In this document: one piece after another, positions 1 to 41,491 of the stretch | How positions within the stretch are numbered: position 1 is the stretch's first letter | Layout: every line of letters starts with the position of its first letter | Origin: a virus | Length of the DNA: 41,491 nucleotides | Direction: 5' to 3' (one strand) | IMG/VR virus record: IMGVR_UViG_3300009012_000004 | Span: 1-41,491 of that record | Notes under the pieces: model-generated | What the model saw: the letters and a program-made list of their open reading frames with translations, nothing else | What the model was told of the DNA's origin: nothing | Database searches by the model: none | Position numbers and translations under genes: made by a program

Positions 1-123
1 ACTTTTTCGACACCATCGCTATTGCCAGGATCGACAACCAACTCCGCGCCGAGCTCGCCCGCCGCGCCGAATATGCCATGCGCTATCAAATCCATTCCCC
101 CGGACAATGGTCTTGGCGCCCGA
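1..123. repeat. Terminal direct repeat, left copy
   Basis: The first 123 bases are identical to the last 123 (41369-41491). Such exact end redundancy is usual when an assembler linearises a circular or terminally redundant molecule. It shows the phage genome is complete, with a unit length of 41,368 bp. It need not be the physical packaging terminus. Confidence 0.95.
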
Positions 124-185
124 GCAATGCCTTTATCGCCATTGCCCTCGCTCTTTTGACGATGCTCGTCTTTTGTCTGCGCTAA
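1..185 (+). CDS. Small membrane protein, C-terminal part (gene crosses the contig seam)
   Basis: This is the 3' part of a 68-residue gene whose ATG lies at 41347. Because the window ends repeat each other, the reading frame continues unbroken from 41368 into position 1 and stops with TAA at 183-185. The protein has a charged, Arg-rich N-terminal half and a C-terminal hydrophobic segment (FIAIALALLTMLVF) that should span the membrane, leaving a very short tail. It follows a 44-residue membrane peptide with a 4-bp ATGA overlap and is the last gene of the rightward late unit. The function is not recognised; a lysis accessory or envelope role is only a guess from position. Confidence 0.6.
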   Translation, partial: FFDTIAIARIDNQLRAELARRAEYAMRYQIHSPGQWSWRPSNAFIAIALALLTMLVFCLR

Positions 186-188
186 AGA

Positions 189-209
189 GAGCGGGTGTTC
201 CACCCGCTC
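189..209. terminator. Hairpin between converging operons
   Basis: Arms GAGCGGGTG (189-197) and CACCCGCTC (201-209) pair perfectly around a TTC loop. It sits between the end of the rightward late unit (stop at 185) and the end of the leftward early operon (stop at 220), where a two-way terminator is expected. There is no long T-run on either side. It belongs to the GGGAGCGGG family that punctuates the leftward operon. Confidence 0.55.
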
Positions 210-219
210 CCGATTTCTT

Positions 220-582
220 CTAGCACCATTGCGCTTCAATAGTCGGAATCCCATTCGCTTGATCTATCAATAAGAGAAGACGCTTTGCCTCTTCGAGCGC
301 ATTTCCAACATCGTCGGCGGTGGGATATGGCTCTGTATAACCGTGGCCGAAGTGAAGCGAACGATCCCGAAATTGCCTTAATCTCTCGCGCAGTTCTTCG
401 GGCGCCGATTCGACTTGGAGATCATACAAATGATCGCTGGCGCCATTGAACCAGAGTTCTGGGCCTAAACGCTGATCGCGCTCCGCGTGCGCGAGAAAAA
501 GTCCAAGACAATATGACAATCCTTTTCCGAACTCAGATTCTTCGACCTCCGACTTTTGAACATCTTTTTCGGTTGTTTCCAT
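220..582 (-). CDS. Conserved small phage protein, 120 aa
   Basis: This is the last gene of the leftward operon. The 120-residue protein is acidic at its N-terminus, followed by a hydrophobic-aromatic stretch (GKGLSYCLGLFLAHAER), the motif LWFNGASDHLYDLQ, then HFGHGY and a C-terminal helix. The pattern 'F-GKGL-YCLGLFL-HAER ... WFNGA-DHLY ... GHG' matches a family I remember from early regions of several large phages; no function is known to me. The C-terminus stops inside the terminal GGGAGCGGG hairpin region. The start is the ATG at 582, ten bases after the right arm of the hairpin that follows the upstream gene. Confidence 0.75.
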   Translation of the reverse strand: METTEKDVQKSEVEESEFGKGLSYCLGLFLAHAERDQRLGPELWFNGASDHLYDLQVESAPEELRERLRQFRDRSLHFGHGYTEPYPTADDVGNALEEAKRLLLLIDQANGIPTIEAQWC

Positions 583-604
583 TCAATTTTTGGGAGCGGG
601 AGCA

Positions 605-1063
605 CTACCCGCTCACTGTGATCTGTGCCTTGAGCAGTTCGACGGTGTTCCGAAATGCGCGTTGGAGCAGTTCGTCCGGCAACTTCAATTCATAGACCTT
701 GCCGCTCCGTCCCATCCCGGCCATCACGCAGTCTGCGATGTGTTCCAGCACGTCTAGGAGGTTAACGTTCTCCGGCACTCCATCCGGATTATCGAGATGG
801 TGACGATGTATTTTGCGGTGATTGTCCCACCATCCGGTCTGCTTGAAACCTGTAACGAAGTCGGCATGAAACCATTCTATCGCGGTGAGCTTGTCGTAGT
901 CATGCTCGCCTGCCGCTTCGGTGATTTTGCCATTGAAGAACGCGAGGGCTTTTACGATGTCGGCTATATGTTGGCGGCTTGATGCCAGCAGAGTTTCCTT
1001 GGTGGTATTGGCGAAGTCGCAGGTGCGGGTATCGGCGGTATGCGATTTTTGTATTTCGATCAT
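605..1063 (-). CDS. DUF5662-like phage protein, 152 aa
   Basis: The protein resembles the DUF5662 group of phage and bacterial proteins, which have a histidine-aspartate-rich, probably metal-binding, HD-like helical fold. Residues visible here are His32 (SSRQH), EHD at 53-55, His82, HRHH at 86-89, Asp104 and EHIAD at 107-111. They are spaced as expected for a metal site. The motif NLLDVLEHIADCVMAGM is the most characteristic part. Substrate and role are unknown; hydrolysis of a nucleotide or similar compound is a guess from HD-like folds. It starts with ATG at 1063, shortly after a GGGAGCGGG hairpin, and ends in the next one. Confidence 0.8.
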   Translation of the reverse strand: MIEIQKSHTADTRTCDFANTTKETLLASSRQHIADIVKALAFFNGKITEAAGEHDYDKLTAIEWFHADFVTGFKQTGWWDNHRKIHRHHLDNPDGVPENVNLLDVLEHIADCVMAGMGRSGKVYELKLPDELLQRAFRNTVELLKAQITVSG

Positions 1064-1084
1064 AGTTTTTTAGGAGCCGGGGAA

Positions 1085-1318
1085 CTAGACCCGCTCCCGA
1101 GTTTCATTATAGGGGCCGAAATTTGCAGCGAAATATTCAGCCGCAACGAGCCAGCGATCTTCGTGATTGGCGGGGTTGCGCGCTATTTTATCGCCTTCTT
1201 TTGGCGAGCCATTTTTCTTGTCCGGATCACTGATCGAGACTCCGGCCATATCAAAACCAGGCGTCCAATCCGCCATTTCAGCAATTTGCGTGCGTATATA
1301 TTTTTTGTATTCGCTCAT
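1085..1318 (-). CDS. Small conserved phage protein with GDKIARNP motif, 77 aa
   Basis: A 77-residue soluble protein. The second half reads GSPKEGDKIARNPANHEDR and then WLVAAEYFAANF. This closely fits a small family I recall from many phages, with the pattern 'GSPK-GD-IARNP-NH-D-WLV---YF--NF', whose function is unknown. The N-terminus (YKKYIRTQIAEM) is basic. The last residues RERV are encoded by the left arm of the junction hairpin, and the stop TAG sits in its loop. The start ATG at 1318 lies six bases after the right arm (CCCGCTCCC) of the previous hairpin. Confidence 0.7.
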   Translation of the reverse strand: MSEYKKYIRTQIAEMADWTPGFDMAGVSISDPDKKNGSPKEGDKIARNPANHEDRWLVAAEYFAANFGPYNETRERV

Positions 1319-1335
1319 TTTTTAGGGAGCGGGTA

Positions 1336-1569
1336 CTAGTCCCGCTCCCGATTCGTCTCTGGTTCTGCGCACGCGTGACGCGCGAGAAATGAGGTCAATT
1401 CGTTGAAACAGCTTTGAGGCAGCGCAAAGCTACCTCTCCAACCTGGCGCGTTTACGAACACGCGAAATGTCGGCTCCGCCGTTATGCCTTCTTCCGCTAT
1501 CACCTCATGCCATACCTGCTCTGTTCCGCTCGTGACGCTCAACGCTGTTTTCATGTTCGGAGTTTCCAT
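1336..1569 (-). CDS. Hypothetical early protein, 77 aa
   Basis: No family recognised. The protein is soluble, with an N-terminal polar half and a central FRVFVNAPGWRGSFALP segment that looks like beta-strands. A C-terminal helix follows, and then NRERD, the tail encoded by the repeated GGGAGCGGG element. The start at ATG 1569 comes just after a junction hairpin. Position in the operon suggests an early, non-virion role. Confidence 0.6.
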   Translation of the reverse strand: METPNMKTALSVTSGTEQVWHEVIAEEGITAEPTFRVFVNAPGWRGSFALPQSCFNELTSFLARHACAEPETNRERD

Positions 1570-1587
1570 TTTAGGTGAGAGCGGGCA

Positions 1588-1773
1588 TTAACCCCGCTCC
1601 CGATTCCCAACGAGGTTTGCAAGTCGCTGAACCTCCGGAATGTATTTGTTCACGATCTTTTTTACCCAACTCGCTCGACCTGTTGCGCTCAATTCCCATC
1701 CCGGCCCATTATATCCCCGATAGGTCTCAGTTATTCGTGGGTCGCAACGTTGTTTCTTCGTCTTCGTCTTCAT
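1588..1773 (-). CDS. Small basic hypothetical protein, 61 aa
   Basis: A 61-residue, strongly basic protein (MKTKTKKQRCDPR start) with a predicted C-terminal helix (WVKKIVNKYIPEVQRLANLV). It ends in NRERG, encoded by the junction hairpin. It could bind nucleic acid, but no domain is recognised. The ATG at 1773 is preceded by AATAAAAA after a hairpin right arm. An alternative ATG a few bases upstream runs straight into a stop. Confidence 0.55.
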   Translation of the reverse strand: MKTKTKKQRCDPRITETYRGYNGPGWELSATGRASWVKKIVNKYIPEVQRLANLVGNRERG

Positions 1774-1798
1774 TTTTTATTCATTTTGGGAGCGGGGG

Positions 1799-2392
1799 TT
1801 AAGCCCGCTCCCACGGTTCTAAGTATGGAAGGCGCACAAATTCAAAAACTTCGCGCTCGCTCTGAATGTAAACGTTATCGACCAGCTTTGGCGATGAGGT
1901 TGGCCGGCTGAATCCGACGCCGTAAGGATTCCATTTCCAGCCGCGGCTGATCGCGGCGTTGCAAATCCGCACGTTGTTTTCCGCGCTGCCCGTTCGGCAA
2001 ACGAGGTAATTAAACCAGTTCTCTTCCGTCGCCGTAAAAAGGTCCACGGCCAGCCCCGATTCCGGATGCAGCCCCAGCTTGTTCTTTTCTCCCCAAGCCG
2101 CGACCCCGTTTTTATTCGGTCGGATCGCCAGGATGTTTCGCAGCAGCAGGCCTTCGTTGATCGCGCGTTCCGTCGCATTCACCAGGAGCGTCGCGCCGAG
2201 AAAATCGCCGGGATCTGGTTCGGTAACGAACCGCGGGATAAAAAGAATCTCAATATCGCTCACGAATTCCTTCCGACGGCGCAGGGAGCCGGCCACGATG
2301 ATGCGCGTGCAATGCGGCTTCAAAAACGAAACCAGCTCGCGCGTAATTCCGAGCGCCTCTTCCCGAGGCACCTTTTCAACCAGGGTTTTCAT
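1799..2392 (-). CDS. Pol beta-like nucleotidyltransferase, 197 aa
   Basis: This protein carries the nucleotidyltransferase signature of family X polymerases: GSLRRRKEFVSDIEIL at 35-50 gives the Gly-Ser motif and the acidic pair Asp46 and Glu48. The third acid is probably Asp117 in AVDLF, and the following TGSAENNVRI stretch (134-143) matches the Pol X pattern 'TGS--FN--L'. At 197 residues it has only the catalytic palm and thumb-like part. The N-terminal helix-hairpin-helix 8-kDa domain and the PHP domain of bacterial PolX are missing. It may fill gaps in DNA or add nucleotides; the substrate cannot be read from sequence. It ends in WERA within a junction hairpin and starts immediately after the upstream TGA (2393-2395). 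Confidence 0.8.
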   Translation of the reverse strand: MKTLVEKVPREEALGITRELVSFLKPHCTRIIVAGSLRRRKEFVSDIEILFIPRFVTEPDPGDFLGATLLVNATERAINEGLLLRNILAIRPNKNGVAAWGEKNKLGLHPESGLAVDLFTATEENWFNYLVCRTGSAENNVRICNAAISRGWKWNPYGVGFSRPTSSPKLVDNVYIQSEREVFEFVRLPYLEPWERA

Positions 2393-2623
2393 TCAATTTT
2401 GGGAGCGGGATTTGTCCCCGCTCCTAGATTTAGCCGCCGCCGTATAATTCTCTGGTGATCCGCTCGCCCTTATCACCACAAAGCATTCTATATTTTTCCA
2501 GTCGGTCCACTCGATCGGCAGCGGAAGCGGAGTGATAGCCCCGGCCGCATCAATGCGAAACTGCCACTGTCGATATTGAAGCTCACTTTTATCTCCGGTC
2601 ACGATCCAGCGTAATTCGATCAT
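2393..2623 (-). CDS. Hypothetical early protein, 76 aa
   Basis: No family recognised. The first 55 residues alternate aromatic and polar residues (LQYRQWQFRID, IEWTDWKNIECFVV), suggesting a small beta-rich domain. The last 11 residues (SRSGDKSRSQN) are encoded entirely by the GGGAGCGGG hairpin. The true conserved protein therefore probably ends earlier and the tail is repeat-derived. The stop TGA abuts the next ATG at 2392. Confidence 0.6.
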   Translation of the reverse strand: MIELRWIVTGDKSELQYRQWQFRIDAAGAITPLPLPIEWTDWKNIECFVVIRASGSPENYTAAAKSRSGDKSRSQN

Positions 2624-2664
2624 AAATTCATTTTGGGAGCGGGAGCCGAATCAGCGCGCCTTTT

Positions 2665-2844
2665 CTACCGGCTCCTCGTTCCATAGGTGAATTCTATCGG
2701 ACCAATACAAAATCGACTCCAGAATTCTCCGCGTGTAATGCCGAGCCTCCAACGCAACGGCCAAAAACTTAACCAATAGCGCGGACCGATTCTGCCGCCG
2801 AAACCTGTGTGATTGGCGGAACGGTAAGTCATGATCCGTTTCAT
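2665..2844 (-). CDS. Small aromatic-rich protein, 59 aa
   Basis: A 59-residue basic, Trp- and Gly-rich protein (GFGGRIGPRYWLSFWPLRWR). I chose the ATG at 2844, three bases after the stop of the 42-residue gene and following CTAAAAA as at other junctions. A longer open frame on the same strand (2651-2941) overlaps the 42-residue membrane gene and has atypical composition, so I treat it as a shadow. The stop is TAG at 2665-2667. No function recognised. Confidence 0.5.
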   Translation of the reverse strand: MKRIMTYRSANHTGFGGRIGPRYWLSFWPLRWRLGITRGEFWSRFCIGPIEFTYGTRSR

Positions 2845-2847
2845 TTT

Positions 2848-2976
2848 TTAGGAGAGCAAAGAGCCGCGAAGCCCGACCACAGCGGCGTTTAACGAAACAC
2901 CGGCAACCAAGATTAGGATGACCGTTCCACTCCAGTGCCAAAAATCCGAGAAAATGAATTGGAGAATCTCAAGCAT
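2848..2976 (-). CDS. Single-span membrane peptide, 42 aa
   Basis: ATG at 2976 opens a 42-residue frame with a strongly hydrophobic centre (GTVILILVAGVSLNAAVVGL), a probable single membrane span after an amphipathic N-terminus. It follows the methyltransferase by about 44 bases, in which only the right arm of the junction repeat remains (CCCGCTCC then TAAAAAGT). It could be an early membrane effector or simply a small phage envelope protein; no family is recognised. Confidence 0.5.
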   Translation of the reverse strand: MLEILQFIFSDFWHWSGTVILILVAGVSLNAAVVGLRGSLLS

Positions 2977-3020
2977 ACTTTTTAGGAGCGGGAACTAGAA
3001 TGCCGTGGTGGTTTGGGTTT

Positions 3021-3704
3021 TTAGGCAAAATTCAACATTTCCTGTTGCAGTCGTTTTACAGCAATCTCGCAAAAGCGTTCCTCAATATCGATTCCAACGC
3101 TCGGTATGCCGGCGCGCTTCGCGGCGACCAAAGTTGTGCCGCTGCCAGCGAAAGGATCGCAGATCGGTCCGTCAGCAAATCTTCCCACTAGCCAAGCCGC
3201 ATGCTGATAACGCCTGGGGCAAGGATGATCGCCAGTGGTTGGCTCACCTCCGAACTCTTTGTGCGGGGACCGCGGCCTCCGCTTTATATCGTCGTTCGTT
3301 GGGGTAGCCATGAAGCGACCAGGCATTAGTCGCCGACCAACGGCAGATTTTATCGGTAGGCCGAACACATAAGCCACGTCGCCGGTATAAAGAATCCGGC
3401 CTTTGCGCGTTGGACATGCGTATTCCAGCCAACACACCCTCAGAAAAGGCAAAGTCGCTGGCACTCCGCGGAGAAATCGGGGATCTGAGTCGCAGCCAAG
3501 ATGCACGACGAGTCGATTTGTTTTCATCAGCTGGCACGCTTCGCCCCAGAGTTCATTCGGTCTTTCCGCTCCCCGCAGATATCGGCTTGAGTTGGGCCAC
3601 ACCGGGTCGGTGATTATGCAATCAACTGGTGGTAACTCCGGCAGTAATTCGCGACAATCACCGTGATAAATCGTGACGTAGTGATCCGAATAATAAGATT
3701 TCAT
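3021..3704 (-). CDS. Site-specific DNA methyltransferase (N6-adenine or N4-cytosine)
   Basis: The 227-residue protein has the two AdoMet-methyltransferase motifs in beta-class order. The catalytic motif comes early (ITDPVW, 31-36). The AdoMet-binding motif comes late (DPFAGSGTT, 183-191) and is preceded by an HP-type motif (DHPCPRR, 159-165). The region between, roughly 100-160, should hold the target recognition part. The usual catalytic motif is DPPY or SPPY; here it is DPVW, so the second proline is Val and the aromatic is Trp. No restriction enzyme gene adjoins it, so it is an orphan enzyme, typical of phages that protect or mark their DNA. Its ATG lies inside the end of the upstream 62-residue gene, after a hairpin. 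Confidence 0.85.
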   Translation of the reverse strand: MKSYYSDHYVTIYHGDCRELLPELPPVDCIITDPVWPNSSRYLRGAERPNELWGEACQLMKTNRLVVHLGCDSDPRFLRGVPATLPFLRVCWLEYACPTRKGRILYTGDVAYVFGLPIKSAVGRRLMPGRFMATPTNDDIKRRPRSPHKEFGGEPTTGDHPCPRRYQHAAWLVGRFADGPICDPFAGSGTTLVAAKRAGIPSVGIDIEERFCEIAVKRLQQEMLNFA

Positions 3705-3846
3705 TCATTTTGGGAGCGGGTTGTAAACCCGCGGTTTGCAAGGAAATAGAGAGATCCTCGATGCGCTTTTCTTCCAGAATTTCGTCGTAGGTCATCTCTC
3801 CATACACAGCCGCTCGCCAATCTTGATATTCCCTTGGCGTCATCAT
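3658..3846 (-). CDS. Hypothetical early protein, 62 aa
   Basis: The start ATGATG at 3846 follows the short module GGGAGCGGGTTTAA. Residues 1-37 (PREYQDWRAAVYGEMTYDEILEEKRIEDL) look like a real helical domain. From about residue 38 onward the frame runs through a GCGGGTT/AACCCGC hairpin and over the first 47 bases of the methyltransferase gene in another frame. The C-terminal third therefore probably reflects insertion of the hairpin and loss of the original stop. Function unknown. Confidence 0.5.
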   Translation of the reverse strand: MMTPREYQDWRAAVYGEMTYDEILEEKRIEDLSISLQTAGLQPAPKMNEILLFGSLRHDLSR

Positions 3847-4053
3847 TTAAACCCGCTCCCGGTTTTTCATCGCGGAAACGTAATTGTCCGACATCTGCAC
3901 CTCCGATTCCTTCGACGCTTGTGGCACGCCGATCTGTTCGCGGAGAAGCTCAATGTCTTTTGCAACCTTGTTCAATCCGCTATTCACGCGTTCATATCCT
4001 TCCCTGAGTTCCCCGAGCACTTCCTCGATTTCAGGTATTTTCATCGAAGTCAC
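3847..4053 (-). CDS. Small coiled-coil protein, 68 aa
   Basis: A helical, charged protein (EVLGELREGYERVNSGLNK, then DIELLREQIG) likely to form a coiled coil; it ends in KNRERV, encoded by the junction module. The frame opens with GTG at 4053, overlapping the upstream stop by four bases, and has an internal ATG at 4044 (MKIPEIEEV). The ATG eight bases upstream of the GTG, where the module normally places the start, runs into a stop after eight codons. A small frame change at this junction is therefore possible. Function unknown. Confidence 0.55.
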   Translation of the reverse strand: MTSMKIPEIEEVLGELREGYERVNSGLNKVAKDIELLREQIGVPQASKESEVQMSDNYVSAMKNRERV

Positions 4054-4298
4054 TCATTTGTCCCCGCTACCGCGGTGCAATCTTCGCAAAACTCAGGCCA
4101 TTTCATTAGCTCGCGCGCTTTGGGCACGCTCGAGACACCGCAAAGCGTAGAGTGCTCCGAACAAACCACTGCATATTTGTCGGGAGCGACATCAATTTCA
4201 GCGTCGGCCGCCTTGTAGATAACAATGTGAGCGCCGTGAAACCTGCGCTCCGCAACATATCCAGCGTCCTGATTGTGCGGCTTTCGGATGCTTTTCAT
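4050..4298 (-). CDS. Hypothetical early protein with C-terminal Cys pair, 82 aa
   Basis: An 82-residue soluble protein. The middle (FHGAHIVIYKAADAEIDVA) looks like a beta-alpha segment, followed by CSEHSTLCGV and FCEDC, which together could bind a metal ion. The final residues AVAGTNE come from a variant of the junction module (GTAGCGGGGACAAATG). ATG at 4298 follows a complete hairpin whose loop holds the stop of the upstream 38-residue gene. No family recognised. Confidence 0.55.
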   Translation of the reverse strand: MKSIRKPHNQDAGYVAERRFHGAHIVIYKAADAEIDVAPDKYAVVCSEHSTLCGVSSVPKARELMKWPEFCEDCTAVAGTNE

Positions 4299-4314
4299 TC
4301 ATTTTGGGAGCGGG

Positions 4315-4431
4315 TTATAAACCCGCTCCTCGGGTGGAGTTAATTTGCGGGCCGCAAAATCTGCACACAGGTTTATTGCCTTTTGTGATCTGATATTTCC
4401 CGCATTTACTGCACCACGAACGCTTATTCAT
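4315..4431 (-). CDS. Zinc-ribbon peptide, 38 aa
   Basis: ATG at 4431 gives a 38-residue peptide with two CxxC knuckles (WCSKCGKY and VCRFCGP) separated by 12 residues, a compact zinc ribbon. Its start overlaps the end of the 60-residue gene by eight bases, and the ATG lies nine bases after GGGAGCGGG. The stop TAA (4315-4317) falls in the hairpin loop. Small zinc ribbons of phages often bind host transcription or recombination proteins; here that is inference only. Confidence 0.6.
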   Translation of the reverse strand: MNKRSWCSKCGKYQITKGNKPVCRFCGPQINSTRGAGL

Positions 4432-4606
4432 TTAAACCCGCTCCCCGGGTTTTGCCGATCTCCGCAGCAAGGGCGACGATCTCGCGCTTAGTCCTCGGCT
4501 CATTTGGGTTTATTTCTGGAAACGTTTTCAAAATCACATCCTTGGGCAGCCTCATCATGTATCGCTTCCATTCGTCGTTGAATGGTTCGTAATCCCGGCT
4601 TCTCAT
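4424..4606 (-). CDS. Hypothetical early protein, 60 aa
   Basis: A 60-residue helical protein (EWKRYMMRLPKDVILKTFPEI, then TKREIVALAAEIGK). The tail RGAGLNE is the GGGAGCGGG module read in a second frame, so the gene runs eight bases into the next gene rather than stopping at TAA like its neighbours. Start ATG at 4606 directly abuts the upstream TAA. No family recognised. Confidence 0.55.
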   Translation of the reverse strand: MRSRDYEPFNDEWKRYMMRLPKDVILKTFPEINPNEPRTKREIVALAAEIGKTRGAGLNE

Positions 4607-4768
4607 TTAAACCCGCTCCCGGTTTTTCGGCTCTCGGCATTTGTCGCAGATCGTCAGCTCAAACCATCCGAGCGCTGCGCCGCATTTTTCGCATTTAAAC
4701 GAGGCGGGCTTGCCATGAATCGGGCATCCCTCGTCTTGGCCGTAGTAGCGCTCGCAAGTGCAGCTCAT
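4607..4768 (-). CDS. Zinc-binding small protein, 53 aa
   Basis: ATG at 4768 directly follows the integrase stop TAA and lies nine bases after GGGAG. The 53 residues contain many cysteines (SCTCERYYG, GCPIHG, KCEKCGA, ICDKC), enough for one or two zinc sites of ribbon type. It ends in KNRERV, encoded by the junction module. It is co-transcribed and probably translationally coupled with the integrase. A role as a small DNA- or protein-binding factor, for example in directionality of integration, would be speculation. Confidence 0.6.
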   Translation of the reverse strand: MSCTCERYYGQDEGCPIHGKPASFKCEKCGAALGWFELTICDKCREPKNRERV

Positions 4769-5671
4769 TTAAACCCGCTCCCCGATGAATTCCAATGCCA
4801 GCGGCAGGGTGATGACGTTTTCCGGTGCGGCGCGGCTGATCGCGAAATACTCCAATCCTTCGCTCTCGGCTTTCGGATCATTGTAATTCGAGCGCACCTT
4901 TTCCGGCGAGTTGCCCATCTCGAGCGCCACCTGCGTGTAATTTTTGGTCACCGCCAGCCGATAACTTCCAAAACTGTGTCGATTCGCATTGTCCTTCCGC
5001 GGCAAGCCTGTGCGCGCCCGAATTCGGTTCATTTCTCTGGAGTAAGCATTCTCGGCCGTCTTGAATTTGCCGGGATAGAGTGGTCCAATTTTGGAACAGC
5101 GCTCGAGCCACGTAAGCAGGTTTGGCTGGATCGGCACGAGGCGATCTACTTTGCTTTTTTTTGCAATCTTGCGCTGGACCGCGATGACGCCGAGCCGCCA
5201 CTTAAAGGCCGACCAATCCAGCCGGAGGATTTCGCTGGTGCGCAGGCCGGCAAAAAGGCCGATGGCCACGCAGGGAAGCCAGCACGGGCAAACCGCTTCC
5301 AAAAGCAGGCGCGCCTCGCGCGGCGTCCAGGTTGCGATTTCATGACCCGGCCGAATTTGTGGAATTCGCTCCGCTACCGAACGCCGTAGCTCATCGAGAA
5401 TGCCGTGCTTCCTCGCGTAGCGGAAGAGTTGAACAATCGATCCGCGAACATTATCGCGTCGGCGCGGGCCAACGTTTAGGGCGCGCAGATAAAGCGCGAG
5501 ATCTTGATAGCAAACTTTCCGAATATCAGGGAAATCCGCAGCGAACGGGCGAAGCGTCTGCCTGAGACCGTTGATGTGTCGCGGGCTGCGGCGCAGGTCT
5601 TTCAATTCTTCCAGCATGTCTTTCAAAATTTCCTTGGTGCCGGGCACCTTTTTCCAAAACCCCAGCCCCAT
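4769..5671 (-). CDS. int: Tyrosine recombinase (phage integrase)
   Basis: The 300-residue protein catalyses site-specific integration and excision of the phage. Residues 1-105 are a SAM-like core-binding domain; the catalytic domain follows. Visible active-site residues are Arg144 (AGLRTSEI), Lys174, Arg231 and the likely nucleophile Tyr263 (RSNYND). The histidine of the usual HxxR box is Asn228 and the later His/Trp position is Asn254 (GNSPEKV), a variant I associate with integrases of Verrucomicrobia and Planctomycetes. Its gene is first in the leftward operon and about 250 bases from a tRNA-like attP core on the opposite side of the divergent promoter region. It ends in GERV, encoded by the junction module. 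Confidence 0.93.
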   Translation of the reverse strand: MGLGFWKKVPGTKEILKDMLEELKDLRRSPRHINGLRQTLRPFAADFPDIRKVCYQDLALYLRALNVGPRRRDNVRGSIVQLFRYARKHGILDELRRSVAERIPQIRPGHEIATWTPREARLLLEAVCPCWLPCVAIGLFAGLRTSEILRLDWSAFKWRLGVIAVQRKIAKKSKVDRLVPIQPNLLTWLERCSKIGPLYPGKFKTAENAYSREMNRIRARTGLPRKDNANRHSFGSYRLAVTKNYTQVALEMGNSPEKVRSNYNDPKAESEGLEYFAISRAAPENVITLPLALEFIGERV

Positions 5672-5754
5672 TAAAAGCGAGGCTAGAACAACCTTAAAAA
5701 ATAATCAAGAAAAATCATTGACAAATTTTAACCCCGCCTGAATCTTCGCTTGTT
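5672..5754. promoter_or_regulatory. Divergent early promoter region
   Basis: This AT-rich spacer separates the leftward integrase operon from the rightward early genes. On the plus strand TTGACA lies at 5718-5723, but the hexamer 17 bases on (AATCTT) is a poor -10. On the minus strand TTGATT (5708-5703) is followed at 17 bases by TAGCCT (5685-5680), close to the integrase ATG. Both assignments are weak. No clear operator repeat is seen. Confidence 0.4.
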
Positions 5755-5967
5755 ATGAAAGAACCAGAGAGCGAAACAAAACAGCTCGTTATTCCGGGCG
5801 TGCCGATCAAAACGGTGCGCGCCTATGAAAAGCGAGCGGAAGAAAACAAGCGTAAGGGCGAAAGCGGTAGCCTTGCTGCCGAGCTTCGCAAAGCGCTGAT
5901 CGATTACGTCCGCACAGGCGGGGGCGGGAATCGAACCCGCTCCCATGTTCAACTCGCGGCTGCCTAA
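5755..5967 (+). CDS. Small early protein, ribbon-helix-helix-like, C-terminus encoded by attP
   Basis: The 70-residue protein opens with a short strand-like segment (KQLVIPGVPIKTVRAYEKR) followed by a basic helix and SLAAELRKALIDYV, which resembles a small ribbon-helix-helix regulator. It could be an Arc-like repressor or excision factor. The last 16 residues (GGGGNRTRSHVQLAAA) are the antisense translation of a tRNA T-arm, that is, of the attP core. On integration the end of this gene would be exchanged for chromosomal sequence. It is the first rightward gene, facing the integrase. The regulatory role is inferred. Confidence 0.6.
   Translation: MKEPESETKQLVIPGVPIKTVRAYEKRAEENKRKGESGSLAAELRKALIDYVRTGGGGNRTRSHVQLAAA
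5916..5947 (-). other. attP: attP core: 3' end of a tRNA gene
   Basis: On the minus strand these bases form a textbook tRNA 3' end. The T-stem is GCGGG (5940-5936), the T-loop is TTCGATT (5935-5929), the stem closes with CCCGC (5928-5924), and the acceptor strand is CCCCGCC (5923-5917). No anticodon arm is recognisable upstream, so it is not a working tRNA. A tRNA 3' fragment near a tyrosine integrase is the usual attP arrangement, restoring the host tRNA on integration. The tRNA species cannot be fixed; the partner acceptor strand would start GGCGGGG. Confidence 0.8.
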
Positions 5968-5970
5968 AAA

Positions 5971-6147
5971 ATGAACGCCGCGACCTTGAATCAGCGCCAT
6001 ATCGAGTTGTGGAATCGACGTGCTCGCTTGCGAAACCAAAGGAATGAGCTGGATGAACGCATAGCCGCAATCGACGCGCTCCTTGAGCTTCGTTATGGGG
6101 GCAAACACAACGCGCCGGAAATGCCCTCACCGCAGGAGGCAGCATGA
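5971..6147 (+). CDS. Small coiled-coil protein, 58 aa
   Basis: ATG at 5971 follows the previous stop by three bases. The 58 residues are mostly one charged helix (RRARLRNQRNELDERIAAID), probably a coiled coil, with a Pro-rich tail. The end of the gene carries the Shine-Dalgarno sequence AGGAGG for the next gene and overlaps its ATG by four bases. Function unknown. Confidence 0.5.
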   Translation: MNAATLNQRHIELWNRRARLRNQRNELDERIAAIDALLELRYGGKHNAPEMPSPQEAA

Positions 6148-6245
6148 GCGCCGCCTTCACTCTTTTTTGTTACGCGGTCGCTTTTCTCTGCTGGATTTGG
6201 ATTACGCTCTTGGTTTTTCAAGCCGTCCGGGGGGAGCAATCATGA
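6144..6245 (+). CDS. Single-span membrane peptide, 33 aa
   Basis: A 33-residue hydrophobic peptide (FCYAVAFLCWIWITLLVF) with a short basic tail, so one membrane span. The start is firm: AGGAGG lies seven bases before ATG, and the gene overlaps both neighbours by four bases. No family recognised. Confidence 0.55.
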   Translation: MSAAFTLFCYAVAFLCWIWITLLVFQAVRGEQS

Positions 6246-6445
6246 TCGTCAGTGGTGATCCCGATGTGGTTGGCGTGCCGCCGCTCACTCGATCCGAGGC
6301 CGAAGCGGAGATTGAGCTGCGCGGGCTAATTAAAGCGGTTGGACTTTTCATCGAAAATTATCGGCAAATGCATGCTCGCACTGCTTACGCGCCGCAAGTG
6401 GACGCAGCGGCGTTACAGATCGTGGAAAAGCTGCTCGAGCTATGA
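6242..6445 (+). CDS. Hypothetical early protein, 67 aa
   Basis: The ATG at 6242 is preceded by GGGGGGAG and overlaps the upstream TGA. A start further upstream is possible but would run antiparallel to the coupled small genes. The 67-residue acidic protein is mainly helical (RSEAEAEIELRGLIKAVGLF, then AALQIVEKLLEL). No family recognised. Confidence 0.55.
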   Translation: MIVSGDPDVVGVPPLTRSEAEAEIELRGLIKAVGLFIENYRQMHARTAYAPQVDAAALQIVEKLLEL

Positions 6446-6636
6446 GCGAGGATTTTGATGTGGAGACAGTCGGCGGTCACGTCACTAGGGAACGCGGGCG
6501 TGGCCGACCGACTGCTCTGGAAACCGAGCTACGGCTCAGGCATCAGATCGAGGATCTGAAACGAGAAAATGCCGAGCTGCGCGCCCGGATGGCGGATCAC
6601 TTTTTTGCAATGTCGGTGCCATTGGGAGGCGCATGA
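6442..6636 (+). CDS. Small protein with leucine-zipper-like helix, 64 aa
   Basis: The first 25 residues are acidic then Arg/Gly-rich (RERGRGRP), followed by a heptad-like helix (LRHQIEDLKRENAELRARM) resembling a leucine zipper with an adjacent basic stretch. DNA binding as a dimer is possible but unproven. It overlaps both neighbours by four bases (ATGA), so it is co-translated. Confidence 0.55.
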   Translation: MSEDFDVETVGGHVTRERGRGRPTALETELRLRHQIEDLKRENAELRARMADHFFAMSVPLGGA

Positions 6637-6944
6637 GAACTGTAGGCCTCTTTCTCGCGGTCTTTCTCATGGTGGCGCTTTTTGATTTTTTGCGCCTCGC
6701 TTTTCTGCGCTGGCGCTGGAATAAGCGGATGGCCTCGCTGGTGAGGGACATGAATTGGCGGCATTGGATCGGCGCGGTGAAGACCAGGTTGGAAAGCATC
6801 ACTAGCAGCGAAAACGTCGATCGCGTCATCGGCGAGGACGCGGAATGGTTTCATGAACTCTGGACCAAGGGCAATTTCTCTCCCGTCGCCGCGGCGGAAA
6901 AGTGGCTTGCCGAACGCGAGCCATCTGTCCTCGAAATGCCATGA
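6633..6944 (+). CDS. Membrane-anchored early protein, 103 aa
   Basis: An N-terminal hydrophobic segment (VGLFLAVFLMVALFDFLRLA) anchors the protein. The remaining 75 residues are cytoplasmic by the positive-inside rule (RWRWNKR follows), helical, and end in an acidic domain (AAAEKWLAEREPSVLEMP). It overlaps both neighbours by four bases. No function recognised. Confidence 0.6.
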   Translation: MRTVGLFLAVFLMVALFDFLRLAFLRWRWNKRMASLVRDMNWRHWIGAVKTRLESITSSENVDRVIGEDAEWFHELWTKGNFSPVAAAEKWLAEREPSVLEMP

Positions 6945-7672
6945 GCGCGCCGCCGATCAATGGCGGCTTTCTCTGTGATCCGCGGGTCCAACTTTTAAGC
7001 GCCCAAGAGGAATCTTTTCTGTTTCGTTTGTTCGAAGCGCGTCTGCGCTATGATCTCCAAGAATACGGCGGTCGTTTCCCGACCGATCCGAAGCTACTGC
7101 GACCCATCGCCTACCCGCATAAACCCGGTCCACGCGATTCATTCCTGCAATGCCTGATTGCCAAGTTGGAGCAAGTCCGCATCGCAACAATGATCCCGCC
7201 TGCGCCATGCGCTGTATTCGATCTGCCGCGCTACCTTCCGGTCCAGTTTGAGGAAATCACCGAGTCTGCGGCTCCGCTCCCGTCGAGCAGCCGACTTATT
7301 CACATTGACGGGCCGGGTCCGCCGAAAAAGCCAAATCAAATTGCTGCTGTTGCAGCAGCAGCAGCAGATTCCTTGGATTTAATAGAAAAGCTCAAACCGT
7401 TTTATCCACGGCATGACGTCGAACAGGAGTGGCGCGATTACGTAAAGCATCAACGGAAAGCAAAAAAGCAGTGTTACGGTTTTAGCGACAACCCGAGGGT
7501 ATTCACATTTTTCAAATGGATGGAAAAGGCGGCCGTCCCGATCCGAAAACCGAAGCCGGAAAAATTTGCTGGGACGGTGGTGGAAGAACTCGAGTTGGAT
7601 TTCACCGAGCCGGCCAATCCTCGGTTCATCGCTGAATTTCAATCGCGTAAGAGGAGAAAACAGGCACTATAG
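6941..7672 (+). CDS. Unknown early protein, possibly replication-linked, 243 aa
   Basis: The coupled start is the ATG at 6941, overlapping the previous stop; an upstream in-frame ATG at 6902 lies inside the previous gene. The protein has an N-terminal helical half, then a linker with five or so alanines encoded by a CAG/GCA run near 7350-7367, and a basic C-terminal half (YVKHQRKAKKQCYGF, then KRRKQAL at the end). Two-domain proteins at this position are often replication initiators or loaders, but no motif here supports a specific call. Confidence 0.55.
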   Translation: MSAPPINGGFLCDPRVQLLSAQEESFLFRLFEARLRYDLQEYGGRFPTDPKLLRPIAYPHKPGPRDSFLQCLIAKLEQVRIATMIPPAPCAVFDLPRYLPVQFEEITESAAPLPSSSRLIHIDGPGPPKKPNQIAAVAAAAADSLDLIEKLKPFYPRHDVEQEWRDYVKHQRKAKKQCYGFSDNPRVFTFFKWMEKAAVPIRKPKPEKFAGTVVEELELDFTEPANPRFIAEFQSRKRRKQAL

Positions 7673-7693
7673 CTAAAAGGAGGTGAATTAAAG

Positions 7694-7891
7694 ATGGAAC
7701 TATTGTTCACATTTCCGCCGGAAGCGGCGGAGAAAATCGAGGACTTCAACTCAACCAGAGGCGAAGCAAAATGGAATGGGATTCTGCAAAACTTCGAGTA
7801 CACGCTCGGATGCCTTCCAACTAACATCGTCGTAAAAGGCGCAAAAGGGAGTGTTCAGCTTCCCACGCGGGTCCACGCCGGTATAAAGTAA
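7694..7891 (+). CDS. Hypothetical early protein, 65 aa
   Basis: It is preceded by the strongest ribosome binding site of the window (AAGGAGGTGA at 7677-7686, eight bases before ATG), so high expression is likely. The 65-residue protein has an N-terminal strand (MELLFTFPPEAAEKIEDF) and a central helix. Its function is not recognised. Confidence 0.6.
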   Translation: MELLFTFPPEAAEKIEDFNSTRGEAKWNGILQNFEYTLGCLPTNIVVKGAKGSVQLPTRVHAGIK

Positions 7892-8011
7892 GGCTTGGAA
7901 CTGCAACGCAAAATCGTCACTCTTGGGCTGCCCGCAGGATGGTCAGTCCGGAGTGGCGATTCTTAATTTGAAACTAACGAGAAATTTGATAGTTAAATTT
8001 TCAACGCTTAA

Positions 8012-8347
8012 ATGGAGCCTGAAAATGCCGATGATTACGGCAATAACGTTCTTCAAGATGATCTGATTGCTGAGGTCAATCTCAGCAATGTCCTGGCTAA
8101 TCTCGCCGAAAAAAATAAATGCTATCTCTTCACCTGCGAAGATCTTGCCCACGCCCTTCATCTTTCAATCGATGCCATTTACGCGGCCAAACGGGCTGGC
8201 GCTCCTTTCCCATTCGGTAAATCCAGACCGGAATGGGTTCTTGAATTCTTGCGCACCAGCACCGGCGGCTCTTTGAGTATCAAAAGCTCGCGTGAGCCGG
8301 TCAGTAAAGCGATCGCGCCGACGAGCGCCGCGGCCGTTGCCGCCTAA
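8012..8347 (+). CDS. Helix-turn-helix DNA-binding protein, 111 aa
   Basis: Residues 35-85 form a winged-helix or excisionase-like unit: LFTCEDLAHALHLSIDAIYAAK is a helix-turn-helix with the recognition helix at the end. It is followed by a wing (RAGAPFPFGKSRPEW) and a helix (VLEFLRTS). The Ala/Ser-rich tail is probably disordered. Candidates are an excisionase, a repressor-like regulator, or a Nu1-like packaging protein. A better terminase small subunit lies at 10036, so I favour a regulator. It is followed by a 153-base spacer with tandem repeats that could be its operator. Confidence 0.65.
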   Translation: MEPENADDYGNNVLQDDLIAEVNLSNVLANLAEKNKCYLFTCEDLAHALHLSIDAIYAAKRAGAPFPFGKSRPEWVLEFLRTSTGGSLSIKSSREPVSKAIAPTSAAAVAA

Positions 8348-8500
8348 ACGCTGCGCATTTTCGTCAAAACATTTATTTCGCGTTATTTCGCGTGAAATCA
8401 CTCATCGCAGGCGGAAACGACTCATCTGACCGCGTCTATCGCGTTTCTTGCAAAATCTCCGTGTTATAGATCGCCGTCATCGAAAATCCCCGCATGAGAT
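8348..8500. promoter_or_regulatory. Intergenic spacer with tandem TTATTTCGCG repeat
   Basis: This 153-base gap follows the HTH gene. TTATTTCGCG occurs twice head to tail (8373-8382 and 8383-8392) and is followed by TGAAAT, which partly mirrors it. Two copies of GACTCATC-like sequence lie just after. Tandem 10-bp repeats are one helical turn apart, as expected for cooperative protein binding. No protein-coding frame or good promoter is seen. Confidence 0.35.
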
Positions 8501-8527
8501 TTGACACCGCCAGGTTCGAAACTGGCG
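8501..8527 (+). promoter_or_regulatory. TTGACA box with hairpin
   Basis: TTGACA (8501-8506) is followed by CGCCAG (8508-8513) and CTGGCG (8522-8527) around an 8-base loop. It is one of the repeated start modules of the rightward genes. Here the codon at the expected distance is an in-frame CTG (8522). Confidence 0.55.
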
Positions 8528-9364
8528 ACGCCAGGTCTTGTTTTGAATCTCCAAACCGGTGAAGAAAGAGCGCGTTCGGCGCATCGCGATTATGCGCGGG
8601 TCTATAGCATTTGGATTCACTCGCTCGAGGAACAAGCGGCCGATGGAAACAAATCTGCCCGTACTGAGCTCAACGAATTAAAACTTCTTAGCAAAGGAAA
8701 GCATGGCGATGAAAATTTATTGGCCCCAGCCAAATACGAATGGCCTTCGCGCCGAAAAACAGGCGGCGACGATGCCGACGATGAGTTTGGAGACCCAGCG
8801 GATTTGGCGGTCGATTGGACTGATCCGCGCGAATCGGTTGTCGATTTTGAATCTGTCACCGGCTCAGAGTTGGAAGAATTGTGCGACCATTTCAGCAGCG
8901 CGCTGGTTTGGGCGACAACCACTTCTCGAAGCAACGGCAGCGCGCCGGATTTGATGCAGATGGGCGCGCGCTGGCTTTGCATCTTCAATGTTTTCCGGCC
9001 GCAACTAATCGGTGAAATGCATTTGCGATTGCCCCTCGCCATGATTGCCGGATTGCGCTCTTCCTTAAACGGCCGCGATCCCCTCGAAACCGGACGATTT
9101 TTTCGCAAGCCGCTCGCCTTAGTCCGCAAATGCACTTCGCTTCTTCAGCTCGGAAAACGCGGTTACTCAGCCATTTATGTTTTGCGCGGTGATCTAATCG
9201 GCTCGGCCACCTGCGCCGCCATTGGCGCGCTCGATAATAAATCGCGCCAGGCCGCCAATAAACCGATTCAGGAATTCAGAGACACATTCCGCGGCATGAA
9301 AAGTCTGCCGATGAGAGGAAAGGAAACTAGAAAACGATGCAAAAAAGCACAGGAAAAGAATTAG
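8501..9364 (+). CDS. Unknown protein, about 280 aa, start uncertain
   Basis: The frame is open from a TTG at 8501 and has no in-frame ATG or GTG for a long way. Other possible starts are CTG at 8522, inside the hairpin arm as in sister modules, and TTG at 8543. The protein has an N-terminal helical region (about 20-75) and a very acidic stretch (GGDDADDEFGDPADLAVDW). A mostly helical C-terminal half and a basic tail (KETRKRCKKAQEKN) follow. The family is not recognised. It overlaps the next gene by 28 bases, so the two are probably coupled. Confidence 0.6.
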   Translation: MTPPGSKLATPGLVLNLQTGEERARSAHRDYARVYSIWIHSLEEQAADGNKSARTELNELKLLSKGKHGDENLLAPAKYEWPSRRKTGGDDADDEFGDPADLAVDWTDPRESVVDFESVTGSELEELCDHFSSALVWATTTSRSNGSAPDLMQMGARWLCIFNVFRPQLIGEMHLRLPLAMIAGLRSSLNGRDPLETGRFFRKPLALVRKCTSLLQLGKRGYSAIYVLRGDLIGSATCAAIGALDNKSRQAANKPIQEFRDTFRGMKSLPMRGKETRKRCKKAQEKN

Positions 9365-9918
9365 CAGTCCGGAAAAACGAATGGGCCGGACTGCTCAAGG
9401 AAACGCTGGAACATCATAGGGAATGCGAAGCAGCGCGCGGCGCAGTCACTAAATCACAAGACCTTTCGATGTTTCACGCGTGGCAAGCCGGCATTCGCTT
9501 GAATAAGATCAAAGCAATCGTCGGCCGCGGAAATTGGCAGACTTGGATTGAGGAAAACTTCTCTGCCAGTATCGATACCGCGCAAATCTATATGCGAATC
9601 GACAATCAGAATCCTGAGCAGCGAGAAATCAAGAATCCAAAAACCGAACACGTTCGGTTTTTAGAATTCGACACCATTCGAAAATACGCCATCGGATTTG
9701 CGCCGGAGAAGGATCAGCCAGTCCACAAAGGCAATGCCAAGTTCGGTCGCTCAGTGAGCTTTCTAAATATTACGAATGAGTTCGATCGGCTCGAGTATCG
9801 GCACACGAGCGGCTTGCAGATGGTGGACTTCGAGGAAGCGCGCGAAGAAACAAAACGACTTTATCTTTGGTTACGCTGGTTGCACGGCGACAGCGAAGAG
9901 AATCCTTGGCTCGTCTAA
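9337..9918 (+). CDS. DUF3102-like phage protein, 193 aa
   Basis: Residues about 45-95 read AWQAGIRLNKIKAIVGRGNW followed by WIEENFSASIDTAQIYMRI. This fits the DUF3102 pattern of a helical domain with 'G--L---K--V-HG-W--W---N---S---A--YM', found in phage and plasmid proteins near ParB or replication genes. The C-terminal half (FDRLEYRHTSGLQM, YLWLRWLHGDSEENPW) has no match I know. A DNA-binding or partition-like role is plausible. It lies between an unknown gene and terminase. Confidence 0.65.
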   Translation: MQKSTGKELAVRKNEWAGLLKETLEHHRECEAARGAVTKSQDLSMFHAWQAGIRLNKIKAIVGRGNWQTWIEENFSASIDTAQIYMRIDNQNPEQREIKNPKTEHVRFLEFDTIRKYAIGFAPEKDQPVHKGNAKFGRSVSFLNITNEFDRLEYRHTSGLQMVDFEEAREETKRLYLWLRWLHGDSEENPWLV

Positions 9919-10035
9919 GATCCCCAGCCCAATGCCGCGGTCGCAGCCTAATTTTTCCATCCCCCACCTAGATAACTTTTACCCAAACCCTGCCCGGGCG
10001 CCGCTGATCCAACTGTCGTCGTTTTCGCACGAATT

Positions 10036-10737
10036 ATGAAAAATATAACTTCCAGCACTGACATTTGGGCGCTGGGAGTGCAGAAAAGGCCAAAATATTT
10101 CGCCAATAGCTGGGAAAATCTGGCGAAGCTGATTTCCGAGCTGATTGAGATTTCGATCACTCCGCGCGCGCTGCAAAATTGGCGGAATGATCTGCGATAT
10201 AAGTCTCATTGGCCGAGGCCGAAATCGGGACGGCATGATGCGAGGAAATGGATCGCATTTATTCTGCGTTTCGGGCTCAAAAGGGCGGATGAAGTGGTCG
10301 ATCCGAGCGAAATTCCGGAAGAAAGGCGGACGATTCGGGATTGGAAAGATCATCGCGAGAAACTGCTCTGCACCCAGCTCGAGCGCGCAATCTTACGCGA
10401 CGATCGCATCCTTCTCGTTGCAACCGAGATTGAAATTGCGATTGGCCAGCTTATCGCTGGCGTTTCCGTTGCGCTGGATCATTTTGCGCCGAGCGCGGCG
10501 CGTTTCGTGGTCGGGCTGCGCGATATTCACGATGTTCAAGCCAAACTGCAAAGCGAGATCGATGCGGTAAAACAGCGGATCAATGCGGCGCATTATCTCG
10601 ATGAATGCGAAGAGGCTGCGAAACCATATTTGCAGCGGATCGGGCGATTGCTTTTGGCGGATATTCGCGGCATTCGATCACAAAAGGCTGTGACAGCCAC
10701 GCGCAAGCGTGGAACTAAAGCTGCCGGAAAAGAATAA
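10036..10737 (+). CDS. terS: Terminase small subunit (Nu1-like)
   Basis: The protein lies directly upstream of the large terminase and overlaps it. The N-terminal part (ISELIEISITPRALQNWRND) is a helix-turn-helix that would recognise the packaging site. Then comes a linker and long amphipathic helices (CTQLERAILRDDRILLVATE, and further on FVVGLRDIHDVQAKLQ) for oligomerisation, as in lambda Nu1. The basic tail (TATRKRGTKAAGKE) may contact DNA. The 117-base spacer upstream has a GCCCGGGC palindrome near 9990 but no obvious promoter. The final codons contain a TGACA box and hairpin that set the start of the large subunit. Confidence 0.7.
   Translation: MKNITSSTDIWALGVQKRPKYFANSWENLAKLISELIEISITPRALQNWRNDLRYKSHWPRPKSGRHDARKWIAFILRFGLKRADEVVDPSEIPEERRTIRDWKDHREKLLCTQLERAILRDDRILLVATEIEIAIGQLIAGVSVALDHFAPSAARFVVGLRDIHDVQAKLQSEIDAVKQRINAAHYLDECEEAAKPYLQRIGRLLLADIRGIRSQKAVTATRKRGTKAAGKE
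10691..10712 (+). promoter_or_regulatory. TGACA box with hairpin over terL start
   Basis: TGACA (10691-10695) is followed by CCACGC (10697-10702), loop GCAA, and GCGTGG (10707-10712). The GTG start of terL (10709) lies inside the right arm, 13 bases after the box. The module sits within the coding end of terS. Confidence 0.6.
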
Positions 10738-12718
10738 TTTCCTTAATGCCAGCGAATGGTTGCGCGGAATTGTGGGCGCAACGCTGCGGGCGCGGCCAAT
10801 CCGAAAGATTTGGGAATGGCTTGATGATGGCAACGTAACCATCCCGATCGGGATTGGATCACCGAATCCTGGGCCGCTTAAAACCGACCGTTTCCCGGTT
10901 TATCGCGGGTTTTACGACCTGTTTCAGAAACCGCAGGTTCACTTTTTCACCTTTGTTTCGAGCGTCCGGACCGGGAAAACGCTATTTTCCATTTGCTGCG
11001 TGCTGTGGTGGATCGCGGAACGTTGCGGCGGGCCAATTCTCTGGCTCGACCCGACTCGCAAAACCGCGATCAACTTCTCGCGGACCGAGCTAGATCCGTT
11101 TATTCGCGATTGTCCTAGCGCTTGGGCGAAAGCAATCGTCTCAAAAACGACATGGACTGCGCTGGAAAAGTTCTTTCGCGGCTGTTTCCTACGCTTGATC
11201 GGCTCTGGCGCCGAAGCCGACCTGCACGGGTTCCAAGCTGAGCTCGTCGTCTTAAATGAGAGCGTGCGGCTGCGCGCTTCAATCGACAAAGATGCGACCA
11301 GCGCTGATAAAGCGATCGCACGCAGCGCGCAATTCGAGCACACCCGCAAAATTCTGCGCAATTCCACGCCGGAAGACGAGTACGACGATATCTGGAGCAA
11401 TTTCGAACTCGGGAGCCAGCATTATGCCTATCTCCCATGCCCGCACTGCCAAGAATTTCAGCGCCTCACGATGTGGAGCGAGGAAAAGGAAGTGCCTTTT
11501 GATGAAAAGGGATCGCCATTGTCACTCGGGCAAACCCGGACCGAAAAAACGGGCGAAATCCATTTTGATCAATTCGCCATTTACGAAGGGCGCGAGACCG
11601 AACCCGGCAAAACCGAAAAAGTAAAAATCGGCTATGACATTCCAGGGATTGAGCAGGGTGCGACCTATCAATGCGCGCATTGCGCGAAACAAATCGAGCG
11701 GGTCGATCTCGGCGGGATGCTGGCTCGTTATCAGTTGCGCGCGCACAACGCCAAAGCGCCGCACGATCACGTCAGCGCGCATCTCTGGGCGGCTTATTCG
11801 CCATTCCAGAGCTGGGGCGCGATCGCCAAGGAATTTCTCCTGGCCAAAGGCAATCCCGCCCGGATGCGGAAGTTTTACAACCTCACCCTCGGGCTTCCCT
11901 TCAAACGTTATGCCGCCAGCGTCAAGGAAGACGATCTCGATCGCGCCGCGAAACGTTGCCCGCGGCGCTATGCCCGCGGGACGCTCCCATTGAAACCCGA
12001 ATTTCTGACGATGTGCGTGGACGTCGGCGGAATGCACTCGGGGAATTTCTGGTGGTCGATCCGGGCCTGGGGAATTTTGTGGGATCATCCGGAGTTGCCG
12101 ACTTGGAACGCGTTGATTGATTGGGGGCCGGCCGTGAGTTGGGCGCAGATCGAGGAAATGGCCGGCTTGGTGCCGTTGCCGGCGGCGAAGCGAGGCGAGG
12201 AAGATGAGCGCTTCAACGAATATACTTGGACCGATCCGAGGTCCGGTGAATCGGCACGCTTCCGCGTCACCGCCGGGCTGATCGATTCGGGCTTCGAAGC
12301 CAAAGAAGAAAAGAACGTTTACGAATTCTGTCTCCGGCATGATGCCGTTTTTTCGCCCTCAAAAGGCGGCGGGCAAAATCATCTGCGCGGCAACGTCATG
12401 CGGGTAACGCCAATTTACGATGAACGCCTCGAGCTGGTCTGGTATTGGGATGATTGGTTCAAGAGCGCGCTCTACTATCACGCGATTAAGGAAGGCAAAA
12501 AGCTCTGGTTTCTGCCGACCAACATTGATGAAGATTACCGGACGCATCTGACGATCGAGCATACCATCGAGCGGGACGGTAAACTGGAATGGGAAGGCGA
12601 CGGCGCCCACCTAGCCGATACCGAAAAAGAACATGAAGTCTTGCGCGATACCATCGAAGACAAGCTGGACGAAATCCGTGAAGCGCATCGCGAGAAAGAA
12701 AAGGAATTGGAAGAATAA
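10709..12718 (+). CDS. terL: Terminase large subunit, GpA family
   Basis: The 669-residue motor and nuclease packages DNA into proheads. The ATPase domain has a Walker A variant SSVRTGKT (84-91) and, at the Walker B position, LVVLNESV (179-186), where the usual Asp-Glu is Asn-Glu. A Cys4 zinc site typical of the GpA family is visible (CPHC near 245 and CAHC about 80 residues later). The nuclease half follows, with acidic residues in MCVDVGG and GLIDSGF. Length and order match lambda gpA-type terminases. The start is GTG 10709, overlapping terS by 29 bases, inside a hairpin. The gene is followed by two strong hairpins. Confidence 0.92.
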   Translation: MELKLPEKNNFLNASEWLRGIVGATLRARPIRKIWEWLDDGNVTIPIGIGSPNPGPLKTDRFPVYRGFYDLFQKPQVHFFTFVSSVRTGKTLFSICCVLWWIAERCGGPILWLDPTRKTAINFSRTELDPFIRDCPSAWAKAIVSKTTWTALEKFFRGCFLRLIGSGAEADLHGFQAELVVLNESVRLRASIDKDATSADKAIARSAQFEHTRKILRNSTPEDEYDDIWSNFELGSQHYAYLPCPHCQEFQRLTMWSEEKEVPFDEKGSPLSLGQTRTEKTGEIHFDQFAIYEGRETEPGKTEKVKIGYDIPGIEQGATYQCAHCAKQIERVDLGGMLARYQLRAHNAKAPHDHVSAHLWAAYSPFQSWGAIAKEFLLAKGNPARMRKFYNLTLGLPFKRYAASVKEDDLDRAAKRCPRRYARGTLPLKPEFLTMCVDVGGMHSGNFWWSIRAWGILWDHPELPTWNALIDWGPAVSWAQIEEMAGLVPLPAAKRGEEDERFNEYTWTDPRSGESARFRVTAGLIDSGFEAKEEKNVYEFCLRHDAVFSPSKGGGQNHLRGNVMRVTPIYDERLELVWYWDDWFKSALYYHAIKEGKKLWFLPTNIDEDYRTHLTIEHTIERDGKLEWEGDGAHLADTEKEHEVLRDTIEDKLDEIREAHREKEKELEE

Positions 12719-12727
12719 TTGAGGATC

Positions 12728-12799
12728 CAAATTGCCAACGCATTGGCAATTTGAAAGCGAAACAGGCCGGGTGATCTTATGGATTCGAGCCGGCCTGTT
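12728..12799 (+). other. Two consecutive strong hairpins after terL
   Basis: The first has arms CAAATTGCCAA (12728-12738) and TTGGCAATTTG (12743-12753) with loop CGCA, eleven perfect pairs. The second has arms AACAGGCCGG (12761-12770) and CCGGCCTGTT (12790-12799). Neither has a following T-run, so they may be RNA processing or stability elements, or factor-dependent termination signals, rather than intrinsic terminators. Confidence 0.6.
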
Positions 12800-12833
12800 C
12801 GAGTTGAACAACTGAGCCGACCGAGATTGTCAA

Positions 12834-12852
12834 TGACACGCCCGCAAAGGGC
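12834..12852 (+). promoter_or_regulatory. TGACA box with hairpin before beta-helix gene
   Basis: TGACA (12834-12838) is followed by GCCC, loop GCAAA, and GGGC ending at 12852. The ATG at 12853 follows with no gap, 14 bases from the box. Confidence 0.55.
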
Positions 12853-15084
12853 ATGCGTTTCATCGTTGCAGCCATTTCTTCGTTCTTGCTTCTTAATTCG
12901 TCCTTCGCGGCTGGTCCCGCTCTTCAGCCGCCGCTCGTTTTAGTAAACGCCAGCACAGGCGTGCAGGTGCCGTTCGTAAATGGTATCAACATCGATCCCG
13001 CGCAAGGCACGCTCTGGTTTGTGAAGGCACCAGCGAACAGCCGCACCAGCAGCGTTAAATTCCGTTTAGATATCGACGCGTCCACTTGCGATAACGATAG
13101 GCCATTTACTAGCCAGCCGGGATTGCCAGTGCTCGGCGCGCACGCGCTCAAAGTAACTCCTTACTCGCGCAATAATGGCGATGGCACTGCCGGCGCACCA
13201 TCCACAATCACTTTTACCGTCGCTTCCGAACCCGATCCGACACCTACTCCAATTCCTGATCCGACGCCGACGCCTTCGCCTTCGGTAACGCCTTCCCCGA
13301 GTCCAACGCCAACTCCCACTCCGACAGCGACGCCTGAGCCTTCTCCGACTCCGACTTCTTCCCCAACTCCAACGCCTCAGCCAAGTCCAACCCCAACTCC
13401 ATCGCCAACTCCTGATCCAACGCCAACGCCTTCGCCTTCGCCTTCTCCAACGCCGGATCCATCGCCCACTCCTACACCTTCTCCATCACCGACGCCAAGC
13501 GGCAATGTGATCGCCACCGATGGTTCGCTTGGAAATGTTCAATCGGCACTCATCTCCGCATCTGAAGGCGATACCATCACGCTCCCGGCCGGCACATTTA
13601 ATTGGGCGAATCAGCTCGTAATCACGAAAGGGATCACGCTCCAGGGGCGGACTGTAATCACCGGCGCGGGAACAAGTGGCGCGACCGCCGATGATCAAAC
13701 CGTCATTCTCGATGATTTCTCGCCCACTAATTTAGACAGCCCGCTCATAAAAATCACGCTCAACGCAGCGCAAAGTTTTCGCCTTACCGGACTCACCATT
13801 CGTCCAAATCTGAGCACGGGTACGCATATAATCTTGGGCAGCAGCGGCAGCGCTGCGGTGACGAATCTTCGGATTGATCACAATCACTTATCCGGCTCGA
13901 CTGATCGGGAAGTCTGGACTGGCGGATGGGTCTATGGCGTAGCCGATCACAACATCGTTGCTCCCGCAGGTAACGGGCAATGCTTCTTTGTTAATATGCC
14001 CACCTATGGCGGAAAAGAGACCGGGCATGGCGCATGGGCTGATTATCCTTGGTTCGGCACCGGCAAATTTTTCTTTATTGAAGACAATACGCTCATCGGT
14101 AACGGCGTGACCACGACGAGCGGCCTCAGCACCGATGGCGAGTTTGGCGCGCGTTTCGTCATGCGTTACAACGATTGCACAAATAGCCATGCCGGCTTTC
14201 ACGGAACCGAAGGCGGCAATCGCGGCACGCGCGCGGTGGAAATCTATAACAATGCTTTCCATTGGACGATTCCGCCGAATGCATTGAATCGGTCAGGAGT
14301 CGCATTCTATCACGACAACTCTTGGACTGGCTCAAAGTCGAATAGCGGCACCCACTCAATCATACAAATTTACCGCGAATTCGCGGGCGTAGGCTCGAGC
14401 TGCATTTATGGGTTTGCAGACGGCACCGGCCTTTTCGATATGAATGATACTGAGGGCGACGGCAGGTTTATCCAAGGCCACGCGCCATTTGTTTTCGCGA
14501 GTGGAACCGTGACCACTGGAAACGCGGTCACGGGATCGCCGGTTACTATTACTGATTCCTCACAGAATTGGATTCCGAATCAATGGGTCGGCTACAGCAT
14601 CAAACAAACCACTGCCGGCGCGGCTTCTTATCCCAAAGGCTCATACATATTAAGTAACACTGCCACCTCGATCACCTTCACCCGTTACATCACGACCGAT
14701 CGCGGCCCCATCCTGAGTTTCGCGGCGGGCGATACCTATCAGGTCCATCGGTTACTCATAGCGCTCGACCAAGTGGGACGCGGCAAAGGCGATCTTCTCT
14801 TTGGAAATCCCACGATCACGAACACAGTGGCCGGCCACACTTGGGCCTATCAAGCGCTCGAGCCTGCGATGAGCTGGAATAACGTGCATTCCGACGGCAC
14901 CGCTTATGGCTTTGGAAATGCCGGTATGCCCACCGAAGTGCAAGGCCGCGATTATTACAACTTAGGCAAAGGTCTTCCCACGAACGGGGCGCCTTCCCAA
15001 GTGACGACTATTTACACCGCAGCACGCAACGGCGTGGACTACATCGCCCCTTTCACTTACCCGCACCCGCTCACCCAGCGCTGA
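12853..15084 (+). CDS. Secreted or surface beta-helix protein with Pro-Thr linker, 743 aa
   Basis: Residues 1-19 are a signal peptide (hydrophobic [13 protein letters not shown], likely cut after SFA). A beta-rich domain (about 25-125) follows, then a long linker of PTP, PSP and PDP repeats (about 126-216). A right-handed parallel beta-helix fills residues 217-743, with repeated N-G-T turns. Such proteins bind or cleave polysaccharides. In phages they act as tail spikes, but a Sec signal is unusual there and common for secreted host enzymes. It is the first gene after terminase, preceded by a TGACA hairpin module. It could be a spike, a depolymerase released by the lysogen, or a captured host gene. 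Catalytic residues cannot be assigned. Confidence 0.75.
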
Positions 15085-15109
15085 ATTGACACCTGCACTT
15101 GGGGCAATC

Positions 15110-15220
15110 ATGGCCACAGGTTCAGTGCCTTTCTCCGGCAAATTAAAACCAAAGCTCATTCGCGGGATAAACCATCCCAGCTTTTGGCAGCGCCTGTGTC
15201 GTTTGATCAAAATCAAATGA
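15110..15220 (+). CDS. Small basic peptide, 36 aa
   Basis: ATG at 15110 lies 18 bases after a TTGACA box (15086-15091), and its stop overlaps the next ATG by four bases. The 36 residues are basic (KLKPKLIRGINHPSFWQRLC) with an amphipathic C-terminus. The box and the coupling argue that it is real; the function is unknown. Confidence 0.5.
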   Translation: MATGSVPFSGKLKPKLIRGINHPSFWQRLCRLIKIK

Positions 15221-16062
15221 GCAAAAAAAGTTTATTTCTTAATGTCCCTTTCCTCGGTCGCTTGGCGATCGTGCGGGATAAAAATGGCAGTGCTACTCGT
15301 TTGGGCGGCATCGAATTCGGAACCAATCTCACCGCCAGTCTTATCAGGAATGGTAAGATCGAAGGCAGTTTAGATTTAGGCTCCGGCCTGGTCACCAATG
15401 TCGGCGTGCTCGCGCTGGCGAATGATTTTGCGTGGAGCGCCACGAACGCGCTCAACAGTCTTTTCGCGAAGCTGAAATATCACGCTTCGGGAACGGGTGC
15501 CACCGCTGCGGCGGCTACCGATATCAAGTTGCAAACCGTATCAGGATTCGGCGGGCAAACGCCTGTAGCCGGCACTCAGGTTCTGGTTTCAGCCGCGAAT
15601 CTGCAAAAATATCAGAGCGTCGCCACGATTTCCTATACCGGAAGTGAAGCGGTCACCGAGTGGGGATTTTTCGCTTACGACAGCACCTTGCCTTCCACCT
15701 CTAATCTGACCGATGCGACCGGCTCGCCCTTTACCGCCGGCACAGCAACGACTGGCACCACTACCGGCACAACGCTCACTGCTTCCTCGGCGACCGTGAT
15801 GGGTCAGCAGATGTCGATCATTGATAATACGAACGCGACCCGCGTTTCGTGGGGATTAATTACCTCCAACACTACCGGGGTCGTCACCGTTCCCGCGTGG
15901 TATAAAACTGCGGATGGCACGGCTGGCACGACTCCGGTAAACGCTGATACCTACGTTTTCCGTCCCATCATGTGGGACCACAAAGTTTTTAGCGCTATTA
16001 ACGTTGTGAACGGCGACAGCATCCAATACACCTACACGCTCACAATTTCCTCCGGCGGTTAA
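15217..16062 (+). CDS. Putative virion structural protein, 281 aa
   Basis: The start ATG at 15217 overlaps the upstream peptide stop; the upstream in-frame TTG at 15184 lies within that peptide gene. The protein is Thr-, Ala- and Gly-rich with alternating beta patterns (GTNLTASLIRNGKIEGSLDL, then ATISYTGSEAVTEWGFF). Its composition is typical of tail fibre or decoration proteins. There is no signal peptide. It sits with other structural-looking genes between terminase and portal. Confidence 0.55.
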   Translation: MSKKSLFLNVPFLGRLAIVRDKNGSATRLGGIEFGTNLTASLIRNGKIEGSLDLGSGLVTNVGVLALANDFAWSATNALNSLFAKLKYHASGTGATAAAATDIKLQTVSGFGGQTPVAGTQVLVSAANLQKYQSVATISYTGSEAVTEWGFFAYDSTLPSTSNLTDATGSPFTAGTATTGTTTGTTLTASSATVMGQQMSIIDNTNATRVSWGLITSNTTGVVTVPAWYKTADGTAGTTPVNADTYVFRPIMWDHKVFSAINVVNGDSIQYTYTLTISSGG

Positions 16063-16068
16063 AATCGC

Positions 16069-16599
16069 ATGGCTAGGCAGTTATTTCAGGAAGGCCCGTT
16101 CGTTGATACGATCATTACGGCGCCTTCGCCGAACACGACCACAACCATCATCCCGATATGGGTGGCGGCGACTTACACTCCTATTTTTGCCAATGACCCA
16201 AAGGCGGGGAAAATTTACAGCGTTCGGGCGGGTGGCACTATTTCACAGAGTGCCGCCACCAATACGCTCATTATTACGCCGTTTTATGGATCCACGGCTT
16301 TAGGGGCAAGTCCAGCCCAGACCATGCCTATCACATCAGTGATCCCATGGTATCTCGCGTTTGATATGGTCTTCCGCACCATCGGCGCGCCCGGGGTGAA
16401 TTCCACTTGTATTGGGACCGGATGTTTTTGGGGGCAAGGCACCATCGCGACCGCTGGAACCGGCGTTACAATTCCGTTCGGTGGGACAGTGGCAACCGTA
16501 GACGCTTCTATCGTGAGTAAAATAGAGATAAACATGACATGGTCAGGCGGCACCATTAGTACGCAACCTCACTACGCTTATATTTTCGCCCGAAATTAA
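16069..16599 (+). CDS. Putative virion structural protein, 176 aa
   Basis: A hydrophobic, Thr-Gly-Ala-rich beta protein (SPNTTTTIIPIWVAA, GKIYSVRAGGTIS, PHYAYIFARN). It resembles small tail or capsid-decoration proteins in composition, but I recognise no family. It follows the previous gene by six bases and shares its style, so the two are likely partners. Confidence 0.55.
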   Translation: MARQLFQEGPFVDTIITAPSPNTTTTIIPIWVAATYTPIFANDPKAGKIYSVRAGGTISQSAATNTLIITPFYGSTALGASPAQTMPITSVIPWYLAFDMVFRTIGAPGVNSTCIGTGCFWGQGTIATAGTGVTIPFGGTVATVDASIVSKIEINMTWSGGTISTQPHYAYIFARN

Positions 16600-16602
16600 T
16601 TT

Positions 16603-16716
16603 ATGCTTTTCGCAATAGCTACAATAGAAGATGGAGGAACAATGCCCAGCATGATGGCTGGGCGCTTGATCCCGCTAATTTATTTTTCCAGCCTTTCGAT
16701 AACGGGCAATAGTTAA
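16603..16716 (+). CDS. Micro-ORF with strong ribosome binding site, 37 or 24 aa
   Basis: The frame starts at ATG 16603, but a better start is ATG 16642, preceded by GGAGG. A hairpin with arms GCCCAGC (16644-16650) and GCTGGGC (16657-16663) lies just after that ATG. The short product ends in a hydrophobic stretch (LIPLIYFSSLSI). It could be a leader peptide controlling the 653-residue gene, whose own AAGGAGG lies just after the stop. Coding status is uncertain. Confidence 0.35.
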   Translation: MLFAIATIEDGGTMPSMMAGRLIPLIYFSSLSITGNS

Positions 16717-16727
16717 GGAGGAATGAC

Positions 16728-18689
16728 ATGGCTACGACCATGCTTCCCGGGGCGAGTCCGAATAGCGTCGTTCCTTCAACGAGCGGCCCTGGGGTCTCCA
16801 GGGACTTAGGTCCAACCCTTCAGCCTGGCAGTCTCAACGCCAGACCCATCCTGCAATTCCACGATCTGGGCGGCGCGCTTTCTTTCGCCGGCCCTAATGC
16901 GTCATTCGATAATCTCTTGGAGAATATCGGAACCGCTAACCTCTATACAGCCTCCGGCAACCAGGCGGAAGGGCAATCTTTTGTTTCGAATGGAGGAGTG
17001 CTTACGAGCTGCCAGTTCTACTTGGCGCAATTGGGCGCGCCCACCGGCACTATCGTAGCCAAACTCTACGCCTCGACGGGTGCGGTGGGTAGCAAGGTCG
17101 GCACGGGCGCGGCTTTGGCCACTTCTAATACGCTCGATATATCCAGTTTAATCGCGGCCTACTCATGGCGGCTTGAAGCCTTTACTTTCAGCGACGGCTA
17201 CCTGATGACTCCTGGGACGACGTACGTCATTGTTCTCGAATACATAGGGGGCGATGCCTCGAACTGTCTCATAATTTTCGGCGACAACGCCGCACGCGAT
17301 TCCAACGGTAACCCTAGCGTTGAAGACAACGTCGGCAATTGGCAGGTGGCAGTCTTTCCCGCAGATGTTTGCTATTACATCTATAGCGCAGGCGGTAATT
17401 CGATTACTAAAAAAACGTTCCGCCCATTCTCGGCGGCACTCTCCTTCCTGGCCAACTTCATCTATCCATGGCGCAAAACCGGGACTCTTTCATTCGTCGG
17501 GGCGATTGCGAAGAAGGCTCAAAAAGCGCTGGTCGCGGCCGCGCTTTCTTTTGTCGGGGCGATCGCAAGGAAAACATCGAGAACTTTCGCGGCTGCGCTT
17601 TCCTTTATCGCTAATTTCAAATATCCATGGCGACAGACTGCATCTCTCTCTTTTGTCGGGTCCGCGGCCAAGCAAACCGCCAGGAGCCTTACGACGGCTG
17701 CACTCTCTTTTGTCGGCTCGATCACTAAGAAGACCGTCCGCGCTCTAACCGGAACGCTCTCTTTTGTCGGAGCGATTGCGAATAAAACCATCCGCGCTTT
17801 AACCGGCGCGCTTTCATTTGTCGGGGCGATTGCGAAGCAGGCTCAAAAAGCGCTGGTCGCAGCCACGCTTTCCTTTGTCGGGGCGATCGCGAGGAAAACA
17901 TCAAGATCTTTCGCGGCCACGCTTTCCTTTATCGCCAACTTCAAATATCCATGGCGGGCGACGGCCGCGCTATCGTTCAGCGGCTCAATTTCAAAAAATG
18001 CCCGGAGAGCGTTCAACGCAGCGCTTTCCTTTATCGGATCATGCGTCAGATCGATCGCGCGCGCTCTTTCCGCCACGCTTTCCTTTGCCGGATCGCTAAC
18101 GAAATCAACGGCGCGTTCCCTCGCTGGCGCGCTTTCCTTTATCGGAGCGATCGCGAAACGAACTTCGCGAACTTTTGCAGCCACTCTCAGTTTCGTTGGC
18201 GCTCTGGCAGAACTCCTGATTCACGGCAGCAACCAATTCAGCCAAAGCCTCTCGGCTTCTCTTGCCTTCGTCGGTTCGATTTCCAAGCAACCGAAGAAAG
18301 CTTTGTCGGGCCTGCTCTCGTTCGTCGCCAGTGTCGCTAAGAAAACATCGCGATCGATTAGCGGCGTACTCTCTTTCCTAGGGAACTTCGTCTATCCCTG
18401 GCGGGCCGCGGCTGCGCTTTCATTCTCGGGCGTGCTGGCCAAGAGCACCCTCAAGGCATTCGCCGGAGCGCTTTCATTCCTCGGCGCCTCGGTAGAGGCG
18501 CTAGTCGCAGGCGTCAGCATTCTTTGGACCCAAATAATCGGATCGGCGCTGCGCGGATTGCTCTCGAGCGGCGAATTTAACGGCATTCGGACGGGTTCGA
18601 CCCTGGTAGTCGAGCGCGTGACCGACGAATTCAGCGGCACGCTGACATCATCGCAGCTTGAAGCAATAAGCACCGAAACGATTCCATGA
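16728..18689 (+). CDS. LSF-repeat protein, 653 aa, probable tail or surface component
   Basis: The start is firm: AAGGAGG lies eight bases before ATG. Residues 1-235 form a beta-sandwich-like domain with a carbohydrate-binding flavour (GTIVAKLYASTG, TYVIVLEYIGG). From residue 238 to about 600 the protein is a tandem array of about 20 units of mostly 18 residues. Their pattern is LSFVGAIAKKTSRALAGA, that is, a hydrophobic patch followed by a basic amphipathic half. Four units (1, 4, 10, 18) are 16 residues with NFxYPWR. The C-terminus (about 610-653) is non-repetitive and includes a TTVE-like polar tail. Similar LSF-type arrays occur in phage structural proteins; the function is unknown to me. 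The next gene overlaps by four bases. Confidence 0.7.
   Translation: MATTMLPGASPNSVVPSTSGPGVSRDLGPTLQPGSLNARPILQFHDLGGALSFAGPNASFDNLLENIGTANLYTASGNQAEGQSFVSNGGVLTSCQFYLAQLGAPTGTIVAKLYASTGAVGSKVGTGAALATSNTLDISSLIAAYSWRLEAFTFSDGYLMTPGTTYVIVLEYIGGDASNCLIIFGDNAARDSNGNPSVEDNVGNWQVAVFPADVCYYIYSAGGNSITKKTFRPFSAALSFLANFIYPWRKTGTLSFVGAIAKKAQKALVAAALSFVGAIARKTSRTFAAALSFIANFKYPWRQTASLSFVGSAAKQTARSLTTAALSFVGSITKKTVRALTGTLSFVGAIANKTIRALTGALSFVGAIAKQAQKALVAATLSFVGAIARKTSRSFAATLSFIANFKYPWRATAALSFSGSISKNARRAFNAALSFIGSCVRSIARALSATLSFAGSLTKSTARSLAGALSFIGAIAKRTSRTFAATLSFVGALAELLIHGSNQFSQSLSASLAFVGSISKQPKKALSGLLSFVASVAKKTSRSISGVLSFLGNFVYPWRAAAALSFSGVLAKSTLKAFAGALSFLGASVEALVAGVSILWTQIIGSALRGLLSSGEFNGIRTGSTLVVERVTDEFSGTLTSSQLEAISTETIP
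17439..18520 (+). repeat. Tandem 48-57 bp coding repeats (LSF units)
   Basis: About 20 units, each starting with a CTxTCxTTy-type LSF codon triplet. Most are 54 bp, some 57 bp, and four are 48 bp (the YPWR units). A larger block is duplicated: 17487-17632 and 17811-17956 are each 146 bp, about 90 percent identical by eye and 324 bp apart. The array therefore grew both by single-unit and by multi-unit duplication. Confidence 0.85.
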
Positions 18690-19012
18690 GCACGACCATC
18701 AAAATTAAGCAGCACGACACGAAACTGAAGTTCACCGACACGCCGACGATTGATGGCGTGGTCGTTCCGGCGGTAGATTTAGCCAGTTGCACGCTCAGCT
18801 TCATCATGAAAAGCGATGATCCCGCTATCTCAATCAAGCAGGACGCCGATATAGAGTTGGACGGAACATTCTCCTATGAGCCGGTCGCTTCCGATGTCGA
18901 AACGATCGGAAAATTCCGGCAGGAATGGGAAGTGGTCTATCCTGGGAACAAAATCCTCACTTTTCCCAATGACGGTTACAACACCGTCAAAATCATTGCC
19001 GACTTAGGGTAA
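18686..19012 (+). CDS. BppU N-terminal-like phage protein, 108 aa
   Basis: The sequence follows the pattern of the N-terminal domain of phage baseplate upper proteins: KIKQHDTKLKFTDTP, then DLASCTLSFIMKSDD, a strand with FSYEP, then GKFRQEWEVVYPG and a final TFPNDGYNTVKI. That domain is a small beta-sandwich that attaches receptor-binding proteins to the baseplate. Here it stands alone at 108 residues and overlaps the LSF-repeat gene by four bases. The two may form one adsorption assembly. The assignment rests on remembered family pattern. Confidence 0.7.
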   Translation: MSTTIKIKQHDTKLKFTDTPTIDGVVVPAVDLASCTLSFIMKSDDPAISIKQDADIELDGTFSYEPVASDVETIGKFRQEWEVVYPGNKILTFPNDGYNTVKIIADLG

Positions 19013-19015
19013 GCC

Positions 19016-20767
19016 TTACGGCTGGACTTCGTAGGCACCCATATCAACACGACCGCCCACGACTCTGGGATTGCCAAGAAAATCCGTCTCGCCAATCCCA
19101 AGAACAAAACCGGGATCGCCCGCGTTCTTGGCAGGAGAGATAGATTGAAGGCTTAAATCGGGCGGGCTTGCGGCAGCGTTGGTAAACTTCGGGTCGGCAA
19201 TAATCTTATTTGCATCCGGCCCAGAACCGTCTCCGAAATATAGATTATAGTTCATGGTTCCAACAGGCCAGCCCAGCGTGTTGATTTCATTGGTCGCGTT
19301 GTTCGCAACAATATTGTTCTTCCATACCACGCTCGCGCTGGTATATGGTCGGACGTAAATCCCGTAGAGGTTGCCGTAGGCCGTGTTGTTTAAGACGCTA
19401 ATGTTGTAAACACTTGAGCCATCCGTATCGCTATACCAAGTCCCGACTTCGATTCCGGCATGGACGTTGGAATAGGCCACGTTATCGCGGACTGTGATGT
19501 GGTGGGCGGCTGGCTGCCCTGGCTCAGCCAGAACAGCGAATCCGATGCCAGAATTGCGGACTAAGTTTCGCTCAATCGTGGAGGTATTCCCGCCATCGAC
19601 ATATATGGTGTTCGACCCGCCGTTGCCATACCAGGTGCTTCCATCTCGCTTTACGCTGACGTATTCGAGAAGATTCCCTCGAATAGTAGCGTCATGCGCG
19701 CCGCCGTGGAGGTCGATGGCGATCCCGTCAGCATCGTGGAAGTAGTTACTTTCTACGATGGTATTGGCGCAGGTGGTCGAATCCATCGTTAGCACTTCAC
19801 TCTGGCAAGTTTCAATATCTCCCATCTCGTTGCCGCGAATTGTGATAGCGTTGCTGCCCCATATTCGAATATGCAAGAGGGCGGAAGTGCCATCCTGAAC
19901 TCCGTGGATGTTTTTGTTGTGAAGAAACCTATTGTTGAGAAGCTGGACATCGTTGCTGCCCCCGTCGATCCTAACGCCCTGCTTGAACGAGCCGTTGCAG
20001 GTGTAGTTCTGGAAGGTTAATCCTTGGATTATAACGTAACTCTTGTTGCTGATGTTCAGGAATGGTGTGCTGTCGTTCGTGACCGTTCCGAGGTAGGCGT
20101 AATCAATAATAACCTGGTCGCCCGTGCAGGTGGTATAGCCATTGGCGGCAATGGAAGCCCCGCAGTTGGCTCCTGTGTAGCCGAGCGGCTGGAAGGTGAT
20201 GTAATTTCCCGCCGTTCCCGACACATTCAGGGCCAAGCGTTCATGATAAGTTCCCGCTTTAATGTTCACCGCGGAACCCACAGTGGCAGCATTCATCGAT
20301 TTCTGGATCGTCCGCCAAGGCGATAATTCAGAGCCAGGATTGGCGTCGTTGCCGTTGATCGGATCGACATAATAAGAAGTCGTCGGAGGCGGCGTTGGAG
20401 TCGGCGTAGGGGTTGGCGTAGGGGTTGGCGTCGGCCCCGGCGTCGTGACACTGACAACGTTGGACGGTGCTGAAAGGCCAGTTTGGTTATACGCTTTGAT
20501 CCTGTAGTTGTAGCTTGTGTTCGGAGCTACTGTCGTATCGCTAGCGGTCGTAACATTCGCACCAACGGTCGCTATGGTCGTATATGTTCCGCTAATTAAA
20601 CGTTGCAGCCTAAATTGCGTCTCATTGTTGGAGTTGTCCTGCCAAGCAAAATCGACGTGCGTCGCTGCAATCGCGATTGTGTGAAGGTTCGACGGGGCAG
20701 CAGGTACAACGGCATGGCTATGGCTGGCCGCTAGGATCGTCAGAATAAAAGAAGCGAGTCGGTGCAT
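19016..20767 (-). CDS. Secreted FN3 and beta-helix protein on the opposite strand, 583 aa
   Basis: Residues 1-19 are a signal peptide (FILTILAASHSHA). A fibronectin type III domain follows (about 22-109, with PSNLHTI, TSYNYRIKAYN and SAPSNVVSVTT). Then come a PTPTP linker (111-127), a DUF1565-like start (YYVDPINGNDANPG) and a right-handed beta-helix of about 400 residues. The C-terminus NPRVVGGRVDMGAYEVQP is typical of such polysaccharide-active or adhesion proteins in environmental bacteria. It is the only leftward gene in the late region, so it may be a moron expressed on its own. A TTGACT box (20789-20784) lies 16 bases before its ATG, mirror-imaged to that of the rightward neighbour. Confidence 0.8.
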   Translation of the reverse strand: MHRLASFILTILAASHSHAVVPAAPSNLHTIAIAATHVDFAWQDNSNNETQFRLQRLISGTYTTIATVGANVTTASDTTVAPNTSYNYRIKAYNQTGLSAPSNVVSVTTPGPTPTPTPTPTPTPTPPPTTSYYVDPINGNDANPGSELSPWRTIQKSMNAATVGSAVNIKAGTYHERLALNVSGTAGNYITFQPLGYTGANCGASIAANGYTTCTGDQVIIDYAYLGTVTNDSTPFLNISNKSYVIIQGLTFQNYTCNGSFKQGVRIDGGSNDVQLLNNRFLHNKNIHGVQDGTSALLHIRIWGSNAITIRGNEMGDIETCQSEVLTMDSTTCANTIVESNYFHDADGIAIDLHGGAHDATIRGNLLEYVSVKRDGSTWYGNGGSNTIYVDGGNTSTIERNLVRNSGIGFAVLAEPGQPAAHHITVRDNVAYSNVHAGIEVGTWYSDTDGSSVYNISVLNNTAYGNLYGIYVRPYTSASVVWKNNIVANNATNEINTLGWPVGTMNYNLYFGDGSGPDANKIIADPKFTNAAASPPDLSLQSISPAKNAGDPGFVLGIGETDFLGNPRVVGGRVDMGAYEVQP

Positions 20768-20783
20768 AATCGACCCGCAGCGA

Positions 20784-20817
20784 AGTCAAAGGCAGCTTTG
20801 ACAGCCGCCGAGTGGCG
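20784..20817. promoter_or_regulatory. Back-to-back TTGAC boxes between divergent genes
   Basis: Arms GTCAAAG (20785-20791) and CTTTGAC (20796-20802, loop GCAG between) place a TTGACT box on the minus strand (20789-20784) and a TTGACA box on the plus strand (20798-20803). Each is 16 bases from the start codon of its gene (20767 and 20820). On the plus side CGCC, loop GAGT, GGCG (20806-20817) forms the usual hairpin next to the ATG. Confidence 0.6.
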
Positions 20818-20819
20818 AG

Positions 20820-21128
20820 ATGGCACTCGGAAACACCCAAAGCGGGCGCAGCAATTTATCCGCCTTCACCAAGGCGCTCGTCTCTTATGCCGAAGCGATC
20901 GGTGACGCCGATGCTTTGGAAACTGAGCGCGATGCGCTCTTTGATAAGCTTACCAGTGGCGCGGATGGCAAATCGATCATCGCATCCACGATCAACGGCA
21001 AATATTTCGGCTACCAAATCACCCTCACCCTTGAGGAAAAATTTCAGTGTTTCGTTAATGCGGTCAAAATCTTCAACGGCGCCGCCGGGGATTCTCCCGT
21101 CACCTTCATCGATTTCTCTTGGATGTAG
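20820..21128 (+). CDS. Small head protein candidate, 102 aa
   Basis: A 102-residue protein directly before portal. It has an N-terminal helical part (NLSAFTKALVSYAEAIGDAD) and a C-terminal beta part (YFGYQITLTLEEKFQCFVNA). A gpW-like head-to-tail joining protein often sits here, and the length and helix-then-strand order are compatible, but no diagnostic motif is seen. The start ATG follows a TTGACA hairpin module at the standard distance. Confidence 0.55.
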   Translation: MALGNTQSGRSNLSAFTKALVSYAEAIGDADALETERDALFDKLTSGADGKSIIASTINGKYFGYQITLTLEEKFQCFVNAVKIFNGAAGDSPVTFIDFSWM

Positions 21129-21132
21129 GACT

Positions 21133-22653
21133 ATGGCGCTCTCCGATTTCCTTACCTGGCCCTGGCGCAGCGGCGCGGCCTTCGGCGAAACGACCGAGCC
21201 GGGGATCGATCGGACGAATGTCCGTTTCATCGTCCCGCAGGATTCACGGCTCTACATCAAACGCTGGACCCGAAGGCTATTAGTTGAGAAAGCGGAATGG
21301 GCCTATCAGAATTTCGGGATTGTAAAGGAAGGCGTGGCCGGCATTGCCCGGCATACCATCGGCAAAGGTATTTCCCTACAGCTCGATAGCGATAATTCGA
21401 AACAGAACGAGGCGGCCGAACAAGATTTTGAAACCTACGCGCTCACGCCGGAACGCTGCGACCTGGCCGGGCGCCGGAATTTTTATGAAACGCAAACCAG
21501 CGCGATCGAACAGCGCCTCGTCCGCGGTGAATTCTTTGCCGCACTGACCAATAACCCGGAGTTCGCCGAACCATGCTTCCATCTTTATGACAGTGAAGAG
21601 ATTGGAACTCCGGCGGATCGGGAAGGCGACCTGAATATCATCGATGGAGTGGAGCTGAACGAAAATGCGCGCGCCACCGGATATTATATTAAAGCAAACA
21701 GCTTCCGGATTGATCGGGCGGGAATGCTGCACTGGTACAAGCCGCATTCGATCAATCAGCCGCGCGGGATCAGCGATTTAGCCCAAGGGGTAAATCCGCT
21801 TGTCGATATCCACGAGCTCAAACGGCTGGCTACGCGCAGCGCCAAGGCGCAGCAATTCCTAGCGCTCGCGCTCAAAGGCATCACGAAAAAACGCGCCAAA
21901 GGCGCCCTCGGCGCCATTCGGAACGCAGGAAACAATGACGGCACGCCAGACGCAGACAGCGCGCAATTGGAGCGGCTCACCGGCGCGGCCGGTGGCGGCA
22001 TCATTTACCTCGATGATACCGATGGCGACGCCAAGCTGATCACGGCCAATTCGCCCTCGCCCCTAGTCGAAGGATTCATCACCGATTTGCTGATGCGCGA
22101 TGTCTGCGCCGGCTGGGGAGTTCCATCCGAATTTTTCTGGAACATGGCGCGCATGAATGGCGGGAATACCCGTTTCATCCTGGCGCGGGCCGATCTCTTT
22201 TTCCAAATCCTCGGCGAACGTTTGATCGATCGCTTCTGCACCCCGATCGCCTTCCGTTATTTGAGCCATCGGATCCAGATCGGGAAACTGCCGCCATTTC
22301 AAGATCCGAATTGGGCGCAAAAGATGAGTTGGCAGATGCCGCCGCGGGTGACGGTGGATAACGGACGGGAAAACAAAATTTTAATCGATCTGCTCGCAAA
22401 CGGGCTGATCACGATGCGGGAATACTGCAACGCGCGCGGGCTCAATTACAAGGCGGTGATGCGCCAGTGGGTGCGCGAACCGATCGAGTTTTTGCGCATT
22501 GCTGCGGAGGAAGGCGCCCCGCCCGAAATGCTGGATAAATGGAAAGCCACGCCACCGCTTTGGCGCGCGCCGCTCCCCGGCCAGGCACCTCTCGATCAAA
22601 CATCGGTCACAGCGCTTGATCAGAACGGAGACCCGATAAAAGCAGCCGCCTAG
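21133..22653 (+). CDS. Phage portal protein, lambda gpB type
   Basis: The portal dodecamer forms the DNA entry vertex of the capsid. The 506-residue protein has the lambda-family features: an N-terminal helical wing (RRLLVEKAEWAYQNFGIVKE), GVAGIARHTIGKG, and MLHWYKPHSINQPRGISDL followed by a helix with KRLATRSAKAQQFLALALKG. The crown and stem region follows, with WGVPSEFFWNMARMNGGN. I chose the ATG at 21133, four bases after the upstream stop; the frame stays open further upstream but that stretch is the antisense-like shadow of the 102-residue gene. It starts the head module. Confidence 0.88.
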   Translation: MALSDFLTWPWRSGAAFGETTEPGIDRTNVRFIVPQDSRLYIKRWTRRLLVEKAEWAYQNFGIVKEGVAGIARHTIGKGISLQLDSDNSKQNEAAEQDFETYALTPERCDLAGRRNFYETQTSAIEQRLVRGEFFAALTNNPEFAEPCFHLYDSEEIGTPADREGDLNIIDGVELNENARATGYYIKANSFRIDRAGMLHWYKPHSINQPRGISDLAQGVNPLVDIHELKRLATRSAKAQQFLALALKGITKKRAKGALGAIRNAGNNDGTPDADSAQLERLTGAAGGGIIYLDDTDGDAKLITANSPSPLVEGFITDLLMRDVCAGWGVPSEFFWNMARMNGGNTRFILARADLFFQILGERLIDRFCTPIAFRYLSHRIQIGKLPPFQDPNWAQKMSWQMPPRVTVDNGRENKILIDLLANGLITMREYCNARGLNYKAVMRQWVREPIEFLRIAAEEGAPPEMLDKWKATPPLWRAPLPGQAPLDQTSVTALDQNGDPIKAAA

Positions 22654-22655
22654 TT

Positions 22656-22997
22656 ATGAAGATCGCCATCGTGAGCGACGATGAAATGAAGAAGCTCCGC
22701 GACGCGCAGGAGCGTCACGAGCTCGAGGAATTACGCGCCTCGGTCCAGCTCGCTTCCATTGCGGACGCAAAAGCACGGTTCGACGCGATCGAGCACAGTT
22801 GCGCGGCTACCCTTCATATCTGCGAAGAAGCCTACCTCTCGCTGGCCGATGACGCGCTCGATGATTTCGAGACCGCCAAAGAGAAAGCCGACAAAATGGA
22901 GCGGATCGAGCGCGAGCATGATCGCTGCATTTCCATTTGGGAAAATCAGATTCGGCGATTGAATTGGGAAGCGCGCCAGGCGCAACAAAATTCGTAG
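22656..22997 (+). CDS. Coiled-coil hypothetical protein, 113 aa
   Basis: Almost entirely alpha-helical and strongly charged (DDEMKKLRDAQERHELEEL, then DFETAKEKADKMERIEREHD), so a coiled coil is likely. It follows portal by two bases. It could be a head-assembly accessory or an unrelated small gene; no family recognised. Confidence 0.55.
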   Translation: MKIAIVSDDEMKKLRDAQERHELEELRASVQLASIADAKARFDAIEHSCAATLHICEEAYLSLADDALDDFETAKEKADKMERIEREHDRCISIWENQIRRLNWEARQAQQNS

Positions 22998-23003
22998 CGC
23001 GCC

Positions 23004-23267
23004 ATGAGACGCAGGGTGCGCCGCTTAAAAATCAGGGGCGCGAACTGGAAGCTGATCTATGGCCGCCCACCGGCCAATACCTGCGCCGCTTATTGCGATC
23101 CAAACGTCCGAACGATTTGGATTCGCCCAACCGAAAATAAAACCCCGCGCCAAAAGCGCCGAGCAGTTCTGCACGAGATTTTGCACGCCTGCTTTTATGA
23201 TTTGAGAGAGGAAGCAATCGAGGAAGCCGAAGAAGCGCTCGACAAGGGGTTGGAGCTCGTTCTTTAA
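23004..23267 (+). CDS. Small HExxH metallopeptidase-like protein, 87 aa
   Basis: The central motif VLHEILHACF (residues about 55-64) is a canonical zinc-binding HExxH helix, with acidic residues downstream (EEAIEEAEE) that could supply the third ligand. The N-terminus is basic and strand-forming (RRRVRRLKIRGANWKLIYG). Small proteins of this kind occur in many phage genomes as putative peptidases related to SprT or ImmA folds. The substrate is unknown. It sits between portal and the prohead protease. Confidence 0.7.
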   Translation: MRRRVRRLKIRGANWKLIYGRPPANTCAAYCDPNVRTIWIRPTENKTPRQKRRAVLHEILHACFYDLREEAIEEAEEALDKGLELVL

Positions 23268-23277
23268 TGACGGAAGC

Positions 23278-23535
23278 ATGAAGCCTACGAAGCCGGGTTG
23301 GTATTGGTATCGCAGCGACAATACCGGGATTATCGCTGTGGAGGTTTTCGAATCGGACGAGGCGCTGTATGGAGCTGATAATCTCGTGGTCGCTATCCCG
23401 TCGTATCGTCACAGTCCGCAAGTTTCGAAACTCGAAGGGGAATGGTCTGACTTCGCGTTACCTGATCCGCCTTGGGAAGAAGATGAGAGAAGGTATTGGG
23501 CGGACGGAAGGAATCTCAGGAAAAAGGGGAACTAG
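23278..23535 (+). CDS. WYWYR-type small phage protein, 85 aa
   Basis: The N-terminus KPGWYWYRSDNTG and the closing EWSDFALPDPPWEEDE follow the pattern of small conserved phage and prophage proteins with one Trp-rich beta domain. Their function is not known. It starts ten bases after the metallopeptidase gene. The last residues are basic and probably disordered. Confidence 0.6.
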   Translation: MKPTKPGWYWYRSDNTGIIAVEVFESDEALYGADNLVVAIPSYRHSPQVSKLEGEWSDFALPDPPWEEDERRYWADGRNLRKKGN

Positions 23536-23603
23536 TCCTTTCGCCGCTCGTTAAACGAACCGCGGTCTGATTACCACAGGCCTTTGACACAGGCAGAGCG
23601 GGA

Positions 23604-24701
23604 GTGCGCCCATCCTGCTGGTATGAATTCCGAGCCTCAGCCTCGCAAGCGAATGAAACCGAACTTTTCATCTATAACGAGATCGGGTTTTTTGGAATTT
23701 CCGCGGCTGCGTTTATCACCGATTTACAAAACGTTCCGAAGAGTCATCGGATCTCGCTTCACATCCACTCGCCCGGCGGCGACGTCTTCGACGGGCAAGC
23801 AATCTTCACCGCGCTAAGCGCGCATCCCGGCGGCGTCACCACGCAAATCGACGGCCTGGCCGCGAGTATGGCCTCCCTCATCGCCCTGGCTGGCGATCCA
23901 GTGCGGATGTCGGGCAACGGCATCTTTATGATTCACAACGTCACCGGCGGCGCGATCGGCGACGCCGAGGATCTGCGCAAGCAGGCGGACGTGATGGAAA
24001 AAGTTCAGGAAACCATCACCGCGGTTTACGTCGGCAAAACCGGCATGTCCCGCAGAGCCATCACCAAAATGATGGATGCCGAGACCTGGATGACGGCGAG
24101 CGACGCGCACGAGCTCGGCTTCATCGATGAAATCACTGGCGACATGAAGATGGCCGCCAAGTTCGATCTCTCCGGCTTCAACAAAGTGCCCGCCGCGTTG
24201 ACACCGCTGCTCGCGGCGATGTCCAAACCGACCATTGCAGAGCTGGAAGGAACGATTGCCGAACTCGAAGGCAAGGTTTCCACAGCCAACGAAACAATTT
24301 CAAAGCACGAAACCGAAGCAAAAGAGTTCGGTGAAATCACCGACAAAATGTTGACCGATTTAACGGCGAACCAGAACACGATCCTGAAGCTCGAGGCGGA
24401 AGCGAAAACTGCGGTTGAACTCAACGCCAAGCTCGATGCAGATCTAAAGTCCGAGCAGGAAAAGAGCGCCAAGCTCGAAGGCGAAGCGAAATCAGCCGAG
24501 GAACGCGCGCGGGAAATGGCAGCTCGCTCCGGCGTCACCCTCCCAGGAAAGAAAGTCGTCGTCACTTCGACCACTTCAAGCTCAGAGGATCTGATCGCTC
24601 AATTCGAAGCAATCGAAGACTCGTCCGAACGAACCGAATTTTACCGGAAAAACAAAGTAGCGATCAGGGCAGCAAATCTCGAACTCCATTCCCGCAAATA
24701 A
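23604..24701 (+). CDS. ClpP-like prohead protease with scaffold-like C-terminus, 365 aa
   Basis: Residues 20-190 are an S14 (ClpP-like) serine protease. The nucleophile is Ser88 in GLAASMAS, with His111 in MIHNVTGG and Asp175 in GFIDEITG; the HSPGGDVFDG loop is also typical. Residues about 205-310 form a long coiled coil (ELEGTIAELEGKVSTANETI and more) that probably acts as the scaffold for capsid assembly and is cut during maturation. This protease-scaffold fusion next to portal and capsid is common in lambda-like phages. The start is GTG 23604, 14 bases after a TTGACA box (23584-23589). Confidence 0.9.
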   Translation: MRPSCWYEFRASASQANETELFIYNEIGFFGISAAAFITDLQNVPKSHRISLHIHSPGGDVFDGQAIFTALSAHPGGVTTQIDGLAASMASLIALAGDPVRMSGNGIFMIHNVTGGAIGDAEDLRKQADVMEKVQETITAVYVGKTGMSRRAITKMMDAETWMTASDAHELGFIDEITGDMKMAAKFDLSGFNKVPAALTPLLAAMSKPTIAELEGTIAELEGKVSTANETISKHETEAKEFGEITDKMLTDLTANQNTILKLEAEAKTAVELNAKLDADLKSEQEKSAKLEGEAKSAEERAREMAARSGVTLPGKKVVVTSTTSSSEDLIAQFEAIEDSSERTEFYRKNKVAIRAANLELHSRK

Positions 24702-24737
24702 ACGCTCGGACATTGACAGCCTCCCAGAACTAACACC

Positions 24738-25619
24738 ATGGCCTCTTATACAAATTTAGATGACGAAATTTTCGCGCAAAGCGCGCTGCAAGGTTTCGTT
24801 GCCACTCTTCTCCCATTCTCCGCGTTCTCGCTCAACTTTTCACCAGAGCCGCTCACCCGCAAAGGCAATGACGTCCTCGTGCCTTTGATCGGATCACTGA
24901 CGGCTACCACTTTCTCGGCTTATAACATCTGCGGCGGCTCGGCCAGCGTCATCACCGTCTCGATCAACAAGCACAAGCATGTGCCGATCGGTCAGAGCGA
25001 TTTAACCGCCGCTTCCACAAGCCACGTTAATCTTGAATCCTTCGGGCTACAGGCGGGTGCGGCGCTTGGTCTTTTGGTTTTCCAAGATGTATTTTCGCTG
25101 GTTACCACCGGCAACTTTTCTCTCGCCACCTCAGTAAGCGTGGTCGATTTCGGCATCGCGCAAATCCGCGCCGGCCGTTTGCTGCTCTCGCAAAACAAGG
25201 TGCCGATGCTCGGTCGCGCCCTGGTTCTGGATGTGAGTCCGTTCGATAATTTGCTCGGCATCTCCAATTTCATTCAGGTAATGCAAGCCGGAACTAGTGA
25301 GGCGTTACGAGAAGGCCGGATTGGCCGCGCGCTTGGGTTAGATATTTACGAGTCGAACGCGCTTCCTGGCACCAATTCAGTCATGGGCCTGGTCGGACAT
25401 CCGTCCGCGATCGCGGTTGCCGCGCGCTATTTGCAGCCGCAAGATGGAAACCTTTACGCGGATGCTCGCCCGATCACCGATCCCGGCACCGGCATCACCC
25501 TTGGCTTCCGTCGTCACTACGACAACAATACCGGAACCGCCTATGTGAACCTCGAGTGTAACTACGGTTACTCGCTCGGGATCAGCAACGGCGCGCGCGT
25601 CATTAAGCGCAACGACTAA
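24738..25619 (+). CDS. Major capsid protein
   Basis: The 293-residue protein lies after the protease-scaffold, where the capsid gene is expected. Its sequence fits P22 coat-like HK97-fold proteins: KGNDVLVPLIGSLTATTF, HKHVPIGQSDLTA, and ALREGRIGRALGLDIYESN, which matches the conserved 'R-GRIGR--G-D-Y-SN-LP' segment. It forms the icosahedral shell. The start ATG 24738 lies 19 bases after TTGACA (24713-24718), here without a hairpin. Confidence 0.85.
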   Translation: MASYTNLDDEIFAQSALQGFVATLLPFSAFSLNFSPEPLTRKGNDVLVPLIGSLTATTFSAYNICGGSASVITVSINKHKHVPIGQSDLTAASTSHVNLESFGLQAGAALGLLVFQDVFSLVTTGNFSLATSVSVVDFGIAQIRAGRLLLSQNKVPMLGRALVLDVSPFDNLLGISNFIQVMQAGTSEALREGRIGRALGLDIYESNALPGTNSVMGLVGHPSAIAVAARYLQPQDGNLYADARPITDPGTGITLGFRRHYDNNTGTAYVNLECNYGYSLGISNGARVIKRND

Positions 25620-25635
25620 TTCAGGCTGCCGCTAA

Positions 25636-26022
25636 ATGGCAGATATTCCTCAAAACGGCGGTGCGTTTTTTACCGGTAGCGTCCACGTCGGCGCCATTAA
25701 TGGCGTCGCCGTTTACCAAGCCCTTCTCAGCCAGGCGAGCACAGGCGCTCCGACAGCGACCGTCCTTTATAATAATCTCGGCACCATCGTTTGGAGCCGC
25801 ACTAGCGCCGGTATTTACGTCGGCACACTCGTGGCCGCGTTCACCAGCAGCAAGACGGGCATTCTAATAAGCAATGGCACCACCGTTGCGACCGCCGTTT
25901 TAACCGCATCGCGCACAAGCGACGATGCCATAGGAATCAAAAGCTGGCAGACGACCGGAACTCCGGCTCTGGCTGATGATTTAATTTCCGGAGCGATGAT
26001 CCAGATCCTGATCATGGCATGA
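25636..26022 (+). CDS. Putative capsid-associated protein, 128 aa
   Basis: A Thr/Ala/Gly-rich, beta-type protein (GAFFTGSVHVGAINGVAVY, GTIVWSRTSAGIYVGTLVA) with no charged helices. It lies 17 bases after the capsid gene and before the head-module terminator. Position and composition suggest a head decoration or vertex protein; no family is recognised. Confidence 0.55.
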   Translation: MADIPQNGGAFFTGSVHVGAINGVAVYQALLSQASTGAPTATVLYNNLGTIVWSRTSAGIYVGTLVAAFTSSKTGILISNGTTVATAVLTASRTSDDAIGIKSWQTTGTPALADDLISGAMIQILIMA

Positions 26023-26042
26023 TCGAGTCTTTCTGTTATCTT

Positions 26043-26080
26043 AACGGGACGTAGCTTTTGCTTCGTCCCGTTTTTGTTTT
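26043..26080 (+). terminator. Intrinsic terminator closing the head module
   Basis: AACGGGACG (26043-26051) pairs with CGTCCCGTT (26064-26072). A further AGC/GCT pairing lies inside, around a TTTT loop, and TTTGTTTT follows. This is the clearest intrinsic terminator of the window. It separates capsid genes from the glycosyltransferase block. Confidence 0.85.
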
Positions 26081-26092
26081 CCCCGAATTGAT

Positions 26093-28495
26093 TTGAACTC
26101 ACGCAAAGGCGCAAAGCCGCAAATTTCTCTCTGCCTCATCGCGGGCAACGTCGAAGAATATATCGAGCGCTGTCTCAAATCCTTCGCGCTGATCGCCGAT
26201 GAAATCTGCATCGTGCGCGCAATCGGGAACCAGAAACCCGACGCCACGCTGGACATTGCCCATCAGCTCGCCAGCGATCTCAACATCCTGACTCGCACCG
26301 CCGATTACATTAACGCACCCGATCACGCCGATTGGAAACATCTCGATAATTTCGCAGCGGCGCGCCAGCAAAGTTTCGATATGGCGACCGGCAAATACAT
26401 TTTCTGGTGCGATACCGATGACGTCCTGCAAGCCGGCGCGGAGGTGGTGCGCGAGCTGGCCGAGAAAGCGGAATATGATTGCTACATTTTCCCGTATGAA
26501 ATTTTCGGGCAACACGTTTCCGTTCCGCGCGAGCGAATGGTGAAACATGGGAGTGGCCGCTGGACCCATCCCGTCCATGAGTTTTTTAAATTCAACGAAG
26601 AAGTGGACGGTTATAGGGATGATCGGGTCATCGTGCGGCATCAGCCAATGTTAGAGAAATCCGGCAGCGTTGAGCGCAACCTGCGCATCCTGCGCACCAT
26701 TCCAGATAAGGAAATGCCGCCGGGGCTGCGTTACCAGCTCCACTGCGAACTGGTCGGCGCAGGAAGGAAACATGAAGCTTTCGAAGCGGCCAAAAAAGCA
26801 TTGGAATCCGGCGGCCTGGGCAAACCCGAGACTTATCAACTGCTTATTCACCTGGCGACGTTTTCGAAAGATCCACGCACGACCGAGAGCTATCTAATAG
26901 CTGCCTATCAGGCCGATCCATGCCGGCGGGAAGCGCTCGGCCTTCTCGCCGGCCACATGATCGATTATGGGCAACCGACCAAAGCGCTCGCTTTCGCCCG
27001 GCAAATGCTCGCGACCGAGCCACCGGCTGAAAGCTGGAACGATCGCAAAAATGCTTATACCTGGTTAGGAGTCGAGATCATGCAGCAAGCGCTCCGCGCC
27101 AATAACCGTTTCGACGAAGCGGAAAAATTGCGAACTCAAATGCTGGCGCGCGCTACCACGCCCATTATTTCGCTCATTCATGCCAGCCGCGGGCGCCCGA
27201 AACGCGCCGCCATCGCCCGTAAACTTTGGTTCGATCTCGCGGAAAACCCGGAAGCGATCGAGCACATCTTTGTTTTGGATTCCGATGACGACGAATCAAT
27301 GGCGCTGCGCCGGATGCACCACATCACCATCGCCGCCGGCGGCGGCTGCGTCGCAGCTTGGAATATGGGCGCTGGTGTTTCCATCGGCAAAGTAATCATA
27401 CAAATGAGCGACGATTGGCTCCCGCCGCCAAGGTGGGACAAGCTCATTCTCGAGCGTTTCGCTCAAGAATCAGCAGAGATCAGAGATCAGAAGTCAGAGC
27501 TCAGTAAAAATCCCTCTGACCTCCGACCTCTGACCTCCGACCTCTATGCGCGTGCATTGCAAGAGCCAAAAGTACTCGCAATCTCCGATGGCCACCGAAC
27601 AGACAACCTCCTCTGCATGGCGATCATGACGCGCGCCTATTTCAATCAGGATTGGTTCATGTTCCATCCCGATTTTACCGGCGTTTATTCCGATAATTAT
27701 TTTACCGATGTCGCTTATGCCCGCGGCCAGGTCATCGAGGCGCGCGACCTTATTTTTAAACATGATCATCCCGCTTTCACCGCCGGCGCAGCCGATGAGA
27801 CTTATCTGCGACAGAACTCGCCGAAGCGCTATGTGGAAGGGCTCAAAGTTTACGAGCGGTTAAAAGAGCAGCGTGATTGGTCGCAAGTGCCAGGCTTCTT
27901 CAATTTCTGGCCGTTCTATGGCGAGATCGCAGTTTCGCTCAAAGACGGCGATACCGTGGCTGAGATAGGCGTCTGGCTAGGGCGCTCCATTATTTACCTG
28001 GCGCAAATGTGTCAGCGTTTGGGAAAGAAAGTGAAATTCATCGCGGTCGATTCTTTCAAAGGAGAATCCGGCCAGCCGGCGCATGCCGGAACCATTGCCG
28101 CGCACAGTGGCTCCATCCGGAAAGAATTCGAAGAAAATATCAAACGCTGCGGCGTAGCCGATATGATCGATATCCTGCAGGGCGATAGCGCGAAGGCCGC
28201 CGCAGCCGTTCAAGATGGATCGATCGCCTTCTGTTTCATCGATGCCGCGCACGATTACGAAAGCGTGAAGCGCGACATCAGCGCCTGGAAACCAAAGGTA
28301 AAACCCGGCGGCATTCTAGCCGGCCACGATATCCAATGGCCAGAAGTACGCCGCGCCGTCGAAGAACTTATCCCCGCCGCCAAGATGACGAGCGCGACCT
28401 GGTTCTGGAAGTCAGGCTTCCAGCCTGACTTGGCCGATGGGCTTCCAGCCCGTCAGACAACGCATGTTCCGCTGCAAGCCGAGCTGGCAACGTGA
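26093..28495 (+). CDS. Glycosyltransferase-TPR-glycosyltransferase-methyltransferase fusion, 800 aa
   Basis: Residues 10-190 are a GT2-type glycosyltransferase (ISLCLIAGNVEEYIERCLKS, with DTDD at 107-110 as the metal-binding DxD). Residues about 195-350 are TPR-like helices. Residues 357-590 look like a second GT-A domain (IISLIHASRGRPKRAAI, VLDSDDD at 394-400, QMSDDW at 437-442). Residues 605-760 are a class I methyltransferase (VAEIGVWLGRSIIYLAQ, FIAVDSFKGE, FCFIDAAHDYE, KPGGILAGHD) of the Methyltransf_24 type. Two repeat elements interrupt the frame: an inverted-repeat minisatellite at residues 461-485 and a palindrome at 772-787. The TTG start (26093) lies beside a third repeat. It probably builds or caps a surface glycan. 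The start is uncertain. Confidence 0.75.
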   Translation: MNSRKGAKPQISLCLIAGNVEEYIERCLKSFALIADEICIVRAIGNQKPDATLDIAHQLASDLNILTRTADYINAPDHADWKHLDNFAAARQQSFDMATGKYIFWCDTDDVLQAGAEVVRELAEKAEYDCYIFPYEIFGQHVSVPRERMVKHGSGRWTHPVHEFFKFNEEVDGYRDDRVIVRHQPMLEKSGSVERNLRILRTIPDKEMPPGLRYQLHCELVGAGRKHEAFEAAKKALESGGLGKPETYQLLIHLATFSKDPRTTESYLIAAYQADPCRREALGLLAGHMIDYGQPTKALAFARQMLATEPPAESWNDRKNAYTWLGVEIMQQALRANNRFDEAEKLRTQMLARATTPIISLIHASRGRPKRAAIARKLWFDLAENPEAIEHIFVLDSDDDESMALRRMHHITIAAGGGCVAAWNMGAGVSIGKVIIQMSDDWLPPPRWDKLILERFAQESAEIRDQKSELSKNPSDLRPLTSDLYARALQEPKVLAISDGHRTDNLLCMAIMTRAYFNQDWFMFHPDFTGVYSDNYFTDVAYARGQVIEARDLIFKHDHPAFTAGAADETYLRQNSPKRYVEGLKVYERLKEQRDWSQVPGFFNFWPFYGEIAVSLKDGDTVAEIGVWLGRSIIYLAQMCQRLGKKVKFIAVDSFKGESGQPAHAGTIAAHSGSIRKEFEENIKRCGVADMIDILQGDSAKAAAAVQDGSIAFCFIDAAHDYESVKRDISAWKPKVKPGGILAGHDIQWPEVRRAVEELIPAAKMTSATWFWKSGFQPDLADGLPARQTTHVPLQAELAT
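26100..26123. repeat. CGCAAAGG-type dispersed repeat, copy 1
   Basis: A 24-base sequence made of CGCAAAGG, CGCAAAGC and CGCAAA steps. Its exact reverse complement occurs at 38912-38935. It encodes the first residues (RKGAKPQ) of the 800-residue glycosyltransferase. I recognise this as a kind of repeat scattered in intergenic regions of several bacterial phyla, Verrucomicrobia among them. Confidence 0.75.
27474..27545. repeat. In-frame inverted-repeat minisatellite, copy 1
   Basis: The left side repeats CAGAGAT and similar heptamers; the right side repeats CTCTGACCTCCGAC. The two sides are complementary, so the RNA would form a long hairpin. It lies in frame within the second glycosyltransferase domain and adds about 25 residues (SAEIRDQKSELSKNPSDLRP and on). 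A second copy of the same design is at 31921-31997. Confidence 0.8.
28411..28451. repeat. GGCTTCCAGCC palindromic repeat, in frame
   Basis: GTCAGGCT, TCC, AGCCTGAC forms one palindrome and GGGCT, TCC, AGCCC a second directly after. Together they encode KSGFQPDLADGLPARQ near the C-terminus of the methyltransferase domain. This double palindrome looks like a dispersed host-type repeat that inserted without breaking the frame. Confidence 0.65.
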
Positions 28496-29103
28496 TTCTT
28501 TCCATTCTTACGCCCTCTGTCCCCTCGCGCCTCGAGCAGTTAAACGCTCTCCGCGCCATGCTGGCGTCGCAGATTGGCGATCAATTGGCGGTCGAGCATC
28601 TAATCCTGATCGATAACAAACGGCGCACCGTCGGCGAAAAACGCGATAACCTCTTGCGCATTGCCCTTGGGCGATATGTCGCCTTCGTCGATGATGATGA
28701 TTTCGTGAGCGAGGATTACATAAACGAGATTGTGGCGAGAACCTGGTCGAATGCGGATGTCATCACCTTTCGCCAGCTCGCTACTGTGAACGGTCAAACG
28801 GCCGAGATTCAATTCCGCCTCGGCAACGAAAACCAAAGCTTCCAGCCGGGCATGCTGGTGAAACGCAATGCCTGGCATATCTGCGCCTGGCGGCGCGAGC
28901 TCGCCCTTACCAGCCACTTTCCGGCATGGAATTACGGCGAAGATTGGGAGTTTGCCGCGCCCCTCTGCCGGATCGCTAAAACCGAGGAGCACATCCCGAA
29001 AGTGCTGCACTATTACAGGCACGACGCCAAGACCACCGAAGCGCCTTATCCTGGCACGTCGTTTCCAGCGGCCGATCAATTCCACGCTTTGACCGGCAAT
29101 TAA
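28492..29103 (+). CDS. Glycosyltransferase family 2, 203 aa
   Basis: A short GT2 enzyme: MILSILTPSVPSRLEQLNAL at the N-terminus is the first nucleotide-sugar binding strand-helix, VGEKRDNLLRIALGRYVAFV leads into the DxD-type metal site VDDDDF (residues about 64-69), and WNYGEDWEF (about 145) supplies the likely catalytic ED. The GTG start overlaps the stop of the 800-residue gene by four bases, so the pair is co-translated. It probably adds a sugar to the same glycan. A cytoplasmic location is likely, since there are no membrane segments. Confidence 0.8.
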   Translation: MILSILTPSVPSRLEQLNALRAMLASQIGDQLAVEHLILIDNKRRTVGEKRDNLLRIALGRYVAFVDDDDFVSEDYINEIVARTWSNADVITFRQLATVNGQTAEIQFRLGNENQSFQPGMLVKRNAWHICAWRRELALTSHFPAWNYGEDWEFAAPLCRIAKTEEHIPKVLHYYRHDAKTTEAPYPGTSFPAADQFHALTGN

Positions 29104-29176
29104 TAACCGCGGATTTCGCTGATAATCAGAAGAAAGAATTTTTCTTATCCGTGTTATCCGCGTAATCCGCGGTTAA
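29104..29176. repeat. CCGCGGATTACGCGGAT palindrome, copy 1
   Basis: Intergenic inverted repeat: it starts with AACCGCGGATTTCGC and ends with GCGTAATCCGCGGTT, able to fold into one long imperfect hairpin. Related copies lie at 29613-29703 and 31514-31601, with a half copy at 32357-32390. The type is one I associate with dispersed repeats of Verrucomicrobia. Confidence 0.8.
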
Positions 29177-29198
29177 TTTGACAAGAATAAGCAACCCG

Positions 29199-29615
29199 AT
29201 GCCCGCCACGCTCGAAGACGAACAGATCAATCTGAAAGAGTTGGTCGATCGCGGTGTAAAACTTTACCGCGAGACGCTCCCTTTAAAAAAGAAGCTGGAA
29301 GAGCTGGAGCAGATCAAAGCGATTCTGCGTGAGGAAGCAAAGGGTCGGGATCACGATTTCTTCGGGACCGGCGGCAACATCGCGCGGGTCGAACAAAAGG
29401 CCGATACCATCGCCCGAGTGGTGGTGGAGGAGAATGTGCCGCGTGCTGCCAGGCTATCCGGTGAATCTCTGACCGATCTTTTCACCATTCATCCCAGCAA
29501 AGGGAATGAAAAGAGTTTCGAACTAAACGCGCTCAAACTTCTGACGAAACGCGCGGCGCAAAGCCTGATCGATCTCCTTACCGTTCCAGCTACCGCTTGG
29601 GTTCGATTTTCTTAA
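29199..29615 (+). CDS. Helical structural or assembly protein, 138 aa
   Basis: The start ATG 29199 lies 15 bases after TTGACA (29178-29183); an upstream TTG in the same frame is the box itself. The N-terminal 60 residues are coiled-coil-like (VKLYRETLPLKKKLEELEQI). The rest is mixed, with LTVPATAWVRF at the end. It is the first gene of the tail and connector region. No family recognised. Confidence 0.55.
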   Translation: MPATLEDEQINLKELVDRGVKLYRETLPLKKKLEELEQIKAILREEAKGRDHDFFGTGGNIARVEQKADTIARVVVEENVPRAARLSGESLTDLFTIHPSKGNEKSFELNALKLLTKRAAQSLIDLLTVPATAWVRFS

Positions 29616-29703
29616 CCGCGGATTACGCGGATATCGCTGATAAAAAGGCAGAGAGATCCCTTTCTGAGTCTCTTATCCGTGTTATCCGCGTAATCCGCGG
29701 TTA
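29613..29703. repeat. CCGCGGATTACGCGGAT palindrome, copy 2
   Basis: Ninety-base inverted repeat between two structural genes, beginning TTAACCGCGGATTACGCGG and ending with the complementary sequence. It starts within the upstream stop codon region, so it may also act as a transcript end or stability element. Confidence 0.8.
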
Positions 29704-29711
29704 GTCCATAG

Positions 29712-29732
29712 CAACGCGCTTGCGCGTTGACA
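29712..29732 (+). promoter_or_regulatory. Hairpin fused to TTGACA box
   Basis: CAACGCGC (29712-29719) pairs with GCGCGTTG (29722-29729), and the right arm runs into TTGACA (29727-29732). The box is 16 bases from the ATG at 29749, which supports that start over the ATG at 29737. Here the hairpin lies before, not after, the box. Confidence 0.5.
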
Positions 29733-29748
29733 GCGCATGGTGGGCACT

Positions 29749-30111
29749 ATGGCAAACCTCAGTGCAATTTCCGTCTCGAGCTCGCTTTCCTATTCGGCGA
29801 ATAAAGTCTCAGCCAAACTTTCTACAACTTTTAGCGCCGATCAGGCTGGCAATTTTTTCGAATCCGGCATCCAGAGTGTCGGCACCACTGAGGAATCGCT
29901 CGATAAAGGTGATGTAGTCACCATCGGCAAGATCGCCGTGCGCAACATGGATGCGACCAATTACATCCAAGTCGGCCACCTCACCGGCAGCTATTCCATC
30001 AAGCTGAATCCCGGCGAAGGTTTCGCGGGACTCACATGGGGCGGCAGTTCCGTCTTCGTAAAAGCCAATACCGCCGCCTGCAACGTCGAATATCTCATCG
30101 TCGAGGCATAG
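29749..30111 (+). CDS. Putative structural protein, 120 aa
   Basis: A beta-rich, Ser/Gly/Ala-rich protein (NLSAISVSSSLSYSANKV, GDVVTIGKIAVRNMDATNYI, GGSSVFVKANTAACN). The segment VRNMDATNYIQVG resembles a motif I have seen in small phage structural proteins ('RNLD-TNYI-VG'). Probably a head-tail or tail component. Its stop is followed at once by a small GTCCG/CGGAC hairpin. Confidence 0.55.
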   Translation: MANLSAISVSSSLSYSANKVSAKLSTTFSADQAGNFFESGIQSVGTTEESLDKGDVVTIGKIAVRNMDATNYIQVGHLTGSYSIKLNPGEGFAGLTWGGSSVFVKANTAACNVEYLIVEA

Positions 30112-30157
30112 TCCGAGCCCGGACAAGCGATTCCGCCATTGACGCGGCGAGAACGTT

Positions 30158-30553
30158 ATGGCGCTCGAAATAATTCTCGGAGATAGCCCCACCGACGAAG
30201 GCGGGTTACTCCTTCAGCCTTCTCCACTCAATCGCGTCGATTCCGAATTTACGCGGCTAATAAAGGCCGCGTTTAATGACATGGTTACCCTTGTCGGCGT
30301 CCCGATCGTTTTCGGTTCAACCACCAAGCAATGCATTGCTGGGGCAATCAAGCTCGAGACCATCGTGGAACCCGTCGGCAGGGTAAATGACTCCAGCATT
30401 CAGGTCACGATGCTGGCCCAGGATTTCGACGAGTTCGACGTCATCCCAAGTTTAACCAAATGCGCGATCGATGGCGAGATAATGATCGTGACCAGCATTC
30501 AGCGCGATCCGCAGGATCCGTGCGTGGAATTTCGCGCCATCGGACAGAGCTAA
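30158..30553 (+). CDS. Putative head-tail connector protein, 131 aa
   Basis: An alpha-beta protein (DSEFTRLIKAAFNDMVTLVG, then SSIQVTMLAQDFDEFDV and GEIMIVTSIQRDPQ). It lies where stopper and adaptor proteins are found, before the tail genes. The mixed strands with GEIM..TSIQRDP suggest an FII- or gp6-like fold, but I cannot prove it. Its ATG lies 13 bases after a TTGACG box variant (30139-30144). Confidence 0.5.
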   Translation: MALEIILGDSPTDEGGLLLQPSPLNRVDSEFTRLIKAAFNDMVTLVGVPIVFGSTTKQCIAGAIKLETIVEPVGRVNDSSIQVTMLAQDFDEFDVIPSLTKCAIDGEIMIVTSIQRDPQDPCVEFRAIGQS

Positions 30554-30575
30554 GTCCGATGCCGGACTGGCATTA
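30554..30575. repeat. GTCCGATGCCGGAC dispersed repeat, copy 1
   Basis: A 22-base sequence containing the hairpin AGTCCG, ATGC, CGGACT directly after the stop of the previous gene. Its exact reverse complement lies at 39249-39270 inside the cell-wall enzyme gene, almost 9 kb away. Confidence 0.8.
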
Positions 30576-30632
30576 AACTGACATGGGCGGCGTTTCTGCG
30601 GCGAAGCCGCAAAGTGATTAAACGGCACGTTT

Positions 30633-31115
30633 ATGGCCACGCTCGACCAGATTTATAGCTATGATCAGGCACTCGAAACCGCCTGGATGAATATTTTGCA
30701 GGACGCTTTCGACACCGAATTCGCCACGCCGCCCCAAGTGGCGATCGAGCAATCCGACGCGCTTAAAGTGACTCCGTTCGTCGATGTGCAGTTGCGCGAT
30801 GTCTCAGCGTTCAATCAAACACACCTCTCCAATGGCGTGACGTTTTACAACGCGTGGGAGGCGCATCTGGTCTCGCGCGTCACCACCCAGCGCGGCAAAA
30901 ATAGCGATCAGCAATCGCTCATTATCGGCAAGATCCGCGCCCAGGCCGCAAACTGGCGCGAACTCCTGACCAGAGATAATCTGCCATATCATTGCCTTCT
31001 GGAAATGAAAGACGCCGGCCTTCACCGCGGCCTCATTCTCGATCAAATGCTCGATTGGTCGGAAGTGATTCATTTGGTGAAGTTCGGCATCCGCGACGAC
31101 GTTTGGCCCTTCTAG
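30633..31115 (+). CDS. Putative tail completion protein, 160 aa
   Basis: An alpha-beta protein (DQALETAWMNILQDAFDTEF, VTPFVDVQLRDVSAFNQTH, IIGKIRAQAANWRELLTRDN). Size and position between connector and tail tube candidates suggest a tail terminator or completion protein. No motif fixes this. The 79-base spacer before it contains a TGACA box (30579-30583) and a TGCGGC/GCCGCA hairpin, but at 49 bases the box is too far from the start to fit the usual module. Confidence 0.5.
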   Translation: MATLDQIYSYDQALETAWMNILQDAFDTEFATPPQVAIEQSDALKVTPFVDVQLRDVSAFNQTHLSNGVTFYNAWEAHLVSRVTTQRGKNSDQQSLIIGKIRAQAANWRELLTRDNLPYHCLLEMKDAGLHRGLILDQMLDWSEVIHLVKFGIRDDVWPF

Positions 31116-31119
31116 GGCG

Positions 31120-31143
31120 TTGACATAGCGCGAGTGGCGCTAT
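31120..31143 (+). promoter_or_regulatory. TTGACA box with hairpin over the start codon
   Basis: TTGACA (31120-31125) is followed by ATAGCGC (31125-31131), loop GAGTG, and GCGCTAT (31137-31143). The ATG at 31142 begins within the right arm, 16 bases after the box. This is the cleanest example of the module. Confidence 0.65.
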
Positions 31144-31513
31144 GCCTTTGTTCACTTCAGACGGAAATATCCCGTTCGGTTCGGAAATCGTGACCATCAA
31201 CGCGACCGAATACGTTGCGGAGGAAATCGATTTTCATGAGAAAAGTTCGAAATTTTACCGCCGCGACGAACGCAACATCCCAAACGGCGGCGTCTATATC
31301 GAAGACATCACCGAAGGAACGATGACGCTCCAGCTCGGAAGCCTCACCACTCCCATTCCCGAAAATCAATCGCTCGTCACCATTCCATTCCGCGGCGCCA
31401 GTGTAGTTTTCGTGATCACGGACGTTTCCCAGCCTAAAAAGCAAAACGACATTCGGAAGATGAAAATGACGATTACTCGCATTCTCAATCCGACCAACGT
31501 CGTGACGGGATAA
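31142..31513 (+). CDS. Putative tail tube or tail structural protein, 123 aa
   Basis: A beta-rich protein (EIVTINATEYVAEEIDFHE, GGVYIEDITEGTMTLQLGS, KMKMTITRILNP). The small size and beta-strand pattern resemble tail tube or tube-initiator proteins, but no signature is decisive. It lies between the completion protein candidate and a gene that may encode an assembly factor. Confidence 0.45.
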   Translation: MPLFTSDGNIPFGSEIVTINATEYVAEEIDFHEKSSKFYRRDERNIPNGGVYIEDITEGTMTLQLGSLTTPIPENQSLVTIPFRGASVVFVITDVSQPKKQNDIRKMKMTITRILNPTNVVTG

Positions 31514-31601
31514 TTTTAACCGCGGATTACGCGGATAAAACGCGGATAAAAAATAGTTCTGAATCTGATCCGTTTCCCATCCGCGTAATCCGCGGTTAAA
31601 A
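31514..31601. repeat. CCGCGGATTACGCGGAT palindrome, copy 3
   Basis: Intergenic inverted repeat from TTTTAACCGCGGATTACGC to the matching GCGTAATCCGCGGTTAAAA. It is followed directly by a TGACA hairpin module for the next gene, showing that repeat and start module are separate units. Confidence 0.8.
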
Positions 31602-31603
31602 AA

Positions 31604-31625
31604 TGACACGCCGGGATAAAGCGTG
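31604..31625 (+). promoter_or_regulatory. TGACA box with hairpin over the GTG start
   Basis: TGACA (31604-31608) is followed by CACGC (31607-31611) and GCGTG (31621-31625) around a 9-base loop. The GTG start (31623) is the end of the right arm, 14 bases after the box. Confidence 0.5.
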
Positions 31626-32393
31626 AAGAGGGAAGATGCACCGGAATGGGTTAGGCAACTTGATGACCTCTATGATCGCGCAATCGCGCGGGCCGATCGC
31701 CTCCATGATTATTGGCGCGATTACGCGTTCCTTGGCTTAGACGAAGAGATTGGCATCGCCGGCGATCCCGAGACGCGCGCTGCTCGCATAGTCCGCGTGC
31801 GCCAGCTTACCCTCCAGATGTTTATTGAACTCTGCGCCGTGCGCTCGCCCTTCCTGGTCGGCGGCCCGGTCCGTCCTGAGCATGTCGCGCAGATACTCTG
31901 GCGATTATCGCCAGAATATTCAGAGATCAGAGATCAGAGATCAGAGATCAGAAAAGACAATCAGCTCTCTGGTCCGACCTCTGACCTCCGACCTCTGACA
32001 TCTGAACAAACGCCTCGCCAAAAATTTATTGAAAGAATCGCGTCGTTACCATTCCGCCCCAGCGTGCGCGCCATCAGCCGTTACCTCGACCGGATGCTGA
32101 TCGACCGGCCGGCCTCGAACGCGAAAGCAAACGGCGCAGGCGCCGATACCAGTTTCGCCGCTTCGGTGGTTCACGCCTTCGCGTCTCTATATGGCTGGAG
32201 CGATGAAACTATTTTGAACCTGCCGATGCCGGCGCTTTTTCAATATTTGCGCAAAATCCAACAGCATCACAATCCAGAAGCGATTAGCTTTTATCCGTTG
32301 CGCGATCGCGTTACCCAAAAAATCTTTCAGAAATATCAGGAGAGGAAGAAATCCGAAACCGCGGATCACGCGGATAACGCGGATAAGGAATAA
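31623..32393 (+). CDS. Unknown tail-region protein interrupted by in-frame repeats, 256 aa
   Basis: The N-terminal 100 residues are helical (DDLYDRAIARADRLHDYWRD). Residues about 100-128 (EIRDQRSEIRKDNQLSGPTS and on) are the translation of an inverted-repeat minisatellite. The helical C-terminal domain follows. The tail KSETADHADNADKE is half of a CCGCGGAT palindrome. Without the repeats the protein would be about 210 residues. Its position before minor tail genes would suit a tail assembly chaperone, but this is a guess. The start is GTG 31623. Confidence 0.55.
   Translation: MKREDAPEWVRQLDDLYDRAIARADRLHDYWRDYAFLGLDEEIGIAGDPETRAARIVRVRQLTLQMFIELCAVRSPFLVGGPVRPEHVAQILWRLSPEYSEIRDQRSEIRKDNQLSGPTSDLRPLTSEQTPRQKFIERIASLPFRPSVRAISRYLDRMLIDRPASNAKANGAGADTSFAASVVHAFASLYGWSDETILNLPMPALFQYLRKIQQHHNPEAISFYPLRDRVTQKIFQKYQERKKSETADHADNADKE
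31921..31997. repeat. In-frame inverted-repeat minisatellite, copy 2
   Basis: Four or so AGAGATC-type heptamers, a short spacer, then CCGACCTCTGACCTCCGACC-type repeats complementary to the left side. It is the same design as 27474-27545 and again keeps the reading frame open. A perfect CTGGCGAT/ATCGCCAG palindrome lies directly before it (31899-31914). Confidence 0.8.
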
Positions 32394-32399
32394 ACAGAA

Positions 32400-33200
32400 A
32401 TGGGTAATATTGTTCGAAGAGTCAGCTTCGCCGCCGCTGATGCGAAGATTAAAGCGATCGGCAACGTACTCCGTCGCCCGTTGCGCGATGTGCTTGAGAG
32501 CAGCGCGCGCGTCGTGGCTACGCAATGTGCGCGCAGCGCCCAGCCATTCGGCACCGGCGCAGATGCGCTCCAGAAAGGGCGCTCTGCCGTCTTCAGAGAC
32601 ATTCGTCGCGTCTATGCCTTGCCCGACGATGCCTACGATGATATTTCGCTTCCCTTTGCTAAAAAAGTTTTCTGGGCGTCGTACAAATCCGGCGAGTTTG
32701 ATGTATCGGAACGAATCCTGCGCGATTTCGGAAATCGCCTCCGATCGGTCCTGCTGCGCGAGTTCGATGGTGGAACGCTGCACAAAGCGGCGCGAAATGT
32801 GACTACCGGAAGAGTTCCAAAAAGTACTCGCCCGGCGATCGTCGTCACTAATCCAAAAGCGCTCTTCCGCTACATCGAGGAAAAACAAAAAAACGTCGGC
32901 TTCGGCAAAGGCGGCTTTGCCGATATTGCGCGGGCGCTCGGGAAAAGCCCGCGCGGGCTGCGCCAAGACGGCGATATCACTGCCAACTGGATCACGCGCC
33001 ACACCGGGTTCGGTAAATTCCACGCTGGCGGCACCGATGAAAACCCGACCATCTTCATTCAAAACACCGTGCCATATGCCGATCACATCCTGACTGGAGG
33101 CGCTCTCTCCGAAGCCAAACGCATCGGCAAAGAGCGGATGCTGGAAAATCTGCAAACCGCAGTGAACGAGGAAACGAAAAAGCTGCGTAGCGCGGCGTAA
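32400..33200 (+). CDS. Putative minor capsid or tail protein, 266 aa
   Basis: An N-terminal helical half (LRRPLRDVLESSARVVATQC, with VYALPDDAYDDI and WASYKSGEFDVSERILRDFG) and a C-terminal half with short motifs (FHAGGTDENPTIFIQNTVPYADHI). The latter part, 'F.....P.I.I.N..PYA..L..G', is the pattern seen in HK97 gp10-type and Mu-type proteins that join head and tail. So a connector or neck role is plausible. Confidence 0.6.
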   Translation: MGNIVRRVSFAAADAKIKAIGNVLRRPLRDVLESSARVVATQCARSAQPFGTGADALQKGRSAVFRDIRRVYALPDDAYDDISLPFAKKVFWASYKSGEFDVSERILRDFGNRLRSVLLREFDGGTLHKAARNVTTGRVPKSTRPAIVVTNPKALFRYIEEKQKNVGFGKGGFADIARALGKSPRGLRQDGDITANWITRHTGFGKFHAGGTDENPTIFIQNTVPYADHILTGGALSEAKRIGKERMLENLQTAVNEETKKLRSAA

Positions 33201-33243
33201 AATAATTGGCTCGCCATTTGCAACGCTGCTTTGTTAGCGTTTC

Positions 33244-33576
33244 GTGGATGTGAAAGTCTTCTTTGCCGTCCTTGCTGCGGGCGCGATTCTTCTCTTGGTC
33301 GCGGTGATTTGGCTGCGACTTGATCGCTGGAACCAAGGGCTCGCGCTCGTATCCACCCAACTCTATCGCGACCTCCAATTGCCGATTGCGGCAGACGATT
33401 CGCCCGAAGCCAAGAGAGCGGTTCTCAATATTGCTCGCGCGCGCGGGAGCGAAATACAGCGCTCCACCGATGCTGTGGTCAAATATTTAGACCATAAACC
33501 ATTCGGCCTGCCCTTGAACTCGGAGCAGCGTAACCTCCGCGCCGAGTGCGTTTCCATCCGTAGCGAAGGCCAGTAA
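33244..33576 (+). CDS. Membrane-anchored small protein, 110 aa
   Basis: A hydrophobic N-terminus (VFFAVLAAGAILLLVAVIWL) forms one span; the rest is soluble and helical. The start is GTG 33244, two bases after a hairpin (AACGCT 33222-33227, AGCGTT 33236-33241) that follows a weak box TTGCAA (33218-33223). A second GTG two codons on is possible. A membrane protein between tail genes is unusual; no function is recognised. Confidence 0.55.
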   Translation: MDVKVFFAVLAAGAILLLVAVIWLRLDRWNQGLALVSTQLYRDLQLPIAADDSPEAKRAVLNIARARGSEIQRSTDAVVKYLDHKPFGLPLNSEQRNLRAECVSIRSEGQ

Positions 33577-33587
33577 ACCGTCCAGCT

Positions 33588-33606
33588 TTGACTCCGCATG
33601 GGAGTC
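33588..33606 (+). promoter_or_regulatory. TTGACT box within a hairpin before tape measure gene
   Basis: TTGACT (33588-33593) overlaps the hairpin GACTCC (33590-33595), loop GCATG, GGAGTC (33601-33606). The GTG start of the tape measure gene is at 33608, 14 bases after the box. Confidence 0.55.
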
Positions 33607-33607
33607 T

Positions 33608-35158
33608 GTGGGCGATGTTAGCGTAGAACTTGGGATCGATGCAAAGGAGCTTTATCAAGAGCTCCAAAACGTTACCGCCCGATTCGTTCAGTTCTCGCAA
33701 ACAGTAGAGAAGGCGGGCAATGTGCCCAACTTCGGGCAACCGATCGTTGAAGGGCACGAAAATGTTCTGCGCAGCAGCCATCGCGTCGCCTCGCAGATAG
33801 AGAGCTTCAGCCGCACCCTCGTCGCCAGCAGCAATCCGATCCAGATTTTCGCAAGCGGTCTTAGCGCACTTGAGCGCTCATTTAACATACCTTTGGGCGC
33901 ATTGGCTGCGATAGGCATTGGAGCGGAGCTCTTCACCGAAATCGCCAAAGGCGTCGCGGAATACAAAAAGCTCAACGCAGAGGTCGATAAACTGTCTGAG
34001 CCGCGGCCAAATGCGCAATTTCAGACCCTTAAAGATATCGAGACCCAGGCCAATGCCACTCAGAAAGTTCTTGAAAAACTAAGGGGGCAGCAAGGCGAAG
34101 AGGGAGTCGGGCATGGCGGCTTGATTCACGACTTAATCGCCACCGTCTCTCTCGGCAATGAGAAGGGGGCGACTGAAGGAATCGCAGGCCTTATCCACGA
34201 AGTGCGCGAAAAACGGCGCGGGCAGATTGCCGGACTTGAGGAGCAAGAGGCTATATCGCAGACCGGGCAGATTGAGAAAGAGCAAAAGAAAACAGAGATC
34301 GCGACCGCTCATCTCAATCAGGGCGAGTTCACTTCAGAGCGGATCAAAATCAATGCCGAGTTCGATGAAAAAATCGGTCACGCCGCGGAAACGACAGGGT
34401 CGCGAGGCGTCGTTGAACTCGATAAACAGCGCACCATTGCTCTGGCTGAAGTCGATAAAAAGGAACAGGAAGAAAAAGCCAAGGAAGAGGAGAAGAAACG
34501 CAAAGAAAGGGAGAAAGAAGAGAAAGAAAAGGAAAGGGAGCAAAGCAAACTGGAGACCTTGCGCGAGAGTGTTGCGAAGAAAGAGCACACGCAGCATCTC
34601 GACGAGCTGCCATACGAAGAACGGCATGCCGAACTGAAGGCCGATGCCGATAAGTTACTGGCTGGTTCAAACGATCAGAAAAAGGACGAGGAAGACCGTC
34701 TCGATCTGAAATCGAAATACTTGGATCTGGTTAAACAGATCGGAGAGGAGGAGGAGAAGCATTCCAAAGAATTAAAGCGCGACGCAGAAGCGCAGACTCG
34801 CGAACGTGAGAAAGCCGCACGCGAAGCAAAAAAAGATTTTCGGCACGACGACGCTGAGCGCAACCGCGGCAACGCGCAGCTGACCTTGCAAGATTTAGCC
34901 GAGCATGGCGATCTCATCGGCGGCCCCGGCGGCCAGGCTAGAGCAGCGCTACAGGAAGAAGCGGCGGCCCGACAATCTGCGCTGCATGGCGATGTCGAAG
35001 GCGCGACTGGACACCAAAGTCGAGCACAAGAGATCAAAGATTCGATTGGAGTCTTGAAAGACTCAGAGAAAAGCAGCGAATTCAAGAAAGCGCTGGAGGA
35101 TGCCGCCGTCCTGATAGCGATCGAGAAGAACACCAAAGACATGGGGAAGAACAGATAA
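33608..35158 (+). CDS. Tape measure-like coiled-coil protein, 516 aa
   Basis: The N-terminus (GDVSVELGIDAKELYQELQN) is typical of tape measure proteins. A hydrophobic segment follows (NIPLGALAAIGIGAELFTEI, about 95-115). Long helical, Lys/Glu-rich stretches (about 265-330 and 370-440, with EEEKKRKEREKEEKEKE) then predict coiled coils. Such proteins set tail length and are often the longest phage gene; at 516 residues a short tail, on the order of 75 nm by the usual 1.5 angstrom per residue, would result. No lytic domain is seen. GTG start at 33608 by the box rule. Confidence 0.7.
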   Translation: MGDVSVELGIDAKELYQELQNVTARFVQFSQTVEKAGNVPNFGQPIVEGHENVLRSSHRVASQIESFSRTLVASSNPIQIFASGLSALERSFNIPLGALAAIGIGAELFTEIAKGVAEYKKLNAEVDKLSEPRPNAQFQTLKDIETQANATQKVLEKLRGQQGEEGVGHGGLIHDLIATVSLGNEKGATEGIAGLIHEVREKRRGQIAGLEEQEAISQTGQIEKEQKKTEIATAHLNQGEFTSERIKINAEFDEKIGHAAETTGSRGVVELDKQRTIALAEVDKKEQEEKAKEEEKKRKEREKEEKEKEREQSKLETLRESVAKKEHTQHLDELPYEERHAELKADADKLLAGSNDQKKDEEDRLDLKSKYLDLVKQIGEEEEKHSKELKRDAEAQTREREKAAREAKKDFRHDDAERNRGNAQLTLQDLAEHGDLIGGPGGQARAALQEEAAARQSALHGDVEGATGHQSRAQEIKDSIGVLKDSEKSSEFKKALEDAAVLIAIEKNTKDMGKNR

Positions 35159-35159
35159 T

Positions 35160-35750
35160 ATGAACGTCCTTTACGATGGCGATTTCACGGTGGCGCAATT
35201 GGCCGGCCCACCCGAGTACGAGATCCCATTTAAAGCGGATCCCAAACCCTACGCCTACAAGCTCCCTTATTGGCAATTCCTGGCCAATTATACCGAGCTG
35301 GCGCTCGGCAGTGCCGGGCCATTAGGCGGCACTTATGTCGGCGGATCGGCCGGAAGTTTCAAAGCCATCGGCGCCGGCATTATCGAATTTACCCGCGAAT
35401 ACGCCCTCGTTCCCGATACGCGTAACGAATACGAAAGCTTCAATTATGCCTATCAATTCTGGCAATGTAGCGGCTCCTGCTCCATCGCAGAGGTTCCGAA
35501 AAGCGTTCATAGTCGGGTGCAATATGACTATTTTCGCACCGACACGCCCACACTCTCAATCGGGCTTCCGCGCATGCCGCGCGTGATTGATTTGTTCGGA
35601 GCCATCTACCAGCAAAATGGTTTCGGGTCGGAAGTCGTCGGGACGGAGATCCTGGCAGAAGATTCCACTTTCAAATTGTGGAAAGGGAACATTTACGAGC
35701 GGATCCAGCGCTTCGTTGTCGTGCAAAGCGCCGGGGAATCACTCAGCTAA
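35160..35750 (+). CDS. Tail protein after the tape measure, 196 aa
   Basis: A beta-rich protein with many aromatics (YEIPFKADPKPYAYKLPYWQ, GGTYVGGSAGSFKAIGAGII, EFTREYALVPDTR). The stretch 'GAGIIEFTREYALVPDTRNEYE' (given here as pattern) resembles tail proteins of environmental siphophages that follow the tape measure. It may be a distal tail or tail-tip component. It starts one base after the tape measure stop. Confidence 0.55.
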   Translation: MNVLYDGDFTVAQLAGPPEYEIPFKADPKPYAYKLPYWQFLANYTELALGSAGPLGGTYVGGSAGSFKAIGAGIIEFTREYALVPDTRNEYESFNYAYQFWQCSGSCSIAEVPKSVHSRVQYDYFRTDTPTLSIGLPRMPRVIDLFGAIYQQNGFGSEVVGTEILAEDSTFKLWKGNIYERIQRFVVVQSAGESLS

Positions 35751-35762
35751 ACAATTACATAT

Positions 35763-35945
35763 ATGGCTCAGATCGAGGAACCGAAACAAGGCGAAAGCAC
35801 CTTCGTTCTCTGGAAGACGGTGGTGGAATTGGTGAAGGCGGTAAACGCGCTGCAAAAAATCCAGCTCACGCCGAGAAGCCTCGGCAAAGTCACTTATGCT
35901 GATGGCAACGTTTCGATCGATTTTAATACCGAGAAATGCCAATAG
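35763..35945 (+). CDS. Small tail-region protein, 60 aa
   Basis: A 60-residue protein with a helix (FVLWKTVVELVKAVNALQKI) and a beta hairpin (VTYADGNVSIDFN). It may be an adaptor between the flanking tail proteins. No family recognised. Confidence 0.5.
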   Translation: MAQIEEPKQGESTFVLWKTVVELVKAVNALQKIQLTPRSLGKVTYADGNVSIDFNTEKCQ

Positions 35946-35968
35946 CGCGTTGACTCGTTTAACTTGGC

Positions 35969-36964
35969 ATGGCTCAAGCAGGTAGATTAAGCGGCGATTT
36001 CGCCATCGATGGAAACCTCAGCATCTCCGGAACCATCTCCGGTCAAAGCCGCGCCGGACTGACGGCCGACACCACTCAATCCTACGAGCTGCCCCTAACG
36101 GACTTCCGGGTTTGGGATGATTTCTCTATCGCCCTGCCCGATACCGCTTCCACTTCGGCGCTGATTGTTCCTTCCATCCGCTATGATGCCACCGTTGCCG
36201 ACACTATCTTTTTTGTTTCCGACCGCGATTATCGCGTCGTCGGCATAACCGGACGCCCGGAAGTGGCCGGAACGGGCGGTGCTTGCACAGCCATCATCAA
36301 GAAAGCGGCTTCCGCGACCGCGATCGCCAGCGGCACAGCGCTCCATTCGAGCTCATTTAACTTGGTGGGCACCGCGGCCACGAACCAAGTTCTTACTCTT
36401 TCCACCACTCTCAGCGATCTGGCCATTGCCGCAGGCAATTGCATAGGGTTCGATCTCACCGGCACGCCTACCTCGGCGGTCGGTGCGGTCTCGGTCTTTC
36501 TGATCCCAATTTCGCCGGATGACCTCGCCATCTCTAGCGGCGCGTTCGCGACCGGCCTCCCCTATATTCATACCGGCAATCTAAAGAGCGCTGGTGCCAC
36601 CACTCGTTATGCGCGCACCATGTTCACCTTGCCGCCTGAATATGTCCCCGCCGGCGCCTGCCAACTGCGCTTCGCCAGCGGCATGCTTACCACTGTCTCG
36701 GATACCAGCGCGACGATTGATTGCGAATGTTACAAAACCGCGCGCAACACTCTGAAAACCGGCAGCGATCTCGTTTCCACTAATGCTGGCAGCATCAATT
36801 CGCTCTCTTTTGTCGAAAAAACTTTTGATCTGACTGCCTCCGGATTGGTGGCAGGCGATGTGCTCGATATTCGAGTGACGATTGCAGTAAACGATTCGGG
36901 CACTGTCACTGTGGTAGAAGGCGCGATCGCGCACGCGGAAATGCTTTTAACCGTCAAAGGATAA
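35969..36964 (+). CDS. Putative tail fibre or decoration protein, 331 aa
   Basis: The N-terminal repeat-like start (GRLSGDFAIDGNLSISGTIS) is typical of tail fibre or trimeric beta structures. The rest is Thr/Ala/Ser-rich beta, with DTIFFVSDRDYRVVGITGRP and a C-terminal domain ending in GAIAHAEMLLTVKG. I infer a fibre or tail-tip role from composition and position. Its ATG lies 13 bases after TTGACT (35950-35955), without a clear hairpin. Confidence 0.55.
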   Translation: MAQAGRLSGDFAIDGNLSISGTISGQSRAGLTADTTQSYELPLTDFRVWDDFSIALPDTASTSALIVPSIRYDATVADTIFFVSDRDYRVVGITGRPEVAGTGGACTAIIKKAASATAIASGTALHSSSFNLVGTAATNQVLTLSTTLSDLAIAAGNCIGFDLTGTPTSAVGAVSVFLIPISPDDLAISSGAFATGLPYIHTGNLKSAGATTRYARTMFTLPPEYVPAGACQLRFASGMLTTVSDTSATIDCECYKTARNTLKTGSDLVSTNAGSINSLSFVEKTFDLTASGLVAGDVLDIRVTIAVNDSGTVTVVEGAIAHAEMLLTVKG

Positions 36965-37062
36965 GCGCCTGGTGGCGCCGTGAATCGTTAAAAACGTTAA
37001 ATCGTTAAATCGAAAATCAGCCCGTTTTAACAATGTAACCCTTTTAACGTTTTAACCCTTCC
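36965..37062. repeat. Intergenic GCGCC hairpin and GTTAAA palindrome
   Basis: GCGCC, TGGT, GGCGC (36965-36978) directly follows the stop codon. Then a long AT-rich inverted repeat runs to about 37057, with GTTAAAAACGTTAAA on the left and TTTTAACGTTTTAAC on the right. The right side ends close to the next ATG at 37066. The type resembles another dispersed bacterial repeat; it may also terminate transcription. Confidence 0.65.
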
Positions 37063-37065
37063 CCC

Positions 37066-37707
37066 ATGCCGATCGACCGCAAAGCTCTCGTTAGCTCCGA
37101 AGGCAAACTAAAGATCAGCGATGACGGGCGGCTGGCGGATAAAATTTGCTGCTGCGAATGTACGCCGAAGAACCTGCATGATTTTAACAATATTGCGATC
37201 GCGCTATCGATCAGCGGATCCAATACCGACTGCGTCGATGAAGAACTCGATCCACCGCGCGAAGCCTTATCTTTTAGCTTCTCGCAATCCCAAGGTTTCA
37301 CCAGGGTCGATCGCGATTTCGACCTGAATGCCGATCCCGCCGATTGTAGCACCTTTCAGCTTTGGAATAATTGCTTCCAGGATCTTATCACAGGCTGTTC
37401 TGGTTTGGGCTTATTTGTCCTGCCGGATGGGACTCCGGAATTTTCCGGATGCTCCATCGATGATACGCCGTTCGGATCTGTCTTTAATACGATTGTTGGC
37501 GTCGGCCCGGAAGGCGTAAGCCTGTCGACCAATCTCAGCGCTGCCTGCGCCTTTCTTACATGCGTTACTAATGTATCGCCTGTGGACAGCGTCGCGGCGC
37601 CGGCTACCGCCGCTGCTTTGGCGGGAACGACCGTCACGATTTCAGGGACAATAACCTCCGGCGGGATAACCGTTGATTACACGCTCAACGTCACATATTC
37701 GGTGTGA
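37066..37707 (+). CDS. Putative structural protein with Cys cluster, 213 aa
   Basis: A short polar N-terminus leads to a cluster (ICCCECTP) at residues 28-35 with several more cysteines later (FNN region, NNCFQDLITGCSG, FSGCSIDD, CAFLTCV). The rest is beta-type and Thr/Ala-rich. Metal or disulfide stabilisation of a surface-exposed tail protein is plausible. No family recognised. It overlaps the next gene by four bases. Confidence 0.5.
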   Translation: MPIDRKALVSSEGKLKISDDGRLADKICCCECTPKNLHDFNNIAIALSISGSNTDCVDEELDPPREALSFSFSQSQGFTRVDRDFDLNADPADCSTFQLWNNCFQDLITGCSGLGLFVLPDGTPEFSGCSIDDTPFGSVFNTIVGVGPEGVSLSTNLSAACAFLTCVTNVSPVDSVAAPATAAALAGTTVTISGTITSGGITVDYTLNVTYSV

Positions 37708-37946
37708 GAATTTTTAAGCGCAGCGTTAATGGGATCGTGGTTGAGCATTTGATCGACGGGGTTACGCAGCCGATCTCGGATCTTGGAACGAAAGTCGAGC
37801 GCGTCGCGCAGCCGATAGCGCGCGCGATCGATACGATTGCCGGGACAAAGATTTCGAAATGCGCCGGCTGCAATCAGATGAAAGAACGGCTCAATACCGG
37901 AATGTCATTTGCCGAAGCATTTAAGCTGCGACTGGTCGGGAAATAG
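37704..37946 (+). CDS. Small protein with CxxC motif, 80 aa
   Basis: GTG start overlapping the previous stop. The 80 residues include a helical middle (KVERVAQPIARAIDTIAG) and KCAGCNQMKERLNTG. This CxxC-xxx-ERLN motif is one I know from small phage proteins at the tail-lysis boundary, where it may bind metal. Function unknown. Confidence 0.55.
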   Translation: MRIFKRSVNGIVVEHLIDGVTQPISDLGTKVERVAQPIARAIDTIAGTKISKCAGCNQMKERLNTGMSFAEAFKLRLVGK

Positions 37947-37953
37947 GCGAGGC

Positions 37954-37973
37954 TGACAGCGCCCGCTTGGGCG
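37954..37973 (+). promoter_or_regulatory. TGACA box with hairpin before first lysis-region gene
   Basis: TGACA (37954-37958) is followed by CGCCC (37960-37964), loop GCTT, GGGCG (37969-37973). The last G of the right arm is the first base of a GTG codon at 37973, 14 bases after the box. Confidence 0.5.
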
Positions 37974-38227
37974 TGGGCAATTCGGTTCTAGTTGTTCTTT
38001 CCGTTGGCGGGATGTTCTCCCCCGTTCTCTTCGGTTATACCCTCTGGAAGATGAGCCAGGTCTTCGTATCGCGGCTTGAATTTGGCGAATATAAAAAAAT
38101 GGCAGACGAACGCCGGGGCGAAATCAATACTCAGCTTTCCACGATTCAGTTAAACGTGATCGAGCTATTGCGCCGAAGCGCCGCGATGGAAGCAATTCTG
38201 CAAGAGCGTTACCCGCGGGCGTCTTGA
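37973..38227 (+). CDS. Single-span membrane protein, 84 aa, lysis region
   Basis: The hydrophobic N-terminus (VLVVLSVGGMFSPVLFGYTLW) spans the membrane and a helical, charged C-terminus follows (EYKKMADERRGEINTQLSTI). The shape suits a pinholin, antiholin or inner-membrane spanin-like protein. I chose the GTG at 37973 because it fits the box and hairpin spacing; the frame is also open from a TTG at 37967. It precedes a lipoprotein gene. Confidence 0.5.
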   Translation: MGNSVLVVLSVGGMFSPVLFGYTLWKMSQVFVSRLEFGEYKKMADERRGEINTQLSTIQLNVIELLRRSAAMEAILQERYPRAS

Positions 38228-38246
38228 CAACACGCGCGCCAGCGTG
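38224..38246 (+). promoter_or_regulatory. TTGACA box with hairpin over the GTG start
   Basis: TTGACA (38224-38229) overlaps the upstream stop and is followed by CACGC (38231-38235), loop GCGCCA, GCGTG (38242-38246). The GTG start of the lipoprotein gene (38244) ends the right arm, 14 bases after the box. Confidence 0.6.
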
Positions 38247-38840
38247 CGCGCACGTCTGATTTTTTCTCTCCCTGTCCTCGCTCTCCTTTGCTCCTGCGCC
38301 GGACCGCGTATCGCGCCGCATTACTCCGCGCCCAGCGTCGCGCCGATCCGAAGTAAGATTGCGGATGCGCGCGCTTCTCTTGTTCGCGCCGCCGAGCACG
38401 CTGGCAAAACGAGATTGGCTATTCTCGCGCTAAAAGATTTCGGCCCGCGGCTGCCGACGGAAGCGGAGATATCTTTTTCTCAATCACTTTCCCAAGCGCT
38501 CAAGGAAAACGATGCGCTCACCCAAGAGCTCGAGATCACGCAAACCGCGCTCGCCGCCAGCGATAAAAACGCGCAATCGCTCCAAACCCGGGTCGAAACG
38601 CTGGCAAAAAACGCGAACACCGAGGCAACCGAGCGAAGCAAAGCGCAAGCGCACGACGCCGCGACCTCGCGCCGGTATCACACCGTAAAATTATATTTCT
38701 GCAGCGCTGCGGCCGCGCTCGCGCTTCTCCTCGCGTTTCAATTTCGCTGGCTCCTCGCATTGCTCGGTCCGTGGGGAACAATCGCCGGCCTGGCAGGTCT
38801 GCCAGCACTCACATTCGGCACCCTGTGGCTCTGGCTATGA
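38244..38840 (+). CDS. Lipoprotein with coiled coil and two C-terminal membrane spans, 198 aa
   Basis: The N-terminus has a lipoprotein signal (LIFSLPVLALLCSC, with lipobox LCSC). Helical coiled-coil residues about 40-145 follow (SLSQALKENDALTQELEITQ). The C-terminus holds two hydrophobic segments (LYFCSAAAALALLLAFQF and LLALLGPWGTIAGLAGLPAL). An outer-membrane lipid anchor plus inner-membrane spans across a periplasmic coiled coil is the architecture of a unimolecular spanin, though with two rather than one C-terminal spans. It lies among other lysis genes. The GTG start is set by the box. Confidence 0.6.
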   Translation: MRARLIFSLPVLALLCSCAGPRIAPHYSAPSVAPIRSKIADARASLVRAAEHAGKTRLAILALKDFGPRLPTEAEISFSQSLSQALKENDALTQELEITQTALAASDKNAQSLQTRVETLAKNANTEATERSKAQAHDAATSRRYHTVKLYFCSAAAALALLLAFQFRWLLALLGPWGTIAGLAGLPALTFGTLWLWL

Positions 38841-38886
38841 GGAAGTCGGCCGTCCCGGCTGACCCAGCGGTCGCGAACGCGACCGA

Positions 38887-38935
38887 ACAGGCGGGACGCC
38901 TGTCTTCCACCTTTGCGGCTTTGCGCCTTTGCGTG
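38887..38935. repeat. Two dispersed palindromes between lysis genes
   Basis: ACAGGCGGGACGCCTGT (38887-38903) is a palindrome around GGGAC. The 24-base CGCAAAGG-type repeat follows in inverse orientation (38912-38935), exact reverse complement of 26100-26123. They fill the space between the lipoprotein and holin-like genes and keep the frame open upstream of the latter. Confidence 0.75.
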
Positions 38936-38962
38936 AAAAATTTGATCCGCTGGATTTCTCGA

Positions 38963-39178
38963 ATGTTGAGCGAGGCCGATGGCACGCCTTCGACCAAGCG
39001 CGTTTGTTTTTTTAGCACGACGCTCGCCTGCATCATTTTCGCGAGCGGCCTTTTTCTTTCCAAGAATGCGCCACTCGCGATCGATCTCTCGAAATGGCTC
39101 CTCACCACCGCCGGCGCCGCCTATGGCATCACCCGATGGGCTGAGTATGGCAAAGGCGATGGTCCGCCGCCCGCATGA
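38963..39178 (+). CDS. Holin-like membrane protein, 71 aa
   Basis: From ATG 38963 the protein reads MLSEADGTPSTKRVCFFSTT, a soluble start with the 'SE--G-PSS-R' pattern of small phage holin-like proteins. A first membrane span follows (LACIIFASGLFLS), then a second weaker one (WLLTTAGAAYGITRW) and a charged tail. The frame continues upstream to ATG 38837, but that part is made of dispersed repeats, so I do not count it. The stop overlaps the next gene by four bases, linking it to the cell-wall enzyme. Confidence 0.6.
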   Translation: MLSEADGTPSTKRVCFFSTTLACIIFASGLFLSKNAPLAIDLSKWLLTTAGAAYGITRWAEYGKGDGPPPA

Positions 39179-39663
39179 GCTTCCTTCAAGGCGTTCTAGA
39201 GCTGCTCGCGAAATTATTCGGCAAATCGAAAGCTGAATCTCAATCGGATAATGCCAGTCCGGCATCGGACCATCATCATGTGTTGGCTTCTTCATTCGCT
39301 GACCCGGCGGACGTGGCGGCATTCCGCCGCTGCAAAGCGCGCGGCGGCACCGACCAGGAATGTTTCAAAACAGGTGACAATGGGATCGGCCTTTGGGGCG
39401 ACGATACAACCGGGCAGATCCCAATGTGCGCGCTTCCACCCGAGGATATGATCGAGCGTTGGGGCGCGATCGACGCCGCACGCCGCAAAAAAGTTTATGT
39501 CAGCGCGAATGCTCGCGATGTGGTCTGCCTGGTCACGGATCGGATGCCGCACCGAGCAAATATAAAAAATGGCGCCGGGATCGATCTCAATTATGCAGCC
39601 TGCTCCGCTCTCGGTTTAACGCCGCCGGTGATGGTGCGCGCGATTTGGAATTGGCTTTCTTGA
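39175..39663 (+). CDS. Double-psi beta-barrel, RlpA-like protein, probable cell-wall enzyme, 162 aa
   Basis: After an N-terminal helix (FLQGVLELLAKLFG) and a linker, residues 36-160 follow the RlpA-like double-psi barrel pattern: VLASSFADPADVAAF, GIGLWGDDTTGQIPMCALPP, VVCLVTDRMPH with Asp122 as the conserved acid, and AGIDLNYAACSALGL. Related phage proteins sit at endolysin positions and are thought to cut peptidoglycan glycan strands. No other endolysin is visible, so this is the best candidate. The linker (SDNASPASDHHH) is partly encoded by a dispersed 22-base repeat. ATGA overlap with the holin-like gene. Confidence 0.65.
   Translation: MSFLQGVLELLAKLFGKSKAESQSDNASPASDHHHVLASSFADPADVAAFRRCKARGGTDQECFKTGDNGIGLWGDDTTGQIPMCALPPEDMIERWGAIDAARRKKVYVSANARDVVCLVTDRMPHRANIKNGAGIDLNYAACSALGLTPPVMVRAIWNWLS
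39249..39270. repeat. GTCCGATGCCGGAC dispersed repeat, copy 2 (inverse)
   Basis: Exact 22-base reverse complement of 30554-30575. It lies in frame in the linker of the cell-wall enzyme, before a run of histidine codons. Confidence 0.8.
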
Positions 39664-39686
39664 CAATGGGCGCGCCAGTGTGCGCC
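39660..39686 (+). promoter_or_regulatory. TTGACA box with hairpin over the GTG start
   Basis: TTGACA (39660-39665) is followed by GGCGC (39669-39673) and GCGCC (39682-39686). The GTG start (39680) overlaps the right arm, 14 bases after the box. The loop region GCCAGTGTGC is nearly the same as in the module at 38224. Confidence 0.6.
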
Positions 39687-40417
39687 GCGTTAATCTTTAT
39701 TACTGGAAACAACGCGCAAATTTCGGCGATCAACTCTCCGCGCTTCTCCTTAAAAAATTTACTGGGCTGCCTTCACGCTGGACGACACCTGGGGGAGCCG
39801 AGCTCGTTTTAGTCGGCTCGATTCTCGAGCATCTGCCCCCGGATTTTAGTGGGGCTATCGCCGGCGCTGGCAAATTGCATGAGGAATCTTTTTTAAGATT
39901 TCCGAATGCGAAAATATTTTCGGTGCGGGGCCGGCTCACGGCCGAGGCGTTGGGACTTGGGCGCGACATTACCATCGGCGACCCGGCGCTCCTGGCCAAT
40001 GAACTTATTCCCCTCGGCGACAAGAAATACGACTTAGGTCTTATACCGCACTGGTCGGACAAGAGCTTGGAACTCAATCCCGCCTTTACCAAATATCTTC
40101 CCCAAATTATCCAGGTCAGCGATGATCCGCTTTCGGTAATTGCCCAGATCGGGGCGTGCAAGAAAATCGTCTCTTCATCACTCCACGGAATTATCCTGGC
40201 GGACGCTTTTGGAATTCCCCGCCGGATTGAACTCGCGCCCAGCATGATCGCCCGGCCCACCCAAGAGGGCGGGCTCTTCAAATGGCGTGATTACGCTTCC
40301 TCGATTGGCCTGCCGTTTAAAATTGGCGTGACCCAGCAGGTGGATCGGAACCTGATTGCCGACAAGCAATCGGAAATCTTCGACGTCTTCGAGGCGCTAA
40401 GAAAATTTTTCTCGTGA
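39680..40417 (+). CDS. Polysaccharide pyruvyl transferase family protein, 245 aa
   Basis: This enzyme family adds pyruvate ketals to sugars of surface polysaccharides, using phosphoenolpyruvate. Family features are clear: NFGDQLSALLLKKF at the N-terminus, FSVRGRLTAEALG and IGDPALL in the middle, then DPLSVIAQIGACKKIVSSSL followed by HGIILADAFGIP, the conserved C-terminal signature. At 245 residues it is shorter than many members (300-400). It starts at GTG 39680 by the box rule and overlaps the following glycosyltransferase by four bases. Phages rarely carry this gene; envelope or virion glycan modification is the likely role. Confidence 0.8.
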   Translation: MRRVNLYYWKQRANFGDQLSALLLKKFTGLPSRWTTPGGAELVLVGSILEHLPPDFSGAIAGAGKLHEESFLRFPNAKIFSVRGRLTAEALGLGRDITIGDPALLANELIPLGDKKYDLGLIPHWSDKSLELNPAFTKYLPQIIQVSDDPLSVIAQIGACKKIVSSSLHGIILADAFGIPRRIELAPSMIARPTQEGGLFKWRDYASSIGLPFKIGVTQQVDRNLIADKQSEIFDVFEALRKFFS

Positions 40418-41214
40418 AGCCGCGCCCAAAAATTAGCCTTTTGATTCCCTTTTCTTCCAAGAATCGGGTACGCAAAAAGAGTTTTAACTGGCTGCTTAAA
40501 TATTGGGAATGCGAGCTGCCTGAAGCGGAAATTGTTGTCGGCCATTCCAACGGCAAGGTTTTTTGCAAAGGCCGTGCGCTCAACAAAGCTGCGGCCAAAG
40601 CGCGCGGCCAGGTGCTCGTTATTCTGGACGCCGACGCCTATCTGGAAGGGCGCGTGATCAAGTATTGCGCTGACCGGATCCTGGAAGAGCTGGAGAACCA
40701 TCTCTGGTACGTGCCTTATCGCCATTTGTATCGGCTGACCAAGAAAGTTTCCAAGGAAATTTTGCGGTCGGATCCCTGTGATCCCTTGCGCCTACCATCC
40801 CCCCCGCCGCCTAGGGTGATCGACTGCAAGCACAAAGACCACAGCGGGTATGGCCACAGGTTCGGCGCCATGATCACGATCATCCCGCGGCGCGCGCTTG
40901 ATGTCTTGGGCGGCTTTGATGAGCGCTTCAAAGGCTGGGGCGGCGAGGACATCGCGCTCCTGCGAGCGCTTGATACTTTATATGGGCGGCACAAAACCAC
41001 CGTGGGCGATGTCCTCCATCTTTGGCACCCATTTATCGGGGAGACCTATCAGACGCGGCGGTGGAAAGGCCAGGGCTACGGCAGGAATAATCGGCTCGCG
41101 GTTGAATATCACATGGCGACCGGCCACCCCACGAAAATGCGGGAGCTGGTAGCCAAAGGCCACCGCAAAGCCAAGCGGAAGATCGATCCGCGCAACCCGC
41201 TGATCATCATCTAA
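40414..41214 (+). CDS. Glycosyltransferase (GT2 / galactosyltransferase type), 266 aa
   Basis: The N-terminus (ISLLIPFSSKNRVRKKSFNW) is a GT-A nucleotide-sugar fold. LVILDADAYLEG supplies the DxD motif. GGFDERFKGWGGEDIALL is the Glyco_transf_7C-type acceptor and catalytic motif found in galactosyltransferases and chondroitin polymerases. A basic tail follows (KGHRKAKRKIDPRNP). The GTG start overlaps the pyruvyl transferase stop, so both act together. No membrane segment is present, so it is cytoplasmic. Confidence 0.8.
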   Translation: MKPRPKISLLIPFSSKNRVRKKSFNWLLKYWECELPEAEIVVGHSNGKVFCKGRALNKAAAKARGQVLVILDADAYLEGRVIKYCADRILEELENHLWYVPYRHLYRLTKKVSKEILRSDPCDPLRLPSPPPPRVIDCKHKDHSGYGHRFGAMITIIPRRALDVLGGFDERFKGWGGEDIALLRALDTLYGRHKTTVGDVLHLWHPFIGETYQTRRWKGQGYGRNNRLAVEYHMATGHPTKMRELVAKGHRKAKRKIDPRNPLIII

Positions 41215-41215
41215 A

Positions 41216-41350
41216 GTGAAGGTGCTGCTCATTCTTTTGATTGTGGCAGCATTTCAATATTTCGGCGTCTCGATTTTTCCGGTCTGCCGCCCGCCGGTTC
41301 CGGAAAAGCCGCTGGATCCGCCCCATTGGATTTACGAGCCAGCCAAATGA
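41216..41350 (+). CDS. Small N-terminally anchored peptide, 44 aa
   Basis: GTG 41216 follows the glycosyltransferase stop by one base. The 44 residues have an N-terminal hydrophobic segment (VLLILLIVAAFQYFGVSIF) and a Pro-rich tail (CRPPVPEKPLDPPHW). The shape recalls small Rz1-like or envelope peptides, but no lipobox is convincing. It overlaps the seam-crossing gene by four bases. Confidence 0.5.
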   Translation: MKVLLILLIVAAFQYFGVSIFPVCRPPVPEKPLDPPHWIYEPAK

Positions 41351-41491
41351 TCGCGTTTTGCCTGCGCCACTTTTTCGACACCATCGCTATTGCCAGGATC
41401 GACAACCAACTCCGCGCCGAGCTCGCCCGCCGCGCCGAATATGCCATGCGCTATCAAATCCATTCCCCCGGACAATGGTCTTGGCGCCCGA
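41347..41491 (+). CDS. Small membrane protein, N-terminal part (continues at position 1)
   Basis: ATG 41347 overlaps the previous TGA by four bases. The frame (MIAFCLRHFFDTIAIARIDN and on) runs to the end of the window and, because 41369 equals position 1 in the circular genome, continues to the stop at 185. The whole protein has 68 residues and one C-terminal membrane span. Only the linear cut makes it look truncated. Confidence 0.6.
   Translation, partial: MIAFCLRHFFDTIAIARIDNQLRAELARRAEYAMRYQIHSPGQWSWRP
41369..41491. repeat. Terminal direct repeat, right copy
   Basis: Identical to positions 1-123. See the left copy; together they show the assembly is circular or terminally redundant. Confidence 0.95.

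Follow-up and report, generated by a model that had tools for sequence, protein, structure and literature searches.

A repeated TTGAC box upstream of start codons lacking a Shine–Dalgarno sequence in phages that appear to infect Verrucomicrobiota

The nearest precedent for the element described here is the Start-Associated Sequences (SAS and ESAS) of Cluster K mycobacteriophages. The passages on these elements in PMC3203893 describe the SAS as a 13-bp sequence (GGGATAGGAGCCC) with a Shine–Dalgarno (SD) core, typically located 3–7 bp from the start codon, in that half of the genome which does not encode structural proteins, and SAS/ESAS as rare or absent in host genomes, sometimes including the preceding gene's stop codon and, in about half of the cases, having an inverted repeat. 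In the whole 41,491-nt stretch of virus record IMGVR_UViG_3300009012_000004 (hereafter the window), we confirmed the presence of a TTGAC box upstream of start codons. Judged against those passages, the box resembles SAS/ESAS in that a short sequence recurs in one orientation at many starts across related phages, is scarce or missing in hosts and sometimes holds the stop of the upstream gene. It differs in comprising 5–6 bp, TTGAC(A), without an SD sequence, in lying 19–23 nt away and in preceding structural genes as well. If the term is taken generally, for an oriented element that recurs at a set distance before many start codons of a phage group, the box is a Start-Associated Sequence; it is not one in the Cluster K sense of an AGGAG core 3–7 bp from the start, since the box lies 19–25 nt from the window starts and AGGAG, GGAGG, GAGGT and AAGGA were absent from all 16 boxed starts, in agreement with the initial annotation, which had noted no good SD sequence there. 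Our search of the literature found no description of, or name for, such a box.

That annotation had reported at least 16 rightward starts with a T(T)GAC box at a set distance, and NTGAC was indeed found at the distance given in 16/16, with 19–25 nt from the beginning of the box to the start codon; TTGAC falls within this range at 0.32% of plus-strand positions. The exact TTGAC occurred at 12 starts, all on the plus strand (coordinates run from box to start codon). TTGACA precedes ATG 15110 (15086–15112; spacing 24; a short frame of ~36 codons, read by eye), ATG 20820 (20798–20822; 102 aa), GTG 23604 (23584–23606; head maturation protease), ATG 24738 (24713–24740; spacing 25; major head protein), ATG 29199 (29178–29201), ATG 29749 (29727–29751), ATG 31142 (31120–31144), GTG 38244 (38224–38246) and GTG 39680 (39660–39682), and at the last two the TGA of the box is the stop codon of the upstream frame (ending at 38227 and 39663, respectively). 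TTGACT precedes GTG 33608 (33588–33610; 516 aa) and ATG 35969 (35950–35971), and TTGACG precedes ATG 30158 (30139–30160). The remaining four plus-strand boxes carry a single change: GTGACA at GTG 10709 of the terminase large subunit (10690–10711; PHROG terminase), CTGACA at GTG 37973 (37953–37975), and ATGACA at ATG 12853 (12833–12855; 743 aa) and GTG 31623 (31603–31625). Over the pooled phages, GTGACA was mildly enriched (24 observed vs 9.8 expected), as was CTGACA (25 vs 14.3), and ATGACA was not (8 vs 14.2); 12853 and 31623 are therefore the least certain members. The box had been ascribed to rightward genes, which needs correction, as the leftward gene for a beta-helix/fn3 protein (ATG 20767; 20765–20789, minus strand) also has TTGACT, 22 nt upstream; this box and the rightward one at 20798 stand back to back. 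A possible further member is TTGACA followed 21 nt on by an in-frame CTG (8522), a putative start (8501–8524, plus strand).

Because the list had been picked by eye, we added unbiased tests. Among all 5-mers at 18–23 nt upstream of window starts, TTGAC and TGACA ranked as the top two (13 and 14 observed, respectively, vs ~1 expected each). When starts were called blind to the box, 11 of the 14 TTGAC within 60-nt upstream regions lay at 19–25 nt. Both strands of the window together contain 31 TTGAC, 14 of which sit 18–25 nt before an ATG or GTG of a frame of at least 60 aa; one of these, at minus-strand 36957, is antisense and probably fortuitous.

Phages and prophages that carry the box form a group linked to Verrucomicrobiota, a phylum that these viruses appear to infect. 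TTGAC or TGACA was also the top-ranked 5-mer at 18–23 nt in L043, L044 and the G006/G007 contigs; neither was within the top six in L005, L010, L037 and L038, and in G008–G010, the full contigs of L005, L010 and L037, 19 of 26 TTGAC lay at 18–25 nt. Across 10 phage regions with 509 box-blind start calls, this held for 91 of the 117 TTGAC in the 60 nt upstream. In 14 orthologue groups, exact TTGAC was retained in 423 of 469 distinct upstream sequences while the spacers had diverged (406/418 when the terminase was left out; 17/51 for the terminase, at which G006 and G007 have exact TTGAC where the window has GTGACA), and several G009/G010 orthologue pairs kept the box at only 37–46% protein identity. 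The boxed genes include those for terminase, protease, a nested scaffold-like product and integrase-like proteins, and many unannotated ones. The box is not universal. Among relatives of the major head protein, none of the 36 listed had one at this distance, which the window's 24738 has; likewise, no box was found at the 30 listed starts of Akkermansia phage Moulinsart. The spacing between box and start codon is 19–23 nt, and its lower edge is sharp (19 nt, 218 distinct starts; 18 nt, 8), with 1–48 starts at each distance outside that range, where the spacings of 15110 and 24738 also fall. A short motif and a list picked by eye might invite an explanation by chance or composition; this is hardly credible given that edge and the top rank of the 5-mer both in the window and in three other phage sets.

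The alignment of 271 non-redundant boxed starts revealed a second element that the initial annotation did not contain. The consensus is (G/T)TTGAC(A>T>G)-N6-C-N3-GG, with the start codon 19–23 nt from the first T; C at +12 and GG at +16/+17 are fixed relative to the box, and the distance from GG to the start codon varies. The letters TTGAC are constant by selection in that set, and they were also constant in the orthologue groups, for which TTGAC was not selected. Between –45 and –2 relative to the box no position was conserved, and wobble variants were not enriched (TTGGCA, 29 observed vs 32 expected; TTGATA, 3 vs 7).

TTGACA is the consensus recognized by sigma region 4 (–35). The main rival to the reading that we prefer below, unlikely in our judgment, accordingly holds that the box is a gene-by-gene phage promoter, at which TTGACA-N10-GG would be recognized by RNA polymerase together with a phage or host factor and transcription would begin at ~+17 to +19, so that mRNAs would be leaderless or have leaders of 0–5 nt. 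Besides the –35 match, the fixed internal spacing of the bipartite motif, the sharp edge at 19 nt, the strict base readout that does not accept wobble and the lack of SD sequences at boxed window genes would all suit a promoter; the box-fixed GG and sharp edge in particular also suit a fixed transcript 5΄ end, which speaks against a translational reading. In two divergent gene pairs with back-to-back boxes, the start codons are 46 and 52 bp apart, so close that separate promoters could fit only within the opposite gene, and a terminator-like arrangement leads into 9 of the 271 boxes, consisting of a strong stem and four or more consecutive T, the two of the box itself included. However, no –10 element or AT-rich melting region accompanies the box, whose spacer has a GC content of 0.69, and no RNA polymerase or sigma family was found among the Pfam-scanned window proteins (a subset of ORFs). 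The sigma-70 version, which the initial annotation had dismissed, fails here as well: no TATAAT-like signal occurred at +22 to +29 in the 271 boxes, and at this distance from the start codon a normal sigma-70 start would fall inside the gene. Separately, a TTGACA at 5718 of the window lies 37 nt before ATG 5755, a distance that a normal –35 might have. A helix-turn-helix-like family, which occurs in 7 of the 10 boxed phage regions, might supply the factor for a promoter, but the window, G007 and G008 yielded no member of it. We rejected it as a universal reader, and no candidate reader gene shared by every boxed phage emerged; the single-sequence model of this family was poor (pLDDT 62.8) and had no PDB match reaching E 0.001.

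The same fixed geometry and sharp edge would be compatible with an mRNA processing site, where polycistronic transcripts would be cut at a set distance to release mRNAs with short leaders, with no promoter required. However, the first genes of divergent pairs are boxed too, and we consider this explanation improbable.

The hairpin between box and start was only a tendency. Stem-loops had been noted at about ten starts, and the predicted folding energy (–16 to +9) was indeed –5 kcal/mol or lower at 10 of the 16 listed starts, those at 12853, 29749, 31142, 38244 and 39680 being annotated with a hairpin. The mean energy from –14 to +9 was –6.0; dinucleotide shuffles gave –4.6, and a hand-made list of 29 unboxed starts, one of them off by a base, gave –1.8. 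As controls, regions 60 nt downstream also showed excess folding (z –3.0) and those 60 nt upstream did not (z –0.2). There was no excess in G006–G009, with z –4.6 in G010 and –1.0 to –2.2 in prophages. Among 350 box-aligned column pairs, the mean covariation z was –0.06 and no fixed spacer pair was prominent; the top z values were 3.4 (all), 3.7 (spacings of 20–23) and 4.4 (spacing of 19), with 4.9 for start-aligned pairs, and the pairs with 4.4 and 4.9 fall within the gene. When joined to the first nine bases of the gene, the spacer paired beyond GC-matched column permutation (z –6.0/–4.9, a test that shared ancestry may affect), and the spacer alone did not (z 0.3/0.1). The claim that structure is kept while sequence is not was not supported: the lack of excess folding in G006–G009 is an outcome that the initial annotation had itself named as refuting for the stems, and column covariation led us to reject the hairpin as the conserved part. 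Of the initiation module that had been inferred, a repeated, strand-aware start module without an SD sequence is supported; the hairpin as its defining part is not.

The RfaH/ops system helps the expression of genes poor in SD sequences. RfaH is recruited to a non-template-strand hairpin at ops (PMC5995543), a precedent for the idea that the box is read on elongating RNA polymerase, as a pause or non-template-strand signal for a NusG/RfaH-type factor that hands the ribosome to an SD-less gene. This would explain why the spacer is GC-rich and pairs with the start region, as well as the fixed internal geometry and the operon-internal position without a promoter. As at ops, a short sequence with a hairpin would aid SD-poor genes; however, ops has another sequence and serves operons, whereas the box acts gene by gene. 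The likeness is one of analogy, as we know of no resemblance of the TTGAC motif to ops, and neither a NusG family nor an RfaH homologue was found among the scanned window proteins (a subset of ORFs), making this idea a doubtful one.

The sampled host genes did not use the box. TTGAC at 18–23 nt before long frames numbered 9 vs 15.2 expected in G004, 18 vs 23.6 in G003 and 17 vs 17.0 in G005, and a stop-bounded test gave 1 vs 2.2, 5 vs 2.3 and 3 vs 3.1, respectively; host-wide use was rejected. The strict pattern GTTGACA-N10-GGCRTG had 36 matches in 32 of 194 genomes of the phylum, compared with 13 for a reversed-pattern control, an excess that counts against the reading favored below; both matches in G004 lie in its prophage contig. 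GGAGG and AGGAG showed no peak in G004 and G005 (AGGAG in G003, 11 vs 4.9). Pairing with 16S rRNA, of SD or alternative type, was not supported for G004, the one host examined, whose 16S rRNA lacks GTCAA, and wobble variants of the box were not enriched. How start codons are chosen without SD sequences in Verrucomicrobiota and similar bacteria is, to our knowledge, an open question. Some of these bacteria are classed as SD-scarce in PMC10783764.

Gene context bears on the reading that we favor. In the 10 regions, the box occurred at 11/199 starts with a gap to the upstream gene of <12 nt, 40/121 with 12–40 nt, 26/116 with >40 nt and 14/73 with an opposite-strand or no neighbor; it is thus commonest inside operons rather than at operon heads, which argues against a promoter. 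In the window, none of the 19 starts with gaps of <12 nt was boxed, yet GTG 10709, which overlaps its neighbor, has a variant box. We tentatively favor the view, at slightly less than even confidence, that the box is a protein-read start signal in place of the SD sequence, probably at translation initiation. Also in favor are the retention of exact TTGAC among orthologues, the sharp spacing edge, the GC-rich spacer without a –10 element, the absence of SD 5-mers from boxed window starts and of the box from sampled host genes, the pairing of spacer plus start region and the boxed nested start described below. A protein rather than a complementary RNA would read the tag, because variants keeping a G-U pair are not tolerated, and the tag would bring the ribosome to the following start codon of a polycistronic mRNA, in hosts where SD sequences are hardly used. 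Most close-gap genes are unboxed, as would be expected if re-initiation served starts close to an upstream stop; the boxed 11/199 run against this. More cautiously still, we suggest that the box may constitute a private initiation code of a group of Verrucomicrobiota phages: at each gene, TTGACA-N10-GG would be recognized by a dedicated protein that brings the ribosome to the following start, replacing SD in SD-poor hosts whose own genes lack the code.

The box also marks a start inside a gene. In lambda, the C/Nu3 protease and scaffold genes are nested, and an in-frame internal start yields the C-terminal product. Similarly, within the head protease gene of the window, whose portal belongs to the lambda family, TTGACA precedes an in-frame ATG at 24219 (24198–24221, plus strand), and such a nested start was found at 79 of 89 loci of relatives. 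The resulting 160-aa product is coiled-coil-like as judged by eye, matched no Pfam family and is probably a scaffold; unlike in the window, we know of no TTGAC box at the internal start in lambda. The box is already useful for gene calling, since it points to this scaffold-like ORF and backs many GTG starts. It represents a sequence-specific start mark that is conserved across many phages and absent from the sampled host genes, and its reader can therefore be sought.

The TTGAC box at start codons is real. It was found at all 16 rightward starts singled out in the initial annotation, 12 times exactly and four times with one change; the variant ATGACA (starts 12853 and 31623) showed no enrichment in pooled phages. 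TTGAC and TGACA were the top-ranked of all 5-mers 18–23 nt upstream of starts in the window phage, and one or the other was also ranked first in L043 and L044 (loci of relatives) and in the pooled phage contigs G006 and G007. Neither was among the top six 5-mers in the relatives L005, L010, L037 and L038 or in three host samples. We called gene starts without regard to the box in ten phage regions, and in the 60 nt upstream of the 509 starts TTGAC appeared 117 times, of which 91 were at 18–25 nt; these counts include 19 of 26 in G008–G010, which are the complete contigs around L005, L010 and L037. For a larger set of distinct sequences, the counts by distance from the first T to the start codon were 8 at 18 nt, 218 at 19, 120 at 20, 65 at 21, 107 at 22, 49 at 23 and 17 at 24, compared with 1 to 48 at each remaining distance from 6 to 59 nt.

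Among 271 non-redundant boxed starts, the consensus was G (0.59) TTGAC A (0.59), followed by C at +12 (0.52) and G at +16 (0.62) and +17 (0.64), with no conserved letters from –45 to –2 of the box. Because GG stayed at +16/+17 (0.50–0.78) for starts at 19, 20, 21, 22 and 23 nt, we regard it as part of the box and not of the start codon; it occupied this place in 8 of the 16 window boxes. Position 6 allowed T and G, and position 1 slightly allowed G and C. One-base changes at positions 2–5 of TTGACA reached at most about 2-fold over background (maximum TTTACA, 10 versus 4.5), and the G–U-preserving variants TTGGCA and TTGATA were likewise not tolerated. Since such wobble variants are not tolerated, we infer that the box is read by a protein.

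Orthologues of 14 boxed genes of the prophage in host genome G004 were compared (9–99 loci per gene from 159 loci, some sharing a contig). Exact TTGAC was kept in 423 of 469 distinct upstream sequences, and losses occurred in the terminase (17/51 kept) and in the orthologue groups B198 (31/37), F150 (58/62) and M217 (23/25). Column entropy of the spacer between box and start was 1.5–1.9 bits in several groups. In orthologue pairs across the ten regions (each pair scored both ways, hence non-independent counts), the box was kept in 123/139 at ≥70% identity, 33/49 at 45–70% and 5/15 below 45%, where 9/15 had at least five of the six letters of TTGACA. None of the 36 MCP relatives listed has a box at this distance, which counts against conservation.

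The protease gene contains an internal box at 24198 (+ strand), 21 nt 5′ of an in-frame ATG at 24219. The nested ORF of 160 amino acids (24198–24701 including the box, + strand) is the C-terminal part of the protease frame and appears coiled-coil-like by eye; a Pfam scan of it returned no family. It is probably the scaffold, in an arrangement that we take to resemble lambda C/Nu3. The start at 24219 is predicted from the box, and the prediction is borne out by the relatives: 79 of their 89 loci have the F150 start in-frame within the protease gene. The reading frame across the internal box differs, being mostly Val-Asp-Thr in relatives and Leu-Thr in the window; therefore, as judged from these comparisons, the conserved part of the box is its nucleotide sequence.

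The initial annotation had also described a stem-loop between box and start as part of the element. Folding to –5 kcal/mol or lower was indeed observed at ten of the 16 window starts, and the mean was –6.0 for boxed starts versus –1.8 for 29 unboxed starts; a control 60 nt downstream of boxed starts also deviated from its own shuffles (z –3.0). Outside the window, excess folding was found in G010 (z –4.6), was weak in prophages (–1.0 to –2.2) and was absent at boxed starts of G006–G009. No pair of spacer columns was prominent in the 271 starts, the top scores (4.4 and 4.9) being pairs within the gene. In a GC-matched column permutation, extra pairing was seen only when the gene's first nine bases were included (z –6.0 and –4.9), to which shared ancestry may contribute, and control windows inside the gene deviated in the opposite direction (about +7 to +8). 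With no fixed spacer pair, the hairpin is a tendency and not a defining part of the element.

The boxed share was highest at gaps of 12–40 nt to the upstream gene (40/121), compared with 11/199 below 12 nt, 26/116 above 40 nt and 14/73 with an opposite-strand or absent neighbor. At 29 of 128 boxed starts, an open frame lying upstream ended on the TGA of TTGAC, frames being defined by length only. Back-to-back boxes were present in two divergent pairs: 20767/20820 in the window, and a ParB-like and a small-terminase-like gene (assigned by eye), with GTCAACCGGTTGAC, on contig C11 of host genome G005. By eye, recurring intergenic inverted repeats CCGCGGATTACGCGGAT/ATCCGCGTAATCCGCGGTTA were seen at 29100–29175, 29615–29705, 31515–31600 and 32355–32395, three of which stop no more than about 25 nt 5′ of a box (29178, 29727 and 31603), and a terminator-like stem (GGGACG..CGTCCCGTTTTT) was seen at 26043–26080, after the gene that follows the major head protein. 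On the minus strand (200–4790), a second start-associated element, GGAGCGGG and/or CCCGCTCC, was located ≤55 nt upstream of 12 of the 14 leftward starts that were inspected. For no fewer than five of these (1063, 1318, 1569, 1773 and 4298) it forms, by eye, a hairpin whose loop holds the stop codon of the upstream frame.

Evidence on translation versus transcription is divided. We lean, at slightly less than even likelihood, toward action at translation, because the box is used within operons, the spacer is GC-rich, no –10 is present, the start region pairs and the hosts are poor in Shine-Dalgarno (SD) sequences. Akkermansia and IMCC26134 are SD-scarce according to PMC10783764; no GGAGG/AGGAG peak was found in the G004 and G005 host samples, and the G003 sample had a small AGGAG peak. 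The fixed box-to-GG geometry, the sharp lower edge of the spacing, the divergent boxes and terminator-like stems running into the box (9 of 271) favor a near-leaderless promoter, the main rival reading, which we consider somewhat less likely given the same missing –10, GC-rich spacer and in-operon use. A Pfam scan covering part of the window's ORFs returned no family of RNA polymerase, sigma factor or NusG. Of described elements, the Start-Associated Sequence found in Cluster K mycobacteriophages (PMC3203893) comes closest; the TTGAC box follows the same logic but differs from it in sequence and distance and lacks its Shine-Dalgarno core. A TTGAC start box was not described in the literature searched, which covered few subscription papers.

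The window, a virus record of 41,491 bases that carries a terminal direct repeat of 123 bases, encodes a terminase, a portal (lambda family), a ClpP-type head protease, a major head protein, sugar-transferase-type proteins and an integrase-like protein just under the Pfam cut-off. Relatives of its head protein were found in virus contigs and in MAGs labeled Verrucomicrobiota, Chthoniobacteraceae, Verrucomicrobiaceae, Verrucomicrobia and, once, Armatimonadota, and because of these labels the host is probably a verrucomicrobium. L038 and L040 have identical boxed sites in phage contigs binned into a Verrucomicrobiota and an Armatimonadota MAG; one of the two labels is probably wrong. The Verrucomicrobia MAG G005 contains three related prophage-like regions (two in C45, one in C11). 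Seven of the ten boxed phage regions share a helix-turn-helix-like family recognized by eye (G004 C28 23357–23902, G006, G009, G010 and three in G005), with CxxC pairs in two members; two members scanned had no Pfam match above the cut-off and no PHROG match.

Host samples of 200–262 kb each from G003, G004 and G005 showed no clear box excess, nor did the close head-protein relatives L006–L034 excluding L010 (3 versus 8.9). A strict pattern matched twice in G004 (5.7 Mb), both times on the prophage contig, and 36 times in 194 genomes of the phylum, compared with 13 for the reversed control. Boxed prophage genes include head, terminase and unannotated genes, and the integrase-like gene is boxed in all four prophage regions taken, that of the window being without a box. 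The box is therefore not limited to late genes, and in the samples taken it is restricted to phages.

What the first reader, a model, noticed from the sequence alone, without database searches (positions are those of the whole stretch)
39680..41214. Phage-borne polysaccharide pyruvyl transferase coupled to a glycosyltransferase
The pyruvyl transferase signature is clear (SSSLHGIILADAFGIP) and its gene overlaps a GT with the GGFDERFKGWGGEDIALL motif. Negative pyruvate groups on surface sugars change receptor and S-layer binding in bacteria. With the block at 26093 this gives four sugar-modifying genes flanking the structural region, hinting at a superinfection-exclusion or virion-coating system.
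Basis: partly seen in the sequence, partly recalled or inferred. Interest (0 to 1): 0.6.

Follow-up and report, generated by a model that had tools for sequence, protein, structure and literature searches.

The report
Phage two-enzyme acidic sugar cassette
This phage carries two overlapping genes, predicted to add a sugar and then an acidic pyruvate group to it, and the same two-gene pair recurs in many unrelated phages, suggesting a widespread and apparently undescribed way for phages to put a negatively charged cap on their own coat or on the host surface.

Summary
39680-40417 encodes a PF04230 pyruvyl transferase (PPT) and 40414-41214 a GT-A glycosyltransferase (GT), overlapping by 4 nt. 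Residues shown by mutagenesis or proposed in CsaB/Pvg1p are present (D17, R83, H169, K201); one PEP-binding arginine is Ser167, as in the whole clade. Foldseek's best solved match to the PPT model is Pvg1p.

The larger result is that the pair is a conserved phage cassette. Of the 80 closest IMG/VR PPT loci, 79 have this GT downstream (the 80th is cut by its contig end), always PPT>GT on one strand; four distinct lineages fuse them into one ORF. No other neighbour is shared. The 67 distinct PPTs form one clade (SH-aLRT 96), separate from 48 bacterial PPTs, none with a comparable GT beside it. Carriers span 41-463 kb records and 30-70% GC. PPT and GT divergence covary (Mantel r 0.78).

Most likely the GT adds a galactose-type sugar and the PPT ketal-pyruvylates it. 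The acceptor is not shown. Virion glycosylation is slightly favoured over a host glycan, because related phage GTs and the window's second glyco-block sit beside the major capsid gene. DNA is disfavoured. The lysogen/exclusion reading is possible but not specifically supported.

The parts
39680..40417 (+). Polysaccharide (ketal) pyruvyl transferase, 245 aa, GT-B fold model
   Evidence: PF04230 46.6 bits; AlphaFold pLDDT 95.9, pTM 0.92; Foldseek top hit Pvg1p 5ax7, E 2.4e-4, prob 1.00
39728..39730 (+). PPT D17 codon (NFGD motif), equivalent by motif position to Pvg1p catalytic D106
   Evidence: Invariant in 66/66 phage-clade rows with the column and 48/48 bacterial; D106 from PMC4872226
39926..39928 (+). 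PPT R83 codon, equivalent to CsaB R148 / Pvg1p R217 (PEP binding)
   Evidence: Invariant 67/67 and 48/48; R148K/Q inactive, PMC10435577
40175..40186 (+). PPT S166-S167-L168-H169; H169 equals CsaB H308 / Pvg1p H339, S167 stands where CsaB R306 / Pvg1p R337 is
   Evidence: SSLH 67/67 in the phage clade; bacterial rows A or S at 167, H 48/48
40280..40282 (+). PPT K201 codon (FKWRDY), equivalent to CsaB K328 / Pvg1p K361
   Evidence: 65/65 phage rows with the column, 48/48 bacterial
40414..41214 (+). GT-A glycosyltransferase, 266 aa, beta-1,4-galactosyltransferase/chondroitin-synthase-like, overlaps the PPT gene by 4 nt
   Evidence: PF10111, PF02709, PF00535, phrog_1721; model pLDDT 91.6; Foldseek/VIA hits to ppGalNAc-T, chondroitin polymerase, b4GalT1
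40627..40635 (+). GT DxD motif D72-A73-D74
   Evidence: D72 and D74 invariant in 52 sequences
40909..40950 (+). GT GGFDERFKGWGGED motif (GT7-like WGGED)
   Evidence: W175, G176, D179 invariant in 52 sequences
26093..28495 (+). Related context: 800-aa multi-domain GT2-TPR-GT-methyltransferase
   Evidence: PF00535, PF14559 TPR, PF13578 Methyltransf_24; phrog_13126, phrog_14945, phrog_2675
28492..29103 (+). Related context: second glycosyltransferase, overlaps the previous gene by 4 nt
   Evidence: PF00535, phrog_14775 E 4.9e-31
24738..25619 (+). Major head protein, upstream of the 26093 block
   Evidence: phrog_283 E 7.7e-21
4769..5671 (-). Tyrosine integrase: the phage is probably temperate
   Evidence: phrog_1 E 6.1e-17; PF00589 over cut-off in the genome search

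Best explanation
A two-enzyme glycan-capping cassette of phages. The GT-A enzyme (40414-41214) transfers a galactose-type sugar, probably from host UDP-Gal, to an existing glycan. The PPT (39680-40417) then transfers pyruvate from host PEP onto that sugar as a cyclic ketal, leaving a carboxylate: an acidic, sialic-acid-like terminus. Both enzymes look soluble and their genes are translationally coupled. The most likely acceptor is a glycan on the phage's own virion proteins, in this phage perhaps begun by the 26093-29103 block beside the capsid gene; it would act as a charged shield or change adsorption. Shown: the families, conserved active-site positions, folds, and strict pairing including fusion. 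Inferred: the sugar, the reaction, the order of steps, and the acceptor. I put the chemistry at about 0.7 and the virion as acceptor, given that chemistry, at about 0.5; the confidence below is for the whole statement.
For: Family and catalytic residues: PF04230 over cut-off; D17, R83, H169, K201 conserved and matching CsaB/Pvg1p residues (PMC10435577, PMC4872226); Pvg1p is the top Foldseek hit. GT: closest solved kin are b4Gal/GalNAc/chondroitin enzymes. Same pathway: 79 of 80 viral loci pair PPT>GT, 28 of 54 two-ORF pairs have an exact 4-nt NTGA overlap, and L122, L128, L133, L134 (four distinct lineages; L130 is near-identical to L128) fuse the two in one ORF. Distances covary, Mantel r 0.777 against a permutation maximum of 0.189. 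One carrier, L069, has a nucleotide-sugar epimerase directly upstream (closest solved kin UDP-glucose 4-epimerase). Virion target: the same GT family in Mycobacterium phage Minerva (gp19) lies in a GT/kinase/methyltransferase block between major capsid and head-tail connector, the slot that the window's 26093 block occupies; in L112 a major head protein gene, and in L061 a head protein gene and head-tail adaptor, lie directly upstream of the cassette. Only 6 of 42 carriers have an integrase, so the function is probably needed in productive infection.
Against: No biochemical data. Ser167 replaces the PEP-binding Arg of CsaB/Pvg1p, though bacterial relatives also lack it. Every characterised PPT that I know of acts on cell-surface or lipid-linked glycans, not virions. 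The cassette is not next to capsid genes in most carriers: in Tunturi_5 it lies among tRNA-ligase, ATP-grasp and replication genes, and in the window it is about 14 kb from the capsid gene. Neighbour tallies are mixed. The sugar donor cannot be read from sequence.
Confidence: 0.37

Rival explanations
1. Host-envelope modification: the pair decorates a lipid-linked or LPS/capsule precursor in the cytoplasm with pyruvylated galactose, masking phage receptors (superinfection exclusion) or altering the surface of lysogens.
For: Characterised PPTs such as CsaB act on lipid-linked precursors (PMC10435577); host csaB is needed for infection by Bacillus phages AP50c and Thrax1-2, so pyruvylation can decide phage sensitivity (PMC9703825); Eggerthella lenta prophages carry a PPT-containing EPS operon (PMC8778435); the window phage has an integrase.
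Against: Carriers span 30-70% GC, so presumably very different hosts with unlike surface polysaccharides; no GtrA flippase in 42 records; integrases in only 6 of 42; no other envelope-glycan gene travels with the pair.
Confidence: 0.33
2. DNA hypermodification: the GT glycosylates modified bases of phage DNA and the PPT adds a negative cap, protecting against restriction.
For: Phage GTs are known to glucosylate DNA (general knowledge; discussed in PMC12619734). Both enzymes look soluble and many carriers are large phages.
Against: No thymidylate-synthase-family enzyme (which includes dCMP/dUMP hydroxymethylases) in 42 carrier records, including ones of 332-463 kb (control genomes ring). A TET/JBP search was also empty but uninformative, as nothing rang in the controls. 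One neighbouring gene matches a PHROG named thymidylate synthase without a PF00303 match in the records searched. The GT's fold kin act on sugars or proteins.
Confidence: 0.06
3. The PF04230 protein is not a pyruvyl transferase but another GT-B-fold transferase working in tandem with the GT-A enzyme, for example adding a second sugar.
For: GT-B folds are shared with epimerases and GTs, which score as high as Pvg1p by VIA-align Z. The Arg of CsaB R306 is replaced by Ser. In L151 the PPT's place before the same GT is taken by a DXD sugar transferase, so the partner can be a second GT elsewhere.
Against: Curated PPT family score, conserved D/R/H/K set, and Pvg1p as the best Foldseek hit.
Confidence: 0.15

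Closest known systems
CsaB (Paenibacillus alvei) and Pvg1p (S. pombe), PF04230 ketal-pyruvyl transferases
   Same: Family, GT-B fold, positions equivalent to D106 (Pvg1p), R148/R217, H308/H339 and K328/K361
   Different: Shorter (245 aa), Ser in place of R306/R337, phage-encoded, paired with a GT; acceptor unknown
Mycobacteriophage capsid-adjacent glycosyltransferase blocks (e.g. Minerva gp14-gp23)
   Same: Same PHROG-level GT family; GTs with a methyltransferase between major capsid and head-tail connector, as in the window's 26093-29103 block
   Different: No pyruvyl transferase annotated there; about 24% identity to the GT; the window's cassette is about 14 kb downstream of the capsid gene
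Tunturiibacter phage Tunturi 5 gp300/gp301
   Same: Same cassette, same order, 42% identity each
   Different: 308-kb jumbo myovirus; gp300 was published as a 'galactosyl transferase' (PMC11924767) although it matches PF04230
Gtr serotype-conversion cassettes of temperate phages
   Same: Phage-borne sugar transfer that could change a surface glycan
   Different: No GtrA flippase in 42 carrier records; enzymes without obvious membrane segments; pyruvyl transfer
PPT-containing EPS operon of Eggerthella lenta prophages (PMC8778435)
   Same: Prophage-borne gene with the pyruvyl transferase domain
   Different: Operon of up to six EPS genes with an epimerase; sequence not compared here

Membership tests
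PF04230 polysaccharide pyruvyl transferase | Profile score over the curated cut-off | tested here: met
   46.6 bits against 25.3
PF04230 polysaccharide pyruvyl transferase | PEP/acceptor residues D106, R148/R217, H308/H339, K328/K361 | tested here: met
   D17, R83, H169, K201 by motif position (literature)
PF04230 polysaccharide pyruvyl transferase | Arg at CsaB R306 / Pvg1p R337 (a feature of these two enzymes, not of the whole family) | tested here: not met
   Ser167, 67/67 in the clade; the 48 bacterial relatives have Ala or Ser too, so it does not define the family
PF04230 polysaccharide pyruvyl transferase | GT-B-like fold close to Pvg1p | tested here: met
   5ax7 top hit, E 2.4e-4, prob 1.00; VIA Z 9.9, rmsd 4.7, 198 residues, within 2 Z of other GT-B enzymes
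PF04230 polysaccharide pyruvyl transferase | PEP-dependent ketal-pyruvyl transfer | not testable with these tools
   needs an enzyme assay
GT-A, b4Gal/chondroitin-type (PF02709/PF10111) | DxD metal motif and WGGED motif | tested here: met
   D72-A73-D74 and W175-G-G-E-D179; PF02709 26.0 over 23, PF10111 33.9 over 27.3
GT-A, b4Gal/chondroitin-type (PF02709/PF10111) | UDP-Gal donor | not testable with these tools
   Donor not readable from sequence; only hint is an epimerase upstream in L069
Gtr-type serotype conversion cassette | GtrA flippase encoded by the phage | tested here: not met
   0 of 42 records; several records may be fragments
Phage virion glycosylation system | Genes beside capsid/connector genes | tested here: inconclusive
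   True for L112 and L061 and for the window's 26093 block, not for most carriers or Tunturi_5
Phage virion glycosylation system | Glycan present on virion proteins | not testable with these tools
   needs mass spectrometry
T4-type DNA glycosylation | Phage-encoded nucleotide hydroxymethylase (thymidylate synthase family) | tested here: not met
   PF00303 in 0 of 42 carrier records

The most novel reading that the evidence does not exclude
A mobile phage cassette, spread across phages of very different size and GC, builds a pyruvylated-galactose cap on virion glycans: a bacterial-virus counterpart of sialylation that gives the particle a negatively charged sugar coat. Pyruvylated virions are not described in the papers I could search.
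Probability: 0.33. Interest if true: 0.8.

Novelty: new variant of a known kind. Interest (0 to 1): 0.6.

Why it matters
Phage glycosyltransferases are common but their products are mostly unknown. Here two enzymes are locked together in at least 67 lineages, sometimes as one protein, while nothing else around them is conserved, so the product is narrowly constrained: sugar plus pyruvate. That makes it testable in one cultured phage (Tunturi 5). If the cap is on the virion, it would be a new virion modification; if on the host, a new receptor-masking route. It also corrects an annotation, since gp300 of Tunturi 5 was called a galactosyl transferase.

Tried and rejected
Single-protein scans of viral contigs with the window PPT or GT found no relatives because the exact peptides are too specific; the alignment queries A1 and A2 found 286 and 70. 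Sequence searches of the PDB with the PPT, alone or as a profile, gave only chance hits; the fold search was needed. Two near relatives of the window phage by terminase (L202, L203, 72%) lack the PPT and share too little else to define an empty site. PF03237 rang in only 3 of 46 carriers, so terminase distance could not be tabulated. The TET/JBP search was uninformative because its controls did not ring. blastp of the window's second glyco-block against carriers' loci found nothing at 1e-6, so that block does not travel with the cassette. Absence of the cassette from bacteria is only suggestive: the genome scan's peptide pattern matches 15 of 67 phage-clade PPTs, although 288 genomes of one phylum also gave nothing above 142 bits, against 234-384 for the phage loci. 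VIA-align ranks other GT-B enzymes as high as Pvg1p, so fold alone does not show pyruvyl transfer.

Full report
What is there. The window is a 41,491-base IMG/VR virus record of a tailed phage: terminase large subunit 10709-12718, portal 20812-22653, head protease 23604-24701, major head protein 24738-25619, and a tyrosine integrase at 4769-5671 on the minus strand, so it is probably temperate. The finding's two genes are exactly where stated. The upstream gene (39680-40417) is a PF04230 pyruvyl transferase (46.6 bits, cut-off 25.3); the downstream gene (40414-41214) is a GT-A glycosyltransferase with PF10111, PF02709 and PF00535 over cut-off and phrog_1721 'galactosyl transferase'. They overlap by four bases, GTGA. 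The pair ends 277 bases before the record's end, so what follows is unknown.

Active site. In P. alvei CsaB, R148, H308 and K328 bind PEP (PMC10435577); in yeast Pvg1p, D106, R217 and R337 were proposed catalytic (PMC4872226). By motif position the phage protein has D17, R83, H169 and K201, invariant in the phage clade wherever the column is present and in 48 bacterial relatives. The Arg two residues before the His (R306/R337) is Ser167 throughout the phage clade; the bacterial relatives also have Ala or Ser there, so this marks a subfamily rather than a dead enzyme. These equivalences are from sequence motifs, not from a superposition. A 54-sequence AlphaFold model is confident (pLDDT 95.9, pTM 0.92) and its top Foldseek match among solved structures is Pvg1p (E 2.4e-4, prob 1.00); VIA-align puts Pvg1p at Z 9.9 among other GT-B enzymes. 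The GT model (pLDDT 91.6) matches polypeptide GalNAc-transferases, chondroitin and heparosan polymerases and beta-1,4-galactosyltransferase 1. Its DxD and WGGED motifs are conserved in 52 homologues.

The pair is a phage cassette. A profile scan of IMG/VR found 286 relatives of the PPT, of which the best 80 (40-63% identity) were kept. In 79 of 80 the same GT family lies directly downstream on the same strand, always PPT then GT; the remaining one (L129) is cut by the contig end. In L135 the GT is split in two ORFs. 28 of 54 two-ORF pairs have an in-frame start overlapping the PPT stop by exactly four bases. Four distinct lineages (L122, L128, L133, L134), forming one subclade, fuse PPT and GT into one 522-543 aa ORF. 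Including the window, Tunturi_5 and two found by the GT scan, there are 67 PPTs distinct at 90%, and no other neighbour is shared by more than 14 of them. The link holds both ways: viral GTs scoring over 260 bits against the GT profile have the PPT upstream, except L151, and those under 181 bits do not, with L181 (90 bits, paired) the exception and L150 cut by its contig end. In L151 a DXD sugar transferase takes the PPT's place. The 48 bacterial PPT loci score 56-158 bits against the phage profile (viral loci 234-384) and none has a comparable GT beside it (L039 has a weak, 33-bit match overlapping). The 67 phage PPTs form one clade (SH-aLRT 96, quick tree without bootstrap, two long branches). 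Selection bias applies: the 80 loci are those most like the window.

Age and spread. PPT and GT distance matrices covary (51 pairs, Mantel r 0.777, permutation maximum 0.189), and the cassette's GC follows its phage's GC (r 0.977, n 65) over a range of 30-70%. The window's nearest PPT relatives lie in phages of 30%, 37%, 43% and 65% GC. The cassette therefore moved between unlike phages and then stayed long enough to ameliorate. The one isolate with it in the phage collection is Tunturiibacter phage Tunturi 5, a 308-kb jumbo myovirus, whose gp300 and gp301 were published as two galactosyl transferases (PMC11924767); gp300 matches PF04230. I found no paper on phage pyruvyl transferase-GT cassettes; the nearest is a PPT-containing EPS operon in E. 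lenta prophages (PMC8778435). The library searched holds open-licence papers only.

What it acts on. Three acceptors were weighed. DNA: none of 42 carrier records, including those of 332-463 kb, has a thymidylate-synthase-family enzyme that could make hydroxymethylated bases, so this is unlikely. Host envelope: chemically the classic role of PPTs, and host csaB decides sensitivity to some Bacillus phages (PMC9703825); but no carrier of 42 has a GtrA flippase, only 6 of 42 have an integrase, and the GC range implies very different hosts. Virion: in mycobacteriophage Minerva the GT's relative gp19 lies in a block of GTs, a kinase and a methyltransferase between the major capsid gene and the head-tail connector. 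The window's second block, a GT2-TPR-GT-methyltransferase protein plus a GT at 26093-29103, sits in the same slot after its major head protein. In L112 a major head protein gene, and in L061 a head protein gene followed by a head-tail adaptor gene, are directly upstream of the cassette. Glycans on mycobacteriophage capsid and tail-tube proteins are reported (cited in PMC12619734). I therefore favour the virion slightly over the host envelope, but most carriers do not show this proximity and Tunturi 5 does not.

Verdict. The conserved PPT-GT cassette is the real finding. Its chemistry is likely (about 0.7), its acceptor open. I file it as a new variant of phage-borne glycan modification.

Noticed in passing
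L093:9483-11477: The GT of this carrier has a ~348-aa insert in its catalytic motif (GGWDERF|insert|SGWGGED) that starts CVDDSTQILT and ends TGN|S, like an intein; the following gene carries a Pfam intein domain.
   Followed up: partly
L151:2482-4674: Same GT family, but fused behind a Gly_transf_sug (DXD) sugar transferase instead of the PPT: a partner swap.
   Followed up: partly
window 26093-28495: An 800-aa multi-domain protein: GT2, TPR, a second GT-like region and a Methyltransf_24 domain, just after the major head protein, in the slot where Omega-like mycobacteriophages have a GT/kinase/methyltransferase block.
   Followed up: partly
L002:13882-14577: Tunturi 5 gp303, annotated 'DNA methyltransferase', matches the histidine phosphatase family PF00300.
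   Followed up: no
window 38244-38840: Reads as a lipoprotein signal (LLCSC) with coiled coil and C-terminal hydrophobic stretches, as in unimolecular spanins; would imply a Gram-negative host. Judged by eye.
   Followed up: no
window 19016-20767: Lone minus-strand 583-aa gene within the plus-strand structural region, with fn3 and right-handed beta-helix domains: tailspike-like.
   Followed up: no
window 3021-3704: Minus-strand gene with a match to the C-terminal end of the N6/N4 DNA methylase profile, possibly a shortened methyltransferase.
   Followed up: no
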